The notes under the pieces: generated by a model
The model's database searches: none
What the model was told of the DNA's origin: nothing
Seen by the model: the letters and a program-made list of their open reading frames with translations, nothing else
Source of the DNA: Nocardiopsis sp. CNT312
GTDB taxonomy: Bacteria > Actinomycetota > Actinomycetes > Streptosporangiales > Streptosporangiaceae
NCBI RefSeq assembly: GCF_000515115.1
Contig: NZ_AZXF01000019.1
Coordinates: 62,158-126,157, forward strand
Length of the DNA: 64,000 nucleotides
Direction: 5' to 3'
Shown here: positions 1 through 64,000 of the stretch, one piece after another
Layout: each line of letters starts with the position of its first letter
Numbering within the stretch: position 1 is the first letter of the stretch
Program-made: the position numbers and the translations under genes

Positions 1-256
1 CCGCCGGGTCCACGTTCTCCGCCACGCACAGGGCGGAGGCCTGGTCCACGGTCACGGGGACGTGCACGTAGGGCAGCCGTGTGACGTGCAGTGACACGTC
101 GTCGGGTGTCCAGCGCCAGAGCTCCCGGTCGAGGGCGAAGTCGTAGGGTGCGATCACTCCGACCCCTGACTGCCACGGGGTCGGCCTGCTCGCGGCCAGT
201 TCGACGACCTCGTGCTCGGCGCCGGTGCTCTCGGCGTGGTCTCCATCGGTGCGCAT
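1..256 (-). CDS. Asp/Glu racemase-like maleate isomerase (partial, N-terminus only)
   Basis: The gene runs leftward off the window; the first 85 residues are visible. After a short polar leader comes GVGVIAPYDFALDRELWRW, then a segment rich in hydrophobic beta strands (LHVTRLPYVHVPVT). This layout matches the N-terminus of maleate cis-trans isomerase/arylmalonate decarboxylase proteins of the Asp/Glu racemase superfamily, which use two Cys residues; those catalytic Cys positions mostly lie outside the window. The ATG at 256 is fixed by a strong AAGGAGGTGAG site just upstream. It lies on the same strand as, and downstream of, the DUF3830 gene, so the two probably form one transcript. The substrate cannot be deduced from this fragment. 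Confidence 0.6.
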   Translation of the reverse strand, partial: MRTDGDHAESTGAEHEVVELAASRPTPWQSGVGVIAPYDFALDRELWRWTPDDVSLHVTRLPYVHVPVTVDQASALCVAENVDPA

Positions 257-339
257 CGGTCACTCACCTCCTTGGGAAAGCGTCGCGGTGTGGGGTTCGG
301 TCCGTGGCCCGGCCGGAGGGTGTCCGGCGGCCGGAGCGG

Positions 340-834
340 TCAGCGGTCGAGGCGTTCGTAGAGCAGGCGCTCCCCGACGCTGCCCGAGCGCCAGACGTCG
401 TGGCAGGCCTCGGCCATGGCGGGCAGGTTCTCCACGACGGTGGCGAACACGTTGCCGGGCACCCAGCCGACGTCGCCGTTGAGCAGGAGGTTGTTGCGGC
501 CGTAGAACAGGGCCAGGTCGACCACGCCGGGCAGGTGGCCGATGCCCGCGTCCTCCTTGAAGCCCCGGTCGAGCATGCCGTCCTCGAAGAGGAAGTAGAC
601 GACGTCGCCGGGGATGGGGGTGACCGTGGGGTTCTCCCGTCCCGGATCGGGGTCGGCGAACCGCGGCACCATCGTGTAGACCTCGTTGCGGGCGTACTTG
701 GCGTGTTGGACGGCGTCCCCTTGGGGAAGGGCGTTCCACACGGCGTCGCAGGTGCGCGGTGCGTCCTTGTCCAAAAGCTCAGCCACGCAGGAGACACCGC
801 GCTTGGCCAGTGTGATGGTCATGTACCTGGGCAA
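340..834 (-). CDS. DUF3830 family protein
   Basis: A 164-aa cytosolic protein beginning MPRYMTITLAKRGVSCVAEL, with the conserved core DAVWNALP, HAKYARNEVYT and GDVVYFLF. These match the DUF3830 (cyclophilin-like beta-barrel) family as I recall it, which recurs beside hydantoinases, amidases and Asp/Glu racemase-like isomerases. Its molecular role is unknown. The ATG at 834 follows GAGGGGG at a spacing of 5; an internal ATG at 822 is possible. The promoter region upstream carries the 897-908 palindrome, so expression is probably repressor-controlled together with the divergent dehydrogenase and amidase genes. Neighbouring genes suggest degradation of an amide or hydroxy-acid compound, which is inference. 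Confidence 0.7.
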   Translation of the reverse strand: MPRYMTITLAKRGVSCVAELLDKDAPRTCDAVWNALPQGDAVQHAKYARNEVYTMVPRFADPDPGRENPTVTPIPGDVVYFLFEDGMLDRGFKEDAGIGHLPGVVDLALFYGRNNLLLNGDVGWVPGNVFATVVENLPAMAEACHDVWRSGSVGERLLYERLDR

Positions 835-896
835 TGGGGTCCCCCTCGGCGGGTGGCTGTGCGGGAGTGGTGGCGCGTCGGCAGATGAATCCGCTG

Positions 897-908
897 ATTG
901 TCGACAAT
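897..908. promoter_or_regulatory. Perfect palindromic operator ATTGTCGACAAT (GntR/FadR-like)
   Basis: A perfect 12-bp palindrome in the divergent region between the DUF3830 and dehydrogenase genes. A near-identical site lies 119 bp away at 1014-1029. TTGT-N2-ACAA palindromes are typical of FadR-subfamily GntR repressors. On the minus strand a CATAAT hexamer immediately precedes the site, so a repressor here could block the DUF3830 promoter. No regulator gene for it is in the window. Confidence 0.6.
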
Positions 909-1013
909 ATTATGATCCGTAGAGTCGTGCGGCAAGGGGTGTACTGAGCGGAATGTCTGATTTCTGGGCGGGCCGCGCCCGTCTTCGGGTGTGCCGTCGA
1001 ACAACCCATTTGT

Positions 1014-1048
1014 GGATTGTTGACAATCCTCTTCCGGCTCCCTAGCGT
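1014..1048 (+). promoter_or_regulatory. Promoter with overlapping palindromic operator
   Basis: GGATTGT-TG-ACAATCC at 1014-1029 is a 16-bp palindrome with only its central pair unmatched, sharing its core with the site at 897-908. It contains a consensus -35 TTGACA (1020-1025), followed after 17 bp by TAGCGT (1043-1048), which fits an actinomycete -10 (TAnnnT). A repressor bound here would cover the -35 box of the dehydrogenase-amidase transcript. Confidence 0.6.
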
Positions 1049-1122
1049 TTCCCGTGACAGGGCGGAACATCCCCATCCCAGACGACAGCACAGGCCCACG
1101 TCGCCGATCGGAGTGCACGTCC

Positions 1123-2142
1123 TTGAACAGCCCCAACGCGCCCCAGCGGCCCCGTCTCCTCGTCCTGCAGGGGGACGAACCGCCGCCGGGGCACGAGCGG
1201 ATCGACGGCCATCCCGGACTGGGAGAGGTCGTCTACACGACCGCCGACGGCTTGGCCTCCCAGCTGCCCGGCACCGACGTGCTCCTGGTGTGGGACCTGT
1301 TCTCCGAAGCGCTGGCCTCGTCCTGGCCCAAGGCCGACACCCTCGCGTGGGTGCACGCCGCCACCACCGGCGTGGACAACCTCGTCTTTCCCGGACTGGT
1401 CGAGAGCGACGTGGTGCTCACCAACTCGCGCGGCGTCTTCGACGAGCACATCGCCGAGTACGTGCTCGGCCAGGTGGTCGCCTTCGCCAAGGACTTCCAC
1501 CGCACCTGGGCCCTCCAACGCGAGCGCCGCTGGCAGCACCGGGAGTCCGAGCGGGTGGCCGGGAAACGCGTCCTGGTCGTCGGCACCGGCCCCATCGGCC
1601 GCGCCATCGGCCGCAAGCTCGCGGCGGTGGGCATGCAGGTCAGCGCCTCCGGCAGCCACGCCCGCGATGGTGACCCCGACTTCGGGTCGGTGGTCGAGTC
1701 CACCCTCGCCGAGCGGGGCACCGACGGCGGCCCCACCCTCGCCGACGCACTGCCCCGGTCCGACTACGTCGTGGTCGCCGCGCCGCTCACCGATGCCACA
1801 CGCGGTCTGGTCGACCACGCCTTCCTCGACCTGATGCCGTCGCACGCACGCCTGCTGAACGTGGCGCGCGGGCCCATCGTGGCCGAGGACGACCTCGCGG
1901 AGGCACTGCGCGGCGGACGGATCCGGGGCGCGGCGCTGGACGTGTTCGAAGGCGAGCCGCTACCGGAGGGCTCGCCGCTGTGGAACCTGCCCGGCTCGGT
2001 GGTCTCCCCGCACATGTCCGGTGACGTGGTCGGCTGGCGCGCGGACCTCGCCGACCTGTTCCTGGACAACCTCGCCCGCTACCTGGACGGGCGCGCACTG
2101 CTCAACGTCGTCGACAAGAGCCGCGGCTACGTGCCGGGCTGA
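1123..2142 (+). CDS. D-2-hydroxyacid dehydrogenase (NAD(P)-binding)
   Basis: A 339-aa 2-hydroxyacid dehydrogenase. It has a Rossmann motif GTGPIGRAIGRKLAAVG, the substrate-binding Arg in NVARGPIV, the conserved Glu in VFEGEPLP and the catalytic His in VSPHMSG. The family interconverts 2-oxoacids and D-2-hydroxyacids with NAD(P)H in the cytosol. I chose the TTG at 1123 because CGGAG lies 9-10 bases upstream and the likely promoter (1020-1048) would place the transcription start near 1055; an in-frame GTG at 1054 would give 362 aa. The amidase follows 38 bp downstream, so the two are probably co-transcribed. Substrate is unknown; the context suggests a catabolic pathway. Confidence 0.85.
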   Translation: MNSPNAPQRPRLLVLQGDEPPPGHERIDGHPGLGEVVYTTADGLASQLPGTDVLLVWDLFSEALASSWPKADTLAWVHAATTGVDNLVFPGLVESDVVLTNSRGVFDEHIAEYVLGQVVAFAKDFHRTWALQRERRWQHRESERVAGKRVLVVGTGPIGRAIGRKLAAVGMQVSASGSHARDGDPDFGSVVESTLAERGTDGGPTLADALPRSDYVVVAAPLTDATRGLVDHAFLDLMPSHARLLNVARGPIVAEDDLAEALRGGRIRGAALDVFEGEPLPEGSPLWNLPGSVVSPHMSGDVVGWRADLADLFLDNLARYLDGRALLNVVDKSRGYVPG

Positions 2143-2180
2143 CCCTTGACCACCGACCACGGGGTGACCTGGAGGCTGAA

Positions 2181-3680
2181 GTGAGGATCCGTACCGAGGG
2201 GACCGGAGCCGACGGAGGAGCCGGCGGCGGAGGCAGTCCCTCCTCCGAGGTGCCGCGCGCACCGGGCGGCGAGCCCGAGAGCCCGGCCGACCTGTCGGCG
2301 GAGCGGCTGCTCGCCGCCTATGCCTCCGGTGAGCTTTCCCCGGTGGAGGCCGTGGACGCGGTGCTGGAGCGCATCGAGCGGGACAACCCGGCGCTCAACG
2401 CCTTCTGCCTGGTGCGCCCGGAGGAGGCGCGTGAGGCGGCCCGGGCCTCGGCGGAGCGGTGGCGCCGGGGCGAGCCCGAGGGGGCCCTGGACGGCGTGCC
2501 GACCTCGGTCAAGGACATCCACCTCACCCGGGGCTGGCCGACCCTGCGCGGTTCGGTCACCGCGTCGCAGGAGGGCCCCTGGGAGGAGGACTCCCCGGTG
2601 GTCGCCCGGCTGCGGGAACAGGGCGCGGTGTTCGTCGGCAAGACGACCACGCCCGAACTCGCCTGGAAGGGCGTCACCGACAGCCCGCTCACCGGTGTCA
2701 CCCGCAACCCGTGGGACCTGTCCACGACCCCCGGCGGCTCTAGCGGGGGGTCGTCCGCCGCTGTGGCCGCGGGGATGGGACCGTTGGCCACCGGTACCGA
2801 CGGCGGCGGCTCCATCCGCATCCCGGCGAGCTTCACCGGGGTCTGCGGTATCAAGCCGACCTGGGGGCTGGTTCCGCACTACCCGGCCAGCCCGTTCGGC
2901 TCCCTGGCGCACACCGGGCCGATGGCCCGCACCGTGGGCGACACGGCTCTGATGCTGGAGTGCATGACCGGGTTCGACCCCCGCGACTGGATGGCCCTGC
3001 CGCAGCCGGGGACCGGGATCGCGGACGTGCGCCTGCGTTCGGACGCCGAGGGCCTCGTGGGGGGGATGCGCATCGCCTACAGCCCCACCCTGGGCGGCCT
3101 GGACGTCGACCCGGAGGTGGCGCGTGCGGTCGCCGCCGCGGCGACCGTGTTCGAGCAACTGGGGGCCGTGGTGGAGGAGGCCGATCCCGGCCTGCCGCCG
3201 TCCGCCGACGAGTTCCACGTGCTCTGGTACTCCGGCGCGGCCAAGAGCACCGAACGGCTCACCGAGCGCCAGCGCGACCTGCTCGACCCCGGTCTGGGGG
3301 AGATCGTCGAAGAGGGACTGACCTACTCCGCGCAGGACTACCTGACGGCGATGGCGCTGCGGATGGCGATGGGCGAGCGGATGGGCCGGTTCCACACCGA
3401 GTACGACCTCCTCATCACCCCCGCCACGCCGATCACCGCCTTCGAGGCCGGACGGGAGTCCCCGCCCGCCCTCAAGGGACAGCGGTGGACGTCATGGGCG
3501 GGGTTCAGCTATCCGTTCAACATGACCCAGCAGCCGGCGGCGAGTGTGCCGTGCGGGTTCACCGAAGCCGGGCTTCCGGTGGGGCTCCAGGTGGTCGGCC
3601 CCCGGCACGCCGACGCCCGGGTGCTGGCGGCCTGCCGCGCGTTCGAGCTGGCTCGCCCCTGGGCGGACCGGCGCCCGTGA
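2181..3680 (+). CDS. Amidase (amidase-signature family)
   Basis: A 499-aa amidase-signature hydrolase. The Ser-cisSer-Lys triad is visible: Lys in SVKDIH, the cis-Ser in [11 protein letters not shown] and the nucleophilic Ser within [13 protein letters not shown]. The family hydrolyses C-N amide bonds of diverse small molecules in the cytosol. GTG 2181 follows CTGGAGG at good spacing. It is downstream of the dehydrogenase gene and opposite the DUF3830 and isomerase genes, which together look like a regulated degradation locus for an amide, imide or hydantoin-type compound. The exact substrate cannot be read from the sequence. Confidence 0.88.
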
Positions 3681-3859
3681 GGCTGCTCCCTTCCGCAGTG
3701 AACCACTGATCCCGGTCTTCCCGGGTGGGGATCGTCCCGTTCCGGGACCTTCGCCCGGGGAATTTCATGCCATAGGACCCACATTCGTTTTCCCTCAGGC
3801 GCTACCGTCTACTTCGGAGCGGTGTCGGATCCGGGCACGAGGAAAATGGGGACGTGCGG

Positions 3860-4525
3860 ATGGCGGGTAGCGAAGCCGGAGGCGGGGCGATCAGGGTCTT
3901 CCTCGTGGACGACCACGAGGTGGTCCGCCGCGGTGTCGCGGCGCTGCTGGAGAGTGAGGAGGACATGGTCGTCGTCGGTGAGGCGGGGACCGCGGAGCAG
4001 GCGCTCTCCCGCATCCCGGTGGTCTTGCCCGACGTGGCCGTCCTGGACGTCCGCCTGCCCGGCGGATCCGGGGTTCAGGTGTGCCGGGAGATCCGTTCCG
4101 GCAGTCCCCAGATCGCCTGCCTGATGCTGACCTCGTTCGCCGACGAGGACGCCCTCTATGACGCCGTCATGGCGGGCGCCGCCGGGTACGTGCTCAAGCA
4201 GATCCACGGCGCCGACCTCGTCGGCGCCGTGCGTACGGTGGCCGCCGGCGGGTCGCTCCTGGACTCGGGCAGCACGGGGGCCATGATGGAGCGCCTGCGC
4301 GGCGCTCAGAACGAACCGGACCCCCTGGCGGAGTTGACGCCGCAGGAGCGGCAGATCCTCGACCTCATCGGAGAGGGCCTGACCAACCGGCAAATCGGCG
4401 AGCGGCTCTACCTGGCGGAGAAGACCGTGAAGAACTACGTCTCCGCGCTCCTGTCCAAGCTGGACCTGAAGCGGCGCACCCAGGCCGCCGTGCTGGTCGC
4501 CGAACTCCGCGGGCGCCGCTACTGA
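3860..4525 (+). CDS. NarL/DevR-type response regulator
   Basis: A 221-aa two-component response regulator. The receiver shows the acidic pair in VFLVDDHE, phospho-acceptor Asp63 in VAVLDVRLPGG, Thr in MLTSF and Lys in YVLKQI. A linker leads to a LuxR-type helix-turn-helix (LTPQERQILDLIGEGLTNRQ, then LAEKTVKNYVSALLSKL). The nearest family match is DevR/DosR-like regulators. ATG 3860 has GGGGA seven bases upstream; GTG 3854 is an alternative start. It converges with the GAF-GAF kinase gene only 12 bp away and is its probable partner. An imperfect repeat around 3740-3764 (TCCGGGACCTT with CCCGGGGAA) is weakly DosR-box-like and could be an autoregulatory site. Confidence 0.88.
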   Translation: MAGSEAGGGAIRVFLVDDHEVVRRGVAALLESEEDMVVVGEAGTAEQALSRIPVVLPDVAVLDVRLPGGSGVQVCREIRSGSPQIACLMLTSFADEDALYDAVMAGAAGYVLKQIHGADLVGAVRTVAAGGSLLDSGSTGAMMERLRGAQNEPDPLAELTPQERQILDLIGEGLTNRQIGERLYLAEKTVKNYVSALLSKLDLKRRTQAAVLVAELRGRRY

Positions 4526-4537
4526 CCGCCTCGCCGG

Positions 4538-6274
4538 TCACAGGGGGTCGTCGGCACCGGGGACGGGCACCTTCCACACGAGCACGGTCCCGGCGGACTC
4601 GCCCCGCTGGGCGGTGAACCCGCCGCCCAGGGCCTGGGCGCGCTCGTCGAGGTTGCGCAGACCGCTGCGGCGCCCCTCCGCGGGCAGCCCGATCCCGTTG
4701 TCCACCACCGTCAGGGTCAGCGTGCTGGGCCTGCCGGTGACCGACCGCTCCTCCATGGCCACGGACACGTGTACCTCGCTGGCTCGAGCGTGCCGGGCGA
4801 CGTTGCTCAGGCTCTCCCCGAGCACCGCGAGCAGTTGCTCGCCGACCTCCTCGGGAACCGAGGCGTCGATTGGCCCGTCCAGGCTCACGCCGGGGTGGCA
4901 GCCCAGGCTGTGCGCGGCGTTCTCGGCCAGCCGCAGGATGCGCCCACGCAGCGAGGTGTCCCGGCGGTTCGGGGGGTTCTGCAGGTCGAAGATGGTCGAG
5001 CGGATCTCCCGGATGGTGGAGTCGAGTTCGTCGATGGCGCGTCGGATCCGCTCCTCGGCCTCCTCCGAGCCGATGAGGCGCATGGTGCTCATCAGTGTCA
5101 TCGCCGAGGCGAACAGCCGCTGGATCACCACGTCGTGCAGGTCCTTGGCGATCCGGTCCCGCTCCTCCAGGACGGCCAGCCGCTCGGTGTCCCCGCGGAC
5201 CTCGGCCAGTTCCAGTGCCACTCCGGCCTGCGCGGAGAAGCTGTGGACCATGCTCCTGACGGTGCTGGTGAAGGCCGCGCTGTCGGCCGCCTTGCCGAGG
5301 ACGAGCGTGCCCCGGGTGTTGCCCGTGGTCCCCAGCGGTACCACCAGCCCGGGGCCGAACCCGCGGTGCGAGAGCATCGGGCAGTCGGCCTCGGCCAGGT
5401 CGGGGACGCTCGTGGGCTCGCCGCTGTCGAACACCTGGCCGCAGACGGTGCCAGCGATCTCCACGGGGCTGCCCAGGACCTCCTTGGCGAGGGGACCGTC
5501 GGCGACCTCGGCGAACAGGTGGCCGCGCGCACGGCTGTCGGGGAGCATGACCACCGAGATGTCGGCGCCGCTGATCTCCCGTGCCTGGGCGGCGACGTAC
5601 TCCAGGACCTCGTGGGGGTCGGCCCCCGACAGCAGGCGGGTGGTGATCTCGGTGGAGGCCGTCAGCCACTTCTCCCGCAGGCGCGCCTCCTCGTACAGGC
5701 GCGCGTTCTCGATCGCCACACCCGCGGCGGTCGCGAGCGCCATGACGACGGTCTCGTCCTCCTCGTCGAACTGCCCGCCGCCGGTCTTGTTCGCCAGGTA
5801 CAGGTTGCCGAAGAGTTCTCCGCGCACCTGGATGGGCACGCCCAGGAAGCTCGACATCCTCGGGTGCCCGGCGGGGAAGCCCACGAAGTCGGGGTGGTCA
5901 CGGATGTTCGTCAGGCGCACGGGCGTGCGTTCCACCATGGGGACGGCGAGCAGGCCCCTGCCCCGGGGGAAGCCGTCGATCTGCCCGGCCGCCTCCGCCG
6001 AGAGGCCCACGAAGACGAATTCGGCGAACTCACCGTTCTCGTCGATCACCCCCAGGCCCGCGTAGCGGGCGCCGGCCAGGTCCGCGGCGGCCTTGGTGAG
6101 CCGGCGCAGGACGGAGGCGAGGTCCAGGTCACCGCCGATGGACAGCACGGCCTGGAGGAGGGAGCGGATACGGCCCTCGGGGGACATCCCCGGTCCGAGA
6201 CGTGAGCGCACCCCGGTGAGCAGGTCGTTCAGTTGGTCGGGGGAGGCCGGGGGGCTCTGGGGGACTTCGGTCAT
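4538..6274 (-). CDS. GAF-GAF sensor histidine kinase (DevS/DosT-like)
   Basis: A 578-aa soluble histidine kinase: GAF domain 1 (about 50-195), GAF domain 2 (about 215-360), dimerisation/H-box ERDRIAKDLHDVVIQRLF with phospho-acceptor His380, then an HATPase domain with N-box SNVARHARASEV and G-box VVDNGIGLPAEGRRSGLRNL. His137 lies in GFPAGHPRM, aligned by eye with the motif carrying the haem-ligating His in mycobacterial DevS/DosT, so haem-based redox or gas sensing is plausible but unproven. ATG 6274 has GGAGG about 12 bases upstream; an upstream extension exists but looks non-coding. It probably phosphorylates the regulator at 3860-4525. Confidence 0.88.
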   Translation of the reverse strand: MTEVPQSPPASPDQLNDLLTGVRSRLGPGMSPEGRIRSLLQAVLSIGGDLDLASVLRRLTKAAADLAGARYAGLGVIDENGEFAEFVFVGLSAEAAGQIDGFPRGRGLLAVPMVERTPVRLTNIRDHPDFVGFPAGHPRMSSFLGVPIQVRGELFGNLYLANKTGGGQFDEEDETVVMALATAAGVAIENARLYEEARLREKWLTASTEITTRLLSGADPHEVLEYVAAQAREISGADISVVMLPDSRARGHLFAEVADGPLAKEVLGSPVEIAGTVCGQVFDSGEPTSVPDLAEADCPMLSHRGFGPGLVVPLGTTGNTRGTLVLGKAADSAAFTSTVRSMVHSFSAQAGVALELAEVRGDTERLAVLEERDRIAKDLHDVVIQRLFASAMTLMSTMRLIGSEEAEERIRRAIDELDSTIREIRSTIFDLQNPPNRRDTSLRGRILRLAENAAHSLGCHPGVSLDGPIDASVPEEVGEQLLAVLGESLSNVARHARASEVHVSVAMEERSVTGRPSTLTLTVVDNGIGLPAEGRRSGLRNLDERAQALGGGFTAQRGESAGTVLVWKVPVPGADDPL

Positions 6275-6589
6275 GTCTCGAATCAACCTCCGCAGAGCCG
6301 TGGCACGGTCTCTGTAGGAAATGCAGTGATCGGGTGTATTGATCGAATTGTCGTCGTTTTTTCCAGTGGGGGCCACATCGCGGTGCGGTTCGCGGAAGAA
6401 CGGACGGGGAATCGGTTCGGAACCGCGAAGGCACCGGCACAATTCATGCTAACGTCGCCAGCGACGGAAGGCAGAGGACCTGGTCCGGGCCCCTCTTCCC
6501 TGGTCGGACGCACTGTGTCCGTACCCCCTGTCCCCCTCTCCACCCGCCGCGTCCCGTTCGGCGGGTACCCGCAGCGGAAGGAACCCCCG
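6275..6589. other. Intergenic region between kinase and secreted-protein genes
   Basis: A 315-bp divergent spacer. It must contain promoters for both flanking genes. I see a short inverted repeat (CGTCGC-N2-GCGACG, about 6453-6466) but no promoter I would defend and no additional gene. Confidence 0.4.
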
Positions 6590-7468
6590 GTGTTCGGATA
6601 CCACGGCCTCGCGAGCGCCTCCGGCGTCCGCGCTGCCGTGTGCGCCGCACCGGTCCGGCGGTTCCTGCTCCTGGCGGGGCTGCTCGCCGCAGGTCTGATC
6701 GCCCTCTGGGCGGTGTCGGCCGTGCCCGCCCACGCGGAGCGGACCGACACCGGCTCCGTCCTCCCGGTCGCTTCGGCGGTCCTGGCGGACGCCACGGGTG
6801 AGCGGCGCGAGGAGGCGCCGGACCCCGGACTCGGGGTGCCCCTGCGGACGGGCCTCCAGAGCACGGATACCGCCGCGGACACCGTGGCGGGCGCGCTCGG
6901 GGGCGCCTCCGGGGCCCCGTCCCTGGCGGACGGGGCAGCCGACGCGGTGGGCGCTCCGGTCGCCGCGACCGTCCGACAGGTCTCCGACACGGTCGCCGCG
7001 CGAGCGGTGGACGTGCCCGTGGACACCGTGCCGGTGGTCCGGCAGGTCCGGGACACCGTCGGCGCGACGCTCGCCTCCGGGACTGCGGACCGCGTGTCCT
7101 CCCACACCGACGCCGTCGAACACGGGTCCGGTTCCACCGCCTCCTCCGTGGCCGGCGGGTCACCGTACCGGGACACACGCGCCACCGTCGGCTCCGGCGC
7201 GGACTGCGCGCAGGCCGGGCACGGCCAGGACGCGGGCGGCACACCGGGTGACGGTGTTCGCGCCGTGTCCGCCGAGCGGTCGGTCTCCGTCCCCTCCACC
7301 ACGCCCTCCGCCGCCCCGTCGGGTGCGGTCGGCGGTTTGGGCGTCGTCGGCTATCTGCCGACCAACGCCGCACCCTCTCCGCTCCCCGGCCGCTATGAGG
7401 CCGCCCGGCACGTCCTGCGCTCGGTTCCCGCCGACTCCGCCGACGAGCCGACCTTCTCCCCGGACTAG
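6590..7468 (+). CDS. Secreted or membrane-tethered low-complexity protein
   Basis: A 292-aa protein of unknown function. About 20 residues including an Arg pair precede a strongly hydrophobic stretch (FLLLAGLLAAGLIALWAVSA) ending VPAHA before ERTD, a good signal-peptidase I site. The mature part is rich in Ala, Val, Thr, Asp and Ser with loose repeats such as DTVAARAVDVPVDTVPVV and VRQVRDTVGATLASG; there is one Cys and no enzymatic motif. GTG 6590 has AAGGA seven bases upstream. It resembles the secreted protein at 7809 in composition, and the two may act together at the cell envelope. I do not recognise a named family. Confidence 0.65.
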   Translation: MFGYHGLASASGVRAAVCAAPVRRFLLLAGLLAAGLIALWAVSAVPAHAERTDTGSVLPVASAVLADATGERREEAPDPGLGVPLRTGLQSTDTAADTVAGALGGASGAPSLADGAADAVGAPVAATVRQVSDTVAARAVDVPVDTVPVVRQVRDTVGATLASGTADRVSSHTDAVEHGSGSTASSVAGGSPYRDTRATVGSGADCAQAGHGQDAGGTPGDGVRAVSAERSVSVPSTTPSAAPSGAVGGLGVVGYLPTNAAPSPLPGRYEAARHVLRSVPADSADEPTFSPD

Positions 7469-7808
7469 CGGCTCCGCTCCCCGGTCGCAGAGCGACCCCG
7501 TCTCCGGCACGCCTCCCAGCCCCGGGCCGTCCACCCCGCCGTGGACCGAGCGCCCCGGCTCCTCTGGGGGCTGACGTGAGCCGCGCATCCGCACCGCGAG
7601 GTTCACGTCAGTCAGTGGTCCGCCAGACCAGGGACTGAACCGGCGCGCACCCATCGCTCCCCCCAGGCGCGACGGTATCCGCCGAGCCGTAGACCACAAC
7701 GCAACGCAACGGAACGTGTCCTCCCGGCCAGGGGGCCCGGACCGTGGCGGAGCACCGCTCCGCCGAGTACACAGCCTGAACCACACAAGCCTGTGAGAGG
7801 AACCACCC
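7469..7808. other. Intergenic region with a 12-bp inverted repeat
   Basis: 340 bp between two secreted-protein genes, without a gene I can support. Arms 7572-7583 (CTGACGTGAGCC) and 7601-7612 (GGTTCACGTCAG) pair with one mismatch around a 17-base loop. It could be a terminator stem for the upstream gene or a regulator site; there is no T run. A ribosome-binding site TGTGAGAGGAACC precedes ATG 7809. Confidence 0.45.
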
Positions 7809-8567
7809 ATGTTCAAGACCGCGCGTACCTCCGCCCGAGCCCTCCTCGTGGCCGCCGGCACCGCCGGTTTCGTCGCCCTCGGAGCCGGCCTCGCGGGTGC
7901 CGACGTCCTGGGCGCCGCGGACACCCTCCCCGTGGGCGAGGTGACCGCTCCGGTCGCCGGTGCGCTCGCCCAGGGCGTTCCCGCCCCGGTCGACGGCCTC
8001 GGCGACCTGGCCCGGGTCCAGCCCGGCCGGAACTCGGTCGACCCCCGGATCCAGCACCACTCGGCCCCCGCGGGCGACGTCGTGGACCGTGTGACCGACG
8101 GGACCGGTCTGCCCCTCGACGCCGTCGGGGACGCCGCGGACACGGTCGGGGACGCGACCGGCACCGTCGAGGGTGCCACGGGAACCGTGCCCCTGGCCCA
8201 CCCCGCGGGCGACCCGGTCTCCGACCTGCTGGGCGGCGGACTCCCCGACGTCGGTGGCGCGCTGCCCGCCGCCGACATGCCCGTGGACCTGGACACCGGC
8301 GGCACCCTGCCGCTGGCCGCACCGGCGGACGGCCCCTTGGCGCTGGACCGGGAGAACTTCGACGCGACCGGCGGCCTGGGCACCCTGCTCGGGGTGGCCG
8401 ACACCCTGCCGATGGCCGCGCCCGAGTCCCTGACCGGCGGTCTGCCCGTGGACGAGGTCGGTTCCCTGGGCGGAGACGTGGCCAGTGTCCAGGGTCTGCC
8501 CGAGGTCGGCCGGCCCGAGGTCGACCCCCGGCAGGTGACCGGGCTGCTTCCCGGAGCCCTGGTCTAG
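7809..8567 (+). CDS. Secreted Gly/Ala/Asp-rich hypothetical protein
   Basis: A 252-aa protein with an N-terminal signal peptide (Lys/Arg followed by ALLVAAGTAGFVALGAGLAG, cleavage likely near AGADV). The mature part is acidic and low-complexity, with recurring units such as GAADTLP, GVADTLP, GGLPDVGG and TGGTLPLA; there are no Cys and no catalytic motif. Similar proteins are common in actinomycete secretomes, but none I know has an assigned function. It is preceded by GAGAGGAACC as ribosome-binding site, and transcription probably ends at the stem-loop 8665-8700. A structural or cell-surface role is a guess. Confidence 0.65.
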   Translation: MFKTARTSARALLVAAGTAGFVALGAGLAGADVLGAADTLPVGEVTAPVAGALAQGVPAPVDGLGDLARVQPGRNSVDPRIQHHSAPAGDVVDRVTDGTGLPLDAVGDAADTVGDATGTVEGATGTVPLAHPAGDPVSDLLGGGLPDVGGALPAADMPVDLDTGGTLPLAAPADGPLALDRENFDATGGLGTLLGVADTLPMAAPESLTGGLPVDEVGSLGGDVASVQGLPEVGRPEVDPRQVTGLLPGALV

Positions 8568-8664
8568 CCTGTGTTTCCTTGAACCCCTGCCGCCCCTGGG
8601 CCTTCCTCGCGACACCCTCTGCGGCGCGGCAGCGCGTTCACGGTCGGCCCGGTGGTACGAGGGG

Positions 8665-8700
8665 CCGGCGGCTTCGGGGACCGGTACCCGAAGCCGCCGG
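8665..8700. terminator. Bidirectional stem-loop between convergent genes
   Basis: Perfect 14-bp arms CCGGCGGCTTCGGG (8665-8678) and CCCGAAGCCGCCGG (8687-8700) with an 8-base loop, placed between the stop of the secreted-protein gene and the stop of the LCP gene. There is no U-tract, as is usual for actinomycete terminators. Confidence 0.75.
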
Positions 8701-8711
8701 TCGTCGGCAGG

Positions 8712-9926
8712 TCAGTAGCCCCTGCCCGTACCGAAGCCGAGGCCGTCCACGCACGGGTCCGAGGTCGCGTCCCGGGCCTCTCCGGCACTGGCGGTGGGCG
8801 CGTCCTCGGCCCCGGACATGCCGTCGTCGGGGACGGAGGACGCCGGTGGTGACGGTGTGCCGGCCCCCTCGGGCCCCGGTGCGGGCAGGGGGCGGTCCTC
8901 GCGGACGGCGGCGAACAGCGCCGCGGCCTCCTCCCCGTCCCACATGACCCGGTTGGGGTCCTGCGGTGCCTGGTACCAGGGCACGGTCCGGAACTCGATG
9001 TCGGCGAGGTCGACGTCGGAGAGCGAGAAGCCGATGGAGAGCATCCGGTCGAGTGTGAGCCGCTGATCGGTGGCACTGTGCTCGGCCACCGACCTGAGGA
9101 TCTCGTTGAGCCTGGCGGGGTCGGTGAGGGCACCGCTGCTCCTCAACTGTTCGGCGAGCGCGCTGAGGAACATCTGCTGGCGGTCGATGCGGCCGATGTC
9201 GCTGCCGTTGCCGATCTCGTAGCGGGCACGGACGAAGGACAGGGCTTCGTCCCCGTCGAGGACCTGTTCCCCGGCGGGCAGGTCGAGGCCCGAGCGCTCG
9301 TCCCGCATGGGCCGGGGGAGGCACATCCTGACCCCGCCGATGGCGTTCACCGTGTCGCGGAAGCTCATGAAGCTGAGGTGGACGAAGTGGTCTACCCGGA
9401 TGCCCGTCAGAGTCTCCACGGTGTGGACGACGCAGGGCGGTCCGCCGTGGTACATCGCGGCGTTGATCATGCCCTCGTAGGCTTCGCTGCCCTCGGCCTT
9501 GCCGTAGGGAGGGCATGACGGAAGCCGCACCAGGGAGTCGCGCGGGAAGCTGATGACGGAGACGTGCTCCCCGCCGGGTGAGATGTGCGCCAGCATGAGG
9601 GCGTCGGAGCGCTCGCCCTCGAAATCCCGCGTGTAGGCGGTGGATCCCTCCTCGTAGCCGTCGGTGCCCATGAAGAGGACGTTGACGGCGTCGTTGAGTT
9701 TCTCAGGCCGGTTCTTGCTGCCCAGCGCGGCGTCCAGGTCGTGCTGGATCATGCCGGAGCGCAGCAGCAGGTAGTAGCCGTAGGCGGTGCCCACCGCGGC
9801 GACCAGGACGACGGCGAGGCACCCTGCGGCCCACAGGGCGATCCTGTGCCAGAGGCCGCGCTGACGGGGCAGGTCCACCGGTATGTTGGCCGACTCGCGG
9901 CCGGTGGAGGAGTGGTCGTCGCTCAT
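8712..9926 (-). CDS. LytR-CpsA-Psr (LCP) family cell-wall ligase
   Basis: A 404-aa membrane protein: a short cytoplasmic N-terminus, one transmembrane helix (about 29-53), then an extracytoplasmic LCP domain. Visible family motifs are VNVLFMGTDG, RSDALMLAHI, ISFPRDSLVRLP and the polyprenyl-phosphate-binding DIGRIDRQQMFL. LCP proteins transfer undecaprenyl-phosphate-linked glycopolymers onto peptidoglycan. The last ~70 residues are Ser/Pro/Ala-rich and likely disordered. ATG 9926 starts MSDDHSSTG; an upstream extension is Pro/Arg-rich and non-coding in character. It is convergent with the secreted-protein gene. Confidence 0.88.
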   Translation of the reverse strand: MSDDHSSTGRESANIPVDLPRQRGLWHRIALWAAGCLAVVLVAAVGTAYGYYLLLRSGMIQHDLDAALGSKNRPEKLNDAVNVLFMGTDGYEEGSTAYTRDFEGERSDALMLAHISPGGEHVSVISFPRDSLVRLPSCPPYGKAEGSEAYEGMINAAMYHGGPPCVVHTVETLTGIRVDHFVHLSFMSFRDTVNAIGGVRMCLPRPMRDERSGLDLPAGEQVLDGDEALSFVRARYEIGNGSDIGRIDRQQMFLSALAEQLRSSGALTDPARLNEILRSVAEHSATDQRLTLDRMLSIGFSLSDVDLADIEFRTVPWYQAPQDPNRVMWDGEEAAALFAAVREDRPLPAPGPEGAGTPSPPASSVPDDGMSGAEDAPTASAGEARDATSDPCVDGLGFGTGRGY

Positions 9927-10296
9927 CAGGCAGCCCCCGTGGGTTCGGACGGCGGTCAACGCCGGAGGTCCCGGATACGGAGGAGGGCGTGCGAGGCCGC
10001 GACGAGGGCGCGGCGGAGAGTGGGCGGGGGGCGGAACGCGGTGGACCGGGGCGGTTCCGTGCCAGGGGCGGGGCACTCCGCAGCGGCGGCGGGGCAGGGG
10101 CCCGCCGGGCGCGTGTGCCGTGGATCAGCACACGGGTTCGACCACGAGTGCGCCGCATGTGTCCTTCATGGGATCGCCGGACTCTGTATAGACGACTTTC
10201 TCACGATCGGGCGCTATATGCACTGATGACCCGCTGAAGGGTGTGAGCCCCCTCGATCCGCGGACAGAAGCGACGCGCACCCGGTGGCGCGCCGGT
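9927..10296. other. Intergenic region upstream of the LCP gene
   Basis: 370 bp with no gene I can support. The half next to the LCP gene is extremely GC-rich. Around 10180-10215 there is a more AT-rich patch (reading TATACA on the minus strand) that may hold the LCP promoter, but I could not pair it with a convincing -35 hexamer. Confidence 0.35.
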
Positions 10297-10989
10297 TCAG
10301 TCGTCCCAGAAGGTGCTGTGCTCGGGGTCCTTCGGCGCGGGCTCCTCCGAGGAGGTGGCCGTGCGGGACTTGCCGCCCGACTTGGCCGTCGTGCTCTTGG
10401 CCGGGGCGGTCTTGGCGGGCGTGCCCTTGGTTCCGCTCTTGCGGGTCGCCGGACTCTTGGCACCGGTGTGCCGGGGGCGGGCGGCGACCGGGCTCTTGGC
10501 GATCGGTTCGTCCGCCTGGGGGCTCGCTCCGGAGTGGATGCTGAGGGCCTCCTCCTCGATGCTCAGCATCTTGCGGATCTCGGGGGGCGTCGCGGGCAGC
10601 CGCTCGGAGCGCAGGTGGGCACCGAGGACCTCCAGGGCGTGGTCGCACAGGATCTGCCGGGCCCGGGTGGAGGGGACGCCGCTGAGCTTCTCGATCTCCG
10701 GCAGGTCGCGCTCGCGGAGCAGCCGGACGACGTCGCGCAGGCGTTCGCGGGTCTTGCGGTCAGTCATGGACATGACCGTCATCTCGGCCTCGGTGAGGTA
10801 GCTCTCCTTGGCGCCCTGGGCGTCGCGCTCGGCGATGAAGGCGCTCGTCAGGTTGCGGGCGGAGGTCCGGGAGGAGCTGCGGACGTTGTCGCGCCGGATC
10901 AGGCGTGCCTGGACGGCGGTGACGACGACGCTCGTGACCAGGCTGATGCAGGCGCCCAGCAGGATGAGGAGGAGAGGGTTGTCGAGCAC
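10297..10989 (-). CDS. Membrane-anchored hypothetical protein with basic C-terminal tail
   Basis: A 230-aa protein of unknown function. One N-terminal transmembrane helix (LLLILLGACISLVTSVVVTA) is followed by a charged, probably helical domain (about 30-150: NLTSAFIAERDAQGAKESYL, RLRDVVRLLRERDLPEIEKL). The last ~70 residues are a Lys/Ala/Pro/Thr-rich disordered tail with repeats of the AKSPA/PAKTAPAKS type, ending EHSTFWDD. The start is GTG 10989. No catalytic motif is visible. The Lys-Pro-Ala tail could bind nucleic acid or cell wall, which is speculation. It appears to be monocistronic. Confidence 0.65.
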   Translation of the reverse strand: MLDNPLLLILLGACISLVTSVVVTAVQARLIRRDNVRSSSRTSARNLTSAFIAERDAQGAKESYLTEAEMTVMSMTDRKTRERLRDVVRLLRERDLPEIEKLSGVPSTRARQILCDHALEVLGAHLRSERLPATPPEIRKMLSIEEEALSIHSGASPQADEPIAKSPVAARPRHTGAKSPATRKSGTKGTPAKTAPAKSTTAKSGGKSRTATSSEEPAPKDPEHSTFWDD

Positions 10990-11076
10990 GGTGGGGACCT
11001 TTCCGGGCGGGGGGCCGCACGGGCGGTGGTCACGGACGTGACAGGGGCGTGCGGGGCGAGGCCAGGTGAAGGGTGA

Positions 11077-11105
11077 CTATTCGTTACCAGGAGGCTTTTT
11101 GTCAA
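11077..11105 (-). promoter_or_regulatory. Candidate promoter of the membrane-anchored protein gene
   Basis: On the minus strand TTGACA (11105-11100) is followed after 17 bases by GAATAG, about 90 bp upstream of GTG 10989. The -35 match is perfect; the -10 is weak. Confidence 0.4.
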
Positions 11106-11245
11106 GTGTGCCCAGTATGGACACATAAGAACACCCTCTCCCCATCGGCCCCGTGTACTTCTGGCACAGGTCGGCCGGGGGTCCGTGTCCACAGCCTGTG
11201 GACGGATGCCCCGGCGCCCCGCCGGAGGCTCGGTGTGTGCGGATC

Positions 11246-12442
11246 TCACCCCCTCAGGAGCGCGTTCACCGCCTCCGGGGACAGGATCTCCTCGGCCACC
11301 ATGGCGGAGCAGCCGCGCACCCCGGCCTCGTCCCACAGAGCGCTGGGCACAACGCGCAGGTGCCGGGTGGCCAGCGCCGTGCACTGTTGGAAGACCACCT
11401 CACGGACCCCGGCCACCAAGTGGTCGTAGGCCTCGGACAGGTCCCCGCCCAGCACGATGACCTCCGGGTTGAGCAGGTTGACCGCTCCGGCGAGCGCCTC
11501 GCCCAGCCGCCGTCCGGCGTCGCGGACGAGGGTCACCGCCACGGGGTCGCCCTCGGCGGACCGTGAGACCAGGTCCTTGAGCCCCGACAGCGGCAGGCCC
11601 TGCGCCGCGGCGCCCTCCAGGAGGCGGCGCCCGCCCGCCACCGCCTCCAGACAGTCGGTGTTCCCGCAGCGGCACGGCGTACCCCCGCCGTCGCGGACGG
11701 GGATGTGTCCGATCTCTCCGGCCGCGCCCAGCGCACCGCGCAGCAGGTTCCCGCCGGAGACCAGTCCGGCGCCGATCCCGGTGGAGGCCTTCACGAAGAT
11801 CATGTCCTCGGTGTGGCCGTGTGCGCCCGCGGCGTGCTCTCCGAGGGCCATCACGTTGACGTCGTTGTCCACGGCCACGGCGACCGGGAAGCGCTTCTGG
11901 ACGAGGGGGGCCAGGTGGACCCCGGCCCACATGCCCAGGGAGGGCAGGTCCTCGGCGCGGCCCGCGCGGAACTCGACGGTTCCCGGCAGGCCGATACCCG
12001 CGCCGCGTACCTCGTCCGGTGTGCGTCCCAGCCCGGTGATCTGCTCGGACCAGGTGTCGAGCAGCCAGGAGACCACGGCCTCCGGTCCCTGGTCCAGGTC
12101 GAGCGCGCCGGGGGTGCGGACCAGGACATCGCCGTCGAGGTCGCACACGGCGACCTGGCTGCGGGCCATGCCCAGGGCCGCGGTGAGCAGGAGGCCGCTG
12201 GCGGCGTTGAACTCCAGGAGCGTGGGCGGCCGGCCACCGCTGGAGACCGCCCTCGTGCCCTCGACGACCAAGCCGCTGTCGATCAGCTCCGTGACGCGGA
12301 GGGCGACGGTGGGTCGCGAGAGACCGGTGGTGCGCGCGATCTCCGCGCGGCTGGTCGCCGTCCCGCTCCGGATCATCGCCAGGATGTGGCCGCTGCTGGC
12401 CATCGAGGACGGTCGTCCAGAGGTTCTAGGCATGCGCTTCAT
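11246..12442 (-). CDS. ROK family transcriptional regulator
   Basis: A 398-aa ROK repressor. The N-terminal winged helix-turn-helix (about 15-75, TSRAEIARTTGLSRPTVALR) precedes a sugar-kinase-like domain with VDNDVNVMALGEHAAGA, a GIGAG loop and the ROK zinc signature GHIPV...CRCGNTDCLE. ROK regulators respond to sugars or sugar phosphates. It is divergent from zwf-edd-eda and very probably controls that operon and itself; an AT-rich imperfect inverted repeat lies between them at 12484-12526. ATG 12442 has a poor ribosome-binding site; ATG 12433 is an alternative. The effector is not evident from sequence. Confidence 0.87.
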   Translation of the reverse strand: MKRMPRTSGRPSSMASSGHILAMIRSGTATSRAEIARTTGLSRPTVALRVTELIDSGLVVEGTRAVSSGGRPPTLLEFNAASGLLLTAALGMARSQVAVCDLDGDVLVRTPGALDLDQGPEAVVSWLLDTWSEQITGLGRTPDEVRGAGIGLPGTVEFRAGRAEDLPSLGMWAGVHLAPLVQKRFPVAVAVDNDVNVMALGEHAAGAHGHTEDMIFVKASTGIGAGLVSGGNLLRGALGAAGEIGHIPVRDGGGTPCRCGNTDCLEAVAGGRRLLEGAAAQGLPLSGLKDLVSRSAEGDPVAVTLVRDAGRRLGEALAGAVNLLNPEVIVLGGDLSEAYDHLVAGVREVVFQQCTALATRHLRVVPSALWDEAGVRGCSAMVAEEILSPEAVNALLRG

Positions 12443-12483
12443 TCAACCATTAAGCCGTGGTAGCGGCGTGATGGACAGGGGGT

Positions 12484-12540
12484 TATGTAAAAAAGTGATC
12501 TGAAGAGTGCTTGGTTTTTTACCATAGTCGGGCGTAAAGT
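12484..12540 (+). promoter_or_regulatory. zwf promoter and candidate ROK operator
   Basis: TATG-TAAAAAA (12484-12494) and TTTTTTACCATA (12515-12526) form an AT-rich inverted repeat with a one-base offset, striking in this GC-rich DNA and typical of ROK/NagC-type sites. TTGGTT (12511-12516) and TAAAGT (12535-12540), 18 bp apart, are the likely -35 and -10 of the zwf-edd-eda transcript, so the repeat overlaps the promoter. Confidence 0.55.
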
Positions 12541-12647
12541 TGGAAGAGTCGAGTCGAATCCACTCCTGTGGTTCGTGGGAGGCCCCCGCTCCCGCGCCCC
12601 GCCCTCGCTCGTCTCCCCGACCTTCCTCTTCGCTGGAGCAGTACGAA

Positions 12648-14125
12648 ATGTCGCAGCAGTCCGCATCCGGCCCCACGGACCTGGTGGTCTTCGGGGGCAC
12701 CGGCGACCTGTCCATGCGTAAACTCCTGCCCTCCCTCTACCTGCTCGACCGCGACGGCCACCTGGACGGCGGGACCCGCGTGGTCACCGTCTCCCGCGAC
12801 GGTCTCACCGACGCCGACCTGCGCGGCAAGGCCGCCGCCGCGGTCCGCGGGCACCAGGCGGTCCAGGTCGCCGAACCCGACGTCCTCCACCGTTTCCTCA
12901 CCCGCCTCTCGCACGTGACCGTCGACGTGGGCGGGGACCCCGCCGGGTGGTCCGACCTGGCCGACGCCCTCGGCACCGGCCGCGAGCGCGTCTTCTACCT
13001 CGCCGTCCCGCCGATGATCTCCGGCCCGATCTGCCGGGGCCTGAGCGACGCCGGACTGGTCACCCCCGGCTCCAGGGTCGTCATGGAGAAGCCCCTCGGC
13101 CGCGACCTGGCCTCCTCACAGGAGGTCAATGACGCCGTCGGCGCCGTCTTCAGCGAGGAGCAGACCTACCGGATCGACCACTACCTGGGGAAGGAGACGG
13201 TGCAGAACCTGTTGGTCCTGCGGTTCGCCAACGTCTTCCTCGAACCCCTGTGGAACTCCCGCTGGATCGACCACGTGCAGATCACCGCGGCCGAGACCGT
13301 CGGCGTCGGCGGTCGGCGCGGCTACTACGACACCTCCGGCGCCATGCGCGACATGGTCCAGAACCACCTGCTCCAACTGCTGTGCCTGACGGCCATGGAG
13401 CCGCCCTCCAGCTACGACCGCGAGGCCGTCCGCGACGAGAAGCTCAAGGTCCTCCAGTCGCTGCGCCCCCTGAGCGGCGACCTCGTCGCCCAGGACACCG
13501 TCCGAGGGCAGTACGCGCCCGGGCGGATCCACGGCACCGAGGTATCGGGCTACCTCGACGAACCGGGCGGAGCGCCTGGTGCCACCGCCGAGACCTACGT
13601 GGCCCTGCGCGCCGAGATCGCCAACTGGCGGTGGGCCGGCGTCCCCTTCTACCTGCGGACCGGTAAGCGCCTGGCGCGCGACCGCTCGGAGATCGTCATC
13701 CGCTTCCGTGACGTCCCGCACACGATCTTCCCGGGCATCGAGACCCCGCCGGGGGCGGCCAGCCTCGTCATCCGCCTCCAACCGGACGAGGGCATCCACC
13801 TCACCATGCTCGCCAAGACCCCCGGAGCGGGGGCGCTGCGGCTGCGCCCCGTCCCGCTGGAACTGAGTTTCGCCGACACCTTCGCCAACCGCGCTCCCGA
13901 GGCCTACGAGCGGTTGCTGGCGGATGTGCTGGCGGGGGACTCCACCCTCTTCATGCGCCGCGACGAGGTCGAGGCCGCCTGGCGCTGGGTGGACCCCATC
14001 ATCGAGGCCTGGAACGGCCTGCACACGAGCCCCGAGACCTATCCGGCCGGCAGCCCCGGGCCCGTCGGCGCACACCGACTCATCGGTCGCACCGGCCGGA
14101 CATGGTACGAAGAGGAGCAGTCCCG

Positions 14126-14129
<4 letters not shown>
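12648..14129 (+). CDS. zwf: Glucose-6-phosphate 1-dehydrogenase
   Basis: A 493-aa G6PDH that oxidises glucose-6-phosphate to 6-phosphogluconolactone with NAD(P)+. Visible motifs: the nucleotide-binding [27 protein letters not shown], the active-site RIDHYLGKE, and a C-terminal domain with [12 protein letters not shown]. Length is normal for the family. ATG 12648 (MSQQSASGP) has GGAG about 10 bases upstream. It is the first gene of an Entner-Doudoroff operon and overlaps edd by 4 bp (ATGA), indicating translational coupling. It is probably a pathway-dedicated isozyme, since most actinomycetes also carry a pentose-phosphate zwf elsewhere (inference). Confidence 0.93.
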
Positions 14130-15961
<1,832 letters not shown>

Positions 15962-15993
15962 ACCACGATCCCACCGACTTTGGAGACGTACAC

Positions 15994-16632
15994 ATGACGA
16001 CGATCCCCCGAACCGGCGCCGACGTGCTCGGTCTCGCCCCGGTCCTGCCCGTGGTGGTGGTCTCGGACGCGGAGGCCGCCGTACCGCTGGCCCGGGCCCT
16101 GGTGGCGGGCGGGATCCCCGGTGTCGAGGTGACGCTGCGCACCCCCGCCGCCCTGAGCGCGATCGAGCGGATCGCCGCGGAGGTGCCCGACGCCGTGGTG
16201 GGCGCGGGCACGGTGGCCGCCGCCGAGCAGGCGGAGGCCGCGGCCAAGGCGGGGGCGCGCTTCCTGGTCAGCCCCGGGTGCACGCCTGACCTGGCCGCGG
16301 CCATGATCGACACGGGCCTGCCGTTCCTGCCCGGCGTGGCCACGGTGTCCGAGGCGCTGGCGCTGCTGGAGCGCGGGATCACCGAGATGAAGTTCTTCCC
16401 GGCCGAGGCGGCGGGCGGCGTCCCGTTCCTGAAGTCTCTGGGCGGCCCCCTGCCGCAGGTGCGGTTCTGTCCGACCGGGGGAATCACCCCCGCCTCGGCG
16501 CCGACCTACCTGGCCCTGCCCAACGTGGGGTGCGTGGGCGGCAGTTGGCTGGCCCCGGCCGACCTCGTCGCCGCGGGGGACTGGGACGCGGTCACCGCCC
16601 TGGCCCGTGAGGCGGCGTCCCTGGAGTGCTGA
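15994..16632 (+). CDS. eda: 2-keto-3-deoxy-6-phosphogluconate (KDPG) aldolase
   Basis: A 212-aa class I aldolase cleaving KDPG into pyruvate and glyceraldehyde-3-phosphate. The catalytic Glu is in GVEVTLRT, the Schiff-base Lys in [12 protein letters not shown], and phosphate-binding loops are FCPTGGITP and VGGSWL. ATG 15994 has GGAG at a spacing of 8-9; an upstream in-frame GTG at 15958 overlaps the edd stop but encodes an atypical leader. It completes the zwf-edd-eda operon, which should be induced through the divergent ROK regulator. Confidence 0.93.
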
Positions 16633-16678
16633 CACGGACACGGGGCGGGAGGGGCTCCGTATAACGCCTGGGGCGCGA

Positions 16679-16810
16679 ATGCGGTCGTGCGGCCTCCGCG
16701 CGGGCGCGGGCGTCCGCCACTGCGGCCCCGAGATCGGCGGGGAGCCGTGCGGCCGCTGCTTCACGGTGGTCGAACCGCCCCGCGAGGACCCGTGGGTGAT
16801 CGGCGGCTGA
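16679..16810 (+). CDS. Small Cys-containing ORF (43 aa)
   Basis: A possible small gene encoding 43 residues with four Cys (positions 4, 15, 24 and 27), the last two as CGRC, which could form a small zinc site. The start ATG 16679 has only GGGGCG upstream. A strong stem-loop (16820-16858) begins ten bases after the stop, which favours a real 3' end, though that hairpin may instead terminate the eda operon 190 bp upstream. I recognise no family. Treat as tentative. Confidence 0.35.
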
Positions 16811-16819
16811 CCGCCGCAC

Positions 16820-16858
16820 GCCCTCCCGTGCCGCGAGCGGGGCTCGGCACGGGAGGGC
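16820..16858. terminator. Strong stem-loop terminator
   Basis: Perfect 14-bp arms GCCCTCCCGTGCCG (16820-16833) and CGGCACGGGAGGGC (16845-16858) with an 11-base loop. It separates the eda operon and small ORF from the opposing P450 fragment. Confidence 0.75.
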
Positions 16859-16869
16859 GCGGCGGAGGC

Positions 16870-17345
16870 CAGCAGAGGACGGGGACCTCGTTCAGTCCGC
16901 CGATGATCAGGCCCTCCACCCGCTTGAGCTCGTCGGCGGGCACCCCCAGCGTGTCGCAGATGACGAACACCGGCAGCGGGAAGCCCGGGCCAGCCCCGAG
17001 GCCGGCGGGCGGCCCCTGCTCGACCATCGCGCCGACGAGTGCGTCGGCCCTGAGCCCGGTCTCCGGGCGCAGCGCGTTCATGCGCGTGGTGAACCACTTG
17101 CTGGTCAGGCGCCGCCGCTGGTGCGCCTCACCGGAGCTGGGCAGCACTGCGGCCATCACACCGCCGAACGGCCCGCCCGGTTCGGCGTCGGTCAGCCGGG
17201 CCGCCTCCTCGGCGTCGAGCACGCGGCCGAAACGGGGGCGGCGAGCACGTCCCGGGCCTCTCCGCGGCGGGGCACCGGTCGGGCCTCGCCGCCACTGGGC
17301 AGCCGCGCGCGGGCCAGTGGGCACTCCTGGCGGAGGTGGGGCCGG
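16870..17345 (-). pseudogene. Truncated, frameshifted cytochrome P450
   Basis: On the minus strand one frame reads ECPLARARLPSG and DVLAAP (about 17345-17234), the usual N-terminal P450 text, and then a different frame continues directly as [36 protein letters not shown] and [20 protein letters not shown] (17234-16880). The frame changes at about 17234. The coding similarity ends after helix H-like sequence; the I-helix, ExxR and haem-Cys loop are absent. This is a relic and cannot encode a working P450. The end points are approximate. Confidence 0.7.
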
Positions 17346-17459
17346 CCGGGTGAGGCACCGCGAATATAGCCCGCGGTATTCGAATGTGCCCTATGGGTAC
17401 GCGGATTCTTCTCCACGGGGCACACGGGGCCCAGGCACCCGTTCGGGGTCCTGGTGCCA

Positions 17460-17482
17460 AGTAAGGTGAGACTCGCCTTACT
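17460..17482. promoter_or_regulatory. IdeR/DmdR iron box
   Basis: TAAGGTGAGACTCGCCTTA (17462-17480) closely matches the 19-bp DtxR/IdeR/DmdR consensus (TWAGGTWAGSCTWACCTWA), and the palindrome extends one or two bases on each side. It lies about 70 bp upstream of the siderophore-interacting protein gene, which should therefore be repressed by Fe(II). Confidence 0.85.
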
Positions 17483-17552
17483 GTCGCTTTCGCGGGCCTG
17501 CCGCGGACGACACGGCCCCGACCCCGACCCGTCCCCGCCGTTAGGATGCACC

Positions 17553-18386
17553 GTGGCCCAGCAGCTCGCCGCCACCCGCCCCGTCGCGCCCCGTCGCGCC
17601 GCCGTCCGCACCTTCGCCGTCGCGGACGTGTCCCGGCCCTCGCCGGGCTTTGCCCGCGTCACCCTGCTCAGCACCGGCGACGGCTTCGAGGAAGAGTTCG
17701 AGCCCCTCGGCCACGACCACTGGTTCCGCCTGTTCCTGCCCGCCCCCGACGGCTCCCTGGACCTGCCCTTCGGCCCGGCGGAGGGCTGGTACTCCCGGCT
17801 GCTGGCGATCGACGAGGAGCGGCGGCCCGTCGTGCGCAACTACACCATGCGCGAGGTCCGCAGGGCGGGCCGCGCCTGGGAGGTGGACGTGGACTTCGTC
17901 GTCCACCGCTCGCCCACCACAGGAGAGGTCGAGGGCAGGGCCGCCCGCTGGGCCCTGGCAGCCCGGCCCGGCGACCCGGTGGGCCTGCTCGACCAGGGCC
18001 GCCTGTTCAACATGGACGACCACACCGGCCCGGTCCTGGTGGTGGCGGACGAGAGCGGCCTGCCCGGTGTGGAGGGCATCGCCCGCTCCCTCGCCGGAGC
18101 GCCCGCCGAGTACGTGCTGGAGGTCCCCGCCGCCGCCGATCGCCGCCCCCTGGCCGACGCCGACCCGGTGTGGCTGGTGCGCGGCCCCGGCGAGGACGCG
18201 GGCGGGCGCGCGCTGGAGCATCTGCGTTCGGCTGCCATCGCCCCGGCGACGGGGGTGTACATCGTCGGTGAGGCGTCGTTCGTCCTGGCGGCGCGCGCCA
18301 TCGCTCTGAAGGCCGGCGTGCCCAAGGGGCGCGTTCAGTTCTGTGCCTACTGGCGTCTCGGGCGTCGCGCGCAGGACCGGGACTGA
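17553..18386 (+). CDS. Siderophore-interacting protein (ferric-siderophore reductase)
   Basis: A 277-aa SIP/ViuB-family flavoprotein expected to reduce ferric siderophores in the cytosol with NAD(P)H and FAD. Visible: an FAD-binding barrel with RNYTMREVRR (the RxYTxR motif), VDFVVHRS, then the NAD(P)-binding-like domain with VLVVADESGLPGVEGIARSL and a C-terminal VGEASFVLAARAI...RVQFCAYWRLGR typical of the family. GTG 17553 lacks a strong ribosome-binding site. An IdeR iron box upstream (17462-17480) predicts iron repression. It sits just upstream of the cobalamin riboswitch and cobG but is separately regulated. Confidence 0.88.
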   Translation: MAQQLAATRPVAPRRAAVRTFAVADVSRPSPGFARVTLLSTGDGFEEEFEPLGHDHWFRLFLPAPDGSLDLPFGPAEGWYSRLLAIDEERRPVVRNYTMREVRRAGRAWEVDVDFVVHRSPTTGEVEGRAARWALAARPGDPVGLLDQGRLFNMDDHTGPVLVVADESGLPGVEGIARSLAGAPAEYVLEVPAAADRRPLADADPVWLVRGPGEDAGGRALEHLRSAAIAPATGVYIVGEASFVLAARAIALKAGVPKGRVQFCAYWRLGRRAQDRD

Positions 18387-18456
18387 CGCCCGCGCCGACC
18401 CCGGTCGAGGGCTCGGCCGGAGCGCGGACCAGCCGGAAAAGGTAGAAAAAGGACGC

Positions 18457-18652
18457 GGTACGCTCGTGACGCCAGTCGAACTCCACCACATGGAGCAGGG
18501 AACCCGGTGCGAATCCGGGACTGACGCGCAGCGGTGAGGGTGACGGGCGGAGCAGGCCCCGGGGACGCGGTTCCCGGCGGCGGCCACTGGGGCAACACGC
18601 CCCGGGAAGGCGCCCCGCACCGGTCGATCCCGAGTCCGAAGACCTGCTGGCA
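18457..18652 (+). ncRNA. Cobalamin riboswitch upstream of cobG
   Basis: The conserved elements of the cobalamin (B12-box) aptamer occur in order: GGGAACCCGGTGCGAATCC, GACGCGCAGCGGTGAG, a CCACTGG element, GGGAAGG and AGTCCGAAGACCTGCTGGCA ending near 18651. It lies 68 bp upstream of cobG and should shut off cobG-cobH-cobIJ-cobM when adenosylcobalamin is plentiful. Confidence 0.93.
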
Positions 18653-18720
18653 CTGGCGGTGACCGGCCGTCAGGTCGATCGCGGACCCCGCGCACCGGGT
18701 CCCTGACCCCGAAGGACGCC

Positions 18721-19605
18721 ATGCCGTCGACGGACCCGCCCCCCTCCGTCCCCCGCACCCGCCGCGACCGCTGCCCCGGCGCCCTGCGGCCCTGGCCCGC
18801 CGACGACGGACTGCTCGTCCGGCTCCGACTGGTCGGCGGCCGGATCCCCGCCCGGTCGCTGCGCGCCCTGGCCGCCGTGGCACAGCGGTTCGGCGACGGG
18901 CGGATCCACACCACCGGCCGCGCCAACGTGCAACTGCGCGCCCTGCCCGGCCGGGACGGAACACTGGAACCCGGGGTGCTCCGGGCGATCGCGGAGAGCG
19001 GGCTGCTGCCCTCGCCCACCCACGAACTGGTCCGCAACATCATGGCCTCCCCGTGCACCGGCCTCACCGGCGGCCGGGCCGATCTGCGCCCCGTCGCCGC
19101 ATCCCTGGACCGGGCGCTGTGCGCCGAACCCCGCCGCGCCGTCCTCCCGGGACGCTTCCTGTTCGTCCTCGACGACGGCCGCGGCGACCTGGCCGAACAC
19201 CCCTGCGACCTCGGCCTGACCGCACTGGACGGGGAGACCGCGCAGCTCCGGATCGGAGGACACCACGGCCCCCGGGTCCGGCTCGACGGGGCCGCGGACG
19301 CGCTCACCGGACTGGCCGACGCCTTCCTGGAACGGCGCGGCACCGGCCCCACCGCCCCCTGGCACGTCGCCGAACTCCCCGCGCCGCTGGCCGCGCCGGT
19401 CACCGCGGATCCGAAGCTGCCCGCCCCCGCGCCGCCGCTGCCGCACGGCCCGCTGCCCGGAAGCGGACGGCACGTGCCCGTGCCCGCGGAGGGCCTGGAC
19501 CGGGCCGCCGCCGACGCCCTCGCCGACGAGGCGGACGCGGCCGGGGCCGACGCCCTCGTCGTCACGCCCTGGCGCGGCGTCGTGGTTCCCGGGGAGGTCC
19601 GGTGA
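18721..19605 (+). CDS. cobG: Precorrin-3B synthase-like protein, C-terminally short
   Basis: A 294-aa protein beginning with the CobG signature RRDRCPGALRPW and GDGRIHTTGRANVQLRAL, a sulfite/nitrite-reductase ferredoxin-like half domain, then NIMASPCTGL. It ends at VTPWRGVVVPGEVR, the point where full-length CobG continues into the [4Fe-4S]-binding region (ACTG-P-C and H-SGC-CG motifs); that module is absent. CobG converts precorrin-3A to precorrin-3B in the oxygen-dependent pathway. The stop overlaps the cobH start (GTGA), so the short form is not an obvious assembly break. Whether it is active is doubtful. It is controlled by the upstream riboswitch. Confidence 0.82.
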   Translation: MPSTDPPPSVPRTRRDRCPGALRPWPADDGLLVRLRLVGGRIPARSLRALAAVAQRFGDGRIHTTGRANVQLRALPGRDGTLEPGVLRAIAESGLLPSPTHELVRNIMASPCTGLTGGRADLRPVAASLDRALCAEPRRAVLPGRFLFVLDDGRGDLAEHPCDLGLTALDGETAQLRIGGHHGPRVRLDGAADALTGLADAFLERRGTGPTAPWHVAELPAPLAAPVTADPKLPAPAPPLPHGPLPGSGRHVPVPAEGLDRAAADALADEADAAGADALVVTPWRGVVVPGEVR

Positions 19606-20267
19606 CCAAGCCCACAAGGCCGACCCGGCGCTACGACTACGTCGACGACGGGCCCGCCATCTACACCGACTCCTTCGCCACCATTCGGCGTGAGGCCCGC
19701 CTCGCGCACCTGCCCGCCAACGCCGAGCGCCTCGCCGTGCGCATGATCCACGGCACCGGACAGGTGGACCTCGCCGACGATCTGGACATCCACCCCGGCC
19801 TGGTGCCCGCCGCGCGCACCGCCCTCCGTGCGGGGGCGCCCATCCTGTGCGACGCCACCATGGTCGCCTCCGGGGTGACCGCCGCCCGACTGCCGCGCGG
19901 CAACGAGGTGCTGTGCCTGCTCGGCGACGCACGGGTGCCCGGCCTCGCCCGGCAGTGGGGCACCACCCGCAGCGCCGCGGCGGTGTCCCTGTGGGAGCCG
20001 CTGCTGGAGGGCGCGGTGGTCGCGGTCGGCAATGCGCCCACCGCCCTCTTCCACCTGCTGGAGATGCTGGCGGACGGCGCGCCGCTCCCGGCCGCGATCG
20101 TGGGCTGCCCGGTCGGCTTCATCGGCGCCGCCGAGTCCAAGCGGGCGCTCGCCGGCTTCGCCGACCGTCACGGCACCGACATCCCCTACGTGACCGCCCA
20201 CGGCCGCCGGGGCGGGTCCGCCATGACCGCCTCGGCCCTCAACGCACTCGCCAAGGAGGAGGAGTGA
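19602..20267 (+). CDS. cobH: Precorrin-8X methylmutase
   Basis: A 221-aa CobH/CbiC enzyme moving the C-11 methyl to C-12 to give hydrogenobyrinate. Typical motifs: AIYTDSFATIRREA, VRMIHGTGQVDLADDL with the catalytic His, CDATMVASGV and VGCPVGFIGAAESK. GTG 19602 overlaps the cobG stop by 4 bp and its own stop overlaps the cobIJ start (GTGA). It is part of the riboswitch-controlled cobG-cobH-cobIJ-cobM operon. Confidence 0.93.
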   Translation: MTKPTRPTRRYDYVDDGPAIYTDSFATIRREARLAHLPANAERLAVRMIHGTGQVDLADDLDIHPGLVPAARTALRAGAPILCDATMVASGVTAARLPRGNEVLCLLGDARVPGLARQWGTTRSAAAVSLWEPLLEGAVVAVGNAPTALFHLLEMLADGAPLPAAIVGCPVGFIGAAESKRALAGFADRHGTDIPYVTAHGRRGGSAMTASALNALAKEEE

Positions 20268-21775
20268 CCGGCCGCTTCCACGGTGTCGGGGTCGGCCCCG
20301 GAGACCCCGAACTCATCACCCTCAAGGCCGCCCGGCTCATTTCCGGAGCCGACGTCGTCGCCTACCACGCCGGTGTCGGCAAGGAGTCCAACGCCCGCCG
20401 TACCGCCGCCGACCTCATCCCGCACACGGCGGTGGAGGAGCGGCTCACCTACCCGGTGACCACCGGCACCACCGACCACCCCGGTGGCTACGAGGGCGCC
20501 CTCGCCGACTTCTACACCGAGTCCGCCGCGCGGTTGGCCGCCCACCTGGACGCCGGGCGCGACGTCGTCCTGCTCTCGGAGGGCGACCCCCTGTTCTACG
20601 GGTCGTACATGTACATGCACGACCGGCTCTCACAGCGCTACGAGACGCGGATCGTGCCCGGCGTCCCGGCGTTCACCGCAGCCGCGGCCGTCGCGGAGTC
20701 GCCGCTGGCCCGGCAGACCGACGTGCTCACCGTGCTGCCCGGAACCCTGCCCGAGGCGGAACTGGCCCGCCGCCTGGCCGACACCGACGCCGCCGTGATC
20801 ATGAAGCTGGGCCGCACGTTCCCCGCCGTGCGCCGCGCCCTGGCCGTCGCCGGGCGGCTGGAGCACGCGGTCTACGTGGAGCGCGCCTCGATGGACGGGG
20901 AGCGGCGCCTCCCGGTCGCCGAGGCAGACCCGTCCACGGTGCCCTACTTCTCCCTGGTCCTGGTCACCGGCGACAGCCGCAACGGCACCCGCTCCCGTGA
21001 GGCCGCTGCGGCACCCGTGCCCCCGGAGCCCGCCGGACCGGCCGCCGAACTGCTGGTGGTGGGACTGGGGCCGGGGCCGGAGAGCTGGCTCACCCCCGAG
21101 GTGTCGGCCGCGCTCGCCGAGGTGGACCACGTGGTGGGCTACGGCCCCTACGTCGACCGGGTGCTCCAGCGCCCCGGCCTCACCCGGCACGCCTCCGGCA
21201 ACACCGTCGAACTCCAGCGCGCCCGCCTCGCCCTCGACCTCGCCAAGAACGGTGAGCGCGTCGCCGTGGTCTCCGGCGGGGACGCCGGGGTGTTCGGCAT
21301 GGCCACCGCCGTGTTCGAGGCCGCCGAGGACCCCGCCTACCGGGACGTACCGGTCCGGGTGCTGCCCGGGGTCAGCGCCGTGCAGGCCGTGGCCGCGCGC
21401 GCGGGTGCCCCCGTCGGTGGCGACTTCGCGGTGGTGAGCCTGTCGGACCGGCTCAAACCGTGGGAGGTGGTGGAGCGGCGGCTGCGCGCCGTCGCCGACG
21501 CAGACCTGGCGCTGGCCGTCTACAACCCGGCCTCCCGCTCCCGCACCGAGCAGATCGCCGCTGCCCGCCGGATCCTGCTGGAGCACCGCGACCCCGGCAC
21601 CGTGGTCGTGGTGGGCCGCTCCATCGGCCGCGACGGCGAGTCCCTGGAGGTGACCACTCTGGAGGGGCTCGACCCGGCCGCGATCGACATGCGCTGCCTG
21701 CTCATCGTCGGGGCCTCCGGCACCCGGGTCTCCGCGACGGGCCGCGTCTGGACACCGAGGTGGGTGAAGCCGTGA
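20264..21775 (+). CDS. cobIJ: Precorrin-2 C20- / precorrin-3B C17-methyltransferase fusion
   Basis: A 503-aa fusion of two SAM-dependent corrin methyltransferases. The N-terminal half (about 1-240) has GVGVGPGDPELITLKA and LLSEGDPLFYGSYMY (CobI, C-20 methylation); the C-terminal half (about 260-500) has VVGLGPGPESWLTPEV and VVSGGDAGVFGMA (CobJ, C-17 methylation with ring contraction). This CobIJ fusion is common in actinomycetes. GTG 20264 has AAGGAGGAG immediately upstream and overlaps the cobH stop. Confidence 0.93.
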   Translation: MTGRFHGVGVGPGDPELITLKAARLISGADVVAYHAGVGKESNARRTAADLIPHTAVEERLTYPVTTGTTDHPGGYEGALADFYTESAARLAAHLDAGRDVVLLSEGDPLFYGSYMYMHDRLSQRYETRIVPGVPAFTAAAAVAESPLARQTDVLTVLPGTLPEAELARRLADTDAAVIMKLGRTFPAVRRALAVAGRLEHAVYVERASMDGERRLPVAEADPSTVPYFSLVLVTGDSRNGTRSREAAAAPVPPEPAGPAAELLVVGLGPGPESWLTPEVSAALAEVDHVVGYGPYVDRVLQRPGLTRHASGNTVELQRARLALDLAKNGERVAVVSGGDAGVFGMATAVFEAAEDPAYRDVPVRVLPGVSAVQAVAARAGAPVGGDFAVVSLSDRLKPWEVVERRLRAVADADLALAVYNPASRSRTEQIAAARRILLEHRDPGTVVVVGRSIGRDGESLEVTTLEGLDPAAIDMRCLLIVGASGTRVSATGRVWTPRWVKP

Positions 21776-22512
21776 CCGTGCACTTCGTGGGGGCGGGCCC
21801 CGGCGCCGCCGACCTGCTCACCGTCCGTGCCACGCGGATGCTCGCCGAGGCCGACACCGTGCTCTATCCCGGCACCTACCTGGACCCGCGGGTGCTCACC
21901 CACTGTGCGCCCGGTGCCGAACTGGTGGACACCCAGGGACTGGACCTGGACCGCATCACCGCCCACCTGGTGGAGGCGCACGGCGCGGGCCGGGACACCG
22001 TCCGGCTCACCTCGGGCGACCCGTCGCTGTACTCGGCGCTGGCCGAGCAGACCCGGCGCCTGGACGCGGCGGGCGTGCCGTGGGACGTCACCCCGGGGGT
22101 GCCCGCCTACGCGGCGGCCTCGGCGTTGGCGGGCCGGGAGCTGACCGTGCCGCTGGTGGCCCAGTCGGTGGTGCTGACGCGGACCCGAGCCCGCTCGACC
22201 GCCATGCCGCAGACCGAGTCCCTCGCCGCGTTCGCCGCCACCCGGGCCACCCTGGTGCTGCACCTGGCGATCCGGCGGGTGCGCGAACTCATGGCGGAGA
22301 TCGCACCGGAGTACGGTGCCGACTGTCCGGTGGTGGTGGTCTACCGGGCCAGCCAGCCGGGCGAGGCGGTGCTGTGGGGCACGGTGGCCACGATCGCCGA
22401 CGCCGTGGAGAAGGCGGGGCTGCGCCAGGCGGCGGTGATCCTCGTGGGCCGGGCGCTCGGCCCTGACGGCGGCGGAGAGTCGTACCTGTACGACCCGGAG
22501 CGCCCGAGATAG
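21772..22512 (+). CDS. cobM: Precorrin-4 C11-methyltransferase
   Basis: A 246-aa CobM/CbiF enzyme methylating C-11 of the corrin ring with SAM. Motifs: VHFVGAGPGAADLLTVRA, YPGTYLDPRVLTHC, RLTSGDPSLYSALAEQ and TRTRARSTAMPQTESLAAFA. GTG 21772 overlaps the cobIJ stop (GTGA); GTG 21763 in the same frame is an alternative start. Last gene of the operon, followed by the 22526-22585 inverted repeat. Confidence 0.93.
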   Translation: MTVHFVGAGPGAADLLTVRATRMLAEADTVLYPGTYLDPRVLTHCAPGAELVDTQGLDLDRITAHLVEAHGAGRDTVRLTSGDPSLYSALAEQTRRLDAAGVPWDVTPGVPAYAAASALAGRELTVPLVAQSVVLTRTRARSTAMPQTESLAAFAATRATLVLHLAIRRVRELMAEIAPEYGADCPVVVVYRASQPGEAVLWGTVATIADAVEKAGLRQAAVILVGRALGPDGGGESYLYDPERPR

Positions 22513-22525
22513 CGGGGGATCGTCA

Positions 22526-22585
22526 CGTGATCTTGCTACCAGTGCAGGATCAGGGCCGTTTTCCTGCGCCGGTAGCAAGATCACG
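22526..22585. repeat. Long inverted repeat (terminator or REP-like element) between cobM and cobL
   Basis: Perfect 15-bp arms CGTGATCTTGCTACC (22526-22540) and GGTAGCAAGATCACG (22571-22585), with an inner GCAGGA/TCCTGC pair inside the 30-base loop. The right arm overlaps the end of cobL (stop codon at 22581). It can act as a bidirectional terminator; its moderate GC content and length also suggest a dispersed palindromic element. Confidence 0.7.
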
Positions 22586-23819
22586 CTGGTTTGGTGAGGG
22601 ACCACTGGGTGACGGTGCGTGCCGGTGTCCACCCGGTGAAGCCCCCGAGGGGGGCGGCGGTCTCCACGGCGATGCGGGCCAGCTCCCCTCCGTGGGACCG
22701 GTGGGTGTCAGCGAGCAGGTGTTCGGTCTCCACCGTCACCCCGTGCACCGCGATCCGCCCGCCGGGACGCAGCGCACCCAGGCAGGAGTCCAGCACGCCC
22801 GGCCGGGTCGCCCCGCCGCCCACGAACACCGCGTCGGGTGCGCGCAGCCCGGTCAGCACCGCCGGGGCGCGGCCGGTGACCACGGTCAGGCCGGGCACGC
22901 CGAGGCGGCCCGCGTTGCGCACGATCCGCTCGGCCCGCTCGGCGTCGGCCTCCACGGCGGTGGCGGTGCAGGCCGGGTGGGCGCGCATCCACTCGATCCC
23001 CACCGAACCCGCGCCCGCCCCCACGTCCCACAGGTGCTGCCCGGGTGCGGGCGCCAGCCGGGCCAGGGCCGAGGCGCGCAGGTCCCGCCTGGTGAGCTGC
23101 CCGTCGCTCTCGAAGGCGTCGTCGGGCAGTCCCGGCACCAGGCCGTGGCCGGGCGGGCCGAGGAGTTCCAGGGCCAGGACGTTCAGCGAGGGCACTGTCT
23201 CGGGAGGGGCCGACAGCCAGCGTTCGGCGGTGGCCGCCAGGGTCGACTCCGTGTCCGATCCCAGGTCGCCCAGCACGGTCATGAGGGTGGCCCCGTAGCC
23301 CGCCCCGGCCAGCAGGGCGGCGACCGCCGCCGGGGTGCGAGCGTCGGAGGAGAGCGCCAGGACGCGGTGGCCGGGGGCCAGGTGGCGCAACAGCCGCCGG
23401 GGATCACGGCCGACCAGGGTTACCACGGTGCACCGTTCGGCGGGCCAGCCCATCCGGGCGCGGGCCAGGGCGACCGAGGACACCGCGGGTTCGACGCGCA
23501 CGGCGTCCGCGCCCAGCAGGTCGATCAGGGTGGTGCCGATCCCGGACACCAGCGGGTCGCCGGAGGCGAGCGCCACCACGGGGGCGTCGTCGAGGGAGGC
23601 GAGCAGGTCCGGCAGCTGTTCGCGCAGGGGGGAGGGCCACACCTCGCGGCGCTGCCCGGGGCGGTCCGGCAGCAGCGCCAGGTGCCGGTGCCCGCCCAGC
23701 ACCGTCTGCGCGGCCATGACCAGGCCGCGCAGCCGCTCCGGCAGGCCCGGCCAGCCGTCCGCGCCGATGCCGATGACGGTGATCCCGGTCCCGGGAGAAG
23801 GGGGCGTCTTGTCCGACAT
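22581..23819 (-). CDS. cobL: Precorrin-6Y C5,15-methyltransferase (decarboxylating)
   Basis: A 412-aa bifunctional CobL (CbiE-CbiT). The N-terminal half (about 1-200) shows VIGIGADGWPGLPERLRG, VVALASGDPLVSGIG and VTLVGRD; the C-terminal half carries a SAM-binding Rossmann motif LWDVGAGAGSVGIEWMR and AVEADAERAERI. It methylates C-5 and C-15 and decarboxylates the C-12 acetate. ATG 23819 begins MSDKTPPSP. It is convergent with cobM and divergent from the chelatase operon; the riboswitch at 23841-23993 is on the opposite strand and does not control it. Confidence 0.93.
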   Translation of the reverse strand: MSDKTPPSPGTGITVIGIGADGWPGLPERLRGLVMAAQTVLGGHRHLALLPDRPGQRREVWPSPLREQLPDLLASLDDAPVVALASGDPLVSGIGTTLIDLLGADAVRVEPAVSSVALARARMGWPAERCTVVTLVGRDPRRLLRHLAPGHRVLALSSDARTPAAVAALLAGAGYGATLMTVLGDLGSDTESTLAATAERWLSAPPETVPSLNVLALELLGPPGHGLVPGLPDDAFESDGQLTRRDLRASALARLAPAPGQHLWDVGAGAGSVGIEWMRAHPACTATAVEADAERAERIVRNAGRLGVPGLTVVTGRAPAVLTGLRAPDAVFVGGGATRPGVLDSCLGALRPGGRIAVHGVTVETEHLLADTHRSHGGELARIAVETAAPLGGFTGWTPARTVTQWSLTKPA

Positions 23820-23840
23820 GCACCTGACGTTATCGTTGCC

Positions 23841-23993
23841 ACAGGTGCGAGGTGCTCCGACGGTCCGGCTATCGGAAACGGTGGGAAGGGCGGGAGGGGA
23901 GAATCTGGGAAGCCCGGTGAGACTCCGGCACAGGCCCGCTGCGGTGAACCGAGCCCCCTGGTGGGGACCCGGCAAGTCCGAAGACCGGCCTCG
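23841..23993 (+). ncRNA. Cobalamin riboswitch upstream of the chelatase operon
   Basis: B12-aptamer elements in order on the plus strand: GGGAAGCCCGGTGAGACTCC, CAGGCCCGCTGCGGTGAACC and CAAGTCCGAAGACCGGCCT (23973-23991). It ends about 40 bp before ATG 24035, close enough to sequester the ribosome-binding site (GGGAG) of the chelatase gene. Confidence 0.92.
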
Positions 23994-24034
23994 CGTCCGT
24001 CCTTGAACGATGGCGCAACGAGCGGGAGCCTCAC

Positions 24035-26107
24035 ATGCCATTGCGGTCTTCGCACTACCCCTTCTCCGCGATCGTCGGCTGCGACGACGAACCCCTCGAC
24101 GACCTCGGCCTGTCCCTCGTCCTCATCAGCGTCTCACCGGAGATCGGCGGCGTGCTGGTGCGCGGCGAGAAGGGCACCGCCAAGTCCACGGCGGTGCGGG
24201 GCCTGGCCTCGCTCCTGCCGCCCGTGGACGTCTACCGGGGCGACCGGTTCTCCGTGGACCCTGCGGACCCCGGACAGCGCTCCCCGGACGGCCCCTTCGA
24301 ACCCGGGACCCCCGTGGAGAGCCGCCCGGCGCGCCTGGTCGAACTGCCCGTGGGCGCCACCGAGGACCGGGTACTGGGCTCCCTGCACCTGGAGCAGGCG
24401 CTCACCCACGGCAGGGTCGCCTACGAACCCGGGCTGCTGGCCAGGGCCCACCGAGGCATCCTCTACGTGGACGAGGTCAACCTGCTCCACGATCACCTCG
24501 TCGACCTTCTCCTGGACGCCGCCGCCACCGGCCGGGCGACCGTGGAGCGCGACGGCTTCTCCGTGGAACACGCCGCCCGGTTCCTGCTCGTCGGCACGAT
24601 GAACCCCGAGGAGGGCGAGCTGCGCCCGCAGTTGCTCGACCGGTTCGGGCTCGCCGTGGACGTGGCCGCCCCCGCCGACCCCGCCGTCCGGGTGGAGGTG
24701 GTGCGCCGCCGCATGGCCTTCGACACCGACCCCGCCGCCTTCGCCGAGCGCTACCGTGCGGCGGAGGAGTCCCTCTCCGCGCGCGTGGCCGCCGCCCGCG
24801 GGCGGCTCGCCAGGGTGCGGCTGTCGGAGGCCGCGCTGCTGAAGGTCTCCGAGGTGTGCGCGGCCTTCGAGGTGGACGGGCTGCGGGCCGACATCGTCAC
24901 CGCGCGCACGGCGATGGCGCACGCGGCCTGGGCGGGGCGCGCCTCGGTCACCAGGGCCGACATCCGCCGCGCCGCTCTTCTCTCCCTGCCGCACCGGCGC
25001 CGTCGCAACCCCTTCGACGCCCCCGGCCTCGACGAGGACCTCCTCGACCGGGTGCTGGGCGACGAGGAGTTGCCGCCCGATCCCCCGGAGCCGGACGGCC
25101 CGGACGGTGGCGGCGACCGCCCCGGGACCGACGGCCCCACCGGTACCGACGAGACGGATCCCGGAGACACCCCCGACCACCCGGACACGGACGGGCCCGC
25201 TGCCCCAGAGCCGCCCGCCTCCGGGGACGCCACCGGACCCGAGGCCCGGGGCGACCGCTTCGGTGAGGACGCCCCGGCACCCGGTCCGGCGGGCGGTGCG
25301 CCCGTGGCCAAGGCCGCCGACCCCTACCGGACCCGGCTGCTGACCGTGCGGGGCTCCGGGGAGGGGGCCGACGGCAGGCGCAGCCGCGCCGTGGGCGTGC
25401 GCGGACGCAGGATCGGAGCAGCCCCGCTCGGCCGGGGCTCCGGAAGCACCCTGCACATGGTCGAGACCGTGCGGGCCGCCGCGTCCCGGCCCCGGAGCGG
25501 CGGCCGCCTGCGCTTCGAACCCGCCGATCTGCGCGCGGCGGTCCGCGAGGGCCAGGAGAGCAACCTCGTCCTGTTCTGCGTGGACGCCTCCGGCTCCATG
25601 GCGGCGCGCAAGCGCATGGGCGAGGTGAAGACCGCCATCCTCTCCCTGCTCCTGGACGCCTACCGGCGCCGCGACAAGGTCGGCCTGGTCACTTTCCGGG
25701 GCGAGACCGCCGAACTCGCACTGCCGCCCACCCGGTCGGTGGACATCGCCGCCGCCCGCCTGGACGGCCTGCCCGCCGGGGGGCGCACTCCGATCGCGGA
25801 GGGCCTGCTGGAGGCGGCCCGGGTCCTGCGCCGCGAGCGGTTGCGCGATCCGAGGCTGCGCCCGCTCCTGGTGGTGGTCACCGACGGCCGCGCCACCGGG
25901 GGGAAGGGGGCCGTCGGCCGTGCGCTGAGGGCCGCCGACCACGTCGCCGGACTGGGCGTCACCACGGTCGTGGTCGACGGCGAGTCCGGGCCGCTGCGCC
26001 TGGGGCTGGCCGCACGTCTGGCCGCCCACCTGGGCGCCGACCACATGCCCGTCCGCGACGTCAGCGCCACCGCGCTGGGCGGCGCCGTACGAGAGAGGGC
26101 CGCCTGA
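24035..26107 (+). CDS. BchI/BchD-type metallochelatase (AAA+ plus von Willebrand A domains)
   Basis: A 690-aa fusion of Mg-chelatase subunits I and D. The AAA+ domain (about 5-340) has a Walker A-like RGEKGTAKSTA, ILYVDEVNLL (Walker B) and LLVGTMNPEEGELRPQLLDR. A ~70-residue Pro/Asp/Gly-rich linker (about 345-425) precedes a VWA domain with MIDAS motif DASGSMAARKR and VVVTDGRATGG. In cobalamin clusters this protein supplies the ATPase for cobalt insertion by CobN, replacing CobS/CobT (inference from context). It is controlled by the upstream riboswitch; its stop overlaps the cobO start. Confidence 0.88.
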   Translation: MPLRSSHYPFSAIVGCDDEPLDDLGLSLVLISVSPEIGGVLVRGEKGTAKSTAVRGLASLLPPVDVYRGDRFSVDPADPGQRSPDGPFEPGTPVESRPARLVELPVGATEDRVLGSLHLEQALTHGRVAYEPGLLARAHRGILYVDEVNLLHDHLVDLLLDAAATGRATVERDGFSVEHAARFLLVGTMNPEEGELRPQLLDRFGLAVDVAAPADPAVRVEVVRRRMAFDTDPAAFAERYRAAEESLSARVAAARGRLARVRLSEAALLKVSEVCAAFEVDGLRADIVTARTAMAHAAWAGRASVTRADIRRAALLSLPHRRRRNPFDAPGLDEDLLDRVLGDEELPPDPPEPDGPDGGGDRPGTDGPTGTDETDPGDTPDHPDTDGPAAPEPPASGDATGPEARGDRFGEDAPAPGPAGGAPVAKAADPYRTRLLTVRGSGEGADGRRSRAVGVRGRRIGAAPLGRGSGSTLHMVETVRAAASRPRSGGRLRFEPADLRAAVREGQESNLVLFCVDASGSMAARKRMGEVKTAILSLLLDAYRRRDKVGLVTFRGETAELALPPTRSVDIAAARLDGLPAGGRTPIAEGLLEAARVLRRERLRDPRLRPLLVVVTDGRATGGKGAVGRALRAADHVAGLGVTTVVVDGESGPLRLGLAARLAAHLGADHMPVRDVSATALGGAVRERAA

Positions 26108-26721
26108 TGCCCCAGGGACGACCGAACGTGATCCCCGACGACGGGCTCACCACCCGCCAGCGCCGCCACCAGCCGCTGCTGGCTGTGCACACCGGAGACG
26201 GCAAGGGCAAGTCGACCGCCGCGTTCGGCCTCGCGCTGCGCGGCTGGAACCAGGGCTGGCGGATCGGGGTGTTCCAGTTCGTCAAGTCGGCGAAGTGGCG
26301 CATCGGCGAGCAGACCGTCCTGGAGCGCCTGGGCCGCCTGCACGAGGAGACCGGGGAGGGCGGCCCCGTGGAGTGGCACAAGATGGGTTCGGGCTGGTCG
26401 TGGATCCGCAAGGAGGGCAGTGCCGAGGACCACGCCGCCGCTGCCGCCGAGGGCTGGGCGGAGATCAAGCGCCGCCTGGCCGACCAGACGCACGACCTGC
26501 TCATCCTCGACGAGTTCACCTACCCCCTCGACTGGGGGTGGATCGACGTCGGGGACGTGGTGTCCGCGCTTGCCGAGCGCCCCGGCCGCCAGCACGTGGT
26601 GATCACCGGCCGCCGCGCCCACCCGCGCCTGGTGGAGGCCGCCGACCTGGTCACGGAGATGGCCAAGGTCAAGCACCCCATGGACGCCGGGCGGAAGGGG
26701 CAGCGGGGGATCGAGTGGTGA
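26107..26721 (+). CDS. cobO: Cob(I)alamin adenosyltransferase, CobO/BtuR type
   Basis: A 204-aa ATP:corrinoid adenosyltransferase that attaches 5'-deoxyadenosyl to Co(I) corrinoids. Walker A-like HTGDGKGKSTAAFGLALR, FQFVKSAKW, HDLLILDEFTYPLDWGW and VVITGRRAHP are diagnostic of the BtuR/CobO family. ATG 26107 overlaps the chelatase stop by one base; its stop overlaps the start of the CobB/C gene. Confidence 0.93.
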   Translation: MPQGRPNVIPDDGLTTRQRRHQPLLAVHTGDGKGKSTAAFGLALRGWNQGWRIGVFQFVKSAKWRIGEQTVLERLGRLHEETGEGGPVEWHKMGSGWSWIRKEGSAEDHAAAAAEGWAEIKRRLADQTHDLLILDEFTYPLDWGWIDVGDVVSALAERPGRQHVVITGRRAHPRLVEAADLVTEMAKVKHPMDAGRKGQRGIEW

Positions 26722-29159
26722 CCCCCCTGCCCCGGCTGATGGTTGCCGCACCCATGACCGGGCAGGGCAAGACCACCGTCGCCACCGGGATCATGGCGGC
26801 GCTGCGCGAGGCCGGGTACGCGGTGAGCGGCCACAAGGTGGGGCCCGACTACATCGACCCCGGCTACCACGCGCTGGCCACTGGGCGGCCCGGCCGCAAC
26901 CTGGACCCCCACCTGGTGGGGGAGGACCGGGTGGTGCCGCTGCTGCTGCACGGCGCGCGCGGCGCCGACGTCGCGGTCGTGGAGGGGGTGATGGGTCTGC
27001 ACGACGGGCGGATCGGCACCGGCGGGTTCGCCTCGTCGGCGCACGTGGCCGCACTGACCCGCACACCGGTGGTGCTGGTGGTGGACGTGTCCCGCATGTC
27101 GCGGTCGGTGGGTGCGCTGGTGGCGGGTATGGCCGCCTACGACCCGGGGGTCCAGGTGGCGGGCGTGATCCTCAACAAGGCGGGATCGGAGCGCAACACC
27201 GCCGAGATCGTCCGCTCCACACGCCTGCCCGTCCTGGGCGTGGTGGGCCGCGACGGGGGGATCTCCCGTCCGTCCCGGCACCTGGGGCTCGTCCCGGCGG
27301 CCGAGCGCGCCGAATCCGCGGAGGTGGTCCGGCGGCTCGGCGAGCGCGTCGCCGAGCAGGTGGACCTGGCCGCGCTGCTCGACCTGGCCCGGTCCGCGCC
27401 CGACCTGGACGCCCGGCCCTGGGACCCGGTTCGGGAACTGGGGGCGGCCCCGGGACGGGGCCGGCCGGTGGTGGCCGTGGCGGGCGGCCGGGCCTTCACC
27501 TTCCGCTATCCCGAGACCGAGGAGCTGCTCACCGCCGCCGGATGCGAGGTGGTCGGCTTCGACCCGCTCACCGACACGGCGCTGCCCGCCGGGACCCGGG
27601 GCGTCTATCTGGGCGGCGGCTTCCCGGAGGTGTACGTCGGCCGACTGTCCGCCAACCGGGGCCTGCTGAACGAACTGGGGGAGGCCGTGGCCGAGGGGGT
27701 GCCCACGGTCGCCGAGTGCGCCGGGCTGCTCTACCTGGCGCGCTCCCTCGACGGCGCCCCCATGGCCGGTGCCGTTCCCGCCGACGCCCGGATGACGGAG
27801 CGCCTCACCCTGCGCTATCCCGAGGCGGCCGCGCCCCGCGACACCCTGCTCACCCGGGCGGGGGAGCGGGCGACCGGCCACGAGTTCCACCGCACACGCC
27901 TCACCCCCGGCTCCGCCGAGGGCGGCCAGGCGTGGGAGATCGACGGCGGGCCGGAGGGGTTCGCCTCACCGACTCTGCACGCCTCCTATCTGCACGTCCA
28001 CTGGGCCGGGCACCCCCGGTTCGCCGCCCGGTTCGCCGACGCGGCCCGGGGGAGCGCAGCACGTCCCGCCACCGCTCCGCTCCGCGCCGCGAGCCGACCG
28101 CCCGGCACCCTCGCGGACCTCCCGGAACCGGTCGCCGAACCGTTGCGCCACCACGGCGACACCGAGGCGCGCGGCGGCCTGCTGGACTTCGCCGTCAACG
28201 TCTACGCCGGGCCGCGCCCCGCCTGGCTGGACCGGGTTCTGCACGAGAGCCTGGACCGCGCCGACGCCTACCCCGACCCCGCACCGGCCCGTGACGCGGT
28301 CGCCCGCCGCCACGGCCGCGAAAGCGCCGAGGCGCTGCCGACGGCGGGTGCCGCGGAGGCGTTCACCCTGCTCGCGCGGGTGCGGCCCTGGCGTCGGCCG
28401 GTCGTGGTGCACCCCCAGTTCACCGAGCCGCACGCCGCACTGGAACAGGCCGGGCACACCGTCACCCCCGTGTTCTGCGCCGCCGGGGACGGGTTCGCGT
28501 TCGACCCCGGGGCCGTGCCCGAGGACGCCGACCTGGTGGTGGTGGGCAACCCGACCAACCCCACCGGTGTCCTGCACCCGGCCCGGGCTCTGCGCAAGCT
28601 GTGCCGTCCCGGGCGGGTGGTGGCCGTGGACGAGGCGTTCATGGACGCCGTGCCGGGCGAGCCGGAGTCGCTGGCCGGTGAGCGCAGCGAGGGGCTGGTG
28701 GTGCTGCGCAGCCTCACCAAGCACTGGTCGATCCCGGGTATCCGCGCCGGGTACGCCGTCGGGGACGCGGTGGTGATCGCCGAGATGGCACGCGCGCAGA
28801 CGCCGTGGTCGGTGTCGGCCCCGGCCGTCGCCGCCACCGTCGCCTGCACGGGCGGGCGGGCGGGCGCCGAGGCGCTGGAGCGCGCGCGGACTTTGGAGGG
28901 CTGGCGCGCCTTCCTCGAATCCGGTCTGCGCGCGGCGGGTCTGCCCTTCGTGCCCTCGCGCGCACCGTTCGTCCTCGTGCGGGCGGGCGAGGGCGTCCAC
29001 GCCCGTCTGCGCGCCCGGGGCGTGGCGGCGCGGCGGGCCGACACCTTCCCCGGGCTGGACGCCTCCTGGGTGCGCGTGGCCGTGCGCCCCCCGGAGACCT
29101 CCCGCCTCCTGCTCGACGCCCTGGCCGGGGAGGTGCGGTCGTGCGCCGACCGCGCCTGA
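26718..29159 (+). CDS. cobB: Cobyrinate a,c-diamide synthase fused to CobC-like aminotransferase
   Basis: An 813-aa fusion. Residues 1 to ~450 are CobB/CbiA: PMTGQGKTTVATGIMAALR (ATPase loop), GHKVGPDYIDPGYH, and a class I glutamine amidotransferase domain with nucleophile Cys in VAECAGLLYLARS (about residue 334). After a Pro/Ala linker, residues ~480-813 form a fold-type I PLP enzyme related to histidinol-phosphate aminotransferase/CobC/threonine-phosphate decarboxylase, with VVVGNPTNPTGVLHP, VAVDEAFMDAVPGE and the PLP Lys in RSLTKHWSIPGIRAGY (about 667). The first activity amidates the a and c side chains; the second probably supplies the aminopropanol-type linker. GTG 26718 overlaps the cobO stop. 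Confidence 0.9.
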   Translation: MTPLPRLMVAAPMTGQGKTTVATGIMAALREAGYAVSGHKVGPDYIDPGYHALATGRPGRNLDPHLVGEDRVVPLLLHGARGADVAVVEGVMGLHDGRIGTGGFASSAHVAALTRTPVVLVVDVSRMSRSVGALVAGMAAYDPGVQVAGVILNKAGSERNTAEIVRSTRLPVLGVVGRDGGISRPSRHLGLVPAAERAESAEVVRRLGERVAEQVDLAALLDLARSAPDLDARPWDPVRELGAAPGRGRPVVAVAGGRAFTFRYPETEELLTAAGCEVVGFDPLTDTALPAGTRGVYLGGGFPEVYVGRLSANRGLLNELGEAVAEGVPTVAECAGLLYLARSLDGAPMAGAVPADARMTERLTLRYPEAAAPRDTLLTRAGERATGHEFHRTRLTPGSAEGGQAWEIDGGPEGFASPTLHASYLHVHWAGHPRFAARFADAARGSAARPATAPLRAASRPPGTLADLPEPVAEPLRHHGDTEARGGLLDFAVNVYAGPRPAWLDRVLHESLDRADAYPDPAPARDAVARRHGRESAEALPTAGAAEAFTLLARVRPWRRPVVVHPQFTEPHAALEQAGHTVTPVFCAAGDGFAFDPGAVPEDADLVVVGNPTNPTGVLHPARALRKLCRPGRVVAVDEAFMDAVPGEPESLAGERSEGLVVLRSLTKHWSIPGIRAGYAVGDAVVIAEMARAQTPWSVSAPAVAATVACTGGRAGAEALERARTLEGWRAFLESGLRAAGLPFVPSRAPFVLVRAGEGVHARLRARGVAARRADTFPGLDASWVRVAVRPPETSRLLLDALAGEVRSCADRA

Positions 29160-30094
29160 ACGCCCGCGGGGCCCGGGCCGCCGGCCTCCTGCTGGGGTAC
29201 GGTGCGGACCGGCTGCTGGGCGACCCCCGCCGGTTCCACCCGGTGGCCGGGTTCGGCAGGGTGGCGGCGGCGCTGGAGCGGCGCCTGTACGCCGACGCGC
29301 ACGCGCGCGGTGCCGCCCACACCGCCCTCCTGGTGGGCGCCGCCGCAGGGCTGGGCGCCGTCCTGGAGCGGGCGGCCGCCCGCCGTCCGGCGGCACGGGT
29401 GGCGGTGACCGCCCTGGCCACGTGGACCGTGCTCGGCGGGCGCTCGCTGGAACGGGAGGCCGACGCCGTGCACGCGCTGCTCGCCGCCGGTGACCTGCTC
29501 GCCGCGCGCCGACGGCTACGCTCCCTGGTGGGGCGCGACACCAGCGCGCTGGACTCTGCGCAGGTGGCGCGGGCCGTCGTGGAGTCGGTGGCCGAGAACA
29601 CCTCCGACGCGGTGGTCGCGCCGCTGGTCTGGGGGGCGCTCGCCGGAGCACCCGGTCTGCTGGCCTACCGCGCCGCCAACACGCTCGACGCCATGGTCGG
29701 GCACCGCGGCGTGCGCTACGCCCGCTTCGGTTGGGCGTCCGCCCGCTTGGACGACGTGCTCAACGTGCCCGGTGCGCGCCTGGCGGGTGCCTGGGCGGCG
29801 GCCGCCGCGCCGGGGCGGGCGCGCGCGGCGCTGCGGGCGTGGCGCCGCGACGCCGGTGCCCACCCCAGCCCCAACGCCGGGGTGGTGGAGGCGTCCTTCG
29901 CGGGCGCCCTGGGCATCCGCCTGGGCGGTACCAACCGGTACGGGGACCGGACCGAGCACCGCCCGGTCATGGGTGAGGGGCGCCAGGCCGCGCCCGCCGA
30001 CATCGGGCGCGCCACGGCGCTGGCCCGCCGGGTGGGCCTGGGCGCGGTGTGCACGGCGGCGGCCGTCGCCGCAATGGTGCCCGGCCGTCGCTGA
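29141..30094 (+). CDS. cobD: Adenosylcobinamide-phosphate synthase
   Basis: A 317-aa integral membrane CobD/CbiB protein that attaches aminopropanol (or its phosphate) to adenosylcobyrate. Family motifs: YGADRLLGDPRRFHPVAGFG, LGRDTSALD-like VGRDTSALDSAQVARAVVES, ENTSDAVVAPL, YRAANTLDAMVGHR, SPNAGVVEASFAGALGIRLGG. GTG 29141 has GGGGAGG seven bases upstream and overlaps the end of the cobB/C fusion by 19 bp. It directly follows the CobC-like domain, whose product it uses. Last gene of the riboswitch-controlled operon. Confidence 0.92.
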   Translation: MRRPRLNARGARAAGLLLGYGADRLLGDPRRFHPVAGFGRVAAALERRLYADAHARGAAHTALLVGAAAGLGAVLERAAARRPAARVAVTALATWTVLGGRSLEREADAVHALLAAGDLLAARRRLRSLVGRDTSALDSAQVARAVVESVAENTSDAVVAPLVWGALAGAPGLLAYRAANTLDAMVGHRGVRYARFGWASARLDDVLNVPGARLAGAWAAAAAPGRARAALRAWRRDAGAHPSPNAGVVEASFAGALGIRLGGTNRYGDRTEHRPVMGEGRQAAPADIGRATALARRVGLGAVCTAAAVAAMVPGRR

Positions 30095-30154
30095 GCCCTG
30101 CGGGTGCGGCGCCGCCCCTGTGTCCTTCTCCGGCAGGGATCACGCTCTCGGTTC

Positions 30155-30778
30155 TCAGCCGTTCACGTCGTCGGCCTCGGTCAAGCGTTGCTGCCCGGTC
30201 CGTTGGTAGCGGATCTCGTTGCGGTTCCGTCCGAGGCTCTCCACAAGGCCTGCTCGCTTCAGCCGGTCCAGCCACCGCAAGACCGTTTGTCTGGGCAGCC
30301 CCGTCCTGGTCTGGATCTCCGAGCGGCTCAGAGCGCCCTCGTCCAGAGCGGCGAGGATCTCGTACTGCGTCATGCGGCGGTCACCGTCACCGACACGTAT
30401 GAAGCTGCCCTGATAGATCCCCATCGACTTGAGGTGGCACGGCTTCTGCGCCGGAAGGGTCTCCGGGATCTCCGCGACGATGAGGTCCACCGACTCGAAT
30501 CTGCGGGTCTTGATGTCGGCACGGATGGGTGGCTCGAACTCCGAGCACTGCGGCCCGAGGTCGGCAACGAGCTTGGCCGCGTCCCTCACCCCGACGGACT
30601 CGAAGCCGCTCTTCTCGTCCAGGCCGAGGATCAGGACGCCGCCCTCCTTGTTCGCGAAGGCGGACAGTGTCTCGTGCGTGGACTTGGGCAGCCTGTCGTG
30701 CGCTCTCTTGACCTCGACGTCGGACGAGGTCGCCACCGAAACGTCGCAGGTCCCGTACCAGTGCGAAGAGTTCGTCAT
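30155..30778 (-). CDS. AlbA_2/Schlafen-type DNA-binding protein with C-terminal winged helix
   Basis: A 207-aa COG2865-like putative regulator. The AlbA_2 (Schlafen-like) domain (about 10-130) shows VEVKRAHDRLPKSTHETLSA and FANKEGGVLILGLDE; the C-terminal ~70 residues are a winged helix (YEILAALDEGALSRSEIQTR, then LPRQTVLRWLDRLKRAGLVE). Such proteins are thought to be transcriptional regulators or defence-associated nucleic-acid-binding proteins; the role here is unknown. ATG 30778 has GTGGAG seven bases upstream. A 52-bp palindrome begins 20 bp upstream of the start and is a likely autoregulatory operator. It interrupts the cobalamin region. Confidence 0.75.
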   Translation of the reverse strand: MTNSSHWYGTCDVSVATSSDVEVKRAHDRLPKSTHETLSAFANKEGGVLILGLDEKSGFESVGVRDAAKLVADLGPQCSEFEPPIRADIKTRRFESVDLIVAEIPETLPAQKPCHLKSMGIYQGSFIRVGDGDRRMTQYEILAALDEGALSRSEIQTRTGLPRQTVLRWLDRLKRAGLVESLGRNRNEIRYQRTGQQRLTEADDVNG

Positions 30779-30797
30779 CGTGCACGCTCCACTGGCG

Positions 30798-30849
30798 GGT
30801 TGCCCATTAGGTTGCCCGCTAGAACTAGTGGGCAACCTAGTGGGCAACC
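30798..30849. promoter_or_regulatory. 52-bp near-perfect palindrome built from four 12-bp repeats
   Basis: Two 25-bp arms (30798-30822 and 30825-30849) pair with only two mismatches around a central AA. The palindrome consists of four copies of CTAGTGGGCAAC or variants, two in each orientation. It lies between the divergent AlbA_2 regulator and VOC genes, as expected for an operator bound by an oligomeric regulator; a cruciform-forming site is an alternative. Confidence 0.75.
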
Positions 30850-30925
30850 TTCGACTGGGCGCCGCATTGTTGTCGTTCTCGGATGGGGATGCCCTGTCGT
30901 GTGTCCCGATCGAAGAGGAGCGAAC

Positions 30926-31348
30926 ATGTCCGTGCGGGTCCGTGATCTCTAGGTCTGCCTGCCGATCTCCGGCCGGGCGGCGTCGATGCGGTTCTACCGC
31001 GACGCCTTCGGGTTCGAGCCCATCGGGGAGCCCGCCGAGGACGGGATGCCCGAACCGCTGATGTTCCGCCTCGACCAGCGCACCGTTCTGGTGCTCGTTC
31101 CCGACGACGGGTTCGACTGGGTTCTGGGTGACGGTCGCGCCCTCACCCCGGCCGGGACCAGCGAGTGCCTCCTGGGTGCGGGGGTGCCGACCGAGGGGGA
31201 GGTGGCCGAACTGGTCGGGCGGGTCCGGGACGCCGGGGGAGGGGTGCTCGCCGAACCCGAGCACCGGCCGTGGGGCTGTGTCGCCCTGTGCACCGACCCG
31301 GACGGCCACGTCTGGCAGGTCGGGGTCGAGCCCGCACCGGAGGTCTGA
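30926..31348 (+). pseudogene. VOC-family (glyoxalase-like) gene interrupted by TAG at codon 9
   Basis: ATG 30926 has a strong AAGAGGAG site and starts MSVRVRDL; codon 9 (30950-30952) is TAG, after which the same frame continues VCLPISGRAASMRFYRDAFG and an intact vicinal-oxygen-chelate protein of about 130 residues (MFRLDQRTVLVLVPDDGF, DPDGHVWQVGV). Family members usually have a sense codon here, and CAG to TAG is a one-base change. Re-initiation at ATG 30986 would give 120 aa lacking the first beta strand. It is either a recent pseudogene or reduced by read-through; VOC substrates are too diverse to name. Confidence 0.8.
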
Positions 31349-31401
31349 GTGCCGGCCCTGTCCGCAGTGGCCCGCTGTTCGCAGCGGGCCACACCTATTT
31401 C

Positions 31402-31474
31402 TCACGGAAGAACTTGCTTCTATTCGTGAGGTGGATCTAGAGTGCATCACGGATAAAACATCTTCTATCCGTGA
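31402..31474 (+). promoter_or_regulatory. Duplicated operator-like inverted repeats and promoter
   Basis: Two related inverted repeats 45 bp apart: TCACGGA...TCGTGAGG (31402-31431) and TCACGGAT-N12-ATCCGTGA (31447-31474), both with CTTCTAT in the spacer. TTGCTT (31414-31419) and TAGAGT (31438-31443), 18 bp apart, form a plausible promoter between them. A dimeric repressor of the TetR or MarR kind bound to both would block the hydrolase gene at 31486. Confidence 0.6.
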
Positions 31475-31485
31475 GGTATGTGCTC

Positions 31486-32277
31486 ATGTCCGCGACCGGC
31501 ACCACCACCGCGCAGTTCCCCGTCCGCGTCTTCGGCGGGCCGACCGCCCTCTTCGACTACGGCGGCCTGCGCTTCCTGACCGACCCGACCTTCGACGCCC
31601 CCGGCGACCAGAACGCCGTCGCCGGGCCGACCCTGACCAAGACCGCCCCCGCCGCGGGTGTCCCCGCCGACCTCGGACGCGTCGACGCCGTGCTGCTCTC
31701 CCACGACGAGCACCCCGACAACCTCGACACCTCCGGCCGCGCACTGCTCGCCGACGTCCCCCTCACCCTGACCACGACCGGCGGTGGCAAGCGCCTCGGC
31801 GGCACGGCCCGGGGCCTGGCCGACGGGGAGAGCGCCGAACTGGACCGACCCGGGGGAGGGACCGTCACCGTGACCGCCGTCCCGGCCGTCCACGGCCCCG
31901 GACCCCGCGAGGAGGTCGAACCGTTCACCGGCCAGGTCGTCGGCTTCGTCCTGACCGGCGAGGGCCTGCCCACCGTCTACGTCAGCGGTGACAACGCCAG
32001 CCTCGACGCGGTCGAGCGGATCGCCGAGCGCTTCGCCCCCGTGGACACCGCCCTGCTGTTCGCCGGCGCACCGCGCTTCCCCGAGATCTTCGGCGGAAGC
32101 ACCCTCGTCCTCGACAGCGCCCAGGCGGCCGAGGCGGCACGTGTCCTCGGCGCCCGGCGCGTGGTCCCCGTCCACTACGAGGGCTGGGCCCACTTCACCG
32201 AGGGCCGGGACGACCTGGCCGCCGCCTTCGCCGCCGCGGGCCTGGCCGACCTCCTCGACTGGGGACAGCGCGGCTGA
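31486..32277 (+). CDS. MBL-fold metal-dependent hydrolase
   Basis: A 263-aa metallo-beta-lactamase-fold protein of the UlaG/YtnP-like branch. Visible: FDYGGLRFLTDPTFDAPG, a metal-binding segment VDAVLLSHDEHPDNLD (SHDEHPDN standing for HxHxDH), VPAVHGP, YVSGDNAS and VVPVHYEGWAHF. It should hydrolyse an ester, lactone or phosphoester, substrate unknown. ATG 31486 has GAGGT upstream; GTG 31471 is in frame but lies inside the second operator repeat. The paired repeats upstream indicate tight repression. It converges on cobK. Confidence 0.8.
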   Translation: MSATGTTTAQFPVRVFGGPTALFDYGGLRFLTDPTFDAPGDQNAVAGPTLTKTAPAAGVPADLGRVDAVLLSHDEHPDNLDTSGRALLADVPLTLTTTGGGKRLGGTARGLADGESAELDRPGGGTVTVTAVPAVHGPGPREEVEPFTGQVVGFVLTGEGLPTVYVSGDNASLDAVERIAERFAPVDTALLFAGAPRFPEIFGGSTLVLDSAQAAEAARVLGARRVVPVHYEGWAHFTEGRDDLAAAFAAAGLADLLDWGQRG

Positions 32278-32326
32278 ACCGGGTCCGGCCGCGCCGAGGC
32301 CCAGCGTCCCGGTGCGGCCCCGGTTC
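32276..32326. terminator. Stem-loop between convergent MBL hydrolase and cobK
   Basis: GAACCGGG (32276-32283) pairs with CCCGGTTC (32319-32326), with an inner GGCCGC/GCGGCC pair. It spans the short gap between two convergent stop codons. Confidence 0.4.
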
Positions 32327-33047
32327 ACCGGCGCAGGGCGCGCACCCAGTCGAAAGCCGACGCCACGTCGTGGACGGTGGGCACCCCGGCCGGGCCCCAC
32401 GGACGGCGCACCACCACGACCGGCACGCCCAGCAGCCGTGCCGCCGCCATCTTCGGCCAAGTGTAGGTACCGCCCGCGTCCTTGGTCACCAGCACGTCCG
32501 CGCCGTGCCCGGCCATCAGCTCCCGCTCACCGCCCAGCCGGTAGGGTCCCCGGCTGGTCACCAGCCGCCAGGCAGCGGGCAGGTCCAGGTCGGGCACGTC
32601 CACGACCCGGGCCAGCACCGCCAGCGGCCCCAGCGCCGGGACGAGCCGGGCCAGCTCCTGGCGGCCCACCGTGAGGAAGGGCCGCTCCCCGAGTTCGGCG
32701 GCCCGTGCGGCGGCCGCCTCGTGGTCGTCGACGTAGTACCAGGCCGGATCGGGTTCCCACCCGGGCCGCTCCAACCGCAGCAGGGGAAGATCGGTGCAGG
32801 CCGCCGCAGCGTTGGCGCTCATGCCCGTCGCGAAGGGGTGGGTGGCGTCCACCACCGCGTCGTAGTCGGCGAGCGCCGCACGCAGCCCCGGCACCCCGCC
32901 GAACCCGCCGACGCGCACCCGGCCCACCGGCAGGCGCGGCCGGGCCACCCGCCCGGCCAACGACGTGGTGACGTCCACGCCCGCCTCCACCAGGAGAGCG
33001 GCGAGCTCGCGGGCCTCGGAGGTGCCGCCCAACAACAGGAGTCTCAC
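32325..33047 (-). CDS. cobK: Precorrin-6A reductase
   Basis: A 240-aa CobK/CbiJ enzyme reducing precorrin-6A to precorrin-6B (dihydro form) with NADPH. Motifs: [43 protein letters not shown] and [21 protein letters not shown] 33047 overlaps the cobQ stop (GTGA). Last gene of the seven-gene minus-strand operon. Confidence 0.93.
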
Positions 33048-34552
33048 GCGGCACCGCTTCCACCGGGGGCCAGCACCGGCAGCCCCTCCGGAGCACCCTC
33101 ACGGGCCAGGCCGAGCAGCGCGCCGGTGTCCACGTGCTCCTCCAACAGGTCGGCGAGCAGATCGATACGCCGCTCCCGGGCATCGGCGAAGCACACCCCG
33201 GAGGGCTCCAGGCCGAGTGCCTCGGCCAGGAAGGCGGAGCGGAAGGCGTCGCCCTCCAGACAGCCGTGCCACAGGGTGCCGAACACCCGCCCTGACCGTG
33301 CACCGCCCGGAAACGCCTCAGCGCCGCCGCCCACCGCGACCCGGCCGTGGTGGATCTCGTAGCCGTCCACGGGCACGCCCCACGCCTTTCCGGACGGCAG
33401 CCCCAGGGTCTTCTCCGCCGTGAAACCGGTACGCACGTCGAGCAGCCCCAGGCCCTCCGCCGCCGTGCCCGGCGCGGCCTCCACCCCGTCGGGGTCGGCG
33501 ACGGCCCGGCCGAGCATCTGGAACCCGCCGCAGACACCGAGCAGCGGACGGCCGCGTCGCACGTGTTCGGCGACCGCCCGGTCCAGCCCGCGCGCACGCA
33601 GCCACACCAGGTCGGCGAGGGTGGCCCGGGTGCCGGGCAGTACCACCAGGTCCGCGTCGGCCAGGTCGCGCGGGCCGGAGGCGAACACCACGTCCAGGCC
33701 GGGCTCCAGCCCCAGGGCGTCCACGTCGGTGAAGTTGCTGATCCGGGGCAGCCGTACCACCGCCACCTTGCGGGCGGCGGTCCCCGTCGACCGGCGGCCC
33801 TCCAGGTCCAGGGCGTCCTCGGAGTCCAGCCACAGCCTTTGGTCCCACGGCAGGGTGCCGTACACCCGACGCCCGGTCATCCGCTCCAGGCTGTCCAGCC
33901 CGGGCCGCAGCAGCGCGGGGTCCCCCCGGAACTTGTTGACCACGAACCCCGCCACCAGCGCCTGGTCCGCCGCCTCCAGCAGACCCACCGTGCCGTACAT
34001 CGCGGCGAACACCCCACCCCGGTCGATGTCGCCGACCACCACCGCCGGCAGGTCCGCGTGCCGGGCCAGCCCCATGTTCACGTAGTCCCCCGAACGCAGG
34101 TTGATCTCGGCGGGGCTGCCCGCGCCCTCGGCGACGACCACGTCGTAGCGCGCGGCCAGGCCGTCGAAGGCGGCGTGCGCGGCCTGTGCCAGGTGGCGGC
34201 GGCCCGCCTCCCAGTCGGAGGAGGACACCTCGCCCGCCGGGTGGCCGAGCAGGACGGCGTGGCTGCGCCGGTCGCCGCCCGGTTTGAGCAGCACCGGGTT
34301 CATGGCGGGTTCCGGCACGGCGCGGGCGGCCAGCGCCTGCACCCACTGGGCGCGCCCGATCTCCGCTGGGCGGCCGTCCGGGCCGTGGCAGACCATCGAG
34401 TTGTTGGACATGTTCTGCGCCTTGTAGGGCGCCACCCGCACCCCGCGCCGCGCGAAGGCCCGGCACAGCCCGGTGGCCACGGCGCTCTTGCCCGCGTCGG
34501 AGGTGGTCCCGGCCACCAGCAGCCCGGCACGCCTCCCCCCGACGGCACTCAT
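33044..34552 (-). CDS. cobQ: Cobyric acid synthase
   Basis: A 502-aa CobQ/CbiP that amidates the b, d, e and g side chains of adenosylcobyrinate diamide using glutamine and ATP. N-terminal dethiobiotin-synthetase-like ATPase ([29 protein letters not shown]) and a C-terminal glutaminase-like domain with Cys in [13 protein letters not shown] and [10 protein letters not shown] 34552 begins [10 protein letters not shown] and overlaps the cobF stop. Length is typical. Confidence 0.94.
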
Positions 34553-35271
34553 TCCGGCCTCCTCAGCAGGGCGATGTCCATGACCCACCCGGTCCGCTCC
34601 CTGGCCCTGGACCGAGCCGCTCCGATCGCGGGCAGCACGTCGCCGACCCGACCGGAGACCAGTTCCTCGGTGTCGGTGCCCAGGTTGGCCCCCCACCACA
34701 CCGACCACCCCTCCAGCCCCTCGAACGCGCTCTCCCCACCGAGCATGACGACGATCCCGTCCAGCCCGGCGGCCACCGCCCCGCCCAGTCCGCGCGCTGG
34801 AACGACGTGCACCGGGCGGCCCACCTCGTGCAGCACGATCCGGTGCCGGGCGGCCAGCAGTTGCGGGGCACTGATCCCCGGCAGCACGTCGAACTCCACC
34901 GGGATCGCGCCCCGATCGGTGATCGCCCGCACGATCCGCAGGGTGGAGTCGTACAGCGACGGGTCACCCCACACCAGGAACGCCGCCGTCCCGCCGCGCT
35001 CGCCCAGCACCCGCTCGTAGGCGGCCACGCGCGCCTCGTGCCACGCGGCGACCGCGGCCCGGTAGTCCGCCGGGTCTCGGTCGCGCTCGGGGTCGGGCAC
35101 GGCCACCAGGGGCACACCGTAGGCGTCGCAGACCTGCCGGCGTACGGCCAGCAGGGCGTTGCCGTCGCGCTTGCGGGCCGCCACCGCGTAGTCGCAGCCC
35201 CGCAGCGCGTCAGCGACCTCGCCCGTGACGTGCTGCGGACCCATCCCGATACCGAGGATCCGTACCCTCAC
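34549..35271 (-). CDS. cobF: Precorrin-6A synthase (deacetylating)
   Basis: A 240-aa SAM-dependent methyltransferase that methylates C-1 and releases acetate, a step confined to the oxygen-dependent cobalamin route. Motifs: VRILGIGMGPQHVTGEVADA, FLVWGDPSLYDSTLRIV, DVLPGISAPQLLAARH. GTG 35271 overlaps the cobN stop (GTGA). Its presence, with CobG and CobN, indicates the aerobic pathway. Confidence 0.93.
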   Translation of the reverse strand: MRVRILGIGMGPQHVTGEVADALRGCDYAVAARKRDGNALLAVRRQVCDAYGVPLVAVPDPERDRDPADYRAAVAAWHEARVAAYERVLGERGGTAAFLVWGDPSLYDSTLRIVRAITDRGAIPVEFDVLPGISAPQLLAARHRIVLHEVGRPVHVVPARGLGGAVAAGLDGIVVMLGGESAFEGLEGWSVWWGANLGTDTEELVSGRVGDVLPAIGAARSRARERTGWVMDIALLRRPE

Positions 35272-38200
35272 TCCGCCCGGTCCTCCATGTCGCCCTCCAC
35301 CTCCAGGTAGACCTCGGTCAGCGCCTCCAGCGTCGCCGGGTCGGGCTCGGACCACAGCCCGCGCCGTGCCGCCTCGTGCAGGCGCTCCACGATCCCGTGC
35401 AGCGCCCACGGGTTGGAGCGGCGCAGGAACTCCTGCGTCGCCTCGTCCAGCACGTACTCCGCCGCGAGCCTCTCGTACATCCAGTCGTGCACGACCCCGG
35501 CCGTGGCGTCGAACCCGAACAGGTAGTCCACCGTCGCCGCCAGTTCGAAGGCGCCCTTGTAGCCGTGGCGGCGCATCGCGGAGATCCAGCGCGGGTTCAC
35601 CACCCGGGCCCGGAACACGCGCGCCGTCTCCTCGCCCAGGGTGCGGGTGCGCACCGCGTCCGGCGAGGTGGAGTCGCCCACGTAGGCCTTGGGGTCGGAG
35701 CCGGTCAGCGCGCGCACCGTGGCCACCATGCCGCCGTGGTACTGGAAGTAGTCGTCGGAGTCGGCGATGTCGTGCTCGGCGCTGTCGATGTTCTTCGCCG
35801 CGACCTTGATCCGGCGGTAGTTGGTGCGCATGTCGTCGGCGGCCGGGGCGCCGTCCAGGCCGCGCCCGTAGGCGAAGCCGCCCCAGGCCGTGTACACCTC
35901 CGCCAGGTCGCGGTCGTCGCGCCAGGTGCCCGACTCCACCACCTGGAGGATGCCCGCGCCGTAGGAGCCGGGCGCGGAACCGAAGATGCGGGTGGTGGCG
36001 CGCCGCCGGTCGCCGTGCTCGGCCAGGTCGGCGCGGGCGTGGGCGCGCACGAAGTTCTGTTCGTCCGGCTCGTCCAGGTCGGCCACCAGGGTCACGGCGT
36101 CGTCCAGCAGGGCCACCACGTGCGGGAACGCGTCGCGGAAGAAGCCGGAGATGCGCACGGTGACGTCCACGCGCGGACGTCCCAGCTCCTCCAGCGGCAC
36201 CACGTCCAGGCGGGAGACCCGCCGCGAGGCCTCGTCCCACTCCGGGCGCACGCCCAGCAGTGCCAGGACCTCGGCGATGTCGTCGCCGGAGGTGCGCATC
36301 GCGGAGGTGCCCCACACCGACAGCCCCACCGACTCCGGATAGGTGCCGGTCTCGTCCAGGTGGCGGCGCAGCAGCGATTCGGCCATCGCCTGCCCGGTCT
36401 GCCAGGCCAGCCGTGAGGGCACGGCGCGGGGGTCGACGGTGTAGAAGTTGCGTCCCGTGGGCAGCACGTTGACCAGGCCGCGCAGCGGCGAACCGGACGG
36501 GCCCGCCGGGACGTATCCGCCCGCCAGGGCGTGGACGGTGTGGTCGAGTTCGTTGGTGGTGCGTGCCAGGCGCGGCACCACCTGGGTGGCCGCGAACTCC
36601 AGGACGCGGCGCACCTCGGGTGCGTCGTGCAGGCCGGCCGAGGCGGCAGGGTCCCAGTCGGCGGCCTCCATCCGCTCGACGAGGTCGCGGGCGCGCGCCT
36701 CCACCCCGTCGACCTCGGCGGTGGGCGCGCCCTCCCTCAGGCCGAGGGCGGACCGCAGACCGGGCAGCGCCGCCCGCTCGCCGCTCCATACCTGCGCGGC
36801 CCGCAGCACGGCCAGCACGAGGTTCACCCGCGTCCCACCCTCCGGCGCCTCGCCGAGCACGTGCAGGCCGTCGCGGATCTGCACGTCCTTGATCTCGCAC
36901 AGCCAGCCGTCGACGTGCAGCAGGAAGTCGTCGAACTCCTCGTCACCGGGCCGCTCCTCCAGACCCAGGTCGCGGTGCATCTCCGCCGCGCGCATCAGCG
37001 ACCAGATCTCGCCGCGGATCGCGGGCAGCTTCGCCGGGTCCATGGCCGCGATGTTGGCGTACTCGTCCAGCAACTGCTCCAGCCGCGTGATGTCGCCGTA
37101 GGTCTCCGCGCGCGCCATCGGCGGAATGAGGTGGTCGACGACCGTGGCGTGGGCGCGGCGCTTGGCCTGCGCCCCCTCGCCCGGGTCGTTGACCAGGAAC
37201 GGGTACACCAGCGGCAGGTCGCCGAGCACCGCGTCCGTGGCGCACTCGGCCGACAGCGCGGCGTTCTTGCCCGGCAGCCACTCCAGGGAGCCGTGCTTGC
37301 CCAGGTGGACGACGGCGTGCGCGCCGAACCCGTGCTCCAGCCACCGGTAGGCGGCCAGGTAGTGGTGGCTGGGCGGCAGGTCCGGGTCGTGGTAGATCGC
37401 CACCGGGTTCTCCCCGAACCCGCGCGGCGGCTGGACCAGGACGACGACGTTCCCGGCACGCATCGCCGCCAGGACCAGCTCACCGGAGTCGTTGACGTAC
37501 AGGCGGCCGGGCGCGGGGCCCCAGTGCTCGGCCATCGCCTCCTTCAGCGACGCGGGCAGGTGCCCGGTCCAGGCGGAGTACTCCTCCGGCGTGATCCGCA
37601 CCTGGGCATCGGTCATCTGCCCGGAGGTCAGCCAGTCCTCGTCCTGGCCGCCCGCCGCGATCAGGGCGTGCACCAGGGCGTCCCCGGCCTCGGTGTCGTC
37701 GGCCAGGTCCAGGCCGGGCAGGGCGTCGGGCCCGCCCAGGTCGTAGCCCTCGGCGCGCAGGCGGCGCAGCAGCCGCACCAGTGACCGCGGGGTGTCCAGG
37801 CCGACCGCGTTGCCGATTCGCGAGTGCTTGGTGGGGTAGGCCGACAGCACCACCGCGATCCGCTTCTCGGCGGGCGGCACGTGCCGCAGCCGGGCGTGGG
37901 CGGCAGCGGTCCCGGCCAAGCGGGCGCAGCGCTCGGCGTCGGCCCGGTAGTGGGGCAGCCCGTCGCTGTCGAACTCCTTGAAGGAGAAGGGCACCGTGAT
38001 GATCCGCCCGTCGAACTCCGGGATGGCGATCTGGCTCGCCGAGTCCAGCGGGGTGACCCCGTCGTCGGAGGCCTCCCAGTCGGCGCGCGAGCTGGTCAGG
38101 CACAGCCCTTGGAGGACCGGCACGTCCAGCGCGGCGATCCGCTCCACGTCCCACGCCTCGTCGTGGCCGCCCGCTCCCGCCGACGCGGGCACACTGCCGC

Positions 38201-38855
38201 CCGCCGCCAGCACGGTGACCACCAGGGCGTCGAACTCCGCCAGCGCCTCGAACAGCTCGTCGGGGGCCGAGCGCAGCGACCCCGCGAACACGGGCACGCC
38301 CACGGCCGTCCCGGTGGCGTCGACCGCGTCGGCCAGCGCGTGCGCGAACGCGGTGTTGCCGCTGGCCTCGTGCGCCCGGTAGTAGAGGATGCCCACCCGG
38401 GGCAGCCCCGGGGCGTCGGGCAGGTCGCGTGCGCCGCGGCCCCACGCCGGGACGGGCTCGGGCGGCTCGAACCCCTCCCCGGTCAGCAGCACGGTGTCCG
38501 ACAGGAAGGCGTGCAGACGCCCCAGGTTGGCCGGCCCGCCCTCCGCGAGGTAGCGGTGGGCGTCGGCCGCCAGCCCGATGGGGACGGTGGAGTGCTCCAT
38601 CAGTTCGGCGCTGGGCTGCTGCTCGCCGCCGAGGACGACCAGCGGTGTGCCACGCCCCCGGGCGTCGTCCAGGCCCGGCCACAGATCGTGCGGGGAGCCC
38701 AGCAGGCGCACCACCACCACGTCGGCGCCCCCGACGGTGTCGGTGAGCACGGCGTCGGAGGCGCGTGAGGGGTTGGCCCACGTGTAGTCGGCTCCGCTGG
38801 CCCGTGCGGAGAGCAGGTCGGTGTCGGAGGTGGACAGCAGAGCGATCCGCGTCAA
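35268..38855 (-). CDS. cobN: Cobaltochelatase large subunit
   Basis: A 1195-aa CobN/ChlH-family protein that inserts Co2+ into hydrogenobyrinate a,c-diamide. Characteristic segments: PRVGILYYRAH, VVLSAYPTKHSRIGNAVGLD, VVHLGKHGSLEWLPGKN (porphyrin-binding His region), YPFLVNDPGEGAQAKRRAHA and NFYTVDPRAVPSRLAWQTG. It needs an AAA+/VWA partner, probably the protein at 24035. The start is TTG 38855, chosen because AAGGAA lies seven bases upstream and TTGA overlaps the stop of the upstream ABC ATPase gene. It belongs to the riboswitch-controlled btuFCD-cobN-cobF-cobQ-cobK operon. Confidence 0.93.
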   Translation of the reverse strand: MTRIALLSTSDTDLLSARASGADYTWANPSRASDAVLTDTVGGADVVVVRLLGSPHDLWPGLDDARGRGTPLVVLGGEQQPSAELMEHSTVPIGLAADAHRYLAEGGPANLGRLHAFLSDTVLLTGEGFEPPEPVPAWGRGARDLPDAPGLPRVGILYYRAHEASGNTAFAHALADAVDATGTAVGVPVFAGSLRSAPDELFEALAEFDALVVTVLAAGGSVPASAGAGGHDEAWDVERIAALDVPVLQGLCLTSSRADWEASDDGVTPLDSASQIAIPEFDGRIITVPFSFKEFDSDGLPHYRADAERCARLAGTAAAHARLRHVPPAEKRIAVVLSAYPTKHSRIGNAVGLDTPRSLVRLLRRLRAEGYDLGGPDALPGLDLADDTEAGDALVHALIAAGGQDEDWLTSGQMTDAQVRITPEEYSAWTGHLPASLKEAMAEHWGPAPGRLYVNDSGELVLAAMRAGNVVVLVQPPRGFGENPVAIYHDPDLPPSHHYLAAYRWLEHGFGAHAVVHLGKHGSLEWLPGKNAALSAECATDAVLGDLPLVYPFLVNDPGEGAQAKRRAHATVVDHLIPPMARAETYGDITRLEQLLDEYANIAAMDPAKLPAIRGEIWSLMRAAEMHRDLGLEERPGDEEFDDFLLHVDGWLCEIKDVQIRDGLHVLGEAPEGGTRVNLVLAVLRAAQVWSGERAALPGLRSALGLREGAPTAEVDGVEARARDLVERMEAADWDPAASAGLHDAPEVRRVLEFAATQVVPRLARTTNELDHTVHALAGGYVPAGPSGSPLRGLVNVLPTGRNFYTVDPRAVPSRLAWQTGQAMAESLLRRHLDETGTYPESVGLSVWGTSAMRTSGDDIAEVLALLGVRPEWDEASRRVSRLDVVPLEELGRPRVDVTVRISGFFRDAFPHVVALLDDAVTLVADLDEPDEQNFVRAHARADLAEHGDRRRATTRIFGSAPGSYGAGILQVVESGTWRDDRDLAEVYTAWGGFAYGRGLDGAPAADDMRTNYRRIKVAAKNIDSAEHDIADSDDYFQYHGGMVATVRALTGSDPKAYVGDSTSPDAVRTRTLGEETARVFRARVVNPRWISAMRRHGYKGAFELAATVDYLFGFDATAGVVHDWMYERLAAEYVLDEATQEFLRRSNPWALHGIVERLHEAARRGLWSEPDPATLEALTEVYLEVEGDMEDRAE

Positions 38856-39733
38856 GGTCGGATTCCTTCCTCGGTGCTGACGGTGGTCGTGGTCGTGCCG
38901 TGTGCGTTCGCGTGTACCGCCCCCTGTGCGCCGCTTCCGCTGCCGCGTCGCAGGAACCGGATCACCGGATACCCCGGCCCGGAGCCGACCTCGGCCCGGA
39001 CCCCGTAGACGTCCGCGATGAGCGACGGGGTCAGGACCTGGGCGGGCGTGCCCTCCGCCGCGGCGCGGCCGCCGCGCAGGACGAGCAGGCGGTCGCAGTA
39101 CATCGCGGCCAGGTTGAGGTCGTGCAGGGCGATCACGGTGGTGACGGGCAGACCCGTGATCAGCTCCATCAGGTCGATCTGGTGCTGGATGTCGAGGTGG
39201 TTGGTGGGTTCGTCGAGCAGTAGCTCGTTCGGCTCCTGGGCGAGGGCGCGGGCGATCTGGGTGCGTTGGCGCTCGCCGCCGGAGAGGGTGTGCCAGGACT
39301 GGTCCGCCCGGCCGGTGAGCCCGGCCCGCTTCAGGGCCGCGTCCACGGCCCGGCGGTCCGCCCCGGAGGCCACCGCCCACGGGCGGCGGTGCGGGACGCG
39401 CCCCAGGGACACCACGTCCCGCACGGTCAACTCGGTCTGGGCCTGGGAGCTCTGCTGGACGGCGGCGATACGGCGCGCGGCGGCGCGGCGGCCGTACCGG
39501 TGCAGCGGACGGCCGTCCAGGGTGACCGTCCCCGCGGTGGGTTCGAGGACGCCGCCGAGGATCCTGAGCAGGGTGGACTTGCCCGAACCGTTGGGTCCCA
39601 GCAGGCCGACGGTCTCGCCGGGCCGCGGGGCGAGGGTGACGCCGTCCAGGACCAGCCGCCGTCCGGTTCGGTGCCCCACGGCGTCGGCGCGCAGCCCTCC
39701 GGAGGGCGCCGCACCGGGTTCGAGGTCTCTCAC
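38852..39733 (-). CDS. btuD: ABC transporter ATPase, FecE/BtuD type
   Basis: A 293-aa ATPase of a siderophore/vitamin B12-class importer. Walker A LLGPNGSGKSTLLRIL, signature LSGGERQRTQIARAL, Walker B ELLLDEPTNHLD and H-loop VIALHDLNLAAMYCD. The C-terminal ~35 residues are a variable tail. GTG 39733 overlaps the permease stop (GTGA). The B12 riboswitch upstream of the operon and the adjacent cobN suggest cobalamin or cobinamide import; ferric-siderophore transport is possible from family alone. Confidence 0.88.
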   Translation of the reverse strand: MRDLEPGAAPSGGLRADAVGHRTGRRLVLDGVTLAPRPGETVGLLGPNGSGKSTLLRILGGVLEPTAGTVTLDGRPLHRYGRRAAARRIAAVQQSSQAQTELTVRDVVSLGRVPHRRPWAVASGADRRAVDAALKRAGLTGRADQSWHTLSGGERQRTQIARALAQEPNELLLDEPTNHLDIQHQIDLMELITGLPVTTVIALHDLNLAAMYCDRLLVLRGGRAAAEGTPAQVLTPSLIADVYGVRAEVGSGPGYPVIRFLRRGSGSGAQGAVHANAHGTTTTTVSTEEGIRP

Positions 39734-40746
39734 GTGCGCCTCCTGGCGCGGTAGAGCACGGCGACGAAGGCGGGCACCCCGATGAGGGAGGTCACCACCC
39801 CCACCGGGATCTCCCGCGGGTCGAGCACGGTGCGGGCGGCCGTGTCCACCCACACCAGGAAGACGGCACCGATCAGTGCCGTGACGGGCAGCAGCCGGGC
39901 GTGTCCGGGGCCGGTGAGCGCACGGGTGGCGTGCGGCAGCACCAGCCCCACGAAACCGATCGCCCCCGCCGAGCTGACGAGTGCCGCCGTGAGCAGCGCG
40001 GTGGCGCACAGCAGTACCAGACGTACCCGGGTCACCCGGATGCCCAGACTCGCCGCCGCCTCCTCGCCGAAGGCGAACCCGTCCAGGGTCGTGCTGTGTG
40101 CGAGGCAGACGGCGAGCACCAGGCCCAGCACGCCCGCGCACAGCGCCACGTCGGACCACCGCGAACCGCTGAGCGAGCCCAGCAGCCAGAACAGCACGCC
40201 CCGGGTGGTCTCCGCCGACGCCGACGTCAGCACGATCACCGAGGTCAGCGCCGAGAACAACTGCATGGCCGCGACCCCGGACAGCACCACCCGGTCCAGG
40301 CTGCCGCCGAGGGTGTGCGCCAGCAGCATCACCAGGCCGAAGGAGGCCAGCGCACCCACGAAGGCGCCCGCCGACAGGGACACCGCGCCGGCGCCCCAGC
40401 CCAGCACCAGCACCGCGACCGCGCCGGTCGAGGCACCGGAGGACACCCCGAGCACGAACGGGTCGGCGAGCGGGTTGCGCAGCAGGGACTGCATGACCGC
40501 CCCGCACAGGGCCAGGCCAGCCCCGCACACCGCGGCGAGCAGGGTACGCGGCATACGCAGGTCCCACACGATGCCCTCGCGCAGCGCGCTCAGGGGGGAC
40601 TCGCCCCACCCCAGGCGGGCGCAGACGGACCGCCACACGTCGAGGGTGGAGATGTCGGCGGGGCCGAGGGTCACCGAGACCGCGACGGACGCGGCCAGCG
40701 CCACCAGACCGCCGACGACCAGCAGGACGAGCTGGAGGGCCCTCAC
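39730..40746 (-). CDS. btuC: ABC transporter permease, FecCD/BtuC type
   Basis: A 338-aa integral membrane protein with about 9-10 hydrophobic helices and FecCD signatures: RMPRTLLAAVCGAGLALCGAVMQ, NPLADPFVLGVSSGAS, GAIGFVGLVLPHATRAL and a C-terminal EIPVGVVTSLIGVPAFVAVL. GTG 40746 overlaps the stop of the binding-protein gene. It acts with the btuD-like ATPase and lipoprotein as a corrinoid importer (function inferred from the riboswitch). Confidence 0.9.
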   Translation of the reverse strand: MRALQLVLLVVGGLVALAASVAVSVTLGPADISTLDVWRSVCARLGWGESPLSALREGIVWDLRMPRTLLAAVCGAGLALCGAVMQSLLRNPLADPFVLGVSSGASTGAVAVLVLGWGAGAVSLSAGAFVGALASFGLVMLLAHTLGGSLDRVVLSGVAAMQLFSALTSVIVLTSASAETTRGVLFWLLGSLSGSRWSDVALCAGVLGLVLAVCLAHSTTLDGFAFGEEAAASLGIRVTRVRLVLLCATALLTAALVSSAGAIGFVGLVLPHATRALTGPGHARLLPVTALIGAVFLVWVDTAARTVLDPREIPVGVVTSLIGVPAFVAVLYRARRRT

Positions 40747-41777
40747 AGGGCGAGCCCGAGATCCCGCAGCCCGGCGGCGACGATCTCGATGCCCTCGACC
40801 GTGCGGATGGTCGGGTTCATGGCCTGCCCGCTGAGCAGGACGTAGCGCTCATCGCGCACGGCGGTGAGTTCGGCGGTGGCGGGGTTGTCCTCCAGGAAGC
40901 CGATCTTGGCCTGCGCGGTCTCCGCCGTCTGCGAGTCGCGGGTCAGGTCGCCGAGCACGATGACGTCCGGGTCGCGGTCGGCGACGGTCTCCCAGTTGAT
41001 CTGGGGCCACTCGTCGCGGGTGTCGTCGAAGGCGTTCTCCGCGCCCACCGCGCGGGTGATGATGCCGGGGGCGCCGCAGCAGCCCGCGAGGTAGGGCGAC
41101 TCGGAATTGGCGAACCAGTACATGACCGTCACGTCCGCGACGTCCAGCCCGTCGGTGGCCGTGTCCACTCGCTGCTCCAGCTCCGCGACGAGCTCCTCGC
41201 CGCGTTCGGCCACCCCGAAGATCCGGGCCAGGTCGCGCACCTCCCCGTAGACGGTGTCCAGGGTGAGCGCCTCACTGCGTGAGCCGTCGCCGCCGCTGTC
41301 GTTGTCCTTGCCCGCCGCGCAGTCGGAGGGGGACACGTAGGTGCCCACGCCCAGGTCCTCGAACTGCTCCCGGGTGGCGACGCCGCCCGCGCCGAGCGTG
41401 GACTCGAAGGAGGCGGTCACGAAGTCCGGCTCGGCCTCCAAGACCGCCTCGAAAGACGGGTTGTTCTCGGCCAGGCGCGGGATGCCGGAGTTCGCCTCCT
41501 CCAGCCCCTCCATGATCGGGTCGGTCCAGGTGGCGGTGCCGACGACGCGCTCCTCAAGGCCGAGGGAGAGCAGGATTTCGGTGGTGCCCTGGTTGAGGGA
41601 GACGACCCGCTCCGGGGGCGATCCCACGGCGACCCCGTGCCCGCAGTTGTCGAGGGTCGGGGTGCCGGCGGCGGCCCCGGAGCCGTCCTCGGCCTCCTCG
41701 GGGGCCGCGCCGCAGGCGGTGGCCAGGAGGGAGAGGGCGAGCAGGGCAGGGGCGGGGGACAGCGCTGTGCGCAGCAT
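40743..41777 (-). CDS. btuF: Corrinoid ABC transporter substrate-binding lipoprotein
   Basis: A 344-aa BtuF/FepB-type binding protein. A lipoprotein signal peptide (ALLALSLLATAC, lipid-modified Cys about residue 22) is followed by the helical-backbone fold: PERVVSLNQGTTEILLSLGL, VVGTATWTDPI, PDFVTASFES and DPDVIVLGDLTRDS. ATG 41777 has AAAGG eight bases upstream. It is the first gene of the operon directly beneath a cobalamin riboswitch, the main argument for corrinoids as ligand. Confidence 0.88.
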   Translation of the reverse strand: MLRTALSPAPALLALSLLATACGAAPEEAEDGSGAAAGTPTLDNCGHGVAVGSPPERVVSLNQGTTEILLSLGLEERVVGTATWTDPIMEGLEEANSGIPRLAENNPSFEAVLEAEPDFVTASFESTLGAGGVATREQFEDLGVGTYVSPSDCAAGKDNDSGGDGSRSEALTLDTVYGEVRDLARIFGVAERGEELVAELEQRVDTATDGLDVADVTVMYWFANSESPYLAGCCGAPGIITRAVGAENAFDDTRDEWPQINWETVADRDPDVIVLGDLTRDSQTAETAQAKIGFLEDNPATAELTAVRDERYVLLSGQAMNPTIRTVEGIEIVAAGLRDLGLAL

Positions 41778-41848
41778 GGAGGTATGCCTTTGTGTCGGGG
41801 CTCGAACGCGGAGCCTGGCCGTGGACCCCGCGCGCGGTCGGCGCGCGG

Positions 41849-42044
41849 GTGCCAGCAGGTCTTCGGACTCTGGTTCACCCGGACGGGGTGCCTTCCCGGG
41901 AGCGGCCGCTCCGACGCTCGGTCGCCGCGGCCCCGCCCAGTGGCGCGATACCCCGCCCGTCCCCATCACCGCTGCGCGTCAGTTCCGGATTCACACCGGA
42001 TTCCCTGACCACGAAAGTGGTACGACTGGCCCTGGAAGGGTACC
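41849..42044 (-). ncRNA. Cobalamin riboswitch upstream of btuF
   Basis: On the minus strand the B12 aptamer elements appear in order: CAGGGAATCCGGTGTGAATC, GACGCGCAGCGGTGATGG, GCCACTGGGC, GGGAAGGCA and AGTCCGAAGACCTGCTGGCA. It resembles the cobG riboswitch, including the 5' GGTAC start. It ends about 70 bp before ATG 41777 and should control the whole btuFCD-cobN-cobF-cobQ-cobK operon. Confidence 0.93.
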
Positions 42045-42544
42045 AAGCCGCCTTTTGCCGTAGGGAGGGCGAAGCCGATTGGCCCGCGTTACCCCGCCCA
42101 CGGGGTGCGGGGTGGGCGGGCGGAACGGTCGGACGCGTCGAGCACCTCCACCGGCGCGACCCCGCCGTGCGTGGTGCGCACGCAGAGGCGCCCCCTCCTG
42201 TGACGTGGTCCCCGTCGCCCAGGAGCCGAGCAGGCTCCGGTGCCGGACAGCGCCTCGTGGCCCCCCGACACGCGGCTCAGCGGCGACAGGCCGGGCTGTG
42301 GGGACTCCTCCTGGTCCCGGGCCCAGGGGACCACCAAGCCTGGCGGGTCCAGGCCGGCCCAGGAGTAGGACTCGTACAGGAACCCGTCGCAGGACTCGCC
42401 TCCGATGGCCAGTTCGTGGCCGGCTGGCGGGTCGGAGCGGGATCCGGGGCCGAGGCCGCGCTCGGGCTGGATCCCGCGCAGGTGGATCCGTGCGGTGCCC
42501 TGTTCGCGGCGGACGAAGAGGGCCGACCGGCCGTCGGGGGGTTC
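42045..42544. other. 500-bp region without a confident gene; possible relic
   Basis: No ORF here has a convincing start and family match. On the minus strand a frame (about 42540-42089) reads through sequence with protein-like character, for example LFVRREQGTARIHLRGIQPE and GGESCDGFLYESYSWAGLD, but no start codon with a ribosome-binding site lies upstream, so it may be the remnant of a decayed gene. I do not recognise its family. Confidence 0.35.
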
Positions 42545-42584
42545 TTGACGTCCTTCCCGGGGTTCGCCCAGGGAAGGACGTCAA
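42545..42584. terminator. Stem-loop at the end of the XRE regulator gene
   Basis: Perfect arms TTGACGTCCTTCCC (42545-42558) and GGGAAGGACGTCAA (42571-42584) with a 12-base loop; the right arm includes the stop codon of the regulator gene, for which this is the likely terminator. Confidence 0.7.
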
Positions 42585-43432
42585 CGGGCCATGTCCTGTG
42601 TGCCGAGCACCGACAGCAGCGCGAGGCGGTCGGCGCTGTCGGTCCCCACGGCCGGGGTGAACCACAGCAGCCGCTGGCGCCCGTCCTCACTGAACAGGTT
42701 CAGGCAGTCGACCTCCAGGGTCCCCAGTTCCGGGTGCCGGATCCGCTTGCGGTCCTGGCGCCGGAACGCCACATCGTGTTCGGCCCACACCCGCGCGAAC
42801 TCCGGTGACTCGTCGAGCAGCGCCGTGACCAGGGACACGGCCTCGGTGTCCGACGACTCCCGCCGCCCCGCCGCCGCCCTGAGGTCGGCGGTGAAGGCGC
42901 GTGTCTGACCGTCGTGGTCCTCCTCGGGGTACAGGTCGCGGGCCGCGGGGTCGGTGAACCACCGGTAGACGAAGCTCGCCCGCCTGCCGTGGAATCCCGA
43001 CTGGTCGCCGAGCAGCGCGACCGCCAGCCGGTTCTGGACGAGTGTGACGTGCAGGTCGGTGATCACCTGGGCCGGGGTGGTGTCCAGCCGGTCCAGCAGG
43101 TCCAGCATGCCCGGGTGGACGTGCGAGGCGCCGCCGCCGTCGGCGGGCACCGGGCGGTGCGCCAAACGGTAGAGGTGGTCGCGCTCGTCGCGGGTGAGCC
43201 GCAGCGCCCGTGCCAGAGCGCTCAGCATCTGTTCCGAGGGCTGGGATCCGCGGCCGCGCTCCAGTTCGGTGTAGTACTCCACCGAGGCACCCGCCAACTG
43301 GGCGACCTCGTCGCGCCGCAGCCCCGGCACGCGGCGGCGCGGCCCGTGCGGCAGGCCCACGTCGGAGGGGCGCACGCGGTCACGGCGCGAGCGCAGGAAG
43401 GCACCGAGTTCGGCGTACTTGGCGGTACTCAT
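42581..43432 (-). CDS. XRE-family transcriptional regulator with MmyB-like ligand domain
   Basis: A 283-aa regulator. The N-terminal helix-turn-helix (about 10-80: LGAFLRSRRDRVRPSDVGLP, GLRRDEVAQLAGASVEYYTE) and C-terminal PAS-like domain (about 105-270: VTLVQNRLAVALLGD, FRRQDRKRIRHPELGTLEVD) match the actinomycete family with an MmyB-type C-terminal domain; some bind fatty acids. It is divergent from the SDR gene at 43535, with a 102-bp shared promoter region, and typically such regulators control the adjacent oxidoreductase. ATG 43432. Confidence 0.87.
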   Translation of the reverse strand: MSTAKYAELGAFLRSRRDRVRPSDVGLPHGPRRRVPGLRRDEVAQLAGASVEYYTELERGRGSQPSEQMLSALARALRLTRDERDHLYRLAHRPVPADGGGASHVHPGMLDLLDRLDTTPAQVITDLHVTLVQNRLAVALLGDQSGFHGRRASFVYRWFTDPAARDLYPEEDHDGQTRAFTADLRAAAGRRESSDTEAVSLVTALLDESPEFARVWAEHDVAFRRQDRKRIRHPELGTLEVDCLNLFSEDGRQRLLWFTPAVGTDSADRLALLSVLGTQDMAR

Positions 43433-43534
43433 CGTCTCCAGTGTGCGCCCTGTCCGGCCGCGGGAGACAGGGGACGGCGTCCCCCCTGTCCGGAGCCTCT
43501 GCCACTTCTTGCCGAAGCCGCTCAGTATGGGGGC

Positions 43535-44293
43535 ATGACCACACAGAACAGCACGAACACCGCGGAGTCCCGCGTCGCGGTCGTCACCGGAGGATCCCGG
43601 GGGATCGGCCGCGCCGTTGCCCTCGCCCTCGCCGGTCAGGGCATGGCGGTCGTCGTCGGCTACGCCGCGAACAAGGGTGAGGCCGACGCCGTGGTGAGCG
43701 AGATCGAGGCGGGCGGCGGGCGGGCGCTGGCATCGGCCGCCGACGTCGCCGACCCGGACGCGGTCGCGGAGAGCTTCGACACCGCGGAGCGGGCCTTCGG
43801 CGGGGTGGACGCGGTGGTCCACTCCGCCGGGCGGATCGCGCTCGCACCGATCGCCGGCCTCGACCTGGCGGAGTTCGACGCCCTGCACCGCACCAACGTC
43901 CGCGGCGCGTTCGTGGTCGCCCAGCAGGCGGCCCGGCGGGTCCGCCCGGGCGGCGCGATCGTGACGCTGTCCTCCTCAGTCGTCGGCCTGCGCTTCCCCT
44001 CCTACGGCGCCTACGCGGCGAGCAAGGGGGCCGTCGAGGTGATGACCCAGGTCCTCGCACAAGAGTTGCGGGGGCGCGACGTGAGTGTCAACGCCGTCGC
44101 TCCGGGCCCCACGGCCACCGAACTCTTCTTCGAGGGCAAGGACGAGGAGACCGTGGCCGCGCTCGCGCGGCGGGCCCCGCTGGAGCGGCTGGGCACCCCC
44201 GAGGACATGGCCGCGACCGTGGCCTTCCTGGCCTCGCCCGCGGGGCACTGGGTCAACGGCCAGATCGTGCGCGCCAACGGCGGGATCGTCTAG
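43535..44293 (+). CDS. SDR-family oxidoreductase
   Basis: A 252-aa classical short-chain dehydrogenase. NAD(P)-binding VVTGGSRGIGRAVALALAG, catalytic Ser in TLSSSVVG, YGAYAASKGA (Tyr and Lys of the catalytic set), then PGPTATELFF and WVNGQIVRANGGIV at the C-terminus. Reduces or oxidises a carbonyl/hydroxyl compound; substrate unknown. Divergent from the XRE regulator and followed 77 bp later by a tautomerase, so likely induced together. Confidence 0.88.
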   Translation: MTTQNSTNTAESRVAVVTGGSRGIGRAVALALAGQGMAVVVGYAANKGEADAVVSEIEAGGGRALASAADVADPDAVAESFDTAERAFGGVDAVVHSAGRIALAPIAGLDLAEFDALHRTNVRGAFVVAQQAARRVRPGGAIVTLSSSVVGLRFPSYGAYAASKGAVEVMTQVLAQELRGRDVSVNAVAPGPTATELFFEGKDEETVAALARRAPLERLGTPEDMAATVAFLASPAGHWVNGQIVRANGGIV

Positions 44294-44369
44294 CCCCGGC
44301 CGCACCACCGGACTTCCGCTCCGGCGGAGGAACACCCGCCTTACCCGCTTTCGACTGGAGGAGAGATCC

Positions 44370-44579
44370 ATGCCCTTCGCCAACTTCAAGGTCCCTGCCG
44401 ACACCCTCACCGACGAGCAGAAGAAGGAGATCGTCGAGCGCACCACCGATCTGTACGCCGACCTCTACGGTGAGCGCGCCAGGGCCACCACGGTCGTGCT
44501 GGTCGACGAGGTCGTCGACGGCGGCTGGGGTGTGGCCGGAAACGTCCTCACCGCGGCCATGCTCAACGGCGGTTCCTGA
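44370..44579 (+). CDS. 4-oxalocrotonate tautomerase-family protein
   Basis: A 69-aa protein beginning MPFANFKVPADTLTDEQKKE; the Pro after the initiator Met is the catalytic base of the tautomerase superfamily. TTVVLVDEVVDGGWGVAGN corresponds to the conserved beta strand region. It probably isomerises a keto/enol substrate; specificity unknown. CTGGAGGAGA precedes ATG 44370. A strong terminator follows at 44587-44620. Confidence 0.82.
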   Translation: MPFANFKVPADTLTDEQKKEIVERTTDLYADLYGERARATTVVLVDEVVDGGWGVAGNVLTAAMLNGGS

Positions 44580-44586
44580 CGGGCCC

Positions 44587-44620
44587 GGGCGGCCCGGCGG
44601 TGGAGACCGCCGGGCCGCCC
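44587..44620 (+). terminator. Stem-loop terminator after the tautomerase gene
   Basis: Perfect 15-bp arms GGGCGGCCCGGCGGT (44587-44601) and ACCGCCGGGCCGCCC (44606-44620) with loop GGAG, starting 7 bp after the stop codon. Confidence 0.8.
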
Positions 44621-44668
44621 CGAGCCGGGGAGGGGACGCTTCCCTTCCGAGCCGGACGAGGGGACCAT

Positions 44669-44687
44669 TAGGGTGGGAGCGCTCCCA
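44669..44687 (+). promoter_or_regulatory. CebR operator upstream of the beta-glucosidase gene
   Basis: TGGGAGCGCTCCCA (44674-44687) is the exact 14-bp CebR consensus, the cello-oligosaccharide-responsive LacI-type repressor of Streptomyces. TAGGGT (44669-44674) could be the -10, placing the operator over the transcription start, 17 bp before the start codon of the GH1 gene. Confidence 0.85.
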
Positions 44688-44704
44688 ATCAGGAAGGTCC
44701 CAGC

Positions 44705-46093
44705 ATGAGCGACCCCGCCCTCCCACCTGAACTGCTCTTCGGCACCGCCACCGCTGCCTACCAGGTGGAGGGAGCGGCACACGAGGGCGGACGGGGCCCC
44801 TCGATCTGGGACACCTACTGCCGCACCCCCGGCCGCGTCGCCCGGGGCGAAAGCGGCGACACCGCCTGCGACCACTACCACCGCTACCCCGAGGACGTCG
44901 CGCTCATGGCCGGCCTCGGGGTGGACCTGTACCGCTTCTCCGTCGCCTGGCCCCGGGTCCAGCCCACCGGCCGCGGCCCGGCCAACCCCGAGGGCCTGGC
45001 CTTCTACGACCGCCTGGTGGACACGGTCCTGGAGGCCGGGATCGAACCCGCCCTCACCCTCTACCACTGGGACCTGCCCCAGGCCCTGGAGGACGGCGGC
45101 GGCTGGCGCGACCGGGACACCGCGCACCGCTTCGCCGAGTACGCCGGACTGGTCGCCGACCGCCTCGGCGACCGCGTCCGCCGCTGGATCACCCTCAACG
45201 AACCCTTCTGCTCGGCCTTCGTCGGCCACGCCGTGGGCCGCCACGCACCCGGAACCAGGGAGGGCCGTCCCGCGTTGGCCGCCGCCCACCACCTCCTGCT
45301 CGCCCACGGTCTGGCCGTCGGTGAACTGCGCGACGCCGGAGCCGAGCAGGTGGGGATCACCCTCAACCCCGACCACCTGCTGCCCGCCACCGACAGCGAG
45401 GCCGATCGTGCGGCCGTGGAGCGGGCGCGCACCCTGCACAACCGCACCTGGCTGGATCCGATCCTCACCGGTGCCTACCCCGACAACGAGACCGAGACCT
45501 GGGGCGCCCTGGCCGACGGCTCCCACCGCCGCGAGGGAGACCTGGAGGTGATCGCCCAGTCGCTGGACTTCCTGGGGATCAACTACTACCGGCCGATCAT
45601 GCTGCGCGACGCCCCGCACACCGAACCCGACCCCGAATTGCGCACCGCCGCGGACATCGGCACCGAACAGGTGCCCTTCGAGGGCGTGCGGCACACCACC
45701 ATGGGGTGGCCGGTCGTCCCCGACACCTTCGCCGACCTGCTCGTGGACCTGAACCGCCGCTACCCCGGCATGCCGCCCGTGTTCATCACCGAGAACGGCT
45801 CGGCCGAGGACGACCGGCCCGACGCGCGGGGCCGGGTCCGCGACACCGGGCGGGTGGACTACCTGCGCGACCACCTGGCGTCCCTGGCCAGGGCGATCGA
45901 GGCGGGCGTGGACGTGCGCGGCTACTTCGTGTGGTCGCTGCTGGACAACTTCGAGTGGGCCTTCGGCTACGACCGGCGGTTCGGGCTGGTTCGGGTCGAC
46001 TACGACACCCTGGAGCGCCACCCCAAGGACAGCTACCACTGGTATCGGGACTTCCTGCGGGAGCACCGCGCCCGCCGGGCCGAGCGTGGGTGA
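44705..46093 (+). CDS. bglC: GH1 beta-glucosidase
   Basis: A 462-aa family 1 glycoside hydrolase. Acid/base Glu in WITLNEPF, nucleophile Glu in VFITENGSAED, N-terminal FGTATAAYQVEGAAHEGGRG and C-terminal SLLDNFEWAFGYDRRFGLVRVD. No signal peptide, so it should hydrolyse imported cellobiose or cello-oligosaccharides in the cytosol. A perfect CebR box directly upstream indicates induction by cellobiose, as for Streptomyces bglC. No sugar transporter is adjacent; it is monocistronic, with the terminator at 46096-46126. Confidence 0.92.
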   Translation: MSDPALPPELLFGTATAAYQVEGAAHEGGRGPSIWDTYCRTPGRVARGESGDTACDHYHRYPEDVALMAGLGVDLYRFSVAWPRVQPTGRGPANPEGLAFYDRLVDTVLEAGIEPALTLYHWDLPQALEDGGGWRDRDTAHRFAEYAGLVADRLGDRVRRWITLNEPFCSAFVGHAVGRHAPGTREGRPALAAAHHLLLAHGLAVGELRDAGAEQVGITLNPDHLLPATDSEADRAAVERARTLHNRTWLDPILTGAYPDNETETWGALADGSHRREGDLEVIAQSLDFLGINYYRPIMLRDAPHTEPDPELRTAADIGTEQVPFEGVRHTTMGWPVVPDTFADLLVDLNRRYPGMPPVFITENGSAEDDRPDARGRVRDTGRVDYLRDHLASLARAIEAGVDVRGYFVWSLLDNFEWAFGYDRRFGLVRVDYDTLERHPKDSYHWYRDFLREHRARRAERG

Positions 46094-46095
46094 CC

Positions 46096-46126
46096 CGAGC
46101 GGACCCTCCCACCGTCGGTCCGCTCG
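46096..46126 (+). terminator. Terminator after the beta-glucosidase gene
   Basis: CGAGCGGACC (46096-46105) and GGTCCGCTCG (46117-46126) form a perfect 10-bp stem with an 11-base loop, immediately after the stop codon. Confidence 0.7.
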
Positions 46127-46497
46127 ATCGCGGCACCGGACCGGTGTGGAGGCGCTCTGACCTCCATTGACGATCGGCTTTCGGTGGGGCCGGGCCGCAC
46201 GAGGGCGGCCGCCCCGTCGCGGTGGATCGGATCCAGCCCGGGCCGTGTCCACCTCCTGGAGGGGGAACCGGTGCCCGTCTCTGCGCAATCGGGGCAATTT
46301 CCGGTGCCGCCGTTCGTGCGATGTGCCGACGGGGCCTCGGGAAGGCGTGGGTCCGCACGCCGCTGACAAGCGCCGCGCCTCGGGCGGTGGTACGGATTTC
46401 CTGTACGAGGGCCGTCCGCCGCCGTAGGCTGGAGGGAAGCCGTTCGCGCCCGGGGCGCACGGACTCCCGGGCCGGTTCCCGCACCGGAGGGGGCAGT

Positions 46498-47238
46498 ATG
46501 CCCGCACGTACGCGCGACTGGTTTCGAGCCGTCACCATGTTCACCGCGCCGGTGGCCCTGTTCGCCGTGATCCTGTACCACCCCTTTCTCGCGCACACCA
46601 CGGTCACTGCGGAGGGTCTGGCGGAGGTGATCGCGGCCGATCCGACCCGGTGGTCCCTGACGCACGTGCTGGCGGTCGTGGCGCTGGCCCTGCTCGCCCT
46701 GGCCTTCCAAGGGCTGCACGACATGCTGCGGGAGGCGGGTGAGGAACGCTGGAGCTCCTTTGGGCTGCCCCTGGTCACCGTGGCCCTGGTGTTCCTCGCC
46801 GCGTTGGCGGGGAAGGAGCCGGCCGTCGCGGCGGTGAGCCAGGCCGGAACCGACGTCCTCGCCTTGGTACAGGCCACGAGGCCGTCGACCGTGGTGATGT
46901 TCTTGGTCAGCGCGGTCACCTTCCTGTGCGGCGCGCTGGCGTTTGCGATGGGGGCCATGCGCACCGTGATCACGGGCCGGACGATGACGGCCCTGGTGGT
47001 GGTCGCCCTGGTCGTCCTGGGCCTGGCGATGCTGACGCCGCTGTTCACCATCGGCTACGTGATCGGAGCCGCCGCGATCGTGGCGTTCTGGCCCCTGGCC
47101 TGGGCGGCGGTGCGAGGTGGACCGGCGGCAGAGGCCGGTCCGGGGGAGCAAGACACACCGGACGGGGGGGAGCGGCCCGCCGCGCCGCGTCCCCGTGCCG
47201 CCGATCGCAAGGGGGTGTTCCGGCACAGCGGACGGTAA
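46498..47238 (+). CDS. Integral membrane protein of unknown function
   Basis: A 246-aa protein with about six hydrophobic helices (for example FTAPVALFAVILY, THVLAVVALALLALAF, LPLVTVALVFLAALAG, TALVVVALVVLGLAMLTPLF) and a polar, Pro/Arg-rich cytoplasmic tail of about 40 residues. No catalytic or transport signature is visible and I do not recognise the family. ATG 46498 follows GGAGGGGG. The 400-bp region between the beta-glucosidase stop and this gene contains no other gene that I can support. Confidence 0.7.
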   Translation: MPARTRDWFRAVTMFTAPVALFAVILYHPFLAHTTVTAEGLAEVIAADPTRWSLTHVLAVVALALLALAFQGLHDMLREAGEERWSSFGLPLVTVALVFLAALAGKEPAVAAVSQAGTDVLALVQATRPSTVVMFLVSAVTFLCGALAFAMGAMRTVITGRTMTALVVVALVVLGLAMLTPLFTIGYVIGAAAIVAFWPLAWAAVRGGPAAEAGPGEQDTPDGGERPAAPRPRAADRKGVFRHSGR

Positions 47239-47315
47239 GGATCACACGCCGGACACTGACAGCAACGGCCCGCCGGCGCCCGCGTGGTATCCGGCGGGCC
47301 AGGGGAGTGGTGACG

Positions 47316-48710
47316 ATGGAGTCCGGGATCGACGTCCGGGTGATCGAGACGTCCTCGCTTGGGGACCGCAGCTACCTGGCCAACGACGGCGAGGCGGCCC
47401 TGGTGGTCGACCCCCAGCGCGACGTCGACCGGATCATCGCCCTCGCGGGCCGCCTCGGGACGCGTATCACCCACGTGGTGGAGACCCATATCCACAACGA
47501 CTACGTCTCCGGTGGTCTGGAACTGTGCCGACTGACCGGTGCGACCTACGCGATGGCCGCCGCCGACCATGTCGCCTTCCAGCGCACACCGCTCTCCGAC
47601 GGCGACCTCCTGGAGGTCTCCCCGCGCATGCGGGTACGCGCCGTCGCCACCCCCGGACACACCTTCCACCACCTCGCCTACGTACTGGAGGGCCCCGACG
47701 GTACCGAGGGTGTGTTCACCGGCGGCTCACTGCTGTTCGGCACCACCGGCCGCACCGACCTGCTGGGCCGCGAGCACGCCGAGGCCCTCGCCCGGCGCCA
47801 GCACGCCTCCGCGCACCGGCTCGCCGACCTGCTCCCCGAGGGGGCACAGGTGTGGCCCACGCACGGCTTCGGCGGCTTCTGCTCGGCGGCACGGGCCGAG
47901 GGGGGCACCTCCACCGTGGGGCGGGAGAGGGAGCGCAACCCCGCGCTGCGGCTGGCCGCCGACGAGTTCGTCGCCCACACCCTGGCGGGCCTGGACACCT
48001 ACCCCGCCTACTACGCCCACATGGGCGTGACCAACCTCGCCGGTCCCGAACCGGTGGACCTGCGCCCGCCCGCCGTCGCGGACCCGCACCACCTGCGCCT
48101 ACGCCTGGCGGCGGGCGAGTGGGTCGTGGACCTGCGCAACCGCAAGGCCTACGCCCGCGCCCACCTGGCCGGAACCGTCAGCCTGGCCCTGGACGGGCCG
48201 ATGGCCACCTGGCTGGGCTGGCTCATCGACTGGGGGGCACCGCTCACCCTCCTGGGGCAGAGCGCCGACGAGGTCGCGCGGGCTCAGCGCGACCTCGTGC
48301 GGATCGGTATCGACCGCGTCGCTGCCGCGGCCACCGGAACCCCCGAGCAGATGGCCGCGGAGCCCGGCCAGGTCCGTTCCACGGACACCGCCGACTTCGC
48401 CGACCTGGCCGCCGCACTGGAGGGGAGGGTCCCCGACGGCCTGCCCGAACCCGGGGCGGTGCTGGACGTGCGGCTCGGCCGCGAGTGGGAGGGCTCCCAC
48501 GTCGCCGGTGCCGTCCACATTCCGCTGCCCGAACTGTCCCGGCGCGTCGACGAGGTTCCGGAAGGGGCGGTGTGGGTGCACTGCGGCGGCGGTTACCGCG
48601 CCACCGCCGCCGCCTCGCTGCTGGCCCGCGTCGGCCGCCGGGTGGTGGTCGTGGACGACGACTTCGCCACCGCCGCCGATCAGGGCGTCCCCGTGACCGC
48701 CTCCGCATAG
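47316..48710 (+). CDS. MBL-fold / rhodanese protein (persulfide dioxygenase-like)
   Basis: A 464-aa protein with an N-terminal metallo-beta-lactamase domain (about 1-240: VVETHIHNDYVSGGLELC, VRAVATPGHTFHHLAYVL) and two rhodanese-like domains (about 265-355 and 375-460). The second contains the active-site Cys in VWVHCGGGYRA; the first lacks it (LTLLGQSADEV). This architecture is typical of ETHE1-like glutathione or mycothiol persulfide dioxygenases that oxidise sulfane sulfur. ATG 47316 with GGGGAG upstream; a nearby in-frame GTG is possible. Confidence 0.87.
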   Translation: MESGIDVRVIETSSLGDRSYLANDGEAALVVDPQRDVDRIIALAGRLGTRITHVVETHIHNDYVSGGLELCRLTGATYAMAAADHVAFQRTPLSDGDLLEVSPRMRVRAVATPGHTFHHLAYVLEGPDGTEGVFTGGSLLFGTTGRTDLLGREHAEALARRQHASAHRLADLLPEGAQVWPTHGFGGFCSAARAEGGTSTVGRERERNPALRLAADEFVAHTLAGLDTYPAYYAHMGVTNLAGPEPVDLRPPAVADPHHLRLRLAAGEWVVDLRNRKAYARAHLAGTVSLALDGPMATWLGWLIDWGAPLTLLGQSADEVARAQRDLVRIGIDRVAAAATGTPEQMAAEPGQVRSTDTADFADLAAALEGRVPDGLPEPGAVLDVRLGREWEGSHVAGAVHIPLPELSRRVDEVPEGAVWVHCGGGYRATAAASLLARVGRRVVVVDDDFATAADQGVPVTASA

Positions 48711-48876
48711 CCCTCCGGTCAGTGTGCGGGGTCGGCGGGCCCTCCCCGAACGGTTTCAGGAAGAGAACGGGCACGTGTCGTTAGCCGGGTGAGCCCTGCC
48801 CGAAACCGGGATCTTTCGGCAGTCCGTTCGGTACTGAATTCCGATTGGTTCGCGATTCCCACAGTGTCGGCGAGCG

Positions 48877-48913
48877 CCGGAGGCACGGCGGCATGAGTCC
48901 GCCGTGCCTCCGG
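48877..48913. terminator. Long perfect stem-loop
   Basis: CCGGAGGCACGGCGG (48877-48891) and CCGCCGTGCCTCCGG (48899-48913) form a perfect 15-bp stem with a 7-base loop, followed by AAAAGG. It insulates the biosynthetic region from the MBL-rhodanese gene 165 bp upstream. Confidence 0.75.
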
Positions 48914-49090
48914 AAAAGGCTTGGACGTGCAAGGACTTCACTTCCCCGGACCTTCGGTGGCAGGCCCTCCGGAAGGAGGGCAGACATTTTCTATCCGACT
49001 ATCTCCGGTGCGGCCTGAAGCCTCCTCCTCCGAGCCGGGCCGACCGGCAGCGCTCCAATCATGAAACGTCCCTTTTTGGATGCTCATGCC

Positions 49091-49153
49091 TTGACAGTGT
49101 GAGGATGATCTCCCTACCATGGGGTCGTTGCGATGCGGTTGGGAGCGCTCCCA
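49091..49153 (+). promoter_or_regulatory. Promoter with a downstream CebR operator, upstream of the LuxR regulator
   Basis: TTGACA (49091-49096) and TACCAT (49115-49120), 18 bp apart, form a good sigma-70-like promoter. The exact CebR palindrome TGGGAGCGCTCCCA lies at 49140-49153, about 13-27 bases after the expected transcription start, a roadblock position. The next plus-strand gene is the LuxR-type regulator at 49424, separated by an unusually AT-rich ~270-bp leader. Confidence 0.75.
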
Positions 49154-49423
49154 GCGAAATTCGCACACCCTGATCTGAGGTCCTGGTGATATTTGTCCCG
49201 CGTGTGAAATTTTCATGTTCCTTCACTGGATTAAATTTTCCTGGGGTTCTTGGGTCTTAGGTCTTGTTCAGGTGCTCTCTTCCCCGCTGGCTGGTTCTTC
49301 CGATCATTGCGGGGTTATTTTTATGCTCTCTTGGGGTTCTTTGTTAAAGGGGTGCTGGGGTCTCGTCGGGGGCTTGGAGGTCTCGGTCAACGAGTCGGCT
49401 CATACCATCTTTTGGATCAAATA
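49154..49423 (+). other. AT-rich leader upstream of the LuxR-type regulator
   Basis: About 270 bp clearly richer in A/T than the rest of the window, with runs such as GTTATTTTTATG and GAAATTTTCATG. An open frame continues upstream of ATG 49424 to about 49250, but its composition does not look coding. No gene is assigned. It could be a long 5' untranslated region or a horizontally acquired boundary. Confidence 0.45.
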
Positions 49424-50137
49424 ATGACCGTGAGTGGCGCAGAAGATAATTGCTTGGTCAGTCGGGACTCCGAATCTCCGATGCGTGAATCGGGGCTGTG
49501 GCGGAACTGTTCGGATCAGTTGGTCGGCACGCAGGTGATCGTCTCGGTCGCGGACAGTGTGCTGAGGCAGGGTATGCGGACCCTCATGTCTGAATTCCCG
49601 CTCTGGGTGCCACTCATCTCTCGGGACGTTCGGAGCGTCGACTTCGGATCGATCGACCTGTCCCGCTGCGTCCTGATTCTCGCCGATGCCGACATCGGAT
49701 CCGTCCAGTGGTCCGATATCCCTCTTTCCTGCAAGGTCTTGATCCTGATCAGAGATCCATCGCGAATCGAATTTATGGAGGATTTCTCTAGGGCTGACGG
49801 CTTTCTCCTGCAAAGCAAGTTGAATGCAGGGATCATCGCCGACGCAGTGTCCCGTGTGCTGTCCGGAGACTTCCCCATGCCCTCTGAAGTGGCACGGGAG
49901 CTCCTGCTCCAGGGGTCGCACCAGGTCAGGACGGCGATACGTTCCACTCGGATAACCGAACGCCAGCGCGAAACCCTGATCCTTCTTTCGGAGGGTCTCA
50001 GTAATAGGCAGATCGGGCGGAGGCTTCGTATTTCTGAGCACGGTGCAAAGCGGTTGGTGACAAGTGTCCTCGCGAAACTCGATGCCCCCAACCGTGCTTC
50101 TGCAGTGGCATCGGCGATGCGCCAGGGAATTTTGTAG
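49424..50137 (+). CDS. LuxR-type transcriptional regulator with degenerate receiver domain
   Basis: A 237-aa protein with a C-terminal LuxR helix-turn-helix (TERQRETLILLSEGLSNRQI, then LRISEHGAKRLVTSVLAKLD). The N-terminal ~150 residues are receiver-like (VIVSVADSVLRQGMRTLMSE) but lack the acidic pair and a clear phospho-acceptor Asp, so activity is probably not controlled by phosphorylation. Codon usage is less GC-biased than in its neighbours. ATG 49424 has only a weak GGAT upstream. It lies immediately before the biosynthetic operon on the same strand and is its likely cluster-situated activator; a CebR box in its promoter region suggests carbohydrate control. Confidence 0.8.
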   Translation: MTVSGAEDNCLVSRDSESPMRESGLWRNCSDQLVGTQVIVSVADSVLRQGMRTLMSEFPLWVPLISRDVRSVDFGSIDLSRCVLILADADIGSVQWSDIPLSCKVLILIRDPSRIEFMEDFSRADGFLLQSKLNAGIIADAVSRVLSGDFPMPSEVARELLLQGSHQVRTAIRSTRITERQRETLILLSEGLSNRQIGRRLRISEHGAKRLVTSVLAKLDAPNRASAVASAMRQGIL

Positions 50138-50688
50138 TCCAATATGAAAGGAATTTGTGCTCTGAATTTCAGGATCACCGCTCCCGAGATGGGGTGTCGA
50201 GGGGGCGGTGGCTGTCGGTGAAGATGCAGGTGGAAGACGTATGGTGCGCTTCTGGGGTTCCCGGATGGCAAATGGACCTTCCGGGCGGCTTGTCCTGCTG
50301 TCCTGTACGGCGTCACTTCGGCCGTAAAGGACGGTCAAGGCCGAATCGATGGTCCTCCTGGCACGCCGAGGTGTGATCCGAGCAGGTCAGCGGGGAGCAA
50401 CCCCTGGAACAGCGTTCTCTCGTGGAAACAGTGAATTATCGGTGTCTCAAGAGAAGGAAGTGGTGAACGTCGTGGCCGACCTTCCTGTCGAACACGTGGG
50501 CCGGCGGGCGGACGTACCGGATACGACCTCGGGAAACACGCTTCTCTCCGCATCGCGGAGCCGGATATTCGACCGGGTATGCCCGGTCGGGTATGGCTGT
50601 TCATCCGCTGGATCACACCTTGTCCCGGTCGGCGGACCTCTGCATGATCGGTGTGTTCCGGAGGTGAGGGATACCGAGAGGTGAGTTG
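50138..50688 (+). promoter_or_regulatory. Promoter region of the biosynthetic operon, with an 18-bp palindrome
   Basis: 551 bp without a gene I can support. GACCGGG-TATG-CCCGGTC (50571-50588) is a palindrome with perfect 7-bp arms about 100 bp upstream of the acyl-AMP ligase start and is a candidate binding site for the adjacent LuxR-type regulator. Small open frames ending at 50376 and 50684 have weak coding character and no recognisable product. Confidence 0.5.
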
Positions 50689-52494
50689 ATGGATGTTCTT
50701 CCGAAGGTCGAGTCGGGTCCCACCCTTGTCTCCTGCCTTGTGGCGCACGCGAACTCGGTTCCGAACAAGGAAGCCGTCAGTTTCGTGGCCAATCCCCTGG
50801 AGAACTCGGTAGAAACCCTCGATTATGCGGCCCTCGACCGGGGGGCCCGTCGTGTGGCGGCCCTGCTGCAACGCGACTTCTCCCCGGGAGATCGCGCGCT
50901 GCTGCTGTACCCGCCGGGAACGGCGTTCTTCACAGCGTTCATCGGGTGCCTCTACGCCGGGGTCGTACCGGCGGTCGCCCCGCTGCCGGACGGCCAGCGG
51001 CACCGCAGCGACCGGTCGGGAGAGATGATCCGCAGTATCGGAGCGTCCGCTCTGCTGACCGAGGAATCAGCGGTGGGGGACACCGGGGCATGGGTCGGCA
51101 CCCTCGACGACGCTCCTCCCGTCATCGTGACCGACCGGTCCGAGGAACTTCCCGGCCCCGGCGCCTGGAGCGACCCCGGGACCGGACCCGACCATGTCGC
51201 CTTCCTCCAGTTCACCTCCGGATCGACGAGCACGCCCCGCGGCGTCGTGGTGCGCCACCACAACATCGTTGACAACGCCGAGCACTTCAGCCGGGTCAAC
51301 GGGTGCGGATCCGAGAACCGCTTCGGCGGCTGGCTGCCGATGCACCACGATTTCGGCCTGCTGTCCATGTTCCTGTTCCCCCTCTACTACGGGGCGAGCA
51401 CAGTCCACATGCCGGCGTCCGCCTTCCTGCGGCGTCCGCACTCCTGGCTCCACCTGATCGACCAACGCGACCTCGACTTCTCCTCCTCTCCGAACTTCGG
51501 TTACGACCTGTGTGTTCGCCGTATCACCGATGAACAGGCCGAGGGGATCGATCTCTCGCGGTGGAAGTGGGCGCTTGACGGTGCCGAACCGGTGCTGCCC
51601 GCGACCCTGCGCCGTTTCTCACGGCGGTTCGAGGACTTCGGATTCCGTCCCGGAACCCTGGTCGCGGGCTACGGGCTGGCCGAGGCGACCCTCATGGTGA
51701 CCTGCGACGCCGGGGACGAACCCCCCACCGTGGTCCGCGTCGACGCGGCACGCCTGGAGAAGGGCGAGTTCCACCCGGTCCCCGGGGACGAGCCGGGACG
51801 CGAACTCGTGCGCTGCGGCGACGTCGAGATCCCCGGCTCCGACACACGGCTGCTGATCGTCGACCCGAACACAGGGGATGTCCTGCCCGACGGCGCGGTG
51901 GGGGAGATCTGGATCAGCGGCTCCAGCGTGACGCACGGGTACTGGGACCGTCCCGAGGAGACCAGGGCGTCGTTCGACGCGGCCACCTCCGACGGGCGGA
52001 GCGGGTTCCTCCGTACGGGCGACCTGGCCGTGGTCCACGGCGGAGGGCTCTACGTCACCGGCCGGATGAAGGAAGTCCTCATCTACCACGGCCGCAACAT
52101 CTACCCGCATGACCTCGAGGCCGCGGCACGGTCGGCGGACGTGTGCCTGGAGAACGGCATCGGTGCGGCCTTCACCGTGCGCGGTGCCGAGGACAAGGAG
52201 GAGATCGCCCTCGTTCACGAGGTGCAGCCGCGCGGTGCCGACGCCGATCGGCTCGAGGAGGTGCTCACCCGGATCCACCGGAGCGTCTCGCGGGAGTTCG
52301 GGGTGGCCCTGGGCGCTGTCGTACTCGTACGCCGTGGCGGGGTCAAACGCACCACCAGCGGAAAGATCCAGCGGCTGAAGATGCGTTCGGCCCTCCTCGA
52401 CGGGGAGCTCAAACCGGTGGCGGTGCGGGTGTCACCCGCGCTGAGCGACGCGGTCCCCGAGTCCCTGAGCCGGGTTCGGGGGGAGAAGCGATGA
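50689..52494 (+). CDS. Fatty acyl-AMP ligase (FAAL)
   Basis: A 601-aa adenylate-forming enzyme. Motifs: P-loop LQFTSGSTSTPRGVVVRHHN (about 173-192), WLPMHHDFGLLSMFLFPLYYG, GYGLAEATLMVTC, RTGDLAVVHGGGLYVTGRMKE and the C-terminal catalytic Lys region GVKRTTSGKIQRLK. The WLPMHHDFGL motif and spacing are those of FAALs, which load fatty or other carboxylic acids onto an ACP through the acyl-adenylate. ATG 50689 has GAGGTGA four bases upstream. It is the first gene of the coupled operon; ACP1 (56014) or ACP2 (59925) is the likely acceptor. Confidence 0.9.
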   Translation: MDVLPKVESGPTLVSCLVAHANSVPNKEAVSFVANPLENSVETLDYAALDRGARRVAALLQRDFSPGDRALLLYPPGTAFFTAFIGCLYAGVVPAVAPLPDGQRHRSDRSGEMIRSIGASALLTEESAVGDTGAWVGTLDDAPPVIVTDRSEELPGPGAWSDPGTGPDHVAFLQFTSGSTSTPRGVVVRHHNIVDNAEHFSRVNGCGSENRFGGWLPMHHDFGLLSMFLFPLYYGASTVHMPASAFLRRPHSWLHLIDQRDLDFSSSPNFGYDLCVRRITDEQAEGIDLSRWKWALDGAEPVLPATLRRFSRRFEDFGFRPGTLVAGYGLAEATLMVTCDAGDEPPTVVRVDAARLEKGEFHPVPGDEPGRELVRCGDVEIPGSDTRLLIVDPNTGDVLPDGAVGEIWISGSSVTHGYWDRPEETRASFDAATSDGRSGFLRTGDLAVVHGGGLYVTGRMKEVLIYHGRNIYPHDLEAAARSADVCLENGIGAAFTVRGAEDKEEIALVHEVQPRGADADRLEEVLTRIHRSVSREFGVALGAVVLVRRGGVKRTTSGKIQRLKMRSALLDGELKPVAVRVSPALSDAVPESLSRVRGEKR

Positions 52495-54251
52495 ACGCTG
52501 TGACACCTTCCCCGTCTCGCCCCCCGCGCGGAGACACGATGACGGTGCCCCACCTGACCCCGTCCGCGCTGGACGAACACCTGGAGCGCTCCGAGCCGTT
52601 CACCGAGCCCGTACAGGCACGCCTGGACGAGGCCGAGGAGTTCCCCGCCGCGGCCTGCCTCGAACTCGACCGGCTCGGGGTCCCCAGCTACTACGTGCCC
52701 CAGGCGCTGGGCGGATGGCTGGGGGACTACACCGATCTGATCCGTGTGATCCGCGCCGTCTCCCGCAAGGACCTCACGGTGGCCATCGCCCACGTCAAGA
52801 CCTTCCTGGGCGGAGCCACCAGCTGGGTCGCGGCCGAGGAGTCCCCCGCGGGGCGCACCGGGCAGCAGGCCCGTGCCCTGGCCGACCGGATCGTCGGGGG
52901 AGCCGTGGTCTCCTGGGCCCTCACCGAACCGGGACGCGGCAGTGATCTGCGCTCCGGGGAGACGTTCGCCGAGCACACGCCCTCCGGATACCGCCTCAGC
53001 GGGCGCAAGTGGCCGGTCAACAACGCCACACGCAGCGACCTGCTGACCGTGCTGGCCCGTACGGGGGCCGGGAACGGAGCCCGGGACTTCACCCTTCTCC
53101 TGGTCGACAAGGACACCCTCGCCGGGGACGGCTACGAGCACCTGCCCAAGGCGCGCACCCTGGGCATTCGGGGAGCGGACATCAGCGGGATCGCCTTCGA
53201 CGGCGCCTTGGTCCCGGAGGGGAGCACCGTCGGTGCACCCGGGGCCGGGTTCGAGCTGGTTCTCAAGGCGTTCCAGCTCACACGCACCATCTGCGCGGGC
53301 CTGTCCCTGGGAGCGGCCGACCACGCCCTCGACGTGACCTGGCATTTCGTGCGGCAGCGGTATCTGTACGGCAAGGCCCTGCGAGGCTTTCCGCACGTAC
53401 GCGCCAAGTTCGGTGAGCTGTTCGCCGCCCGCCACACCGTCGAGGCGCTGTCGATGGTGGCGGGCAGGTCGGTGCACGCCCTGCCGGAGGAGATGAGCGT
53501 CTACTCCGCCGTGGTCAAGGCACTGGTGCCCGAGATCGTCGACGACGTGGTCATCGGATGCGGAGAGCTGCTCGGATCCCGTGCCTTCCTGAGGGAGGAA
53601 CTGCGGTCGGGTAGCTTCCAGAAACTGGAACGGGACCATCGGATCGTCGGCATCTTCGACGGCAACCGCTACGTCAACCGCCAGTCGCTGATCCGGCAGT
53701 TCCCCCGGCTGGGCACGTGCTGGCGTGACGGTGAACTCCGGGAGCGTGGACTGCACGCGGCCGTCGACCCGAACGCCCCCCTGCCCCGGGACGGCCGGCT
53801 CCGCATGATCTCGCGGACCGGGTGCAGCCTGTTGCAGGCCCTGCCGTACGCGGTGGACGGACTGCGCGCGGCGGGCGCCTCCCCGGCCGCGATCCGCTCC
53901 GCCCGGCGCGTCCTGGACCTGTGCGACCGGATGCACGCGGGCTTCGTCGACGACGACACGCGCACGGCACGCATCGGCGCGGAGCTGTTCGACACGGCCA
54001 GGTCCTACGAGCTCTGCGTCGCGGCCTCGGCCGTGATCCACACGTTCCTCACACGTGTGGGCCGAGGGGATACGGACGCCGAGTTCGACGAGCTGTGCCT
54101 GCGGGCGTCCCTGGCGTTCGTCCTCTCCCGGTTGGAAGGCCGGCCCGGGGCCCGGGAGGTGTACGGCGCCGTCGCCGACGCGCTGGAGGTCCACCTCGGC
54201 CAGGCGGACAGGCTGCCCAGTCCCATGGATGAAGAGGAGCTCCGCCGATGA
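52491..54251 (+). CDS. Acyl-CoA dehydrogenase homologue 1 (586 aa)
   Basis: A flavoprotein of the acyl-CoA dehydrogenase family with a C-terminal extension (586 aa versus ~390 typical). The FAD-contact motif is intact (WALTEPGRGSDLRSG, about 143-155). At the catalytic-base region it reads KLERDHRIVGIFDGNRYVNR (about 378-397), with Asp390 where many family members have Glu. It probably dehydrogenates an ACP- or CoA-bound acyl chain. ATG 52491 overlaps the FAAL stop (ATGA) and its stop overlaps the next ACAD gene. Its neighbour at 54248 looks degenerate, and the two may form a heteromer. Confidence 0.86.
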   Translation: MNAVTPSPSRPPRGDTMTVPHLTPSALDEHLERSEPFTEPVQARLDEAEEFPAAACLELDRLGVPSYYVPQALGGWLGDYTDLIRVIRAVSRKDLTVAIAHVKTFLGGATSWVAAEESPAGRTGQQARALADRIVGGAVVSWALTEPGRGSDLRSGETFAEHTPSGYRLSGRKWPVNNATRSDLLTVLARTGAGNGARDFTLLLVDKDTLAGDGYEHLPKARTLGIRGADISGIAFDGALVPEGSTVGAPGAGFELVLKAFQLTRTICAGLSLGAADHALDVTWHFVRQRYLYGKALRGFPHVRAKFGELFAARHTVEALSMVAGRSVHALPEEMSVYSAVVKALVPEIVDDVVIGCGELLGSRAFLREELRSGSFQKLERDHRIVGIFDGNRYVNRQSLIRQFPRLGTCWRDGELRERGLHAAVDPNAPLPRDGRLRMISRTGCSLLQALPYAVDGLRAAGASPAAIRSARRVLDLCDRMHAGFVDDDTRTARIGAELFDTARSYELCVAASAVIHTFLTRVGRGDTDAEFDELCLRASLAFVLSRLEGRPGAREVYGAVADALEVHLGQADRLPSPMDEEELRR

Positions 54252-55978
54252 GCACACCGAACCCGGCCGACAGGGTCGACACGTTGGAGCGCCTGCTCGG
54301 GGACCCGGAGGACGTCGGGAACCCCCTGGGGTACGGTCCCCTTCTGGAGGCCGACGAGGCCGACCTGATGTTCGCCGCAGGGGAGCGGGCCCTGGACGAC
54401 TTCGGGCTCAACGCCGAGTTCGTCCCCTCCGAGTACGGCGGCAGGCTGCGCGGCCTGGACACGTTCATCGGCATCATGCGGGCCGTCTACCGCCGCGATC
54501 CCTCACTGGGCCTCGGATACGGGTTCAGCTCGTTCATCGCCGGCGTCAACGTCTGGTCGGCCGGTGACGAGGACCAGTGCCGAGAGGCGGCCTCCCTGCT
54601 CCTGAGCGGCCAGCGGATCGCGGCCGCCTATCACGAGCTGGCCCACGGCAACGACTTCGCCGGCACCGACTGCGCCGCGGTGAGGGACGCCTCCGGGCGC
54701 CTCCTCCTGTCAGGCCGCAAGGAAGTGGTGTGCAACATCCAGCGGTCGAGGGCACTGGTGGTGCTGGCACGCACCGCTGAGGGCCGGGGCAGCCGCAACC
54801 ATTCACAGCTGCTGATCGATAAGGCCGCGCTCCCCCCCGAGACACTCGTCGACCTGCGGCGCTGGCCGAGCGTGGGCATGCGGGGCGTGCAGCTGGGCGG
54901 GATGGAGTTTCGCGACTGCCCCGTCCCCGACTCCGCCGTGCTGGGCGACGAGGGCCAGGGCACCGAGACGGCCCTGCGGTCCTTCCAGCTCACCCGCATC
55001 GCCCTGCCCGGGATGCTGTGCGGCGTCCTCGACTCGGGCCTGCGCCTCGCACAGAGGCTCGCCGTGGAGCGCGAACTCTACGGCGCACCCGTGTCGGCGC
55101 TGCCGACCGTCCGGGCGCAGTTGGCCGACGCCTTCGTGGACCTGTTGATCAGCGACTGCGCCACGACCGTGGCCGCGCGCGGCGTGCACCTGCTGACCGG
55201 GCAGTCGAGTGTCCACGCCTCGGCGGTGAAGTACCAGGTCTCCGGGCACCTGATGGGGGCTATGGACAGCCTGTCTGCCGTGCTCGGCGCCAACTTCTAC
55301 CTGCGCGAGGGCCGTTACGGCGCCTTCCAGAAGCTGCTGCGGGACCTCAAGCTCGCGGGGTTCGGCCACGCCGCCCGCGTCGCCTGTCTCGTCACGATGC
55401 TGCCGCAGATGCCCGTGCTCGCCCGCCGCGGCTGGACGGAGGGCCCCGAGGCGCCTTCCGAGGTGTTCCGCCCGGACGTCGAAGTGGGAGCACTGCCCTT
55501 CCAGCGGTTGAGCCTCTTCGGGCGGGGGCGCGACAGCCTCCTGACGGCCCTGGCCACGGGGGCCGAGCGCATGGCGGCGGACGGTGCCGCCGAGGGCGCG
55601 GAGGCCGCGGAGCTCCGCACGCTCGTCGGGCAGCTGCTCGACGAGTCCGAGGCCCTGCGCCGGGAGTGCGCGCTGCTGCGCCCGTCGGACATCGGGGTGG
55701 ACGCCCCACCGGAGGTCCTTCGGCTTCCGGCGCGTTACGCGGCCCTGCTGTCCGCGTCGGCCTGCCTCAACGTCTGGCTGGAGTCGGGGACCCGCGGGGA
55801 CCCGGCGCTCCAGGACCCCGCCTGGCTGATCGCCGCGCTCCACCGCCTGGCCCGGGGCCTGGGACACGCCGGGGTCGACGACATCGGTCCGGTGCGCGAG
55901 CGCCTGTACTCACAACTGGCCGAGCGGTACGAGGCCGCTGAGTCCTTCGACCTGTCACGACGCCGACTGCCGTCCTGA
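54248..55978 (+). CDS. Acyl-CoA dehydrogenase homologue 2, divergent motifs (576 aa)
   Basis: A 576-aa ACAD-like protein, same length class as its upstream neighbour. The usual TEPG-GSD flavin motif is replaced by AAYHELAHGNDFAGTD (about 126-141), and the catalytic-base region reads FQKLLRDLKLAGFGHAARVA without an obvious Glu or Asp equivalent. It is therefore probably a non-catalytic or altered partner of ACAD 1, like the heteromeric ACADs of mycobacterial steroid degradation. ATG 54248 overlaps the upstream stop (ATGA). Confidence 0.82.
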   Translation: MSTPNPADRVDTLERLLGDPEDVGNPLGYGPLLEADEADLMFAAGERALDDFGLNAEFVPSEYGGRLRGLDTFIGIMRAVYRRDPSLGLGYGFSSFIAGVNVWSAGDEDQCREAASLLLSGQRIAAAYHELAHGNDFAGTDCAAVRDASGRLLLSGRKEVVCNIQRSRALVVLARTAEGRGSRNHSQLLIDKAALPPETLVDLRRWPSVGMRGVQLGGMEFRDCPVPDSAVLGDEGQGTETALRSFQLTRIALPGMLCGVLDSGLRLAQRLAVERELYGAPVSALPTVRAQLADAFVDLLISDCATTVAARGVHLLTGQSSVHASAVKYQVSGHLMGAMDSLSAVLGANFYLREGRYGAFQKLLRDLKLAGFGHAARVACLVTMLPQMPVLARRGWTEGPEAPSEVFRPDVEVGALPFQRLSLFGRGRDSLLTALATGAERMAADGAAEGAEAAELRTLVGQLLDESEALRRECALLRPSDIGVDAPPEVLRLPARYAALLSASACLNVWLESGTRGDPALQDPAWLIAALHRLARGLGHAGVDDIGPVRERLYSQLAERYEAAESFDLSRRRLPS

Positions 55979-56013
55979 CCCCGGTCACACCGCACGCACC
56001 GAGGAGGGATCCG

Positions 56014-56304
56014 ATGCCCGAAGACAAGAACGAGGCCCCTGTCAACGATCTGGAGCAGTGGCTGACCCGGCAGGTGGCCACCTACCTGGACCGGAAACCG
56101 GAGGAGATCGACCAGCACACGCTGTTCACGGACCACGGACTGGACTCCGTCTACGCCCTGACCTTCTGCGCCGATATCGAGGACTTTCTGGGGATCACCG
56201 TCTCGGACACGCTTCTCTGGGACTACGCGACCATCCGTGCGTTGGCCGATCACCTGACCGAACTCGTCGCCGGGTCGGGGCGGCAGGGGGCCGGCACGCC
56301 ATGA
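56014..56304 (+). CDS. Acyl carrier protein 1
   Basis: A 96-aa ACP with the phosphopantetheine site DHGLDSVYAL (Ser45) in a four-helix sequence of typical length. AGGAGGGATCCG precedes ATG 56014. Its stop overlaps the KAS III-like start (ATGA). It lies between the ACAD pair and KAS III homologue, so it probably carries the FAAL-loaded acyl chain through dehydrogenation and condensation; the alternative is that it carries the amino-acyl unit. Confidence 0.9.
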   Translation: MPEDKNEAPVNDLEQWLTRQVATYLDRKPEEIDQHTLFTDHGLDSVYALTFCADIEDFLGITVSDTLLWDYATIRALADHLTELVAGSGRQGAGTP

Positions 56305-57236
56305 CAGCACTCGAAGCCGTGTCCGCGTACCTGCCCTCCGAGCCGGTAACGATCGACGAGATCAGCGAGAGGACCGGGCAGACCCCGCGCCAGCTGCGCC
56401 TCTACAAGAGGTTCTACGGGCTCTCGGAGGTCCGCTACGGCAGGGAGCAGTCGCTCACCGACCTCATGGTCTCGGCCGTGGACGGGCTGAAGGCCCTGTC
56501 CGGACAGGAGCACCGTGTGCGCTACCTCGTCCACGCGCGGACCCTGCACACGGTGTCCCCCTACCCGGCCAACCCCCTGCACGACGCGCGCCGGAGACTC
56601 GGGCTGGAGCACGCCTCGGCGTTCACTCTCACCGAGCACGCCTGCGCGAGCGGGCTGCTGGCGGTCGACCTCATCGGGCGGCTGCTGCGGGCCGACGGAG
56701 ACCCCGAGGCCCTAGGCCTGCTCATCACCGGGGAGAAGGCCTTCACCCCGTTGGCCCAGTACATCCCGGACACCACGTACATGGGTGAGGGTGCGGCCGC
56801 GGTCCTCCTGCGGTCCGGGGACACCGGCGGCGACACCCTGCGCAGCTACGCCTCCCTGACCCGCGGTGAGTTCGCGGCCGGCCTGTGGATGGATCCGGAG
56901 GTCTCCAGCCGTTTCCAGGAGGTCTACGAGAAGACCCTGACCGACGTGATCACACAGGCGCTCGAAGAAGCCGGTATCGGGCTCGAGGATCTGCGGCTGA
57001 TCCTGCCGCACAACGTCAACAGGCATTCGTGGAGGCGCTTGTGCAAACGGATGGGATACCCGGCCGACCAGGCTTTTCTCGACAACGTCTCCTGGGTCGG
57101 ACACTGCTTCTGCGCGGATTCCTTCATCAACTACCGCTCGGCCGTGGACCATGGCTCCCTCCGTTCGGGCGACTACTACCTGATGGCCGCCGTCGGGTTG
57201 GGAGCCACTTTCTCGGCCATGGTTTTCCAGCACTGA
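56301..57236 (+). CDS. KAS III-like condensing enzyme with Cys-His-His set
   Basis: A 311-aa FabH-fold protein. Nucleophile Cys115 in LTEHACASGLLAV and His237 in ILPHNVNRHSW are conserved; the third position, Asn in FabH (GNTSAAS), is His268 in VSWVGHCFCADSF. Loss of this Asn is known from KAS III relatives that transfer acyl groups or condense without a normal malonyl-ACP decarboxylation, including PqsC. A Cys-less KAS III-like protein is encoded at 60207, suggesting a PqsB/PqsC-type heterodimer. ATG 56301 overlaps the ACP1 stop. Confidence 0.84.
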   Translation: MTALEAVSAYLPSEPVTIDEISERTGQTPRQLRLYKRFYGLSEVRYGREQSLTDLMVSAVDGLKALSGQEHRVRYLVHARTLHTVSPYPANPLHDARRRLGLEHASAFTLTEHACASGLLAVDLIGRLLRADGDPEALGLLITGEKAFTPLAQYIPDTTYMGEGAAAVLLRSGDTGGDTLRSYASLTRGEFAAGLWMDPEVSSRFQEVYEKTLTDVITQALEEAGIGLEDLRLILPHNVNRHSWRRLCKRMGYPADQAFLDNVSWVGHCFCADSFINYRSAVDHGSLRSGDYYLMAAVGLGATFSAMVFQH

Positions 57237-57255
57237 GAGGACATGATTCTTCGCA

Positions 57256-58632
57256 ATGTCCACATTCGCGAAAAGACTGAAATCCGCCGTGGCGGACGGC
57301 CCCGAATCCGTCTTCGTCTTCCTCGGGAACATCGAGGTGGAGGAACAGTGGGCGCAGGGTGAGGCCGGTCTGCCGACCCTCTCGTCGCACGGAGCCAGAG
57401 CCGTCACCCACCGCATGGACGAGTTCGCCCTGCTACTCGGTGAAGCGGCCGACCACGTCCTGCTCAAGACCGCCCCGGACCCCGATTTCCACGCCTACCT
57501 GGCCGACTACGGGCTGGCCCGGTCGCGAGTGCACGCGGTGGGGGAGCAGCGGACCGGAAGGACCGTGACCAAGGACGTCCTGGACGATCCGGGCACCCTT
57601 GCCCACCTGGAGGAGCTCGGTCGGCAGGGGGCCTACCTGGCGCCCCACGGCGTGTCCGATCTGGAGCAGGAGGTGGCCGAGCGTTGCGGGCTCCGCCTCG
57701 CCACGAGCCCGGCCGACCTGTGCAAGCGGGTCAACAGCAAGCTCTTCAGCCGCAGGCTCGCCGACCGCCTGGGCATCCGCCAGCCCCAGGGGATGGTCTG
57801 TGAGACCCCCGAGGAGCTCGCCGAGGCCGTGGAGTACGCCGAGGGCGTCCTGGCCGACGGCCGCACGATGGTCGCCAAGGACGCCTTCGGTGTGTCCGGC
57901 AAGGGCGTGATGGTCCTGGAGGACCGGCGCCGGCTCGACTGGTTGAAGCGCACCGTGGAGCGGTCCCACAGCCGCAGCGGCAAGCTGGGCCTGATCCTCG
58001 AGGAGTGGATCTCCAAGGACAAGGACCTGAACTACCAGGTCCTCGTCGCCAAGGACGGGTCGGTCGAATTCGACTTCGTCAAGGAGGCCATCACCGAGAA
58101 CGGGGTGCACAAGGGCCACCGCATGCCGGCGGGCCTCACCCCCGGCCACGAGGCCGAGATCCGTGACGCGGGCCTGGCGATCGGCCGGGCACTGGCCGAC
58201 GAGGGCTACCGGGGGGTCGTCGGTATCGACGCCCTCCTCGGGACGGACGGCCGGGCCTACCCCCTCACCGAGATCAACGCCCGCTACAACATGTCCACCT
58301 ACCAGGCCGTGTTGCAGGAGGTCTTCATGCGGGACCAGAACCATGCCGAGGCCCGGCAGTATCCGCTGCGGCTCAACGCTCCGCTGCCGTTCTCGGTCCT
58401 GCGCAAGGAACTGGACCCCCTGATGGCCGGCTCGCCGGGCGAACCGGGGATCGTCATCAACAACTTCGCCACGGTCAACGCCGTCGGAGGCCCGTCGAAG
58501 GGCCGTGAGCACTTCGACGGACGTCTGTACGCCTTCCTGGTCGGACCGGACGCGGAGTCGGTCGCGGCCCTGGACGACCGACTCGGCCGCACCCTCGCCG
58601 ACATCGAGAAAGGAGAGGTGAGCAGCGCGTGA
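57256..58632 (+). CDS. ATP-grasp ligase (BtrJ-like candidate)
   Basis: A 458-aa ATP-grasp enzyme. An N-terminal ~150-residue pre-ATP-grasp region is followed by the ATP-binding lid TMVAKDAFGVSGKGVMVLED (Lys208 and the Gly-rich loop 212-217), EEWISKDKDLNYQVLV, and the metal-binding LTEINARYNMS (about 335). Such ligases couple a carboxylate to an amine or thiol through an acyl phosphate. Placed beside a PLP decarboxylase and an ACP, it resembles BtrJ of butirosin biosynthesis, which loads L-glutamate on an ACP. ATG 57256 lacks a clear ribosome-binding site. Confidence 0.8.
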   Translation: MSTFAKRLKSAVADGPESVFVFLGNIEVEEQWAQGEAGLPTLSSHGARAVTHRMDEFALLLGEAADHVLLKTAPDPDFHAYLADYGLARSRVHAVGEQRTGRTVTKDVLDDPGTLAHLEELGRQGAYLAPHGVSDLEQEVAERCGLRLATSPADLCKRVNSKLFSRRLADRLGIRQPQGMVCETPEELAEAVEYAEGVLADGRTMVAKDAFGVSGKGVMVLEDRRRLDWLKRTVERSHSRSGKLGLILEEWISKDKDLNYQVLVAKDGSVEFDFVKEAITENGVHKGHRMPAGLTPGHEAEIRDAGLAIGRALADEGYRGVVGIDALLGTDGRAYPLTEINARYNMSTYQAVLQEVFMRDQNHAEARQYPLRLNAPLPFSVLRKELDPLMAGSPGEPGIVINNFATVNAVGGPSKGREHFDGRLYAFLVGPDAESVAALDDRLGRTLADIEKGEVSSA

Positions 58633-59921
58633 GCGAACAGCACCGAATCCAAGGAATCGCCGTCACCGAACTCGCCGAGCGGTTCGGTACCCCCCTCTAC
58701 GTCTACGACGGGGAGGAACTGGAGCGGACCTACCGGCGGATCCGCGAGCCGCTCCACCCCGCCGTCGAGATCCTCTACTCCCTCAAGGCCAACCCCAACC
58801 TGTCGGTCTGCTCGCTCCTCGGGGGGCTGGGGGCCGGGGCCGAGGTGTCCTCGGCGGCCGAGCTCGCGGTGGCGCGCAAAGCCGGTATCGCCCCCTCCGA
58901 CACGATCTTCCTCGGACCGGGAAAGAGCGAGGGGGAGATCTCCGAGGCCCTGGCCGACGGAGTCCACTCGTTGATCTGCGAGTCCTACGGCGAACTCGAC
59001 CTCATCGACGGGATCGCCCGGGACATGGGGATCACCGCACCGGTGGCGCTGAGGGTCAACCCCGTGGAAGCGGCGCGGGGGGCCGGTCTGAGAATGGGCG
59101 GAAAGCCCCGCCAGTTCGGGATCGACGAGGGCCTCCTCATGTCCGACCCCGGCCTCGCCGACCGCTACGGCTCCATCCGGCTGATGGGGGTGCACGCCTA
59201 CCTCGGTACGCGGATCCTGGACGCGGGCACGGTGGTCGAGAACACCAGACAGATCCTCGGCATGGCCCAGCGCCTGTCGGAAAGGCTGGGTTTCCCGCTG
59301 GAGTTGGTCGACTTCGGCGGCGGGATCGGTGTCGCCTACTTCTCGGGCGAGAGCGACCCGGACATCGAAGTGCTGGCGCGAGGCGTCAACGACGCTGTCG
59401 GGGAATTCCGCGAGCAGCACCCGGAATCGCGCGTGTTCATGGAGCTCGGACGGTACCTCACCGGCAGCGCGGGTCTGTACGTGGCGCGTGTCCGCTACGT
59501 CAAGGAGTCCATGGGCCAGCTCTTCGCGGTCGCCGACGGCGGGACCAACCACCACATGGCCGCCGTGGGGATCGGTTCCTTCGCCAAGAGGAACTTCCCG
59601 ATGAGCGTCCTCAACCGCGCCCAGGAGCCGGCGGACGGGAAGTGGAACGTGACCGGCCCGCTGTGCACCCCCAACGACACCCTCGGCAAGAACGTCGAAC
59701 TGCCGCGGGTCGAGGTCGGCGACCTGATCGGTGTGCACCGCTCCGGAGCCTACGGTCCCACCGCGTCGCCCACCCGTTTCCTCAGCCACGGCTACCCGGC
59801 CGAGGTCCTGGTCCACCAGGGGACGCCGCTGCTGGTCCACGAACGGGAGAGCGTCGCCGACATCCTGGACCGCCAACCCGTGCACGAAGCCCTGATGACG
59901 AAGAGAGAAGACGGAGTCTGA
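58629..59921 (+). CDS. Fold-type III PLP-dependent decarboxylase (BtrK/LysA-like)
   Basis: A 430-aa alanine-racemase-fold decarboxylase. PLP Lys53 in LYSLKANPN, the phosphate-binding VDFGGGIGVAYFS, and the C-terminal active-site Cys in GPLCTPNDTLGKN match diaminopimelate/ornithine-type decarboxylases. In secondary metabolism this subgroup includes enzymes acting on carrier-bound amino acids, such as BtrK (glutamyl-ACP) and VinO (3-methylaspartyl-ACP). With the adjacent ATP-grasp ligase and ACP2 it probably makes an omega-amino acyl-ACP, with 4-aminobutyryl a candidate. GTG 58629 overlaps the ATP-grasp stop (GTGA). Confidence 0.86.
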   Translation: MSEQHRIQGIAVTELAERFGTPLYVYDGEELERTYRRIREPLHPAVEILYSLKANPNLSVCSLLGGLGAGAEVSSAAELAVARKAGIAPSDTIFLGPGKSEGEISEALADGVHSLICESYGELDLIDGIARDMGITAPVALRVNPVEAARGAGLRMGGKPRQFGIDEGLLMSDPGLADRYGSIRLMGVHAYLGTRILDAGTVVENTRQILGMAQRLSERLGFPLELVDFGGGIGVAYFSGESDPDIEVLARGVNDAVGEFREQHPESRVFMELGRYLTGSAGLYVARVRYVKESMGQLFAVADGGTNHHMAAVGIGSFAKRNFPMSVLNRAQEPADGKWNVTGPLCTPNDTLGKNVELPRVEVGDLIGVHRSGAYGPTASPTRFLSHGYPAEVLVHQGTPLLVHERESVADILDRQPVHEALMTKREDGV

Positions 59922-59924
59922 ACC

Positions 59925-60203
59925 ATGGAACGAACCGACGCTGAGACCGCGAAGGCCGGAGAAGAGACCGTCGCACGGATCACCGGGGTACTCGCCGGCT
60001 TCGTCACGGACGAGGGGGTCGAGATCGTGCGTTCGACACGCCTGTTCGACGACCTCGGACTCGACTCGACCAACGTCCTGGAGATGCTGGTCGAACTCGA
60101 GGCGGAGATGGACATCGAGTTCGACACGGACACCCTGGAGTTCAGTCACTTCGAGACGGTGGACAGCCTGGCCGCTTTCGTCTCCGGGATGATGAAGGCC
60201 TAG
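59925..60203 (+). CDS. Acyl carrier protein 2
   Basis: A 92-aa ACP with the phosphopantetheine attachment Ser48 in FDDLGLDSTNVLEMLVELE. It starts 3 bp after the decarboxylase stop and ends 3 bp before the Cys-less KAS III-like gene. Position suggests it carries the amino-acid-derived unit, like BtrI; this assignment relative to ACP1 is inferred. Confidence 0.9.
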   Translation: MERTDAETAKAGEETVARITGVLAGFVTDEGVEIVRSTRLFDDLGLDSTNVLEMLVELEAEMDIEFDTDTLEFSHFETVDSLAAFVSGMMKA

Positions 60204-60206
60204 CCC

Positions 60207-61100
60207 GTGACCGTCGCCCAACAGTCCCGAAGAGAGGCCCGGGTCCTTCCGGAGCCGACCCGCACGACCGCGAGGATACTGAGGAGTTTCCACCACGACC
60301 TGTCGGCGTCGCCCGGTGCGGAGATCGCCGAGGCGCCGGGGCTCCAGAGCGAGGTCGACGAGTACCTGGATGACATGCTGTCCGCCTACGGGCAGGTCTA
60401 CCAGGGGCTGCGCAGCAGGGATCCCGCGCAGACCGCCTACAACCGGCTGGCGCGCCGTCTCCTGGACGAGGCGCTCTCCAGCACGGGACGCATCGACCGA
60501 GCCGTCCTCGCCTACGCCATGCCGGACGACCAGACCGGGCACTCGGTGTGCGCCTCGATGGTCCACTCCTCACCCGGGCTCACCACGGCCTTCGCCGTGT
60601 CCGATCAAGGGGTGACGGCCCCGTTCACCGCTCTGCGCATCGCCGGCGCGACTCTGCGCGCGGACTCCGAGGAACGGGTGCTGGTGCTCGCCCTGGACCA
60701 GGCGGCGATCCCCTGGGAGCCTCCGCCGGAGACCCCCGTTCCGGGTCGCGACCTCGGAGTCGCGCTGCTCCTCGGCGGCGCGGGGGGTCTGCTGCACTGG
60801 CAGGCCACACCGGTCGACGCGGCCGGCGCCGCACGGGCGGTCGGGGAGGTCCTCGCCGACGTGCGGTCCCGGTCCCTCGGCCCGTGCACGCTCATCCTGG
60901 GGCGGCAGGTCCCCGGGCCCGACGCCCCCGGGCCGGACGTCACCGTCCGGCGCGCCCCGTCCGACCTGGTCTGCACCTCGGTGTGGAGCGAGGCGCACCG
61001 CGCGGGGACCGCCCCGGGCGGGGGCACCGTGGCGGTGGTCGAATACGACCCGGTGCTCGGATACTTCTGTGCGGTCGCAACGGGACTGGAGGGACGGTGA
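60207..61100 (+). CDS. Cys-less KAS III-like protein (PqsB-like candidate)
   Basis: A 297-aa thiolase-fold protein. VLAYAMPDDQTGHSVCASMV and AFAVSDQGVTAPFTALRIAG align with the FabH nucleophile region, but the catalytic Cys position is Val136 in DQGVTAP. The C-terminal half is short, with DLVCTSVWSEAHRAG and GGGTVAVVEYDP, and the FabH His and Asn motifs are not evident. It cannot be a conventional ketosynthase and is likely a structural or specificity partner of the enzyme at 56301, as PqsB (about 280 aa, no Cys) is to PqsC. GTG 60207. Confidence 0.74.
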   Translation: MTVAQQSRREARVLPEPTRTTARILRSFHHDLSASPGAEIAEAPGLQSEVDEYLDDMLSAYGQVYQGLRSRDPAQTAYNRLARRLLDEALSSTGRIDRAVLAYAMPDDQTGHSVCASMVHSSPGLTTAFAVSDQGVTAPFTALRIAGATLRADSEERVLVLALDQAAIPWEPPPETPVPGRDLGVALLLGGAGGLLHWQATPVDAAGAARAVGEVLADVRSRSLGPCTLILGRQVPGPDAPGPDVTVRRAPSDLVCTSVWSEAHRAGTAPGGGTVAVVEYDPVLGYFCAVATGLEGR

Positions 61101-61768
61101 CGATGCGGAGCCCTGCACCCGCCGCGGAGGCCGTGACGGACCGGCCGTGGTTCGTGGAGGCCCGTCAGGGTTCCCCGGACGAGGCATGGAGGGCACTGTC
61201 CGAAGGGCTGCCCGAAGCCCCGGTCCTCGGCCCCTCCGGACACGGCCTGACCTGCGGTTCGGTATCCGGCGCGGCGGGCCCCGCCGCCGAGCCGGTCGCC
61301 GGGATCTCCGTGGCGGGCCGGTCGTGGTCCCTGCTCGCGCGGCCCGCCACGGCCGAACGCGCTCCGGACCCGCCCCCGGGGTGGTCGGCCGGTGTCGCCG
61401 CGATCCGCCTGGGCCTGTCCCTGTGGCTGCGGGACCGGGCGGTGGCCCGGCTGCGCAAGCGCAAGGCCGGGGGAAGGGCACTCGTCCACCAGCAGCTCGT
61501 GGGGAGCGATCTGGCGTGGGCCGCGACGGAGCAGGCCATAGCGGAAAGCCTGCTCACCGGCTCGACGGAGCGTCCGGACGACCACGCGGTGCTGTGCCGG
61601 GCCAGCCGCCGCGTCACAGCGGCGGACCGGTGCGTCCTGAGACTGTTCGGGGCCTCCGGCTTCCTCAGTGACGGCCCGGGGCAGGTGGCCTACCTGTCGG
61701 AACTGATGGCGGACGCCTATCTGGAACCGGTGGCCGGTGACGGCGGGTGTGAAGGGGGGACACGGTGA
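61097..61768 (+). CDS. Acyl-CoA dehydrogenase C-terminal-domain-only protein
   Basis: A 223-aa protein. The second half (VHQQLVGSDLAWAATEQAIA, AVLCRASRRVTAADRCVLRL and FGASGFLSDGPGQVAYLSEL) resembles the helical C-terminal domain of ACADs, including the flavin-binding FG-SGF region; the N-terminal and middle beta domains are missing. It overlaps the next gene, which encodes a complete ACAD, by 4 bp (GTGA). It may be a degenerate subunit of a heteromeric dehydrogenase. GTG 61097 has GGAGG at best spacing; ATG 61103 is an alternative. Confidence 0.65.
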   Translation: MTMRSPAPAAEAVTDRPWFVEARQGSPDEAWRALSEGLPEAPVLGPSGHGLTCGSVSGAAGPAAEPVAGISVAGRSWSLLARPATAERAPDPPPGWSAGVAAIRLGLSLWLRDRAVARLRKRKAGGRALVHQQLVGSDLAWAATEQAIAESLLTGSTERPDDHAVLCRASRRVTAADRCVLRLFGASGFLSDGPGQVAYLSELMADAYLEPVAGDGGCEGGTR

Positions 61769-62928
61769 TCGAGCTGGACGATCGTCTGCGGGTACTGAGG
61801 CTGGCCGCCCGTGAGTGGGGCGAGGAGCTGAGGGAACTCGGCACGGACCTGGACCGTGATCCACAGGACACGGGCCGTTTCGCCGATGCGGTGGCGGTCC
61901 GCTACATCTCCCGCATGATGATCCCCCCCGAGTTCCAGGACACGGCTCTGCGGGAGTCGGGCCACTCCTTCCACGGTGACCGGGCGCTGGAGCGCGTGAT
62001 CGCCGTGGAGGAGTTCGGCCGCGGCGACGCCGGGGCCTTCCTCGCCGCTCCCGGGCCCTCCCTGTCGGGAGGCATCGTCGCCCTCCTGGGTGACGAAGCG
62101 CAGCAGAAGTGGTTCTTCGAGCACTGCGCAGACGACGCCGACGAGCCCGTGTGGACGTTCTTCGGCCTCACCGAACCCGACCACGGTTCGGACGCCTCGG
62201 CCATGCGGACGGCGCTGGCCCCGGCAGCCGACGGCGGCCTGCCGGTCCTCACGGGGGAGAAGCGCTACGTCGGCAACGCGGCACGTGCCCGGCTGGGCAC
62301 GGTGTTCGCGCGGACCGGCCCCGGACCTCTGGGGATCTCCGCGGTGATGGTGGAGACGGGTGCCGCGGGGTTCCACGCCTCTCCACTGCCGACCATCGGC
62401 CTGCGCGGAGCCCAGATCTGCGCGGTGCGCCTCGACGGGGTCGCGATCCCCGAGGACCGTGTCCTGGGGCGCCACCTTCCCGCGTCCTCACGCGGTATGC
62501 ACGGGGCCACCCGGATGTTCAACCAGTTTCGTCCCGGGGTGGCCGCGCTCGCCCTCGGCATCGCCCAAGCGGCCTACGACTACCTCGAACAGCACCGGGC
62601 CGAACTGGTGCGGGGCGCTGGGGAGTCGCTGGCGGACCTGGCGGACCGGCTGTCGGGCACGCGCCAGCTGGTGTGGCGGGCCGCGATGAGCGTCGACCAC
62701 GATCCCGCCCGGGGCGCTCTGGCGTCCGCAGCGAAGGCCCGGGCCACGGAACTCGCCGAACAGGTCACGCTCCGGGCCCTGGAACTGCTCGGTCCGGGGG
62801 CGCGATTCTCCCACCCCCGCCCGGAGAAATTGGCCAGGGACGCCAGAGGAGTGGAGTTCATGGAGGGGACGACCCACATGCAGCGGCTCAACGTCGCGCA
62901 AGGAGTAGTTACTGGAAGGATCGCATGA
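61765..62928 (+). CDS. Acyl-CoA dehydrogenase homologue 3 (complete, 387 aa)
   Basis: A standard-length ACAD. FAD motif TFFGLTEPDHGSDASAMRT, substrate-loop FARTGPGPLGISAVMVET, GLRGAQICAVRLDGVAIPED and the C-terminal catalytic region GVEFMEGTTHMQRLNVAQG with the expected Glu. It should introduce an alpha,beta double bond in an acyl thioester. GTG 61765 overlaps the preceding ACAD-like partner, and its stop overlaps the MATE exporter start (ATGA). Confidence 0.88.
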   Translation: MIELDDRLRVLRLAAREWGEELRELGTDLDRDPQDTGRFADAVAVRYISRMMIPPEFQDTALRESGHSFHGDRALERVIAVEEFGRGDAGAFLAAPGPSLSGGIVALLGDEAQQKWFFEHCADDADEPVWTFFGLTEPDHGSDASAMRTALAPAADGGLPVLTGEKRYVGNAARARLGTVFARTGPGPLGISAVMVETGAAGFHASPLPTIGLRGAQICAVRLDGVAIPEDRVLGRHLPASSRGMHGATRMFNQFRPGVAALALGIAQAAYDYLEQHRAELVRGAGESLADLADRLSGTRQLVWRAAMSVDHDPARGALASAAKARATELAEQVTLRALELLGPGARFSHPRPEKLARDARGVEFMEGTTHMQRLNVAQGVVTGRIA

Positions 62929-64000
62929 AACGGGAGTGGCAGGGTGTCCTGCGCTACGCGGGGCCGATGATCCTGGCGGAAGGTATCGGTACGGCGGTCC
63001 CCGTCGTGGTGATCGCGCTCATCGGGTGGATGGGTGACGATGCGCTCTACGTGCGCTCGCTCTTCATGCCCGTCGTCTTCGCCTTCATCGCCGTCCAGAT
63101 CAGCATCGCGGTGACCACACAGGTCGCCGTGGCGCTGGGTGCCGGGCGGCGGTACGACTCGGCGGCGGCCTCGGCCTGGTGGCTCGCACGTGTGGGCTTC
63201 GCGGCGACGGCCGTGGTGAGCGCGGTCTTCGTGTTCGGCGCGCCGCTGCTGGCGGACCTGCTGTCCGTGCGGCCGGACGTCCGTGAGCAGTTCGAATGGT
63301 TCGTGCGGTGGGTGGCCCTGGCCCAGATCACGGGGATCGGCCCGGTCGTGTGCGCCGCGGTTCTGCGCGGGGCCGAGCGGCCGCGGTCGGCGGCGGCGCT
63401 GCTCCTCACGGCCGGCGGCCTGGAGGTGGTCGGGGTCGCGCTGCTGGGCCTGCCGGGCACGGTCGGCTGGGGGCTGTGGTCCGTCCCGGTCGCGATCGCC
63501 GCGTCCGGTGTGATCGTCACCGCGGCGGGATGCTGGCTGCTTTGGCGCGTCGGCTTGTGGCGCCGGGACAGCCCGGTCGGCGGGCGCAGTGAGTCCACGC
63601 TCCTGAAGCAGGTCGGAGTCCCGGTGGGTGCGGCCTACGGCGTCATCTTCGGCAGCAACTTCGCGCTCACATGGGTGGTCAGCGTCTTCGGAGCCGCCAC
63701 CATCGCGGGCTTCGCGGTGGCCTACACCCTGCAGACGATGATCATCGTGCCGGGCATGGCCATCGGGTCCGCGACCGCGATCGTGGTGAACCAGTGCCGG
63801 GGCCGGGAGGAGTTCGACCGTCTCCGCAAGGTGGTCCACGCGGGCCTGGCCATCACCGGTGTGCTATACGCGCTGATCGCCCTCGTGTGCTGGTCGGGGC
63901 GCGACTGGATCGCGCTCGCGATCGCCCAGGACCCCGGTACGGCGTCCGAGGCGGCCTCCTTCCTGGCGGTGGTCGCACCCACCTACCTGTTCCTCGGGGT
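62925..64000 (+). CDS. MATE-family efflux protein (partial, continues past the window)
   Basis: An open frame to the window end, 358 codons visible. It starts MKREWQGVLRYAGPMILAEG and has about nine hydrophobic helices in the visible part, with the internal MATE-type arrangement VAVALGAGRRYDSAAASAWW in the first half and ATAIVVNQCRGREEFDRLRK in the second. MATE proteins export cationic or amphiphilic small molecules by Na+ or H+ antiport. As part of the biosynthetic operon (ATGA overlap with ACAD 3) it is the likely product exporter or self-resistance protein. Confidence 0.85.
   Translation, partial: MKREWQGVLRYAGPMILAEGIGTAVPVVVIALIGWMGDDALYVRSLFMPVVFAFIAVQISIAVTTQVAVALGAGRRYDSAAASAWWLARVGFAATAVVSAVFVFGAPLLADLLSVRPDVREQFEWFVRWVALAQITGIGPVVCAAVLRGAERPRSAAALLLTAGGLEVVGVALLGLPGTVGWGLWSVPVAIAASGVIVTAAGCWLLWRVGLWRRDSPVGGRSESTLLKQVGVPVGAAYGVIFGSNFALTWVVSVFGAATIAGFAVAYTLQTMIIVPGMAIGSATAIVVNQCRGREEFDRLRKVVHAGLAITGVLYALIALVCWSGRDWIALAIAQDPGTASEAASFLAVVAPTYLFLG

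Follow-up and report, generated by a model that had tools for sequence, protein, structure and literature searches.

In the butirosin system, BtrI, BtrJ and BtrK (with BtrH) supply an ACP, an ATP-grasp ligase and a fold-III PLP decarboxylase, which together process an amino acid tethered to its carrier. In type II polyketide synthases (PKS), ketosynthase/chain-length-factor pairs combine a catalytic and a Cys-less subunit on a discrete ACP, and CerJ and ChlB3 are acyltransferases for other acyl groups that have a Cys-His-Asp triad. In the 2-heptyl-4-quinolone synthase PqsBC, PqsC is described with Cys-129/His-269 and with Val-299 in place of Asn, and PqsB as devoid of catalytic residues (PMC4807248). 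The rotihibin genes RthH-I-J-K occur in the order FAAL-ACAD-ACAD-ACP in an account that ascribes double-bond formation to both ACADs (PMC8552735), and FAAL:ACP:C(III) coupling is presented as a known mechanism of lipopeptide initiation (PMC9113097).

The window considered here, a 64,000-nucleotide stretch from Nocardiopsis sp. CNT312, carries an operon of 12 tightly coupled genes running on the + strand from FAAL (start codon ATG 50689) to MATE (50689-64253), plus a 13th gene that starts 3 bp further (Table 1). Every gene is an intact + strand frame in the ORF calls, and Pfam and NCBIfam matches confirmed the families named in the initial annotation; these scans covered the 13 operon genes, the LuxR gene and chosen accessory genes, and homologues in sister loci were assigned by clustering. 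The 11 junctions between the 12 genes consist of 4-bp overlaps (seven), 3-bp gaps (two) and two larger gaps located upstream of ACP1 (35 bp) and of the ATP-grasp gene (19 bp), so that the near-contiguous chaining first reported holds for nine junctions and was slightly generous for the others. To the right of 64000, where further genes were to be looked for, the MATE gene is completed past the window edge and is followed by a free-standing condensation (C) domain. The earlier statement that no modular PKS or NRPS is present therefore stands for the 13 operon genes in the Pfam scan, but an NRPS-type part does exist. The first gene downstream of the 13th lies on the opposite strand (65820-66263), and the longest protein called on C6:42200-148299 has 1195 residues. 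A LuxR-type gene located 551 bp 5' of FAAL, in a low-GC stretch (58.6%), is the probable regulator of the cluster. Since all 13 genes are found in unchanged order in Glycomyces fuscus TRM 49117, in which the ATP-grasp protein is 79% identical, the operon did not arise by chance; it is a real unit of two fused modules plus a putative coupling gene, and its gene content, families, catalytic residues and modularity are directly established.

Table 1. Positions and main matches of the operon genes and of the upstream LuxR-type gene.
Feature	Position	Strand	Match or remark
LuxR-type regulator	49250..50137	+	PF00196 E 4.8e-9
FAAL, fatty acyl-AMP ligase (module 1)	50689..52494	+	PF00501
ACADA, long acyl-ACP dehydrogenase-like (module 1)	52491..54251	+	PF00441/PF02770/PF02771
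ACADB, long acyl-ACP dehydrogenase-like (module 1)	54248..55978	+	PF00441
ACP1, putative carrier for fatty acyl chain (module 1)	56014..56304	+	PF00550 E 1e-14; GLDS motif in translation
KS1, FabH-family ketosynthase (module 2)	56301..57236	+	PF08541; PDB FabH 2ebd E 1e-14
ATP-grasp amino acid:ACP ligase (module 2)	57256..58632	+	PF18604, PF02786; BtrJ-like by context
PLP fold-III decarboxylase, BtrK-like (module 2)	58629..59921	+	PDB BtrK 7ru7/2j66 E 1e-91
ACP2, putative amino-acyl carrier (module 2)	59925..60203	+	PF00550
KS2, FabH-like subunit without Cys-His-His (module 2)	60207..61100	+	family profile vs FabH weak, 4ryb E 2e-4
Small ACAD C-terminal-domain-like protein (module 2)	61097..61768	+	PF00441 23.3 bits, barely above cut-off 22.4
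ACADC, acyl-CoA/ACP dehydrogenase (module 2)	61765..62928	+	PF00441, PF02770; PDB acyl-CoA dehydrogenases E 6.5e-30
MATE-family exporter	62925..64000 in window, end 64253	+	PF01554 E 2e-27
Free-standing NRPS condensation domain, last operon gene	64257-65678 (G000:C6:126414-127835)	+	PF00668 E 1.8e-18

In module 1, FAAL models are among the top NCBIfam matches of the first gene but score under their cut-offs; its assignment as FAAL is upheld by PDB entries named fatty-acid--AMP ligase FadD23 (E 9e-80) and by the best match, 7r7f (E 9e-110), which is named 'polyketide synthase' and which we take to be a FAAL domain. The usual Glu base is replaced by Asp in ACADA (4/4 A-type rows) and by His in ACADB (6/6 B-type rows), and the same A-type and B-type ACADs occur in a separate FAAL-ACAD-ACAD-ACP set that adjoins an NRPS gene on a plasmid of Burkholderia glumae. 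The gene order is that given for RthHIJK of rotihibin (PMC8552735); however, in rotihibin and in ramoplanin/enduracidin-type initiation sets the acyl chain starts an NRPS, whereas the present operon offers it no more than module 2 and a free-standing C domain. This C domain was assigned at the level of the PF00668 family.

Module 2 is composed of KS1, the ATP-grasp ligase, the BtrK-like decarboxylase, ACP2, the Cys-less KS2, the small ACAD-like protein and ACADC. The BtrIJK-like trio recognised in the initial annotation was corroborated: an ordinary diaminopimelate decarboxylase could be ruled out because this enzyme is only the next PDB match (E 6e-58) after the far better BtrK, and the ATP-grasp protein, despite a weak PDB match (8ynd, E 6e-6), has a homologue in a Paenibacillaceae operon next to a BtrK-like gene, a BtrH_N-domain gene and a small gene that appears ACP-like by eye. 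Lys53, the PLP residue, and Cys346 of the decarboxylase are kept in 24/24 rows, as is the attachment Ser of ACP2. The locus shares with butirosin an ATP-grasp ligase (matched to BtrJ by context), a discrete ACP of family PF00550 and a BtrK-type decarboxylase, but none of the 13 operon genes matched the BtrH or BtrG family in the Pfam scan, the operon has no aminoglycoside gene, and it contains in addition the FabH-type KS1 and KS2, an ACAD and the small ACAD-like protein. A cispentacin-type pathway was rejected given the weak match of ACP2 to AmcB (31 bits, with the cut-off at 80).

The last two cassette genes differ in how clearly they can be assigned. ACADC has the canonical Glu367 as base (Glu in 24/24 rows). 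A marginal Pfam match hints that the small protein may be kin of ACADs; its counterpart in Bacillota is F7, with a profile probability of 97%. The family profiles of the small protein and of ACADC do not match each other (0.1%); the protein is possibly a partner of ACADC.

A KAS III-like pair with one Cys-His-His and one Cys-less member had been proposed and was recovered. The KS1 triad is Cys115-His237-His268. Among 41 family rows, taken like those of the 24-row families solely from the first 25 loci, the Cys is present in all 41, His237 in 38 (2 Tyr, 1 gap) and His268 in 40 (1 gap). KS2 has no Pfam match; its profile comparison with KS1 gives 82.5% (E 1e-5), in which the Cys is absent and the two His of KS1 face no His, and its predicted model has a mean pLDDT of 81.8. 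What this pair has in common with PqsBC is a FabH-type pair with one subunit lacking catalytic residues (PMC4807248). The label 'PqsBC-like' is therefore apt for KS2, which lacks a triad as PqsB does, but not for KS1, which is nearer FabH (1e-14) than PqsC (1e-4) and has a His where Val is described in PqsC. Furthermore, no anthranilate-pathway gene occurs in this operon, to which module 2 instead brings ACP, ATP-grasp and PLP enzymes. The pair also resembles those of type II PKS in joining a catalytic and a Cys-less subunit with a discrete ACP, but KS1 and KS2 are of the FabH (KAS III) family, the cassette is without KR or cyclase, and one or two extensions at most are expected, unlike in type II PKS pairs.

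The distribution of the cassette was analysed in 31 loci that were picked by the ATP-grasp gene, which is thus present in all by selection, and that are not independent (16 Bacillota; 13 Paenibacillus, 3 Micromonospora and 2 near-identical Streptomyces). Modules were counted in script-called genes, from which small ones may escape, at HMM scores of at least 60 bits, a threshold lowered to 40 for KS2, the ACPs and the small ACAD-like protein. The count omits L036, whose contig (G013) is 6.3 kb long, L031, equated with L005 because the contigs are of one length and the two loci overlap in position, and the 4-kb loci L049-L054; it includes J043 (L043), truncated by contig ends (8.9 kb). All seven genes occur together in 26/31 loci from two phyla, Actinomycetota and Bacillota, and module 2 is a portable cassette. 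Its presence is patchy: it was found in 8/100 genomes of the family, the present one included, and in at least 1/396 Actinomycetota genomes, this one only, a lower bound as four candidates were scored per genome. Its neighbours in J065 (L039+L040) include a type I PKS and a C domain; in L009 it lies beside an NRPS, and in L028 beside an NRPS that shows a C-domain motif close to the start, as expected if an ACP-bound product feeds assembly lines. In L028 there is also a FabG near module 2, and in L005 a MaoC-type dehydratase. Two suspicions concerning L006 were dropped: a 303-aa protein taken as KS2-like aligned poorly and had no Pfam match, and Pfam did not confirm the BtrH-like gene that had suggested, by eye, a butirosin-like locus.

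From these elements a two-module pathway ending in amide formation can be drawn, in which we infer every substrate and partner, the order of the steps, the C2 extension and the product. FAAL would adenylate a fatty acid and load it on ACP1, and ACADA and ACADB may put one or two double bonds into the bound chain, by analogy with lipopeptide clusters that carry these four genes. The ATP-grasp enzyme would load an amino diacid on ACP2 via its side-chain carboxylate, most likely L-Glu and possibly L-Asp, and the BtrK-like enzyme would then strip the alpha-carboxylate to give gamma-aminobutyryl- (or beta-alanyl-) ACP2. In the S. longwoodensis locus, with a homologue in S. galbus, an additional glutamate mutase E-like gene would suit an Asp-type substrate (3-methylaspartate) better than Glu. 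KS1 as catalyst and KS2 as its Cys-less partner, comparable to PqsB or a chain-length factor, would act on the ACP2 unit, most likely in one decarboxylative C2 extension, malonyl use by KS1 being suggested by its triad. ACADC, perhaps with the small ACAD-like protein, would oxidise the extended unit, the C domain would link the ACP1 fatty acyl chain to the amine as an amide, and MATE would export an unsaturated N-acyl amine. Since no thioesterase was found in the operon, the product may cyclise upon release, for instance to a pyrroline or a lactam.

We put this whole reading at a probability of ca. 0.48. The position of the C domain as last gene of the operon and the FAAL:ACP:C(III) precedent (PMC9113097) favour amide coupling. 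Against the reading count the C-domain motif, in which HxxxD is present as SHIATDF with Ser at the first His of HHxxxD, and two loci, J023 (L041) and J073 (L042), which have KS1 and KS2 without ACADC or the small protein.

A rather unlikely alternative is that KS1-KS2 form an acyltransferase pair that hands the ACP2 unit on to a different carrier or acceptor and makes no C-C bond, in which case ACADC would generate an allylic amine such as 4-aminocrotonyl. It would accord with the matches of KS1 to CerJ (7e-8) and ChlB3 (2e-7), with partner genes that vary among loci, and with the lack of any ketoreductase, dehydratase or acyltransferase family among the seven cassette genes; yet FabH is a better match, and the third KS1 residue is His where CerJ and ChlB3 have Asp.

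Unlikely too is the proposal that the pair, in the manner of PqsBC, links the amino-acyl unit through a C-C bond with the acyl chain that FAAL supplies, and that the resulting aminoketone cyclises. Besides the absence of a triad in KS2, the FAAL set lies directly 5' of KS1 in each of the three loci that have it, and J003 (L037+L038) carries both modules although a single-sequence HMM found no C domain in the 29 kb read, so that this domain is not required everywhere. But KS1 occurs in 31/31 and KS2 in 29/31 loci although 28 are without the FAAL set, KS1 departs from the Cys-His with Val described for PqsC (PMC4807248), and the operon itself holds a C domain predicted to be capable of amide formation. 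The joining role originally given to the pair was thus not sustained: with the cassette complete in 26/31 loci and module 1 in 3/31, the pair belongs to the amino-acyl cassette and not to FAAL, and the C domain beyond the window is the more natural joiner of acyl chain and amine.

It is improbable that the operon is an ordinary member of a cluster whose product is already known from literature outside that searched. The text search covered openly licensed papers and found no description of module 2 in them, in line with the earlier failure to match the combination to a described product; to our knowledge, the cassette parts fit no pathway. Ordinary lipid or storage metabolism, in which FAAL, ACAD and FabH families do occur, can hardly be reconciled with two dedicated carriers, a BtrK-like decarboxylase, an exporter and the patchy presence noted above.

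In the Bacillota, the cassette is preceded in 16/16 loci by a RiPP-precursor-like gene with an arginine-containing, mostly tandem-repeat core, an arginase-family gene is present in 14/16 and a MATE homologue in 16/16; the first two features suggest that the building block of the cassette decorates peptides there. Beyond the two-module pathway proposed for the present operon, module 2 might, more tentatively, represent an undescribed portable pathway of Actinomycetota and Bacillota: an ACAD and a KS pair derived from FabH, one member catalytic and the other not, would convert a decarboxylated amino acid on its carrier into a reactive amino-acyl unit. This unit would be passed to fatty acyl chains via the C domain in the present operon, to NRPS/PKS lines elsewhere, and in Bacillota to arginine-core peptides after conversion of Arg to ornithine by the arginase-family enzyme. 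If so, the Bacillota case would amount to a novel kind of RiPP/polyketide hybrid. Should module 2 make a fixed amino-acyl unit, a building block would be assigned for the 26 full-cassette loci, a FabH-derived catalytic/inactive pair acting on amino-acyl-ACP would stand apart from PqsBC, and lipo-amines would be connected with NRPS/PKS products and with a candidate RiPP class built on arginine repeats.

All genes listed in the initial annotation were recovered as intact frames on the + strand, which confirms the operon it had described in the window, itself part of contig 6 of the 4.68-Mb genome. The gene order is FAAL, ACADA, ACADB and ACP1 (module 1), then KS1, ATP-grasp, PLP-dependent decarboxylase, ACP2, KS2, a small ACAD-like protein and ACADC (module 2, or the cassette), followed by a MATE exporter and a condensation (C) domain; 10 of the 12 junctions range from a 4-bp overlap to a 3-bp gap and the other two measure 35 and 19 bp. 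A family scan assigned the FAAL to the AMP-binding family, with FAAL models among its best matches, and identified two long ACADs and a carrier protein (ACP1) in the rest of module 1. In module 2, KS1 is FabH-type, the ATP-grasp protein also has a PreATP-grasp domain, the decarboxylase is ornithine/DAP-type, ACP2 is a second carrier protein and ACADC an ACAD, while the Pfam scan returned no match for KS2. The free-standing C domain (473 residues) starts three bases past the end of the MATE gene at 64253, and the next called gene beyond it lies on the opposite strand. Two other regions of the window are listed in the table, one of which has a low GC content suggesting a foreign origin.

Coordinates of the features discussed (positions without prefix refer to the window)
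Feature	Position	Remarks
Operon	50689-65678	+ strand
Long FAAL-linked ACADs	52491-55978	A- and B-type
Low-GC stretch	48711-50688	58.6% GC vs 71.6% for the contig part read; contains a LuxR-type gene
Cobalamin-like region	19602-41777	resembles, by eye, a cobalamin synthesis and uptake region
Precursor-like gene	L013:8687-8923	directly upstream of cassette; equivalents in L011-L024, L026, L027
Cassette, Streptomyces longwoodensis	L009:4558-8931	sister locus L010, S. galbus
Cassette without ACADC	L041:3097-10411	J023; also matching part of L042 (J073)

Module 1 is of a familiar type. Among solved structures, the FAAL matches the fatty-acid--AMP ligase FadD23 (E 9e-80) and 7r7f (E 9e-110), an entry named polyketide synthase that we take to be a FAAL domain. 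A Burkholderia glumae plasmid carries a set of four genes identical in kind and order, its ACADs likewise belonging to the two types, between an NRPS/reductase pair and a P450. In the long ACADs, alignment places Asp (4/4 A-type) or His (6/6 B-type) where the catalytic Glu would normally stand, and this replacement extends to distant relatives. In the rotihibin cluster, RthH is a FAAL, RthI and RthJ are ACADs and RthK is an ACP (PMC8552735); a review gives FAAL, free-standing ACP and C(III) condensation domain as the common lipopeptide start, clusters for unsaturated lipids having ACAD genes between the FAAL and ACP genes (PMC9113097). Module 1 would thus most likely deliver an unsaturated fatty acyl-ACP1.

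The unusual part of the operon is module 2. Using the ATP-grasp protein as query, one scan of a species-genome collection yielded 24 loci (8 in Actinomycetota and 16 in Bacillota), to which a Streptomyces decoyicus plasmid, five genomes of this strain's own family and the present locus were added; the resulting 31 loci are not independent, 13 being from Paenibacillus. All seven genes, counting the small protein or its Bacillota counterpart F7, occur within the stretch read in 26/31 loci, sometimes on differing strands. In L005 no decarboxylase lies within reach; KS2, the small protein and ACADC are missing from L006, and the latter two from J023 and J073; J043 is incomplete owing to contig ends. 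The distribution is patchy: the cassette was found in 8/100 genomes of the family, this one counted, only in this one among 396 genomes of the phylum (a lower bound), and in 9/98 Paenibacillaceae genomes, 5 at >=72% identity (query's own genome included) and 4 at 28-30%. A maximum-likelihood tree built from 24 ATP-grasp proteins sets Bacillota apart from most Actinomycetota and puts J065, J023 and J073 together as a third group, the deeper forks being weakly supported; the present protein groups with that of L004 (Glycomyces fuscus TRM 49117) and not with J003, again at a weakly supported fork.

The decarboxylase is much closer to BtrK than to any diaminopimelate decarboxylase. The ATP-grasp protein, a weak match to the PDB, may be likened to BtrJ through gene context rather than BtrJ sequence, since one of its 28-30% homologues (Paenibacillaceae) has as neighbours a small gene judged by eye to be ACP-like, a BtrK-like gene and another with a BtrH_N domain, a grouping that matches the butirosin-type set. 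KS1 has Cys115, His237 and His268; the third position is Asn in the Cys-His-Asn triad of FabH and Val-299 in PqsC, which has Cys-129/His-269 (PMC4807248). The KS2 family profile identifies it as a FabH relative (E 2e-4 against FabH; 82.5%, E 1e-5 against the KS1 profile), with a predicted structure of mean pLDDT 81.8. Because the triad is complete in KS1, whereas KS2 lacks the Cys and has no His at the positions of the two KS1 His, the pair appears to consist of a catalytic subunit and a partner without activity. ACADC retains the canonical Glu (24/24 rows). Kinship of the small protein with ACADs is weak, with a marginal match to the ACAD C-terminal-domain family (23.3 bits; cut-off 22.4) and none between its profile and that of ACADC (0.1%).

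It had been proposed that the KS pair joins the FAAL-derived acyl chain to the amino-acyl unit. KS1 is present in 31/31 loci and KS2 in 29/31, yet 28/31 are without the FAAL set, found only here and in L004 and J003; the pair thus probably acts on an ACP2-bound unit common to the loci and is not the joiner. Its preferred role would be a C2 extension, as KS1 keeps all three catalytic residues, with the coupling first proposed and simple acyl transfer as less favoured alternatives. For the preferred reading, in which the ACP2-bound unit is reworked by the KS pair and ACADC, the C domain would be the obvious partner for attaching the ACP1-bound acyl chain to the amine in this operon, and is the more likely agent of the joining step. 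Against a need for it everywhere stands J003, where both modules are present and no C domain was found within 29 kb. Neighbours vary: in J065 the module adjoins a C domain together with a type I PKS that, by eye, begins with a KS domain, in L028 an NRPS in which a C-domain motif occurs at residue 142, and in L009 an NRPS (C-A-T-TE in the part covered), which fits the ACP2-bound product being passed on to different partners. The L009 cassette also follows glutamate mutase E-like, asparagine synthetase A-like and FMN-enzyme-like genes, a hint of a 3-methylaspartate-type substrate. A possible N-oxidised variant is seen in J023/J073, with AurF-type N-oxygenase, amino acid:carrier protein ligase-like, SAM methyltransferase and asparagine synthase-like neighbours (families scanned in L041 only).

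In 16/16 Bacillota loci a small gene lies directly ahead of KS1. Its products share an N-terminal stretch, M-x-(I/L)-K-A-x-P..., followed by an arginine-containing, mostly tandem-repeat core: in the 13 Paenibacillus loci, a run of 6 to 20 five- or six-residue tandem repeats, each containing one Arg; in Bacillus sp. RO2, three units ending in RC; and in the two Viridibacillus loci, short copies with CKC or CGKC ends. The gene also occurs in the 5/5 closest genomes of the 98-genome sample, one of which (L049) is the L013 genome again. These loci also carry a MATE exporter, a second KS1/KS2-like pair (KS1' and F8; 16/16), an arginase-family gene (14/16; Pfam-scanned in L013, the remainder assigned by clustering) with metal-binding motifs retained in 14/14, and a protein F9 (16/16); the L013 copy of F9, unlike those of L021 and L022, has a match to the lipid A acyltransferase family, and the L021 copy is fused to an M16 peptidase C domain. 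From these sequences we read the system as a putative RiPP whose arginines would be converted to ornithines and then acylated by the ACP2 product. A text search of openly licensed papers found no description of it, and the arginine-repeat genes with the arginase-family gene represent a candidate RiPP class.

Overall, the initial interpretation stood in most parts, except for the joining step and for its view that the union with the FAAL was what is unusual. The whole cluster is built from known kinds of enzymes, and it is the portable amino-acyl/ketosynthase cassette that is truly unusual.
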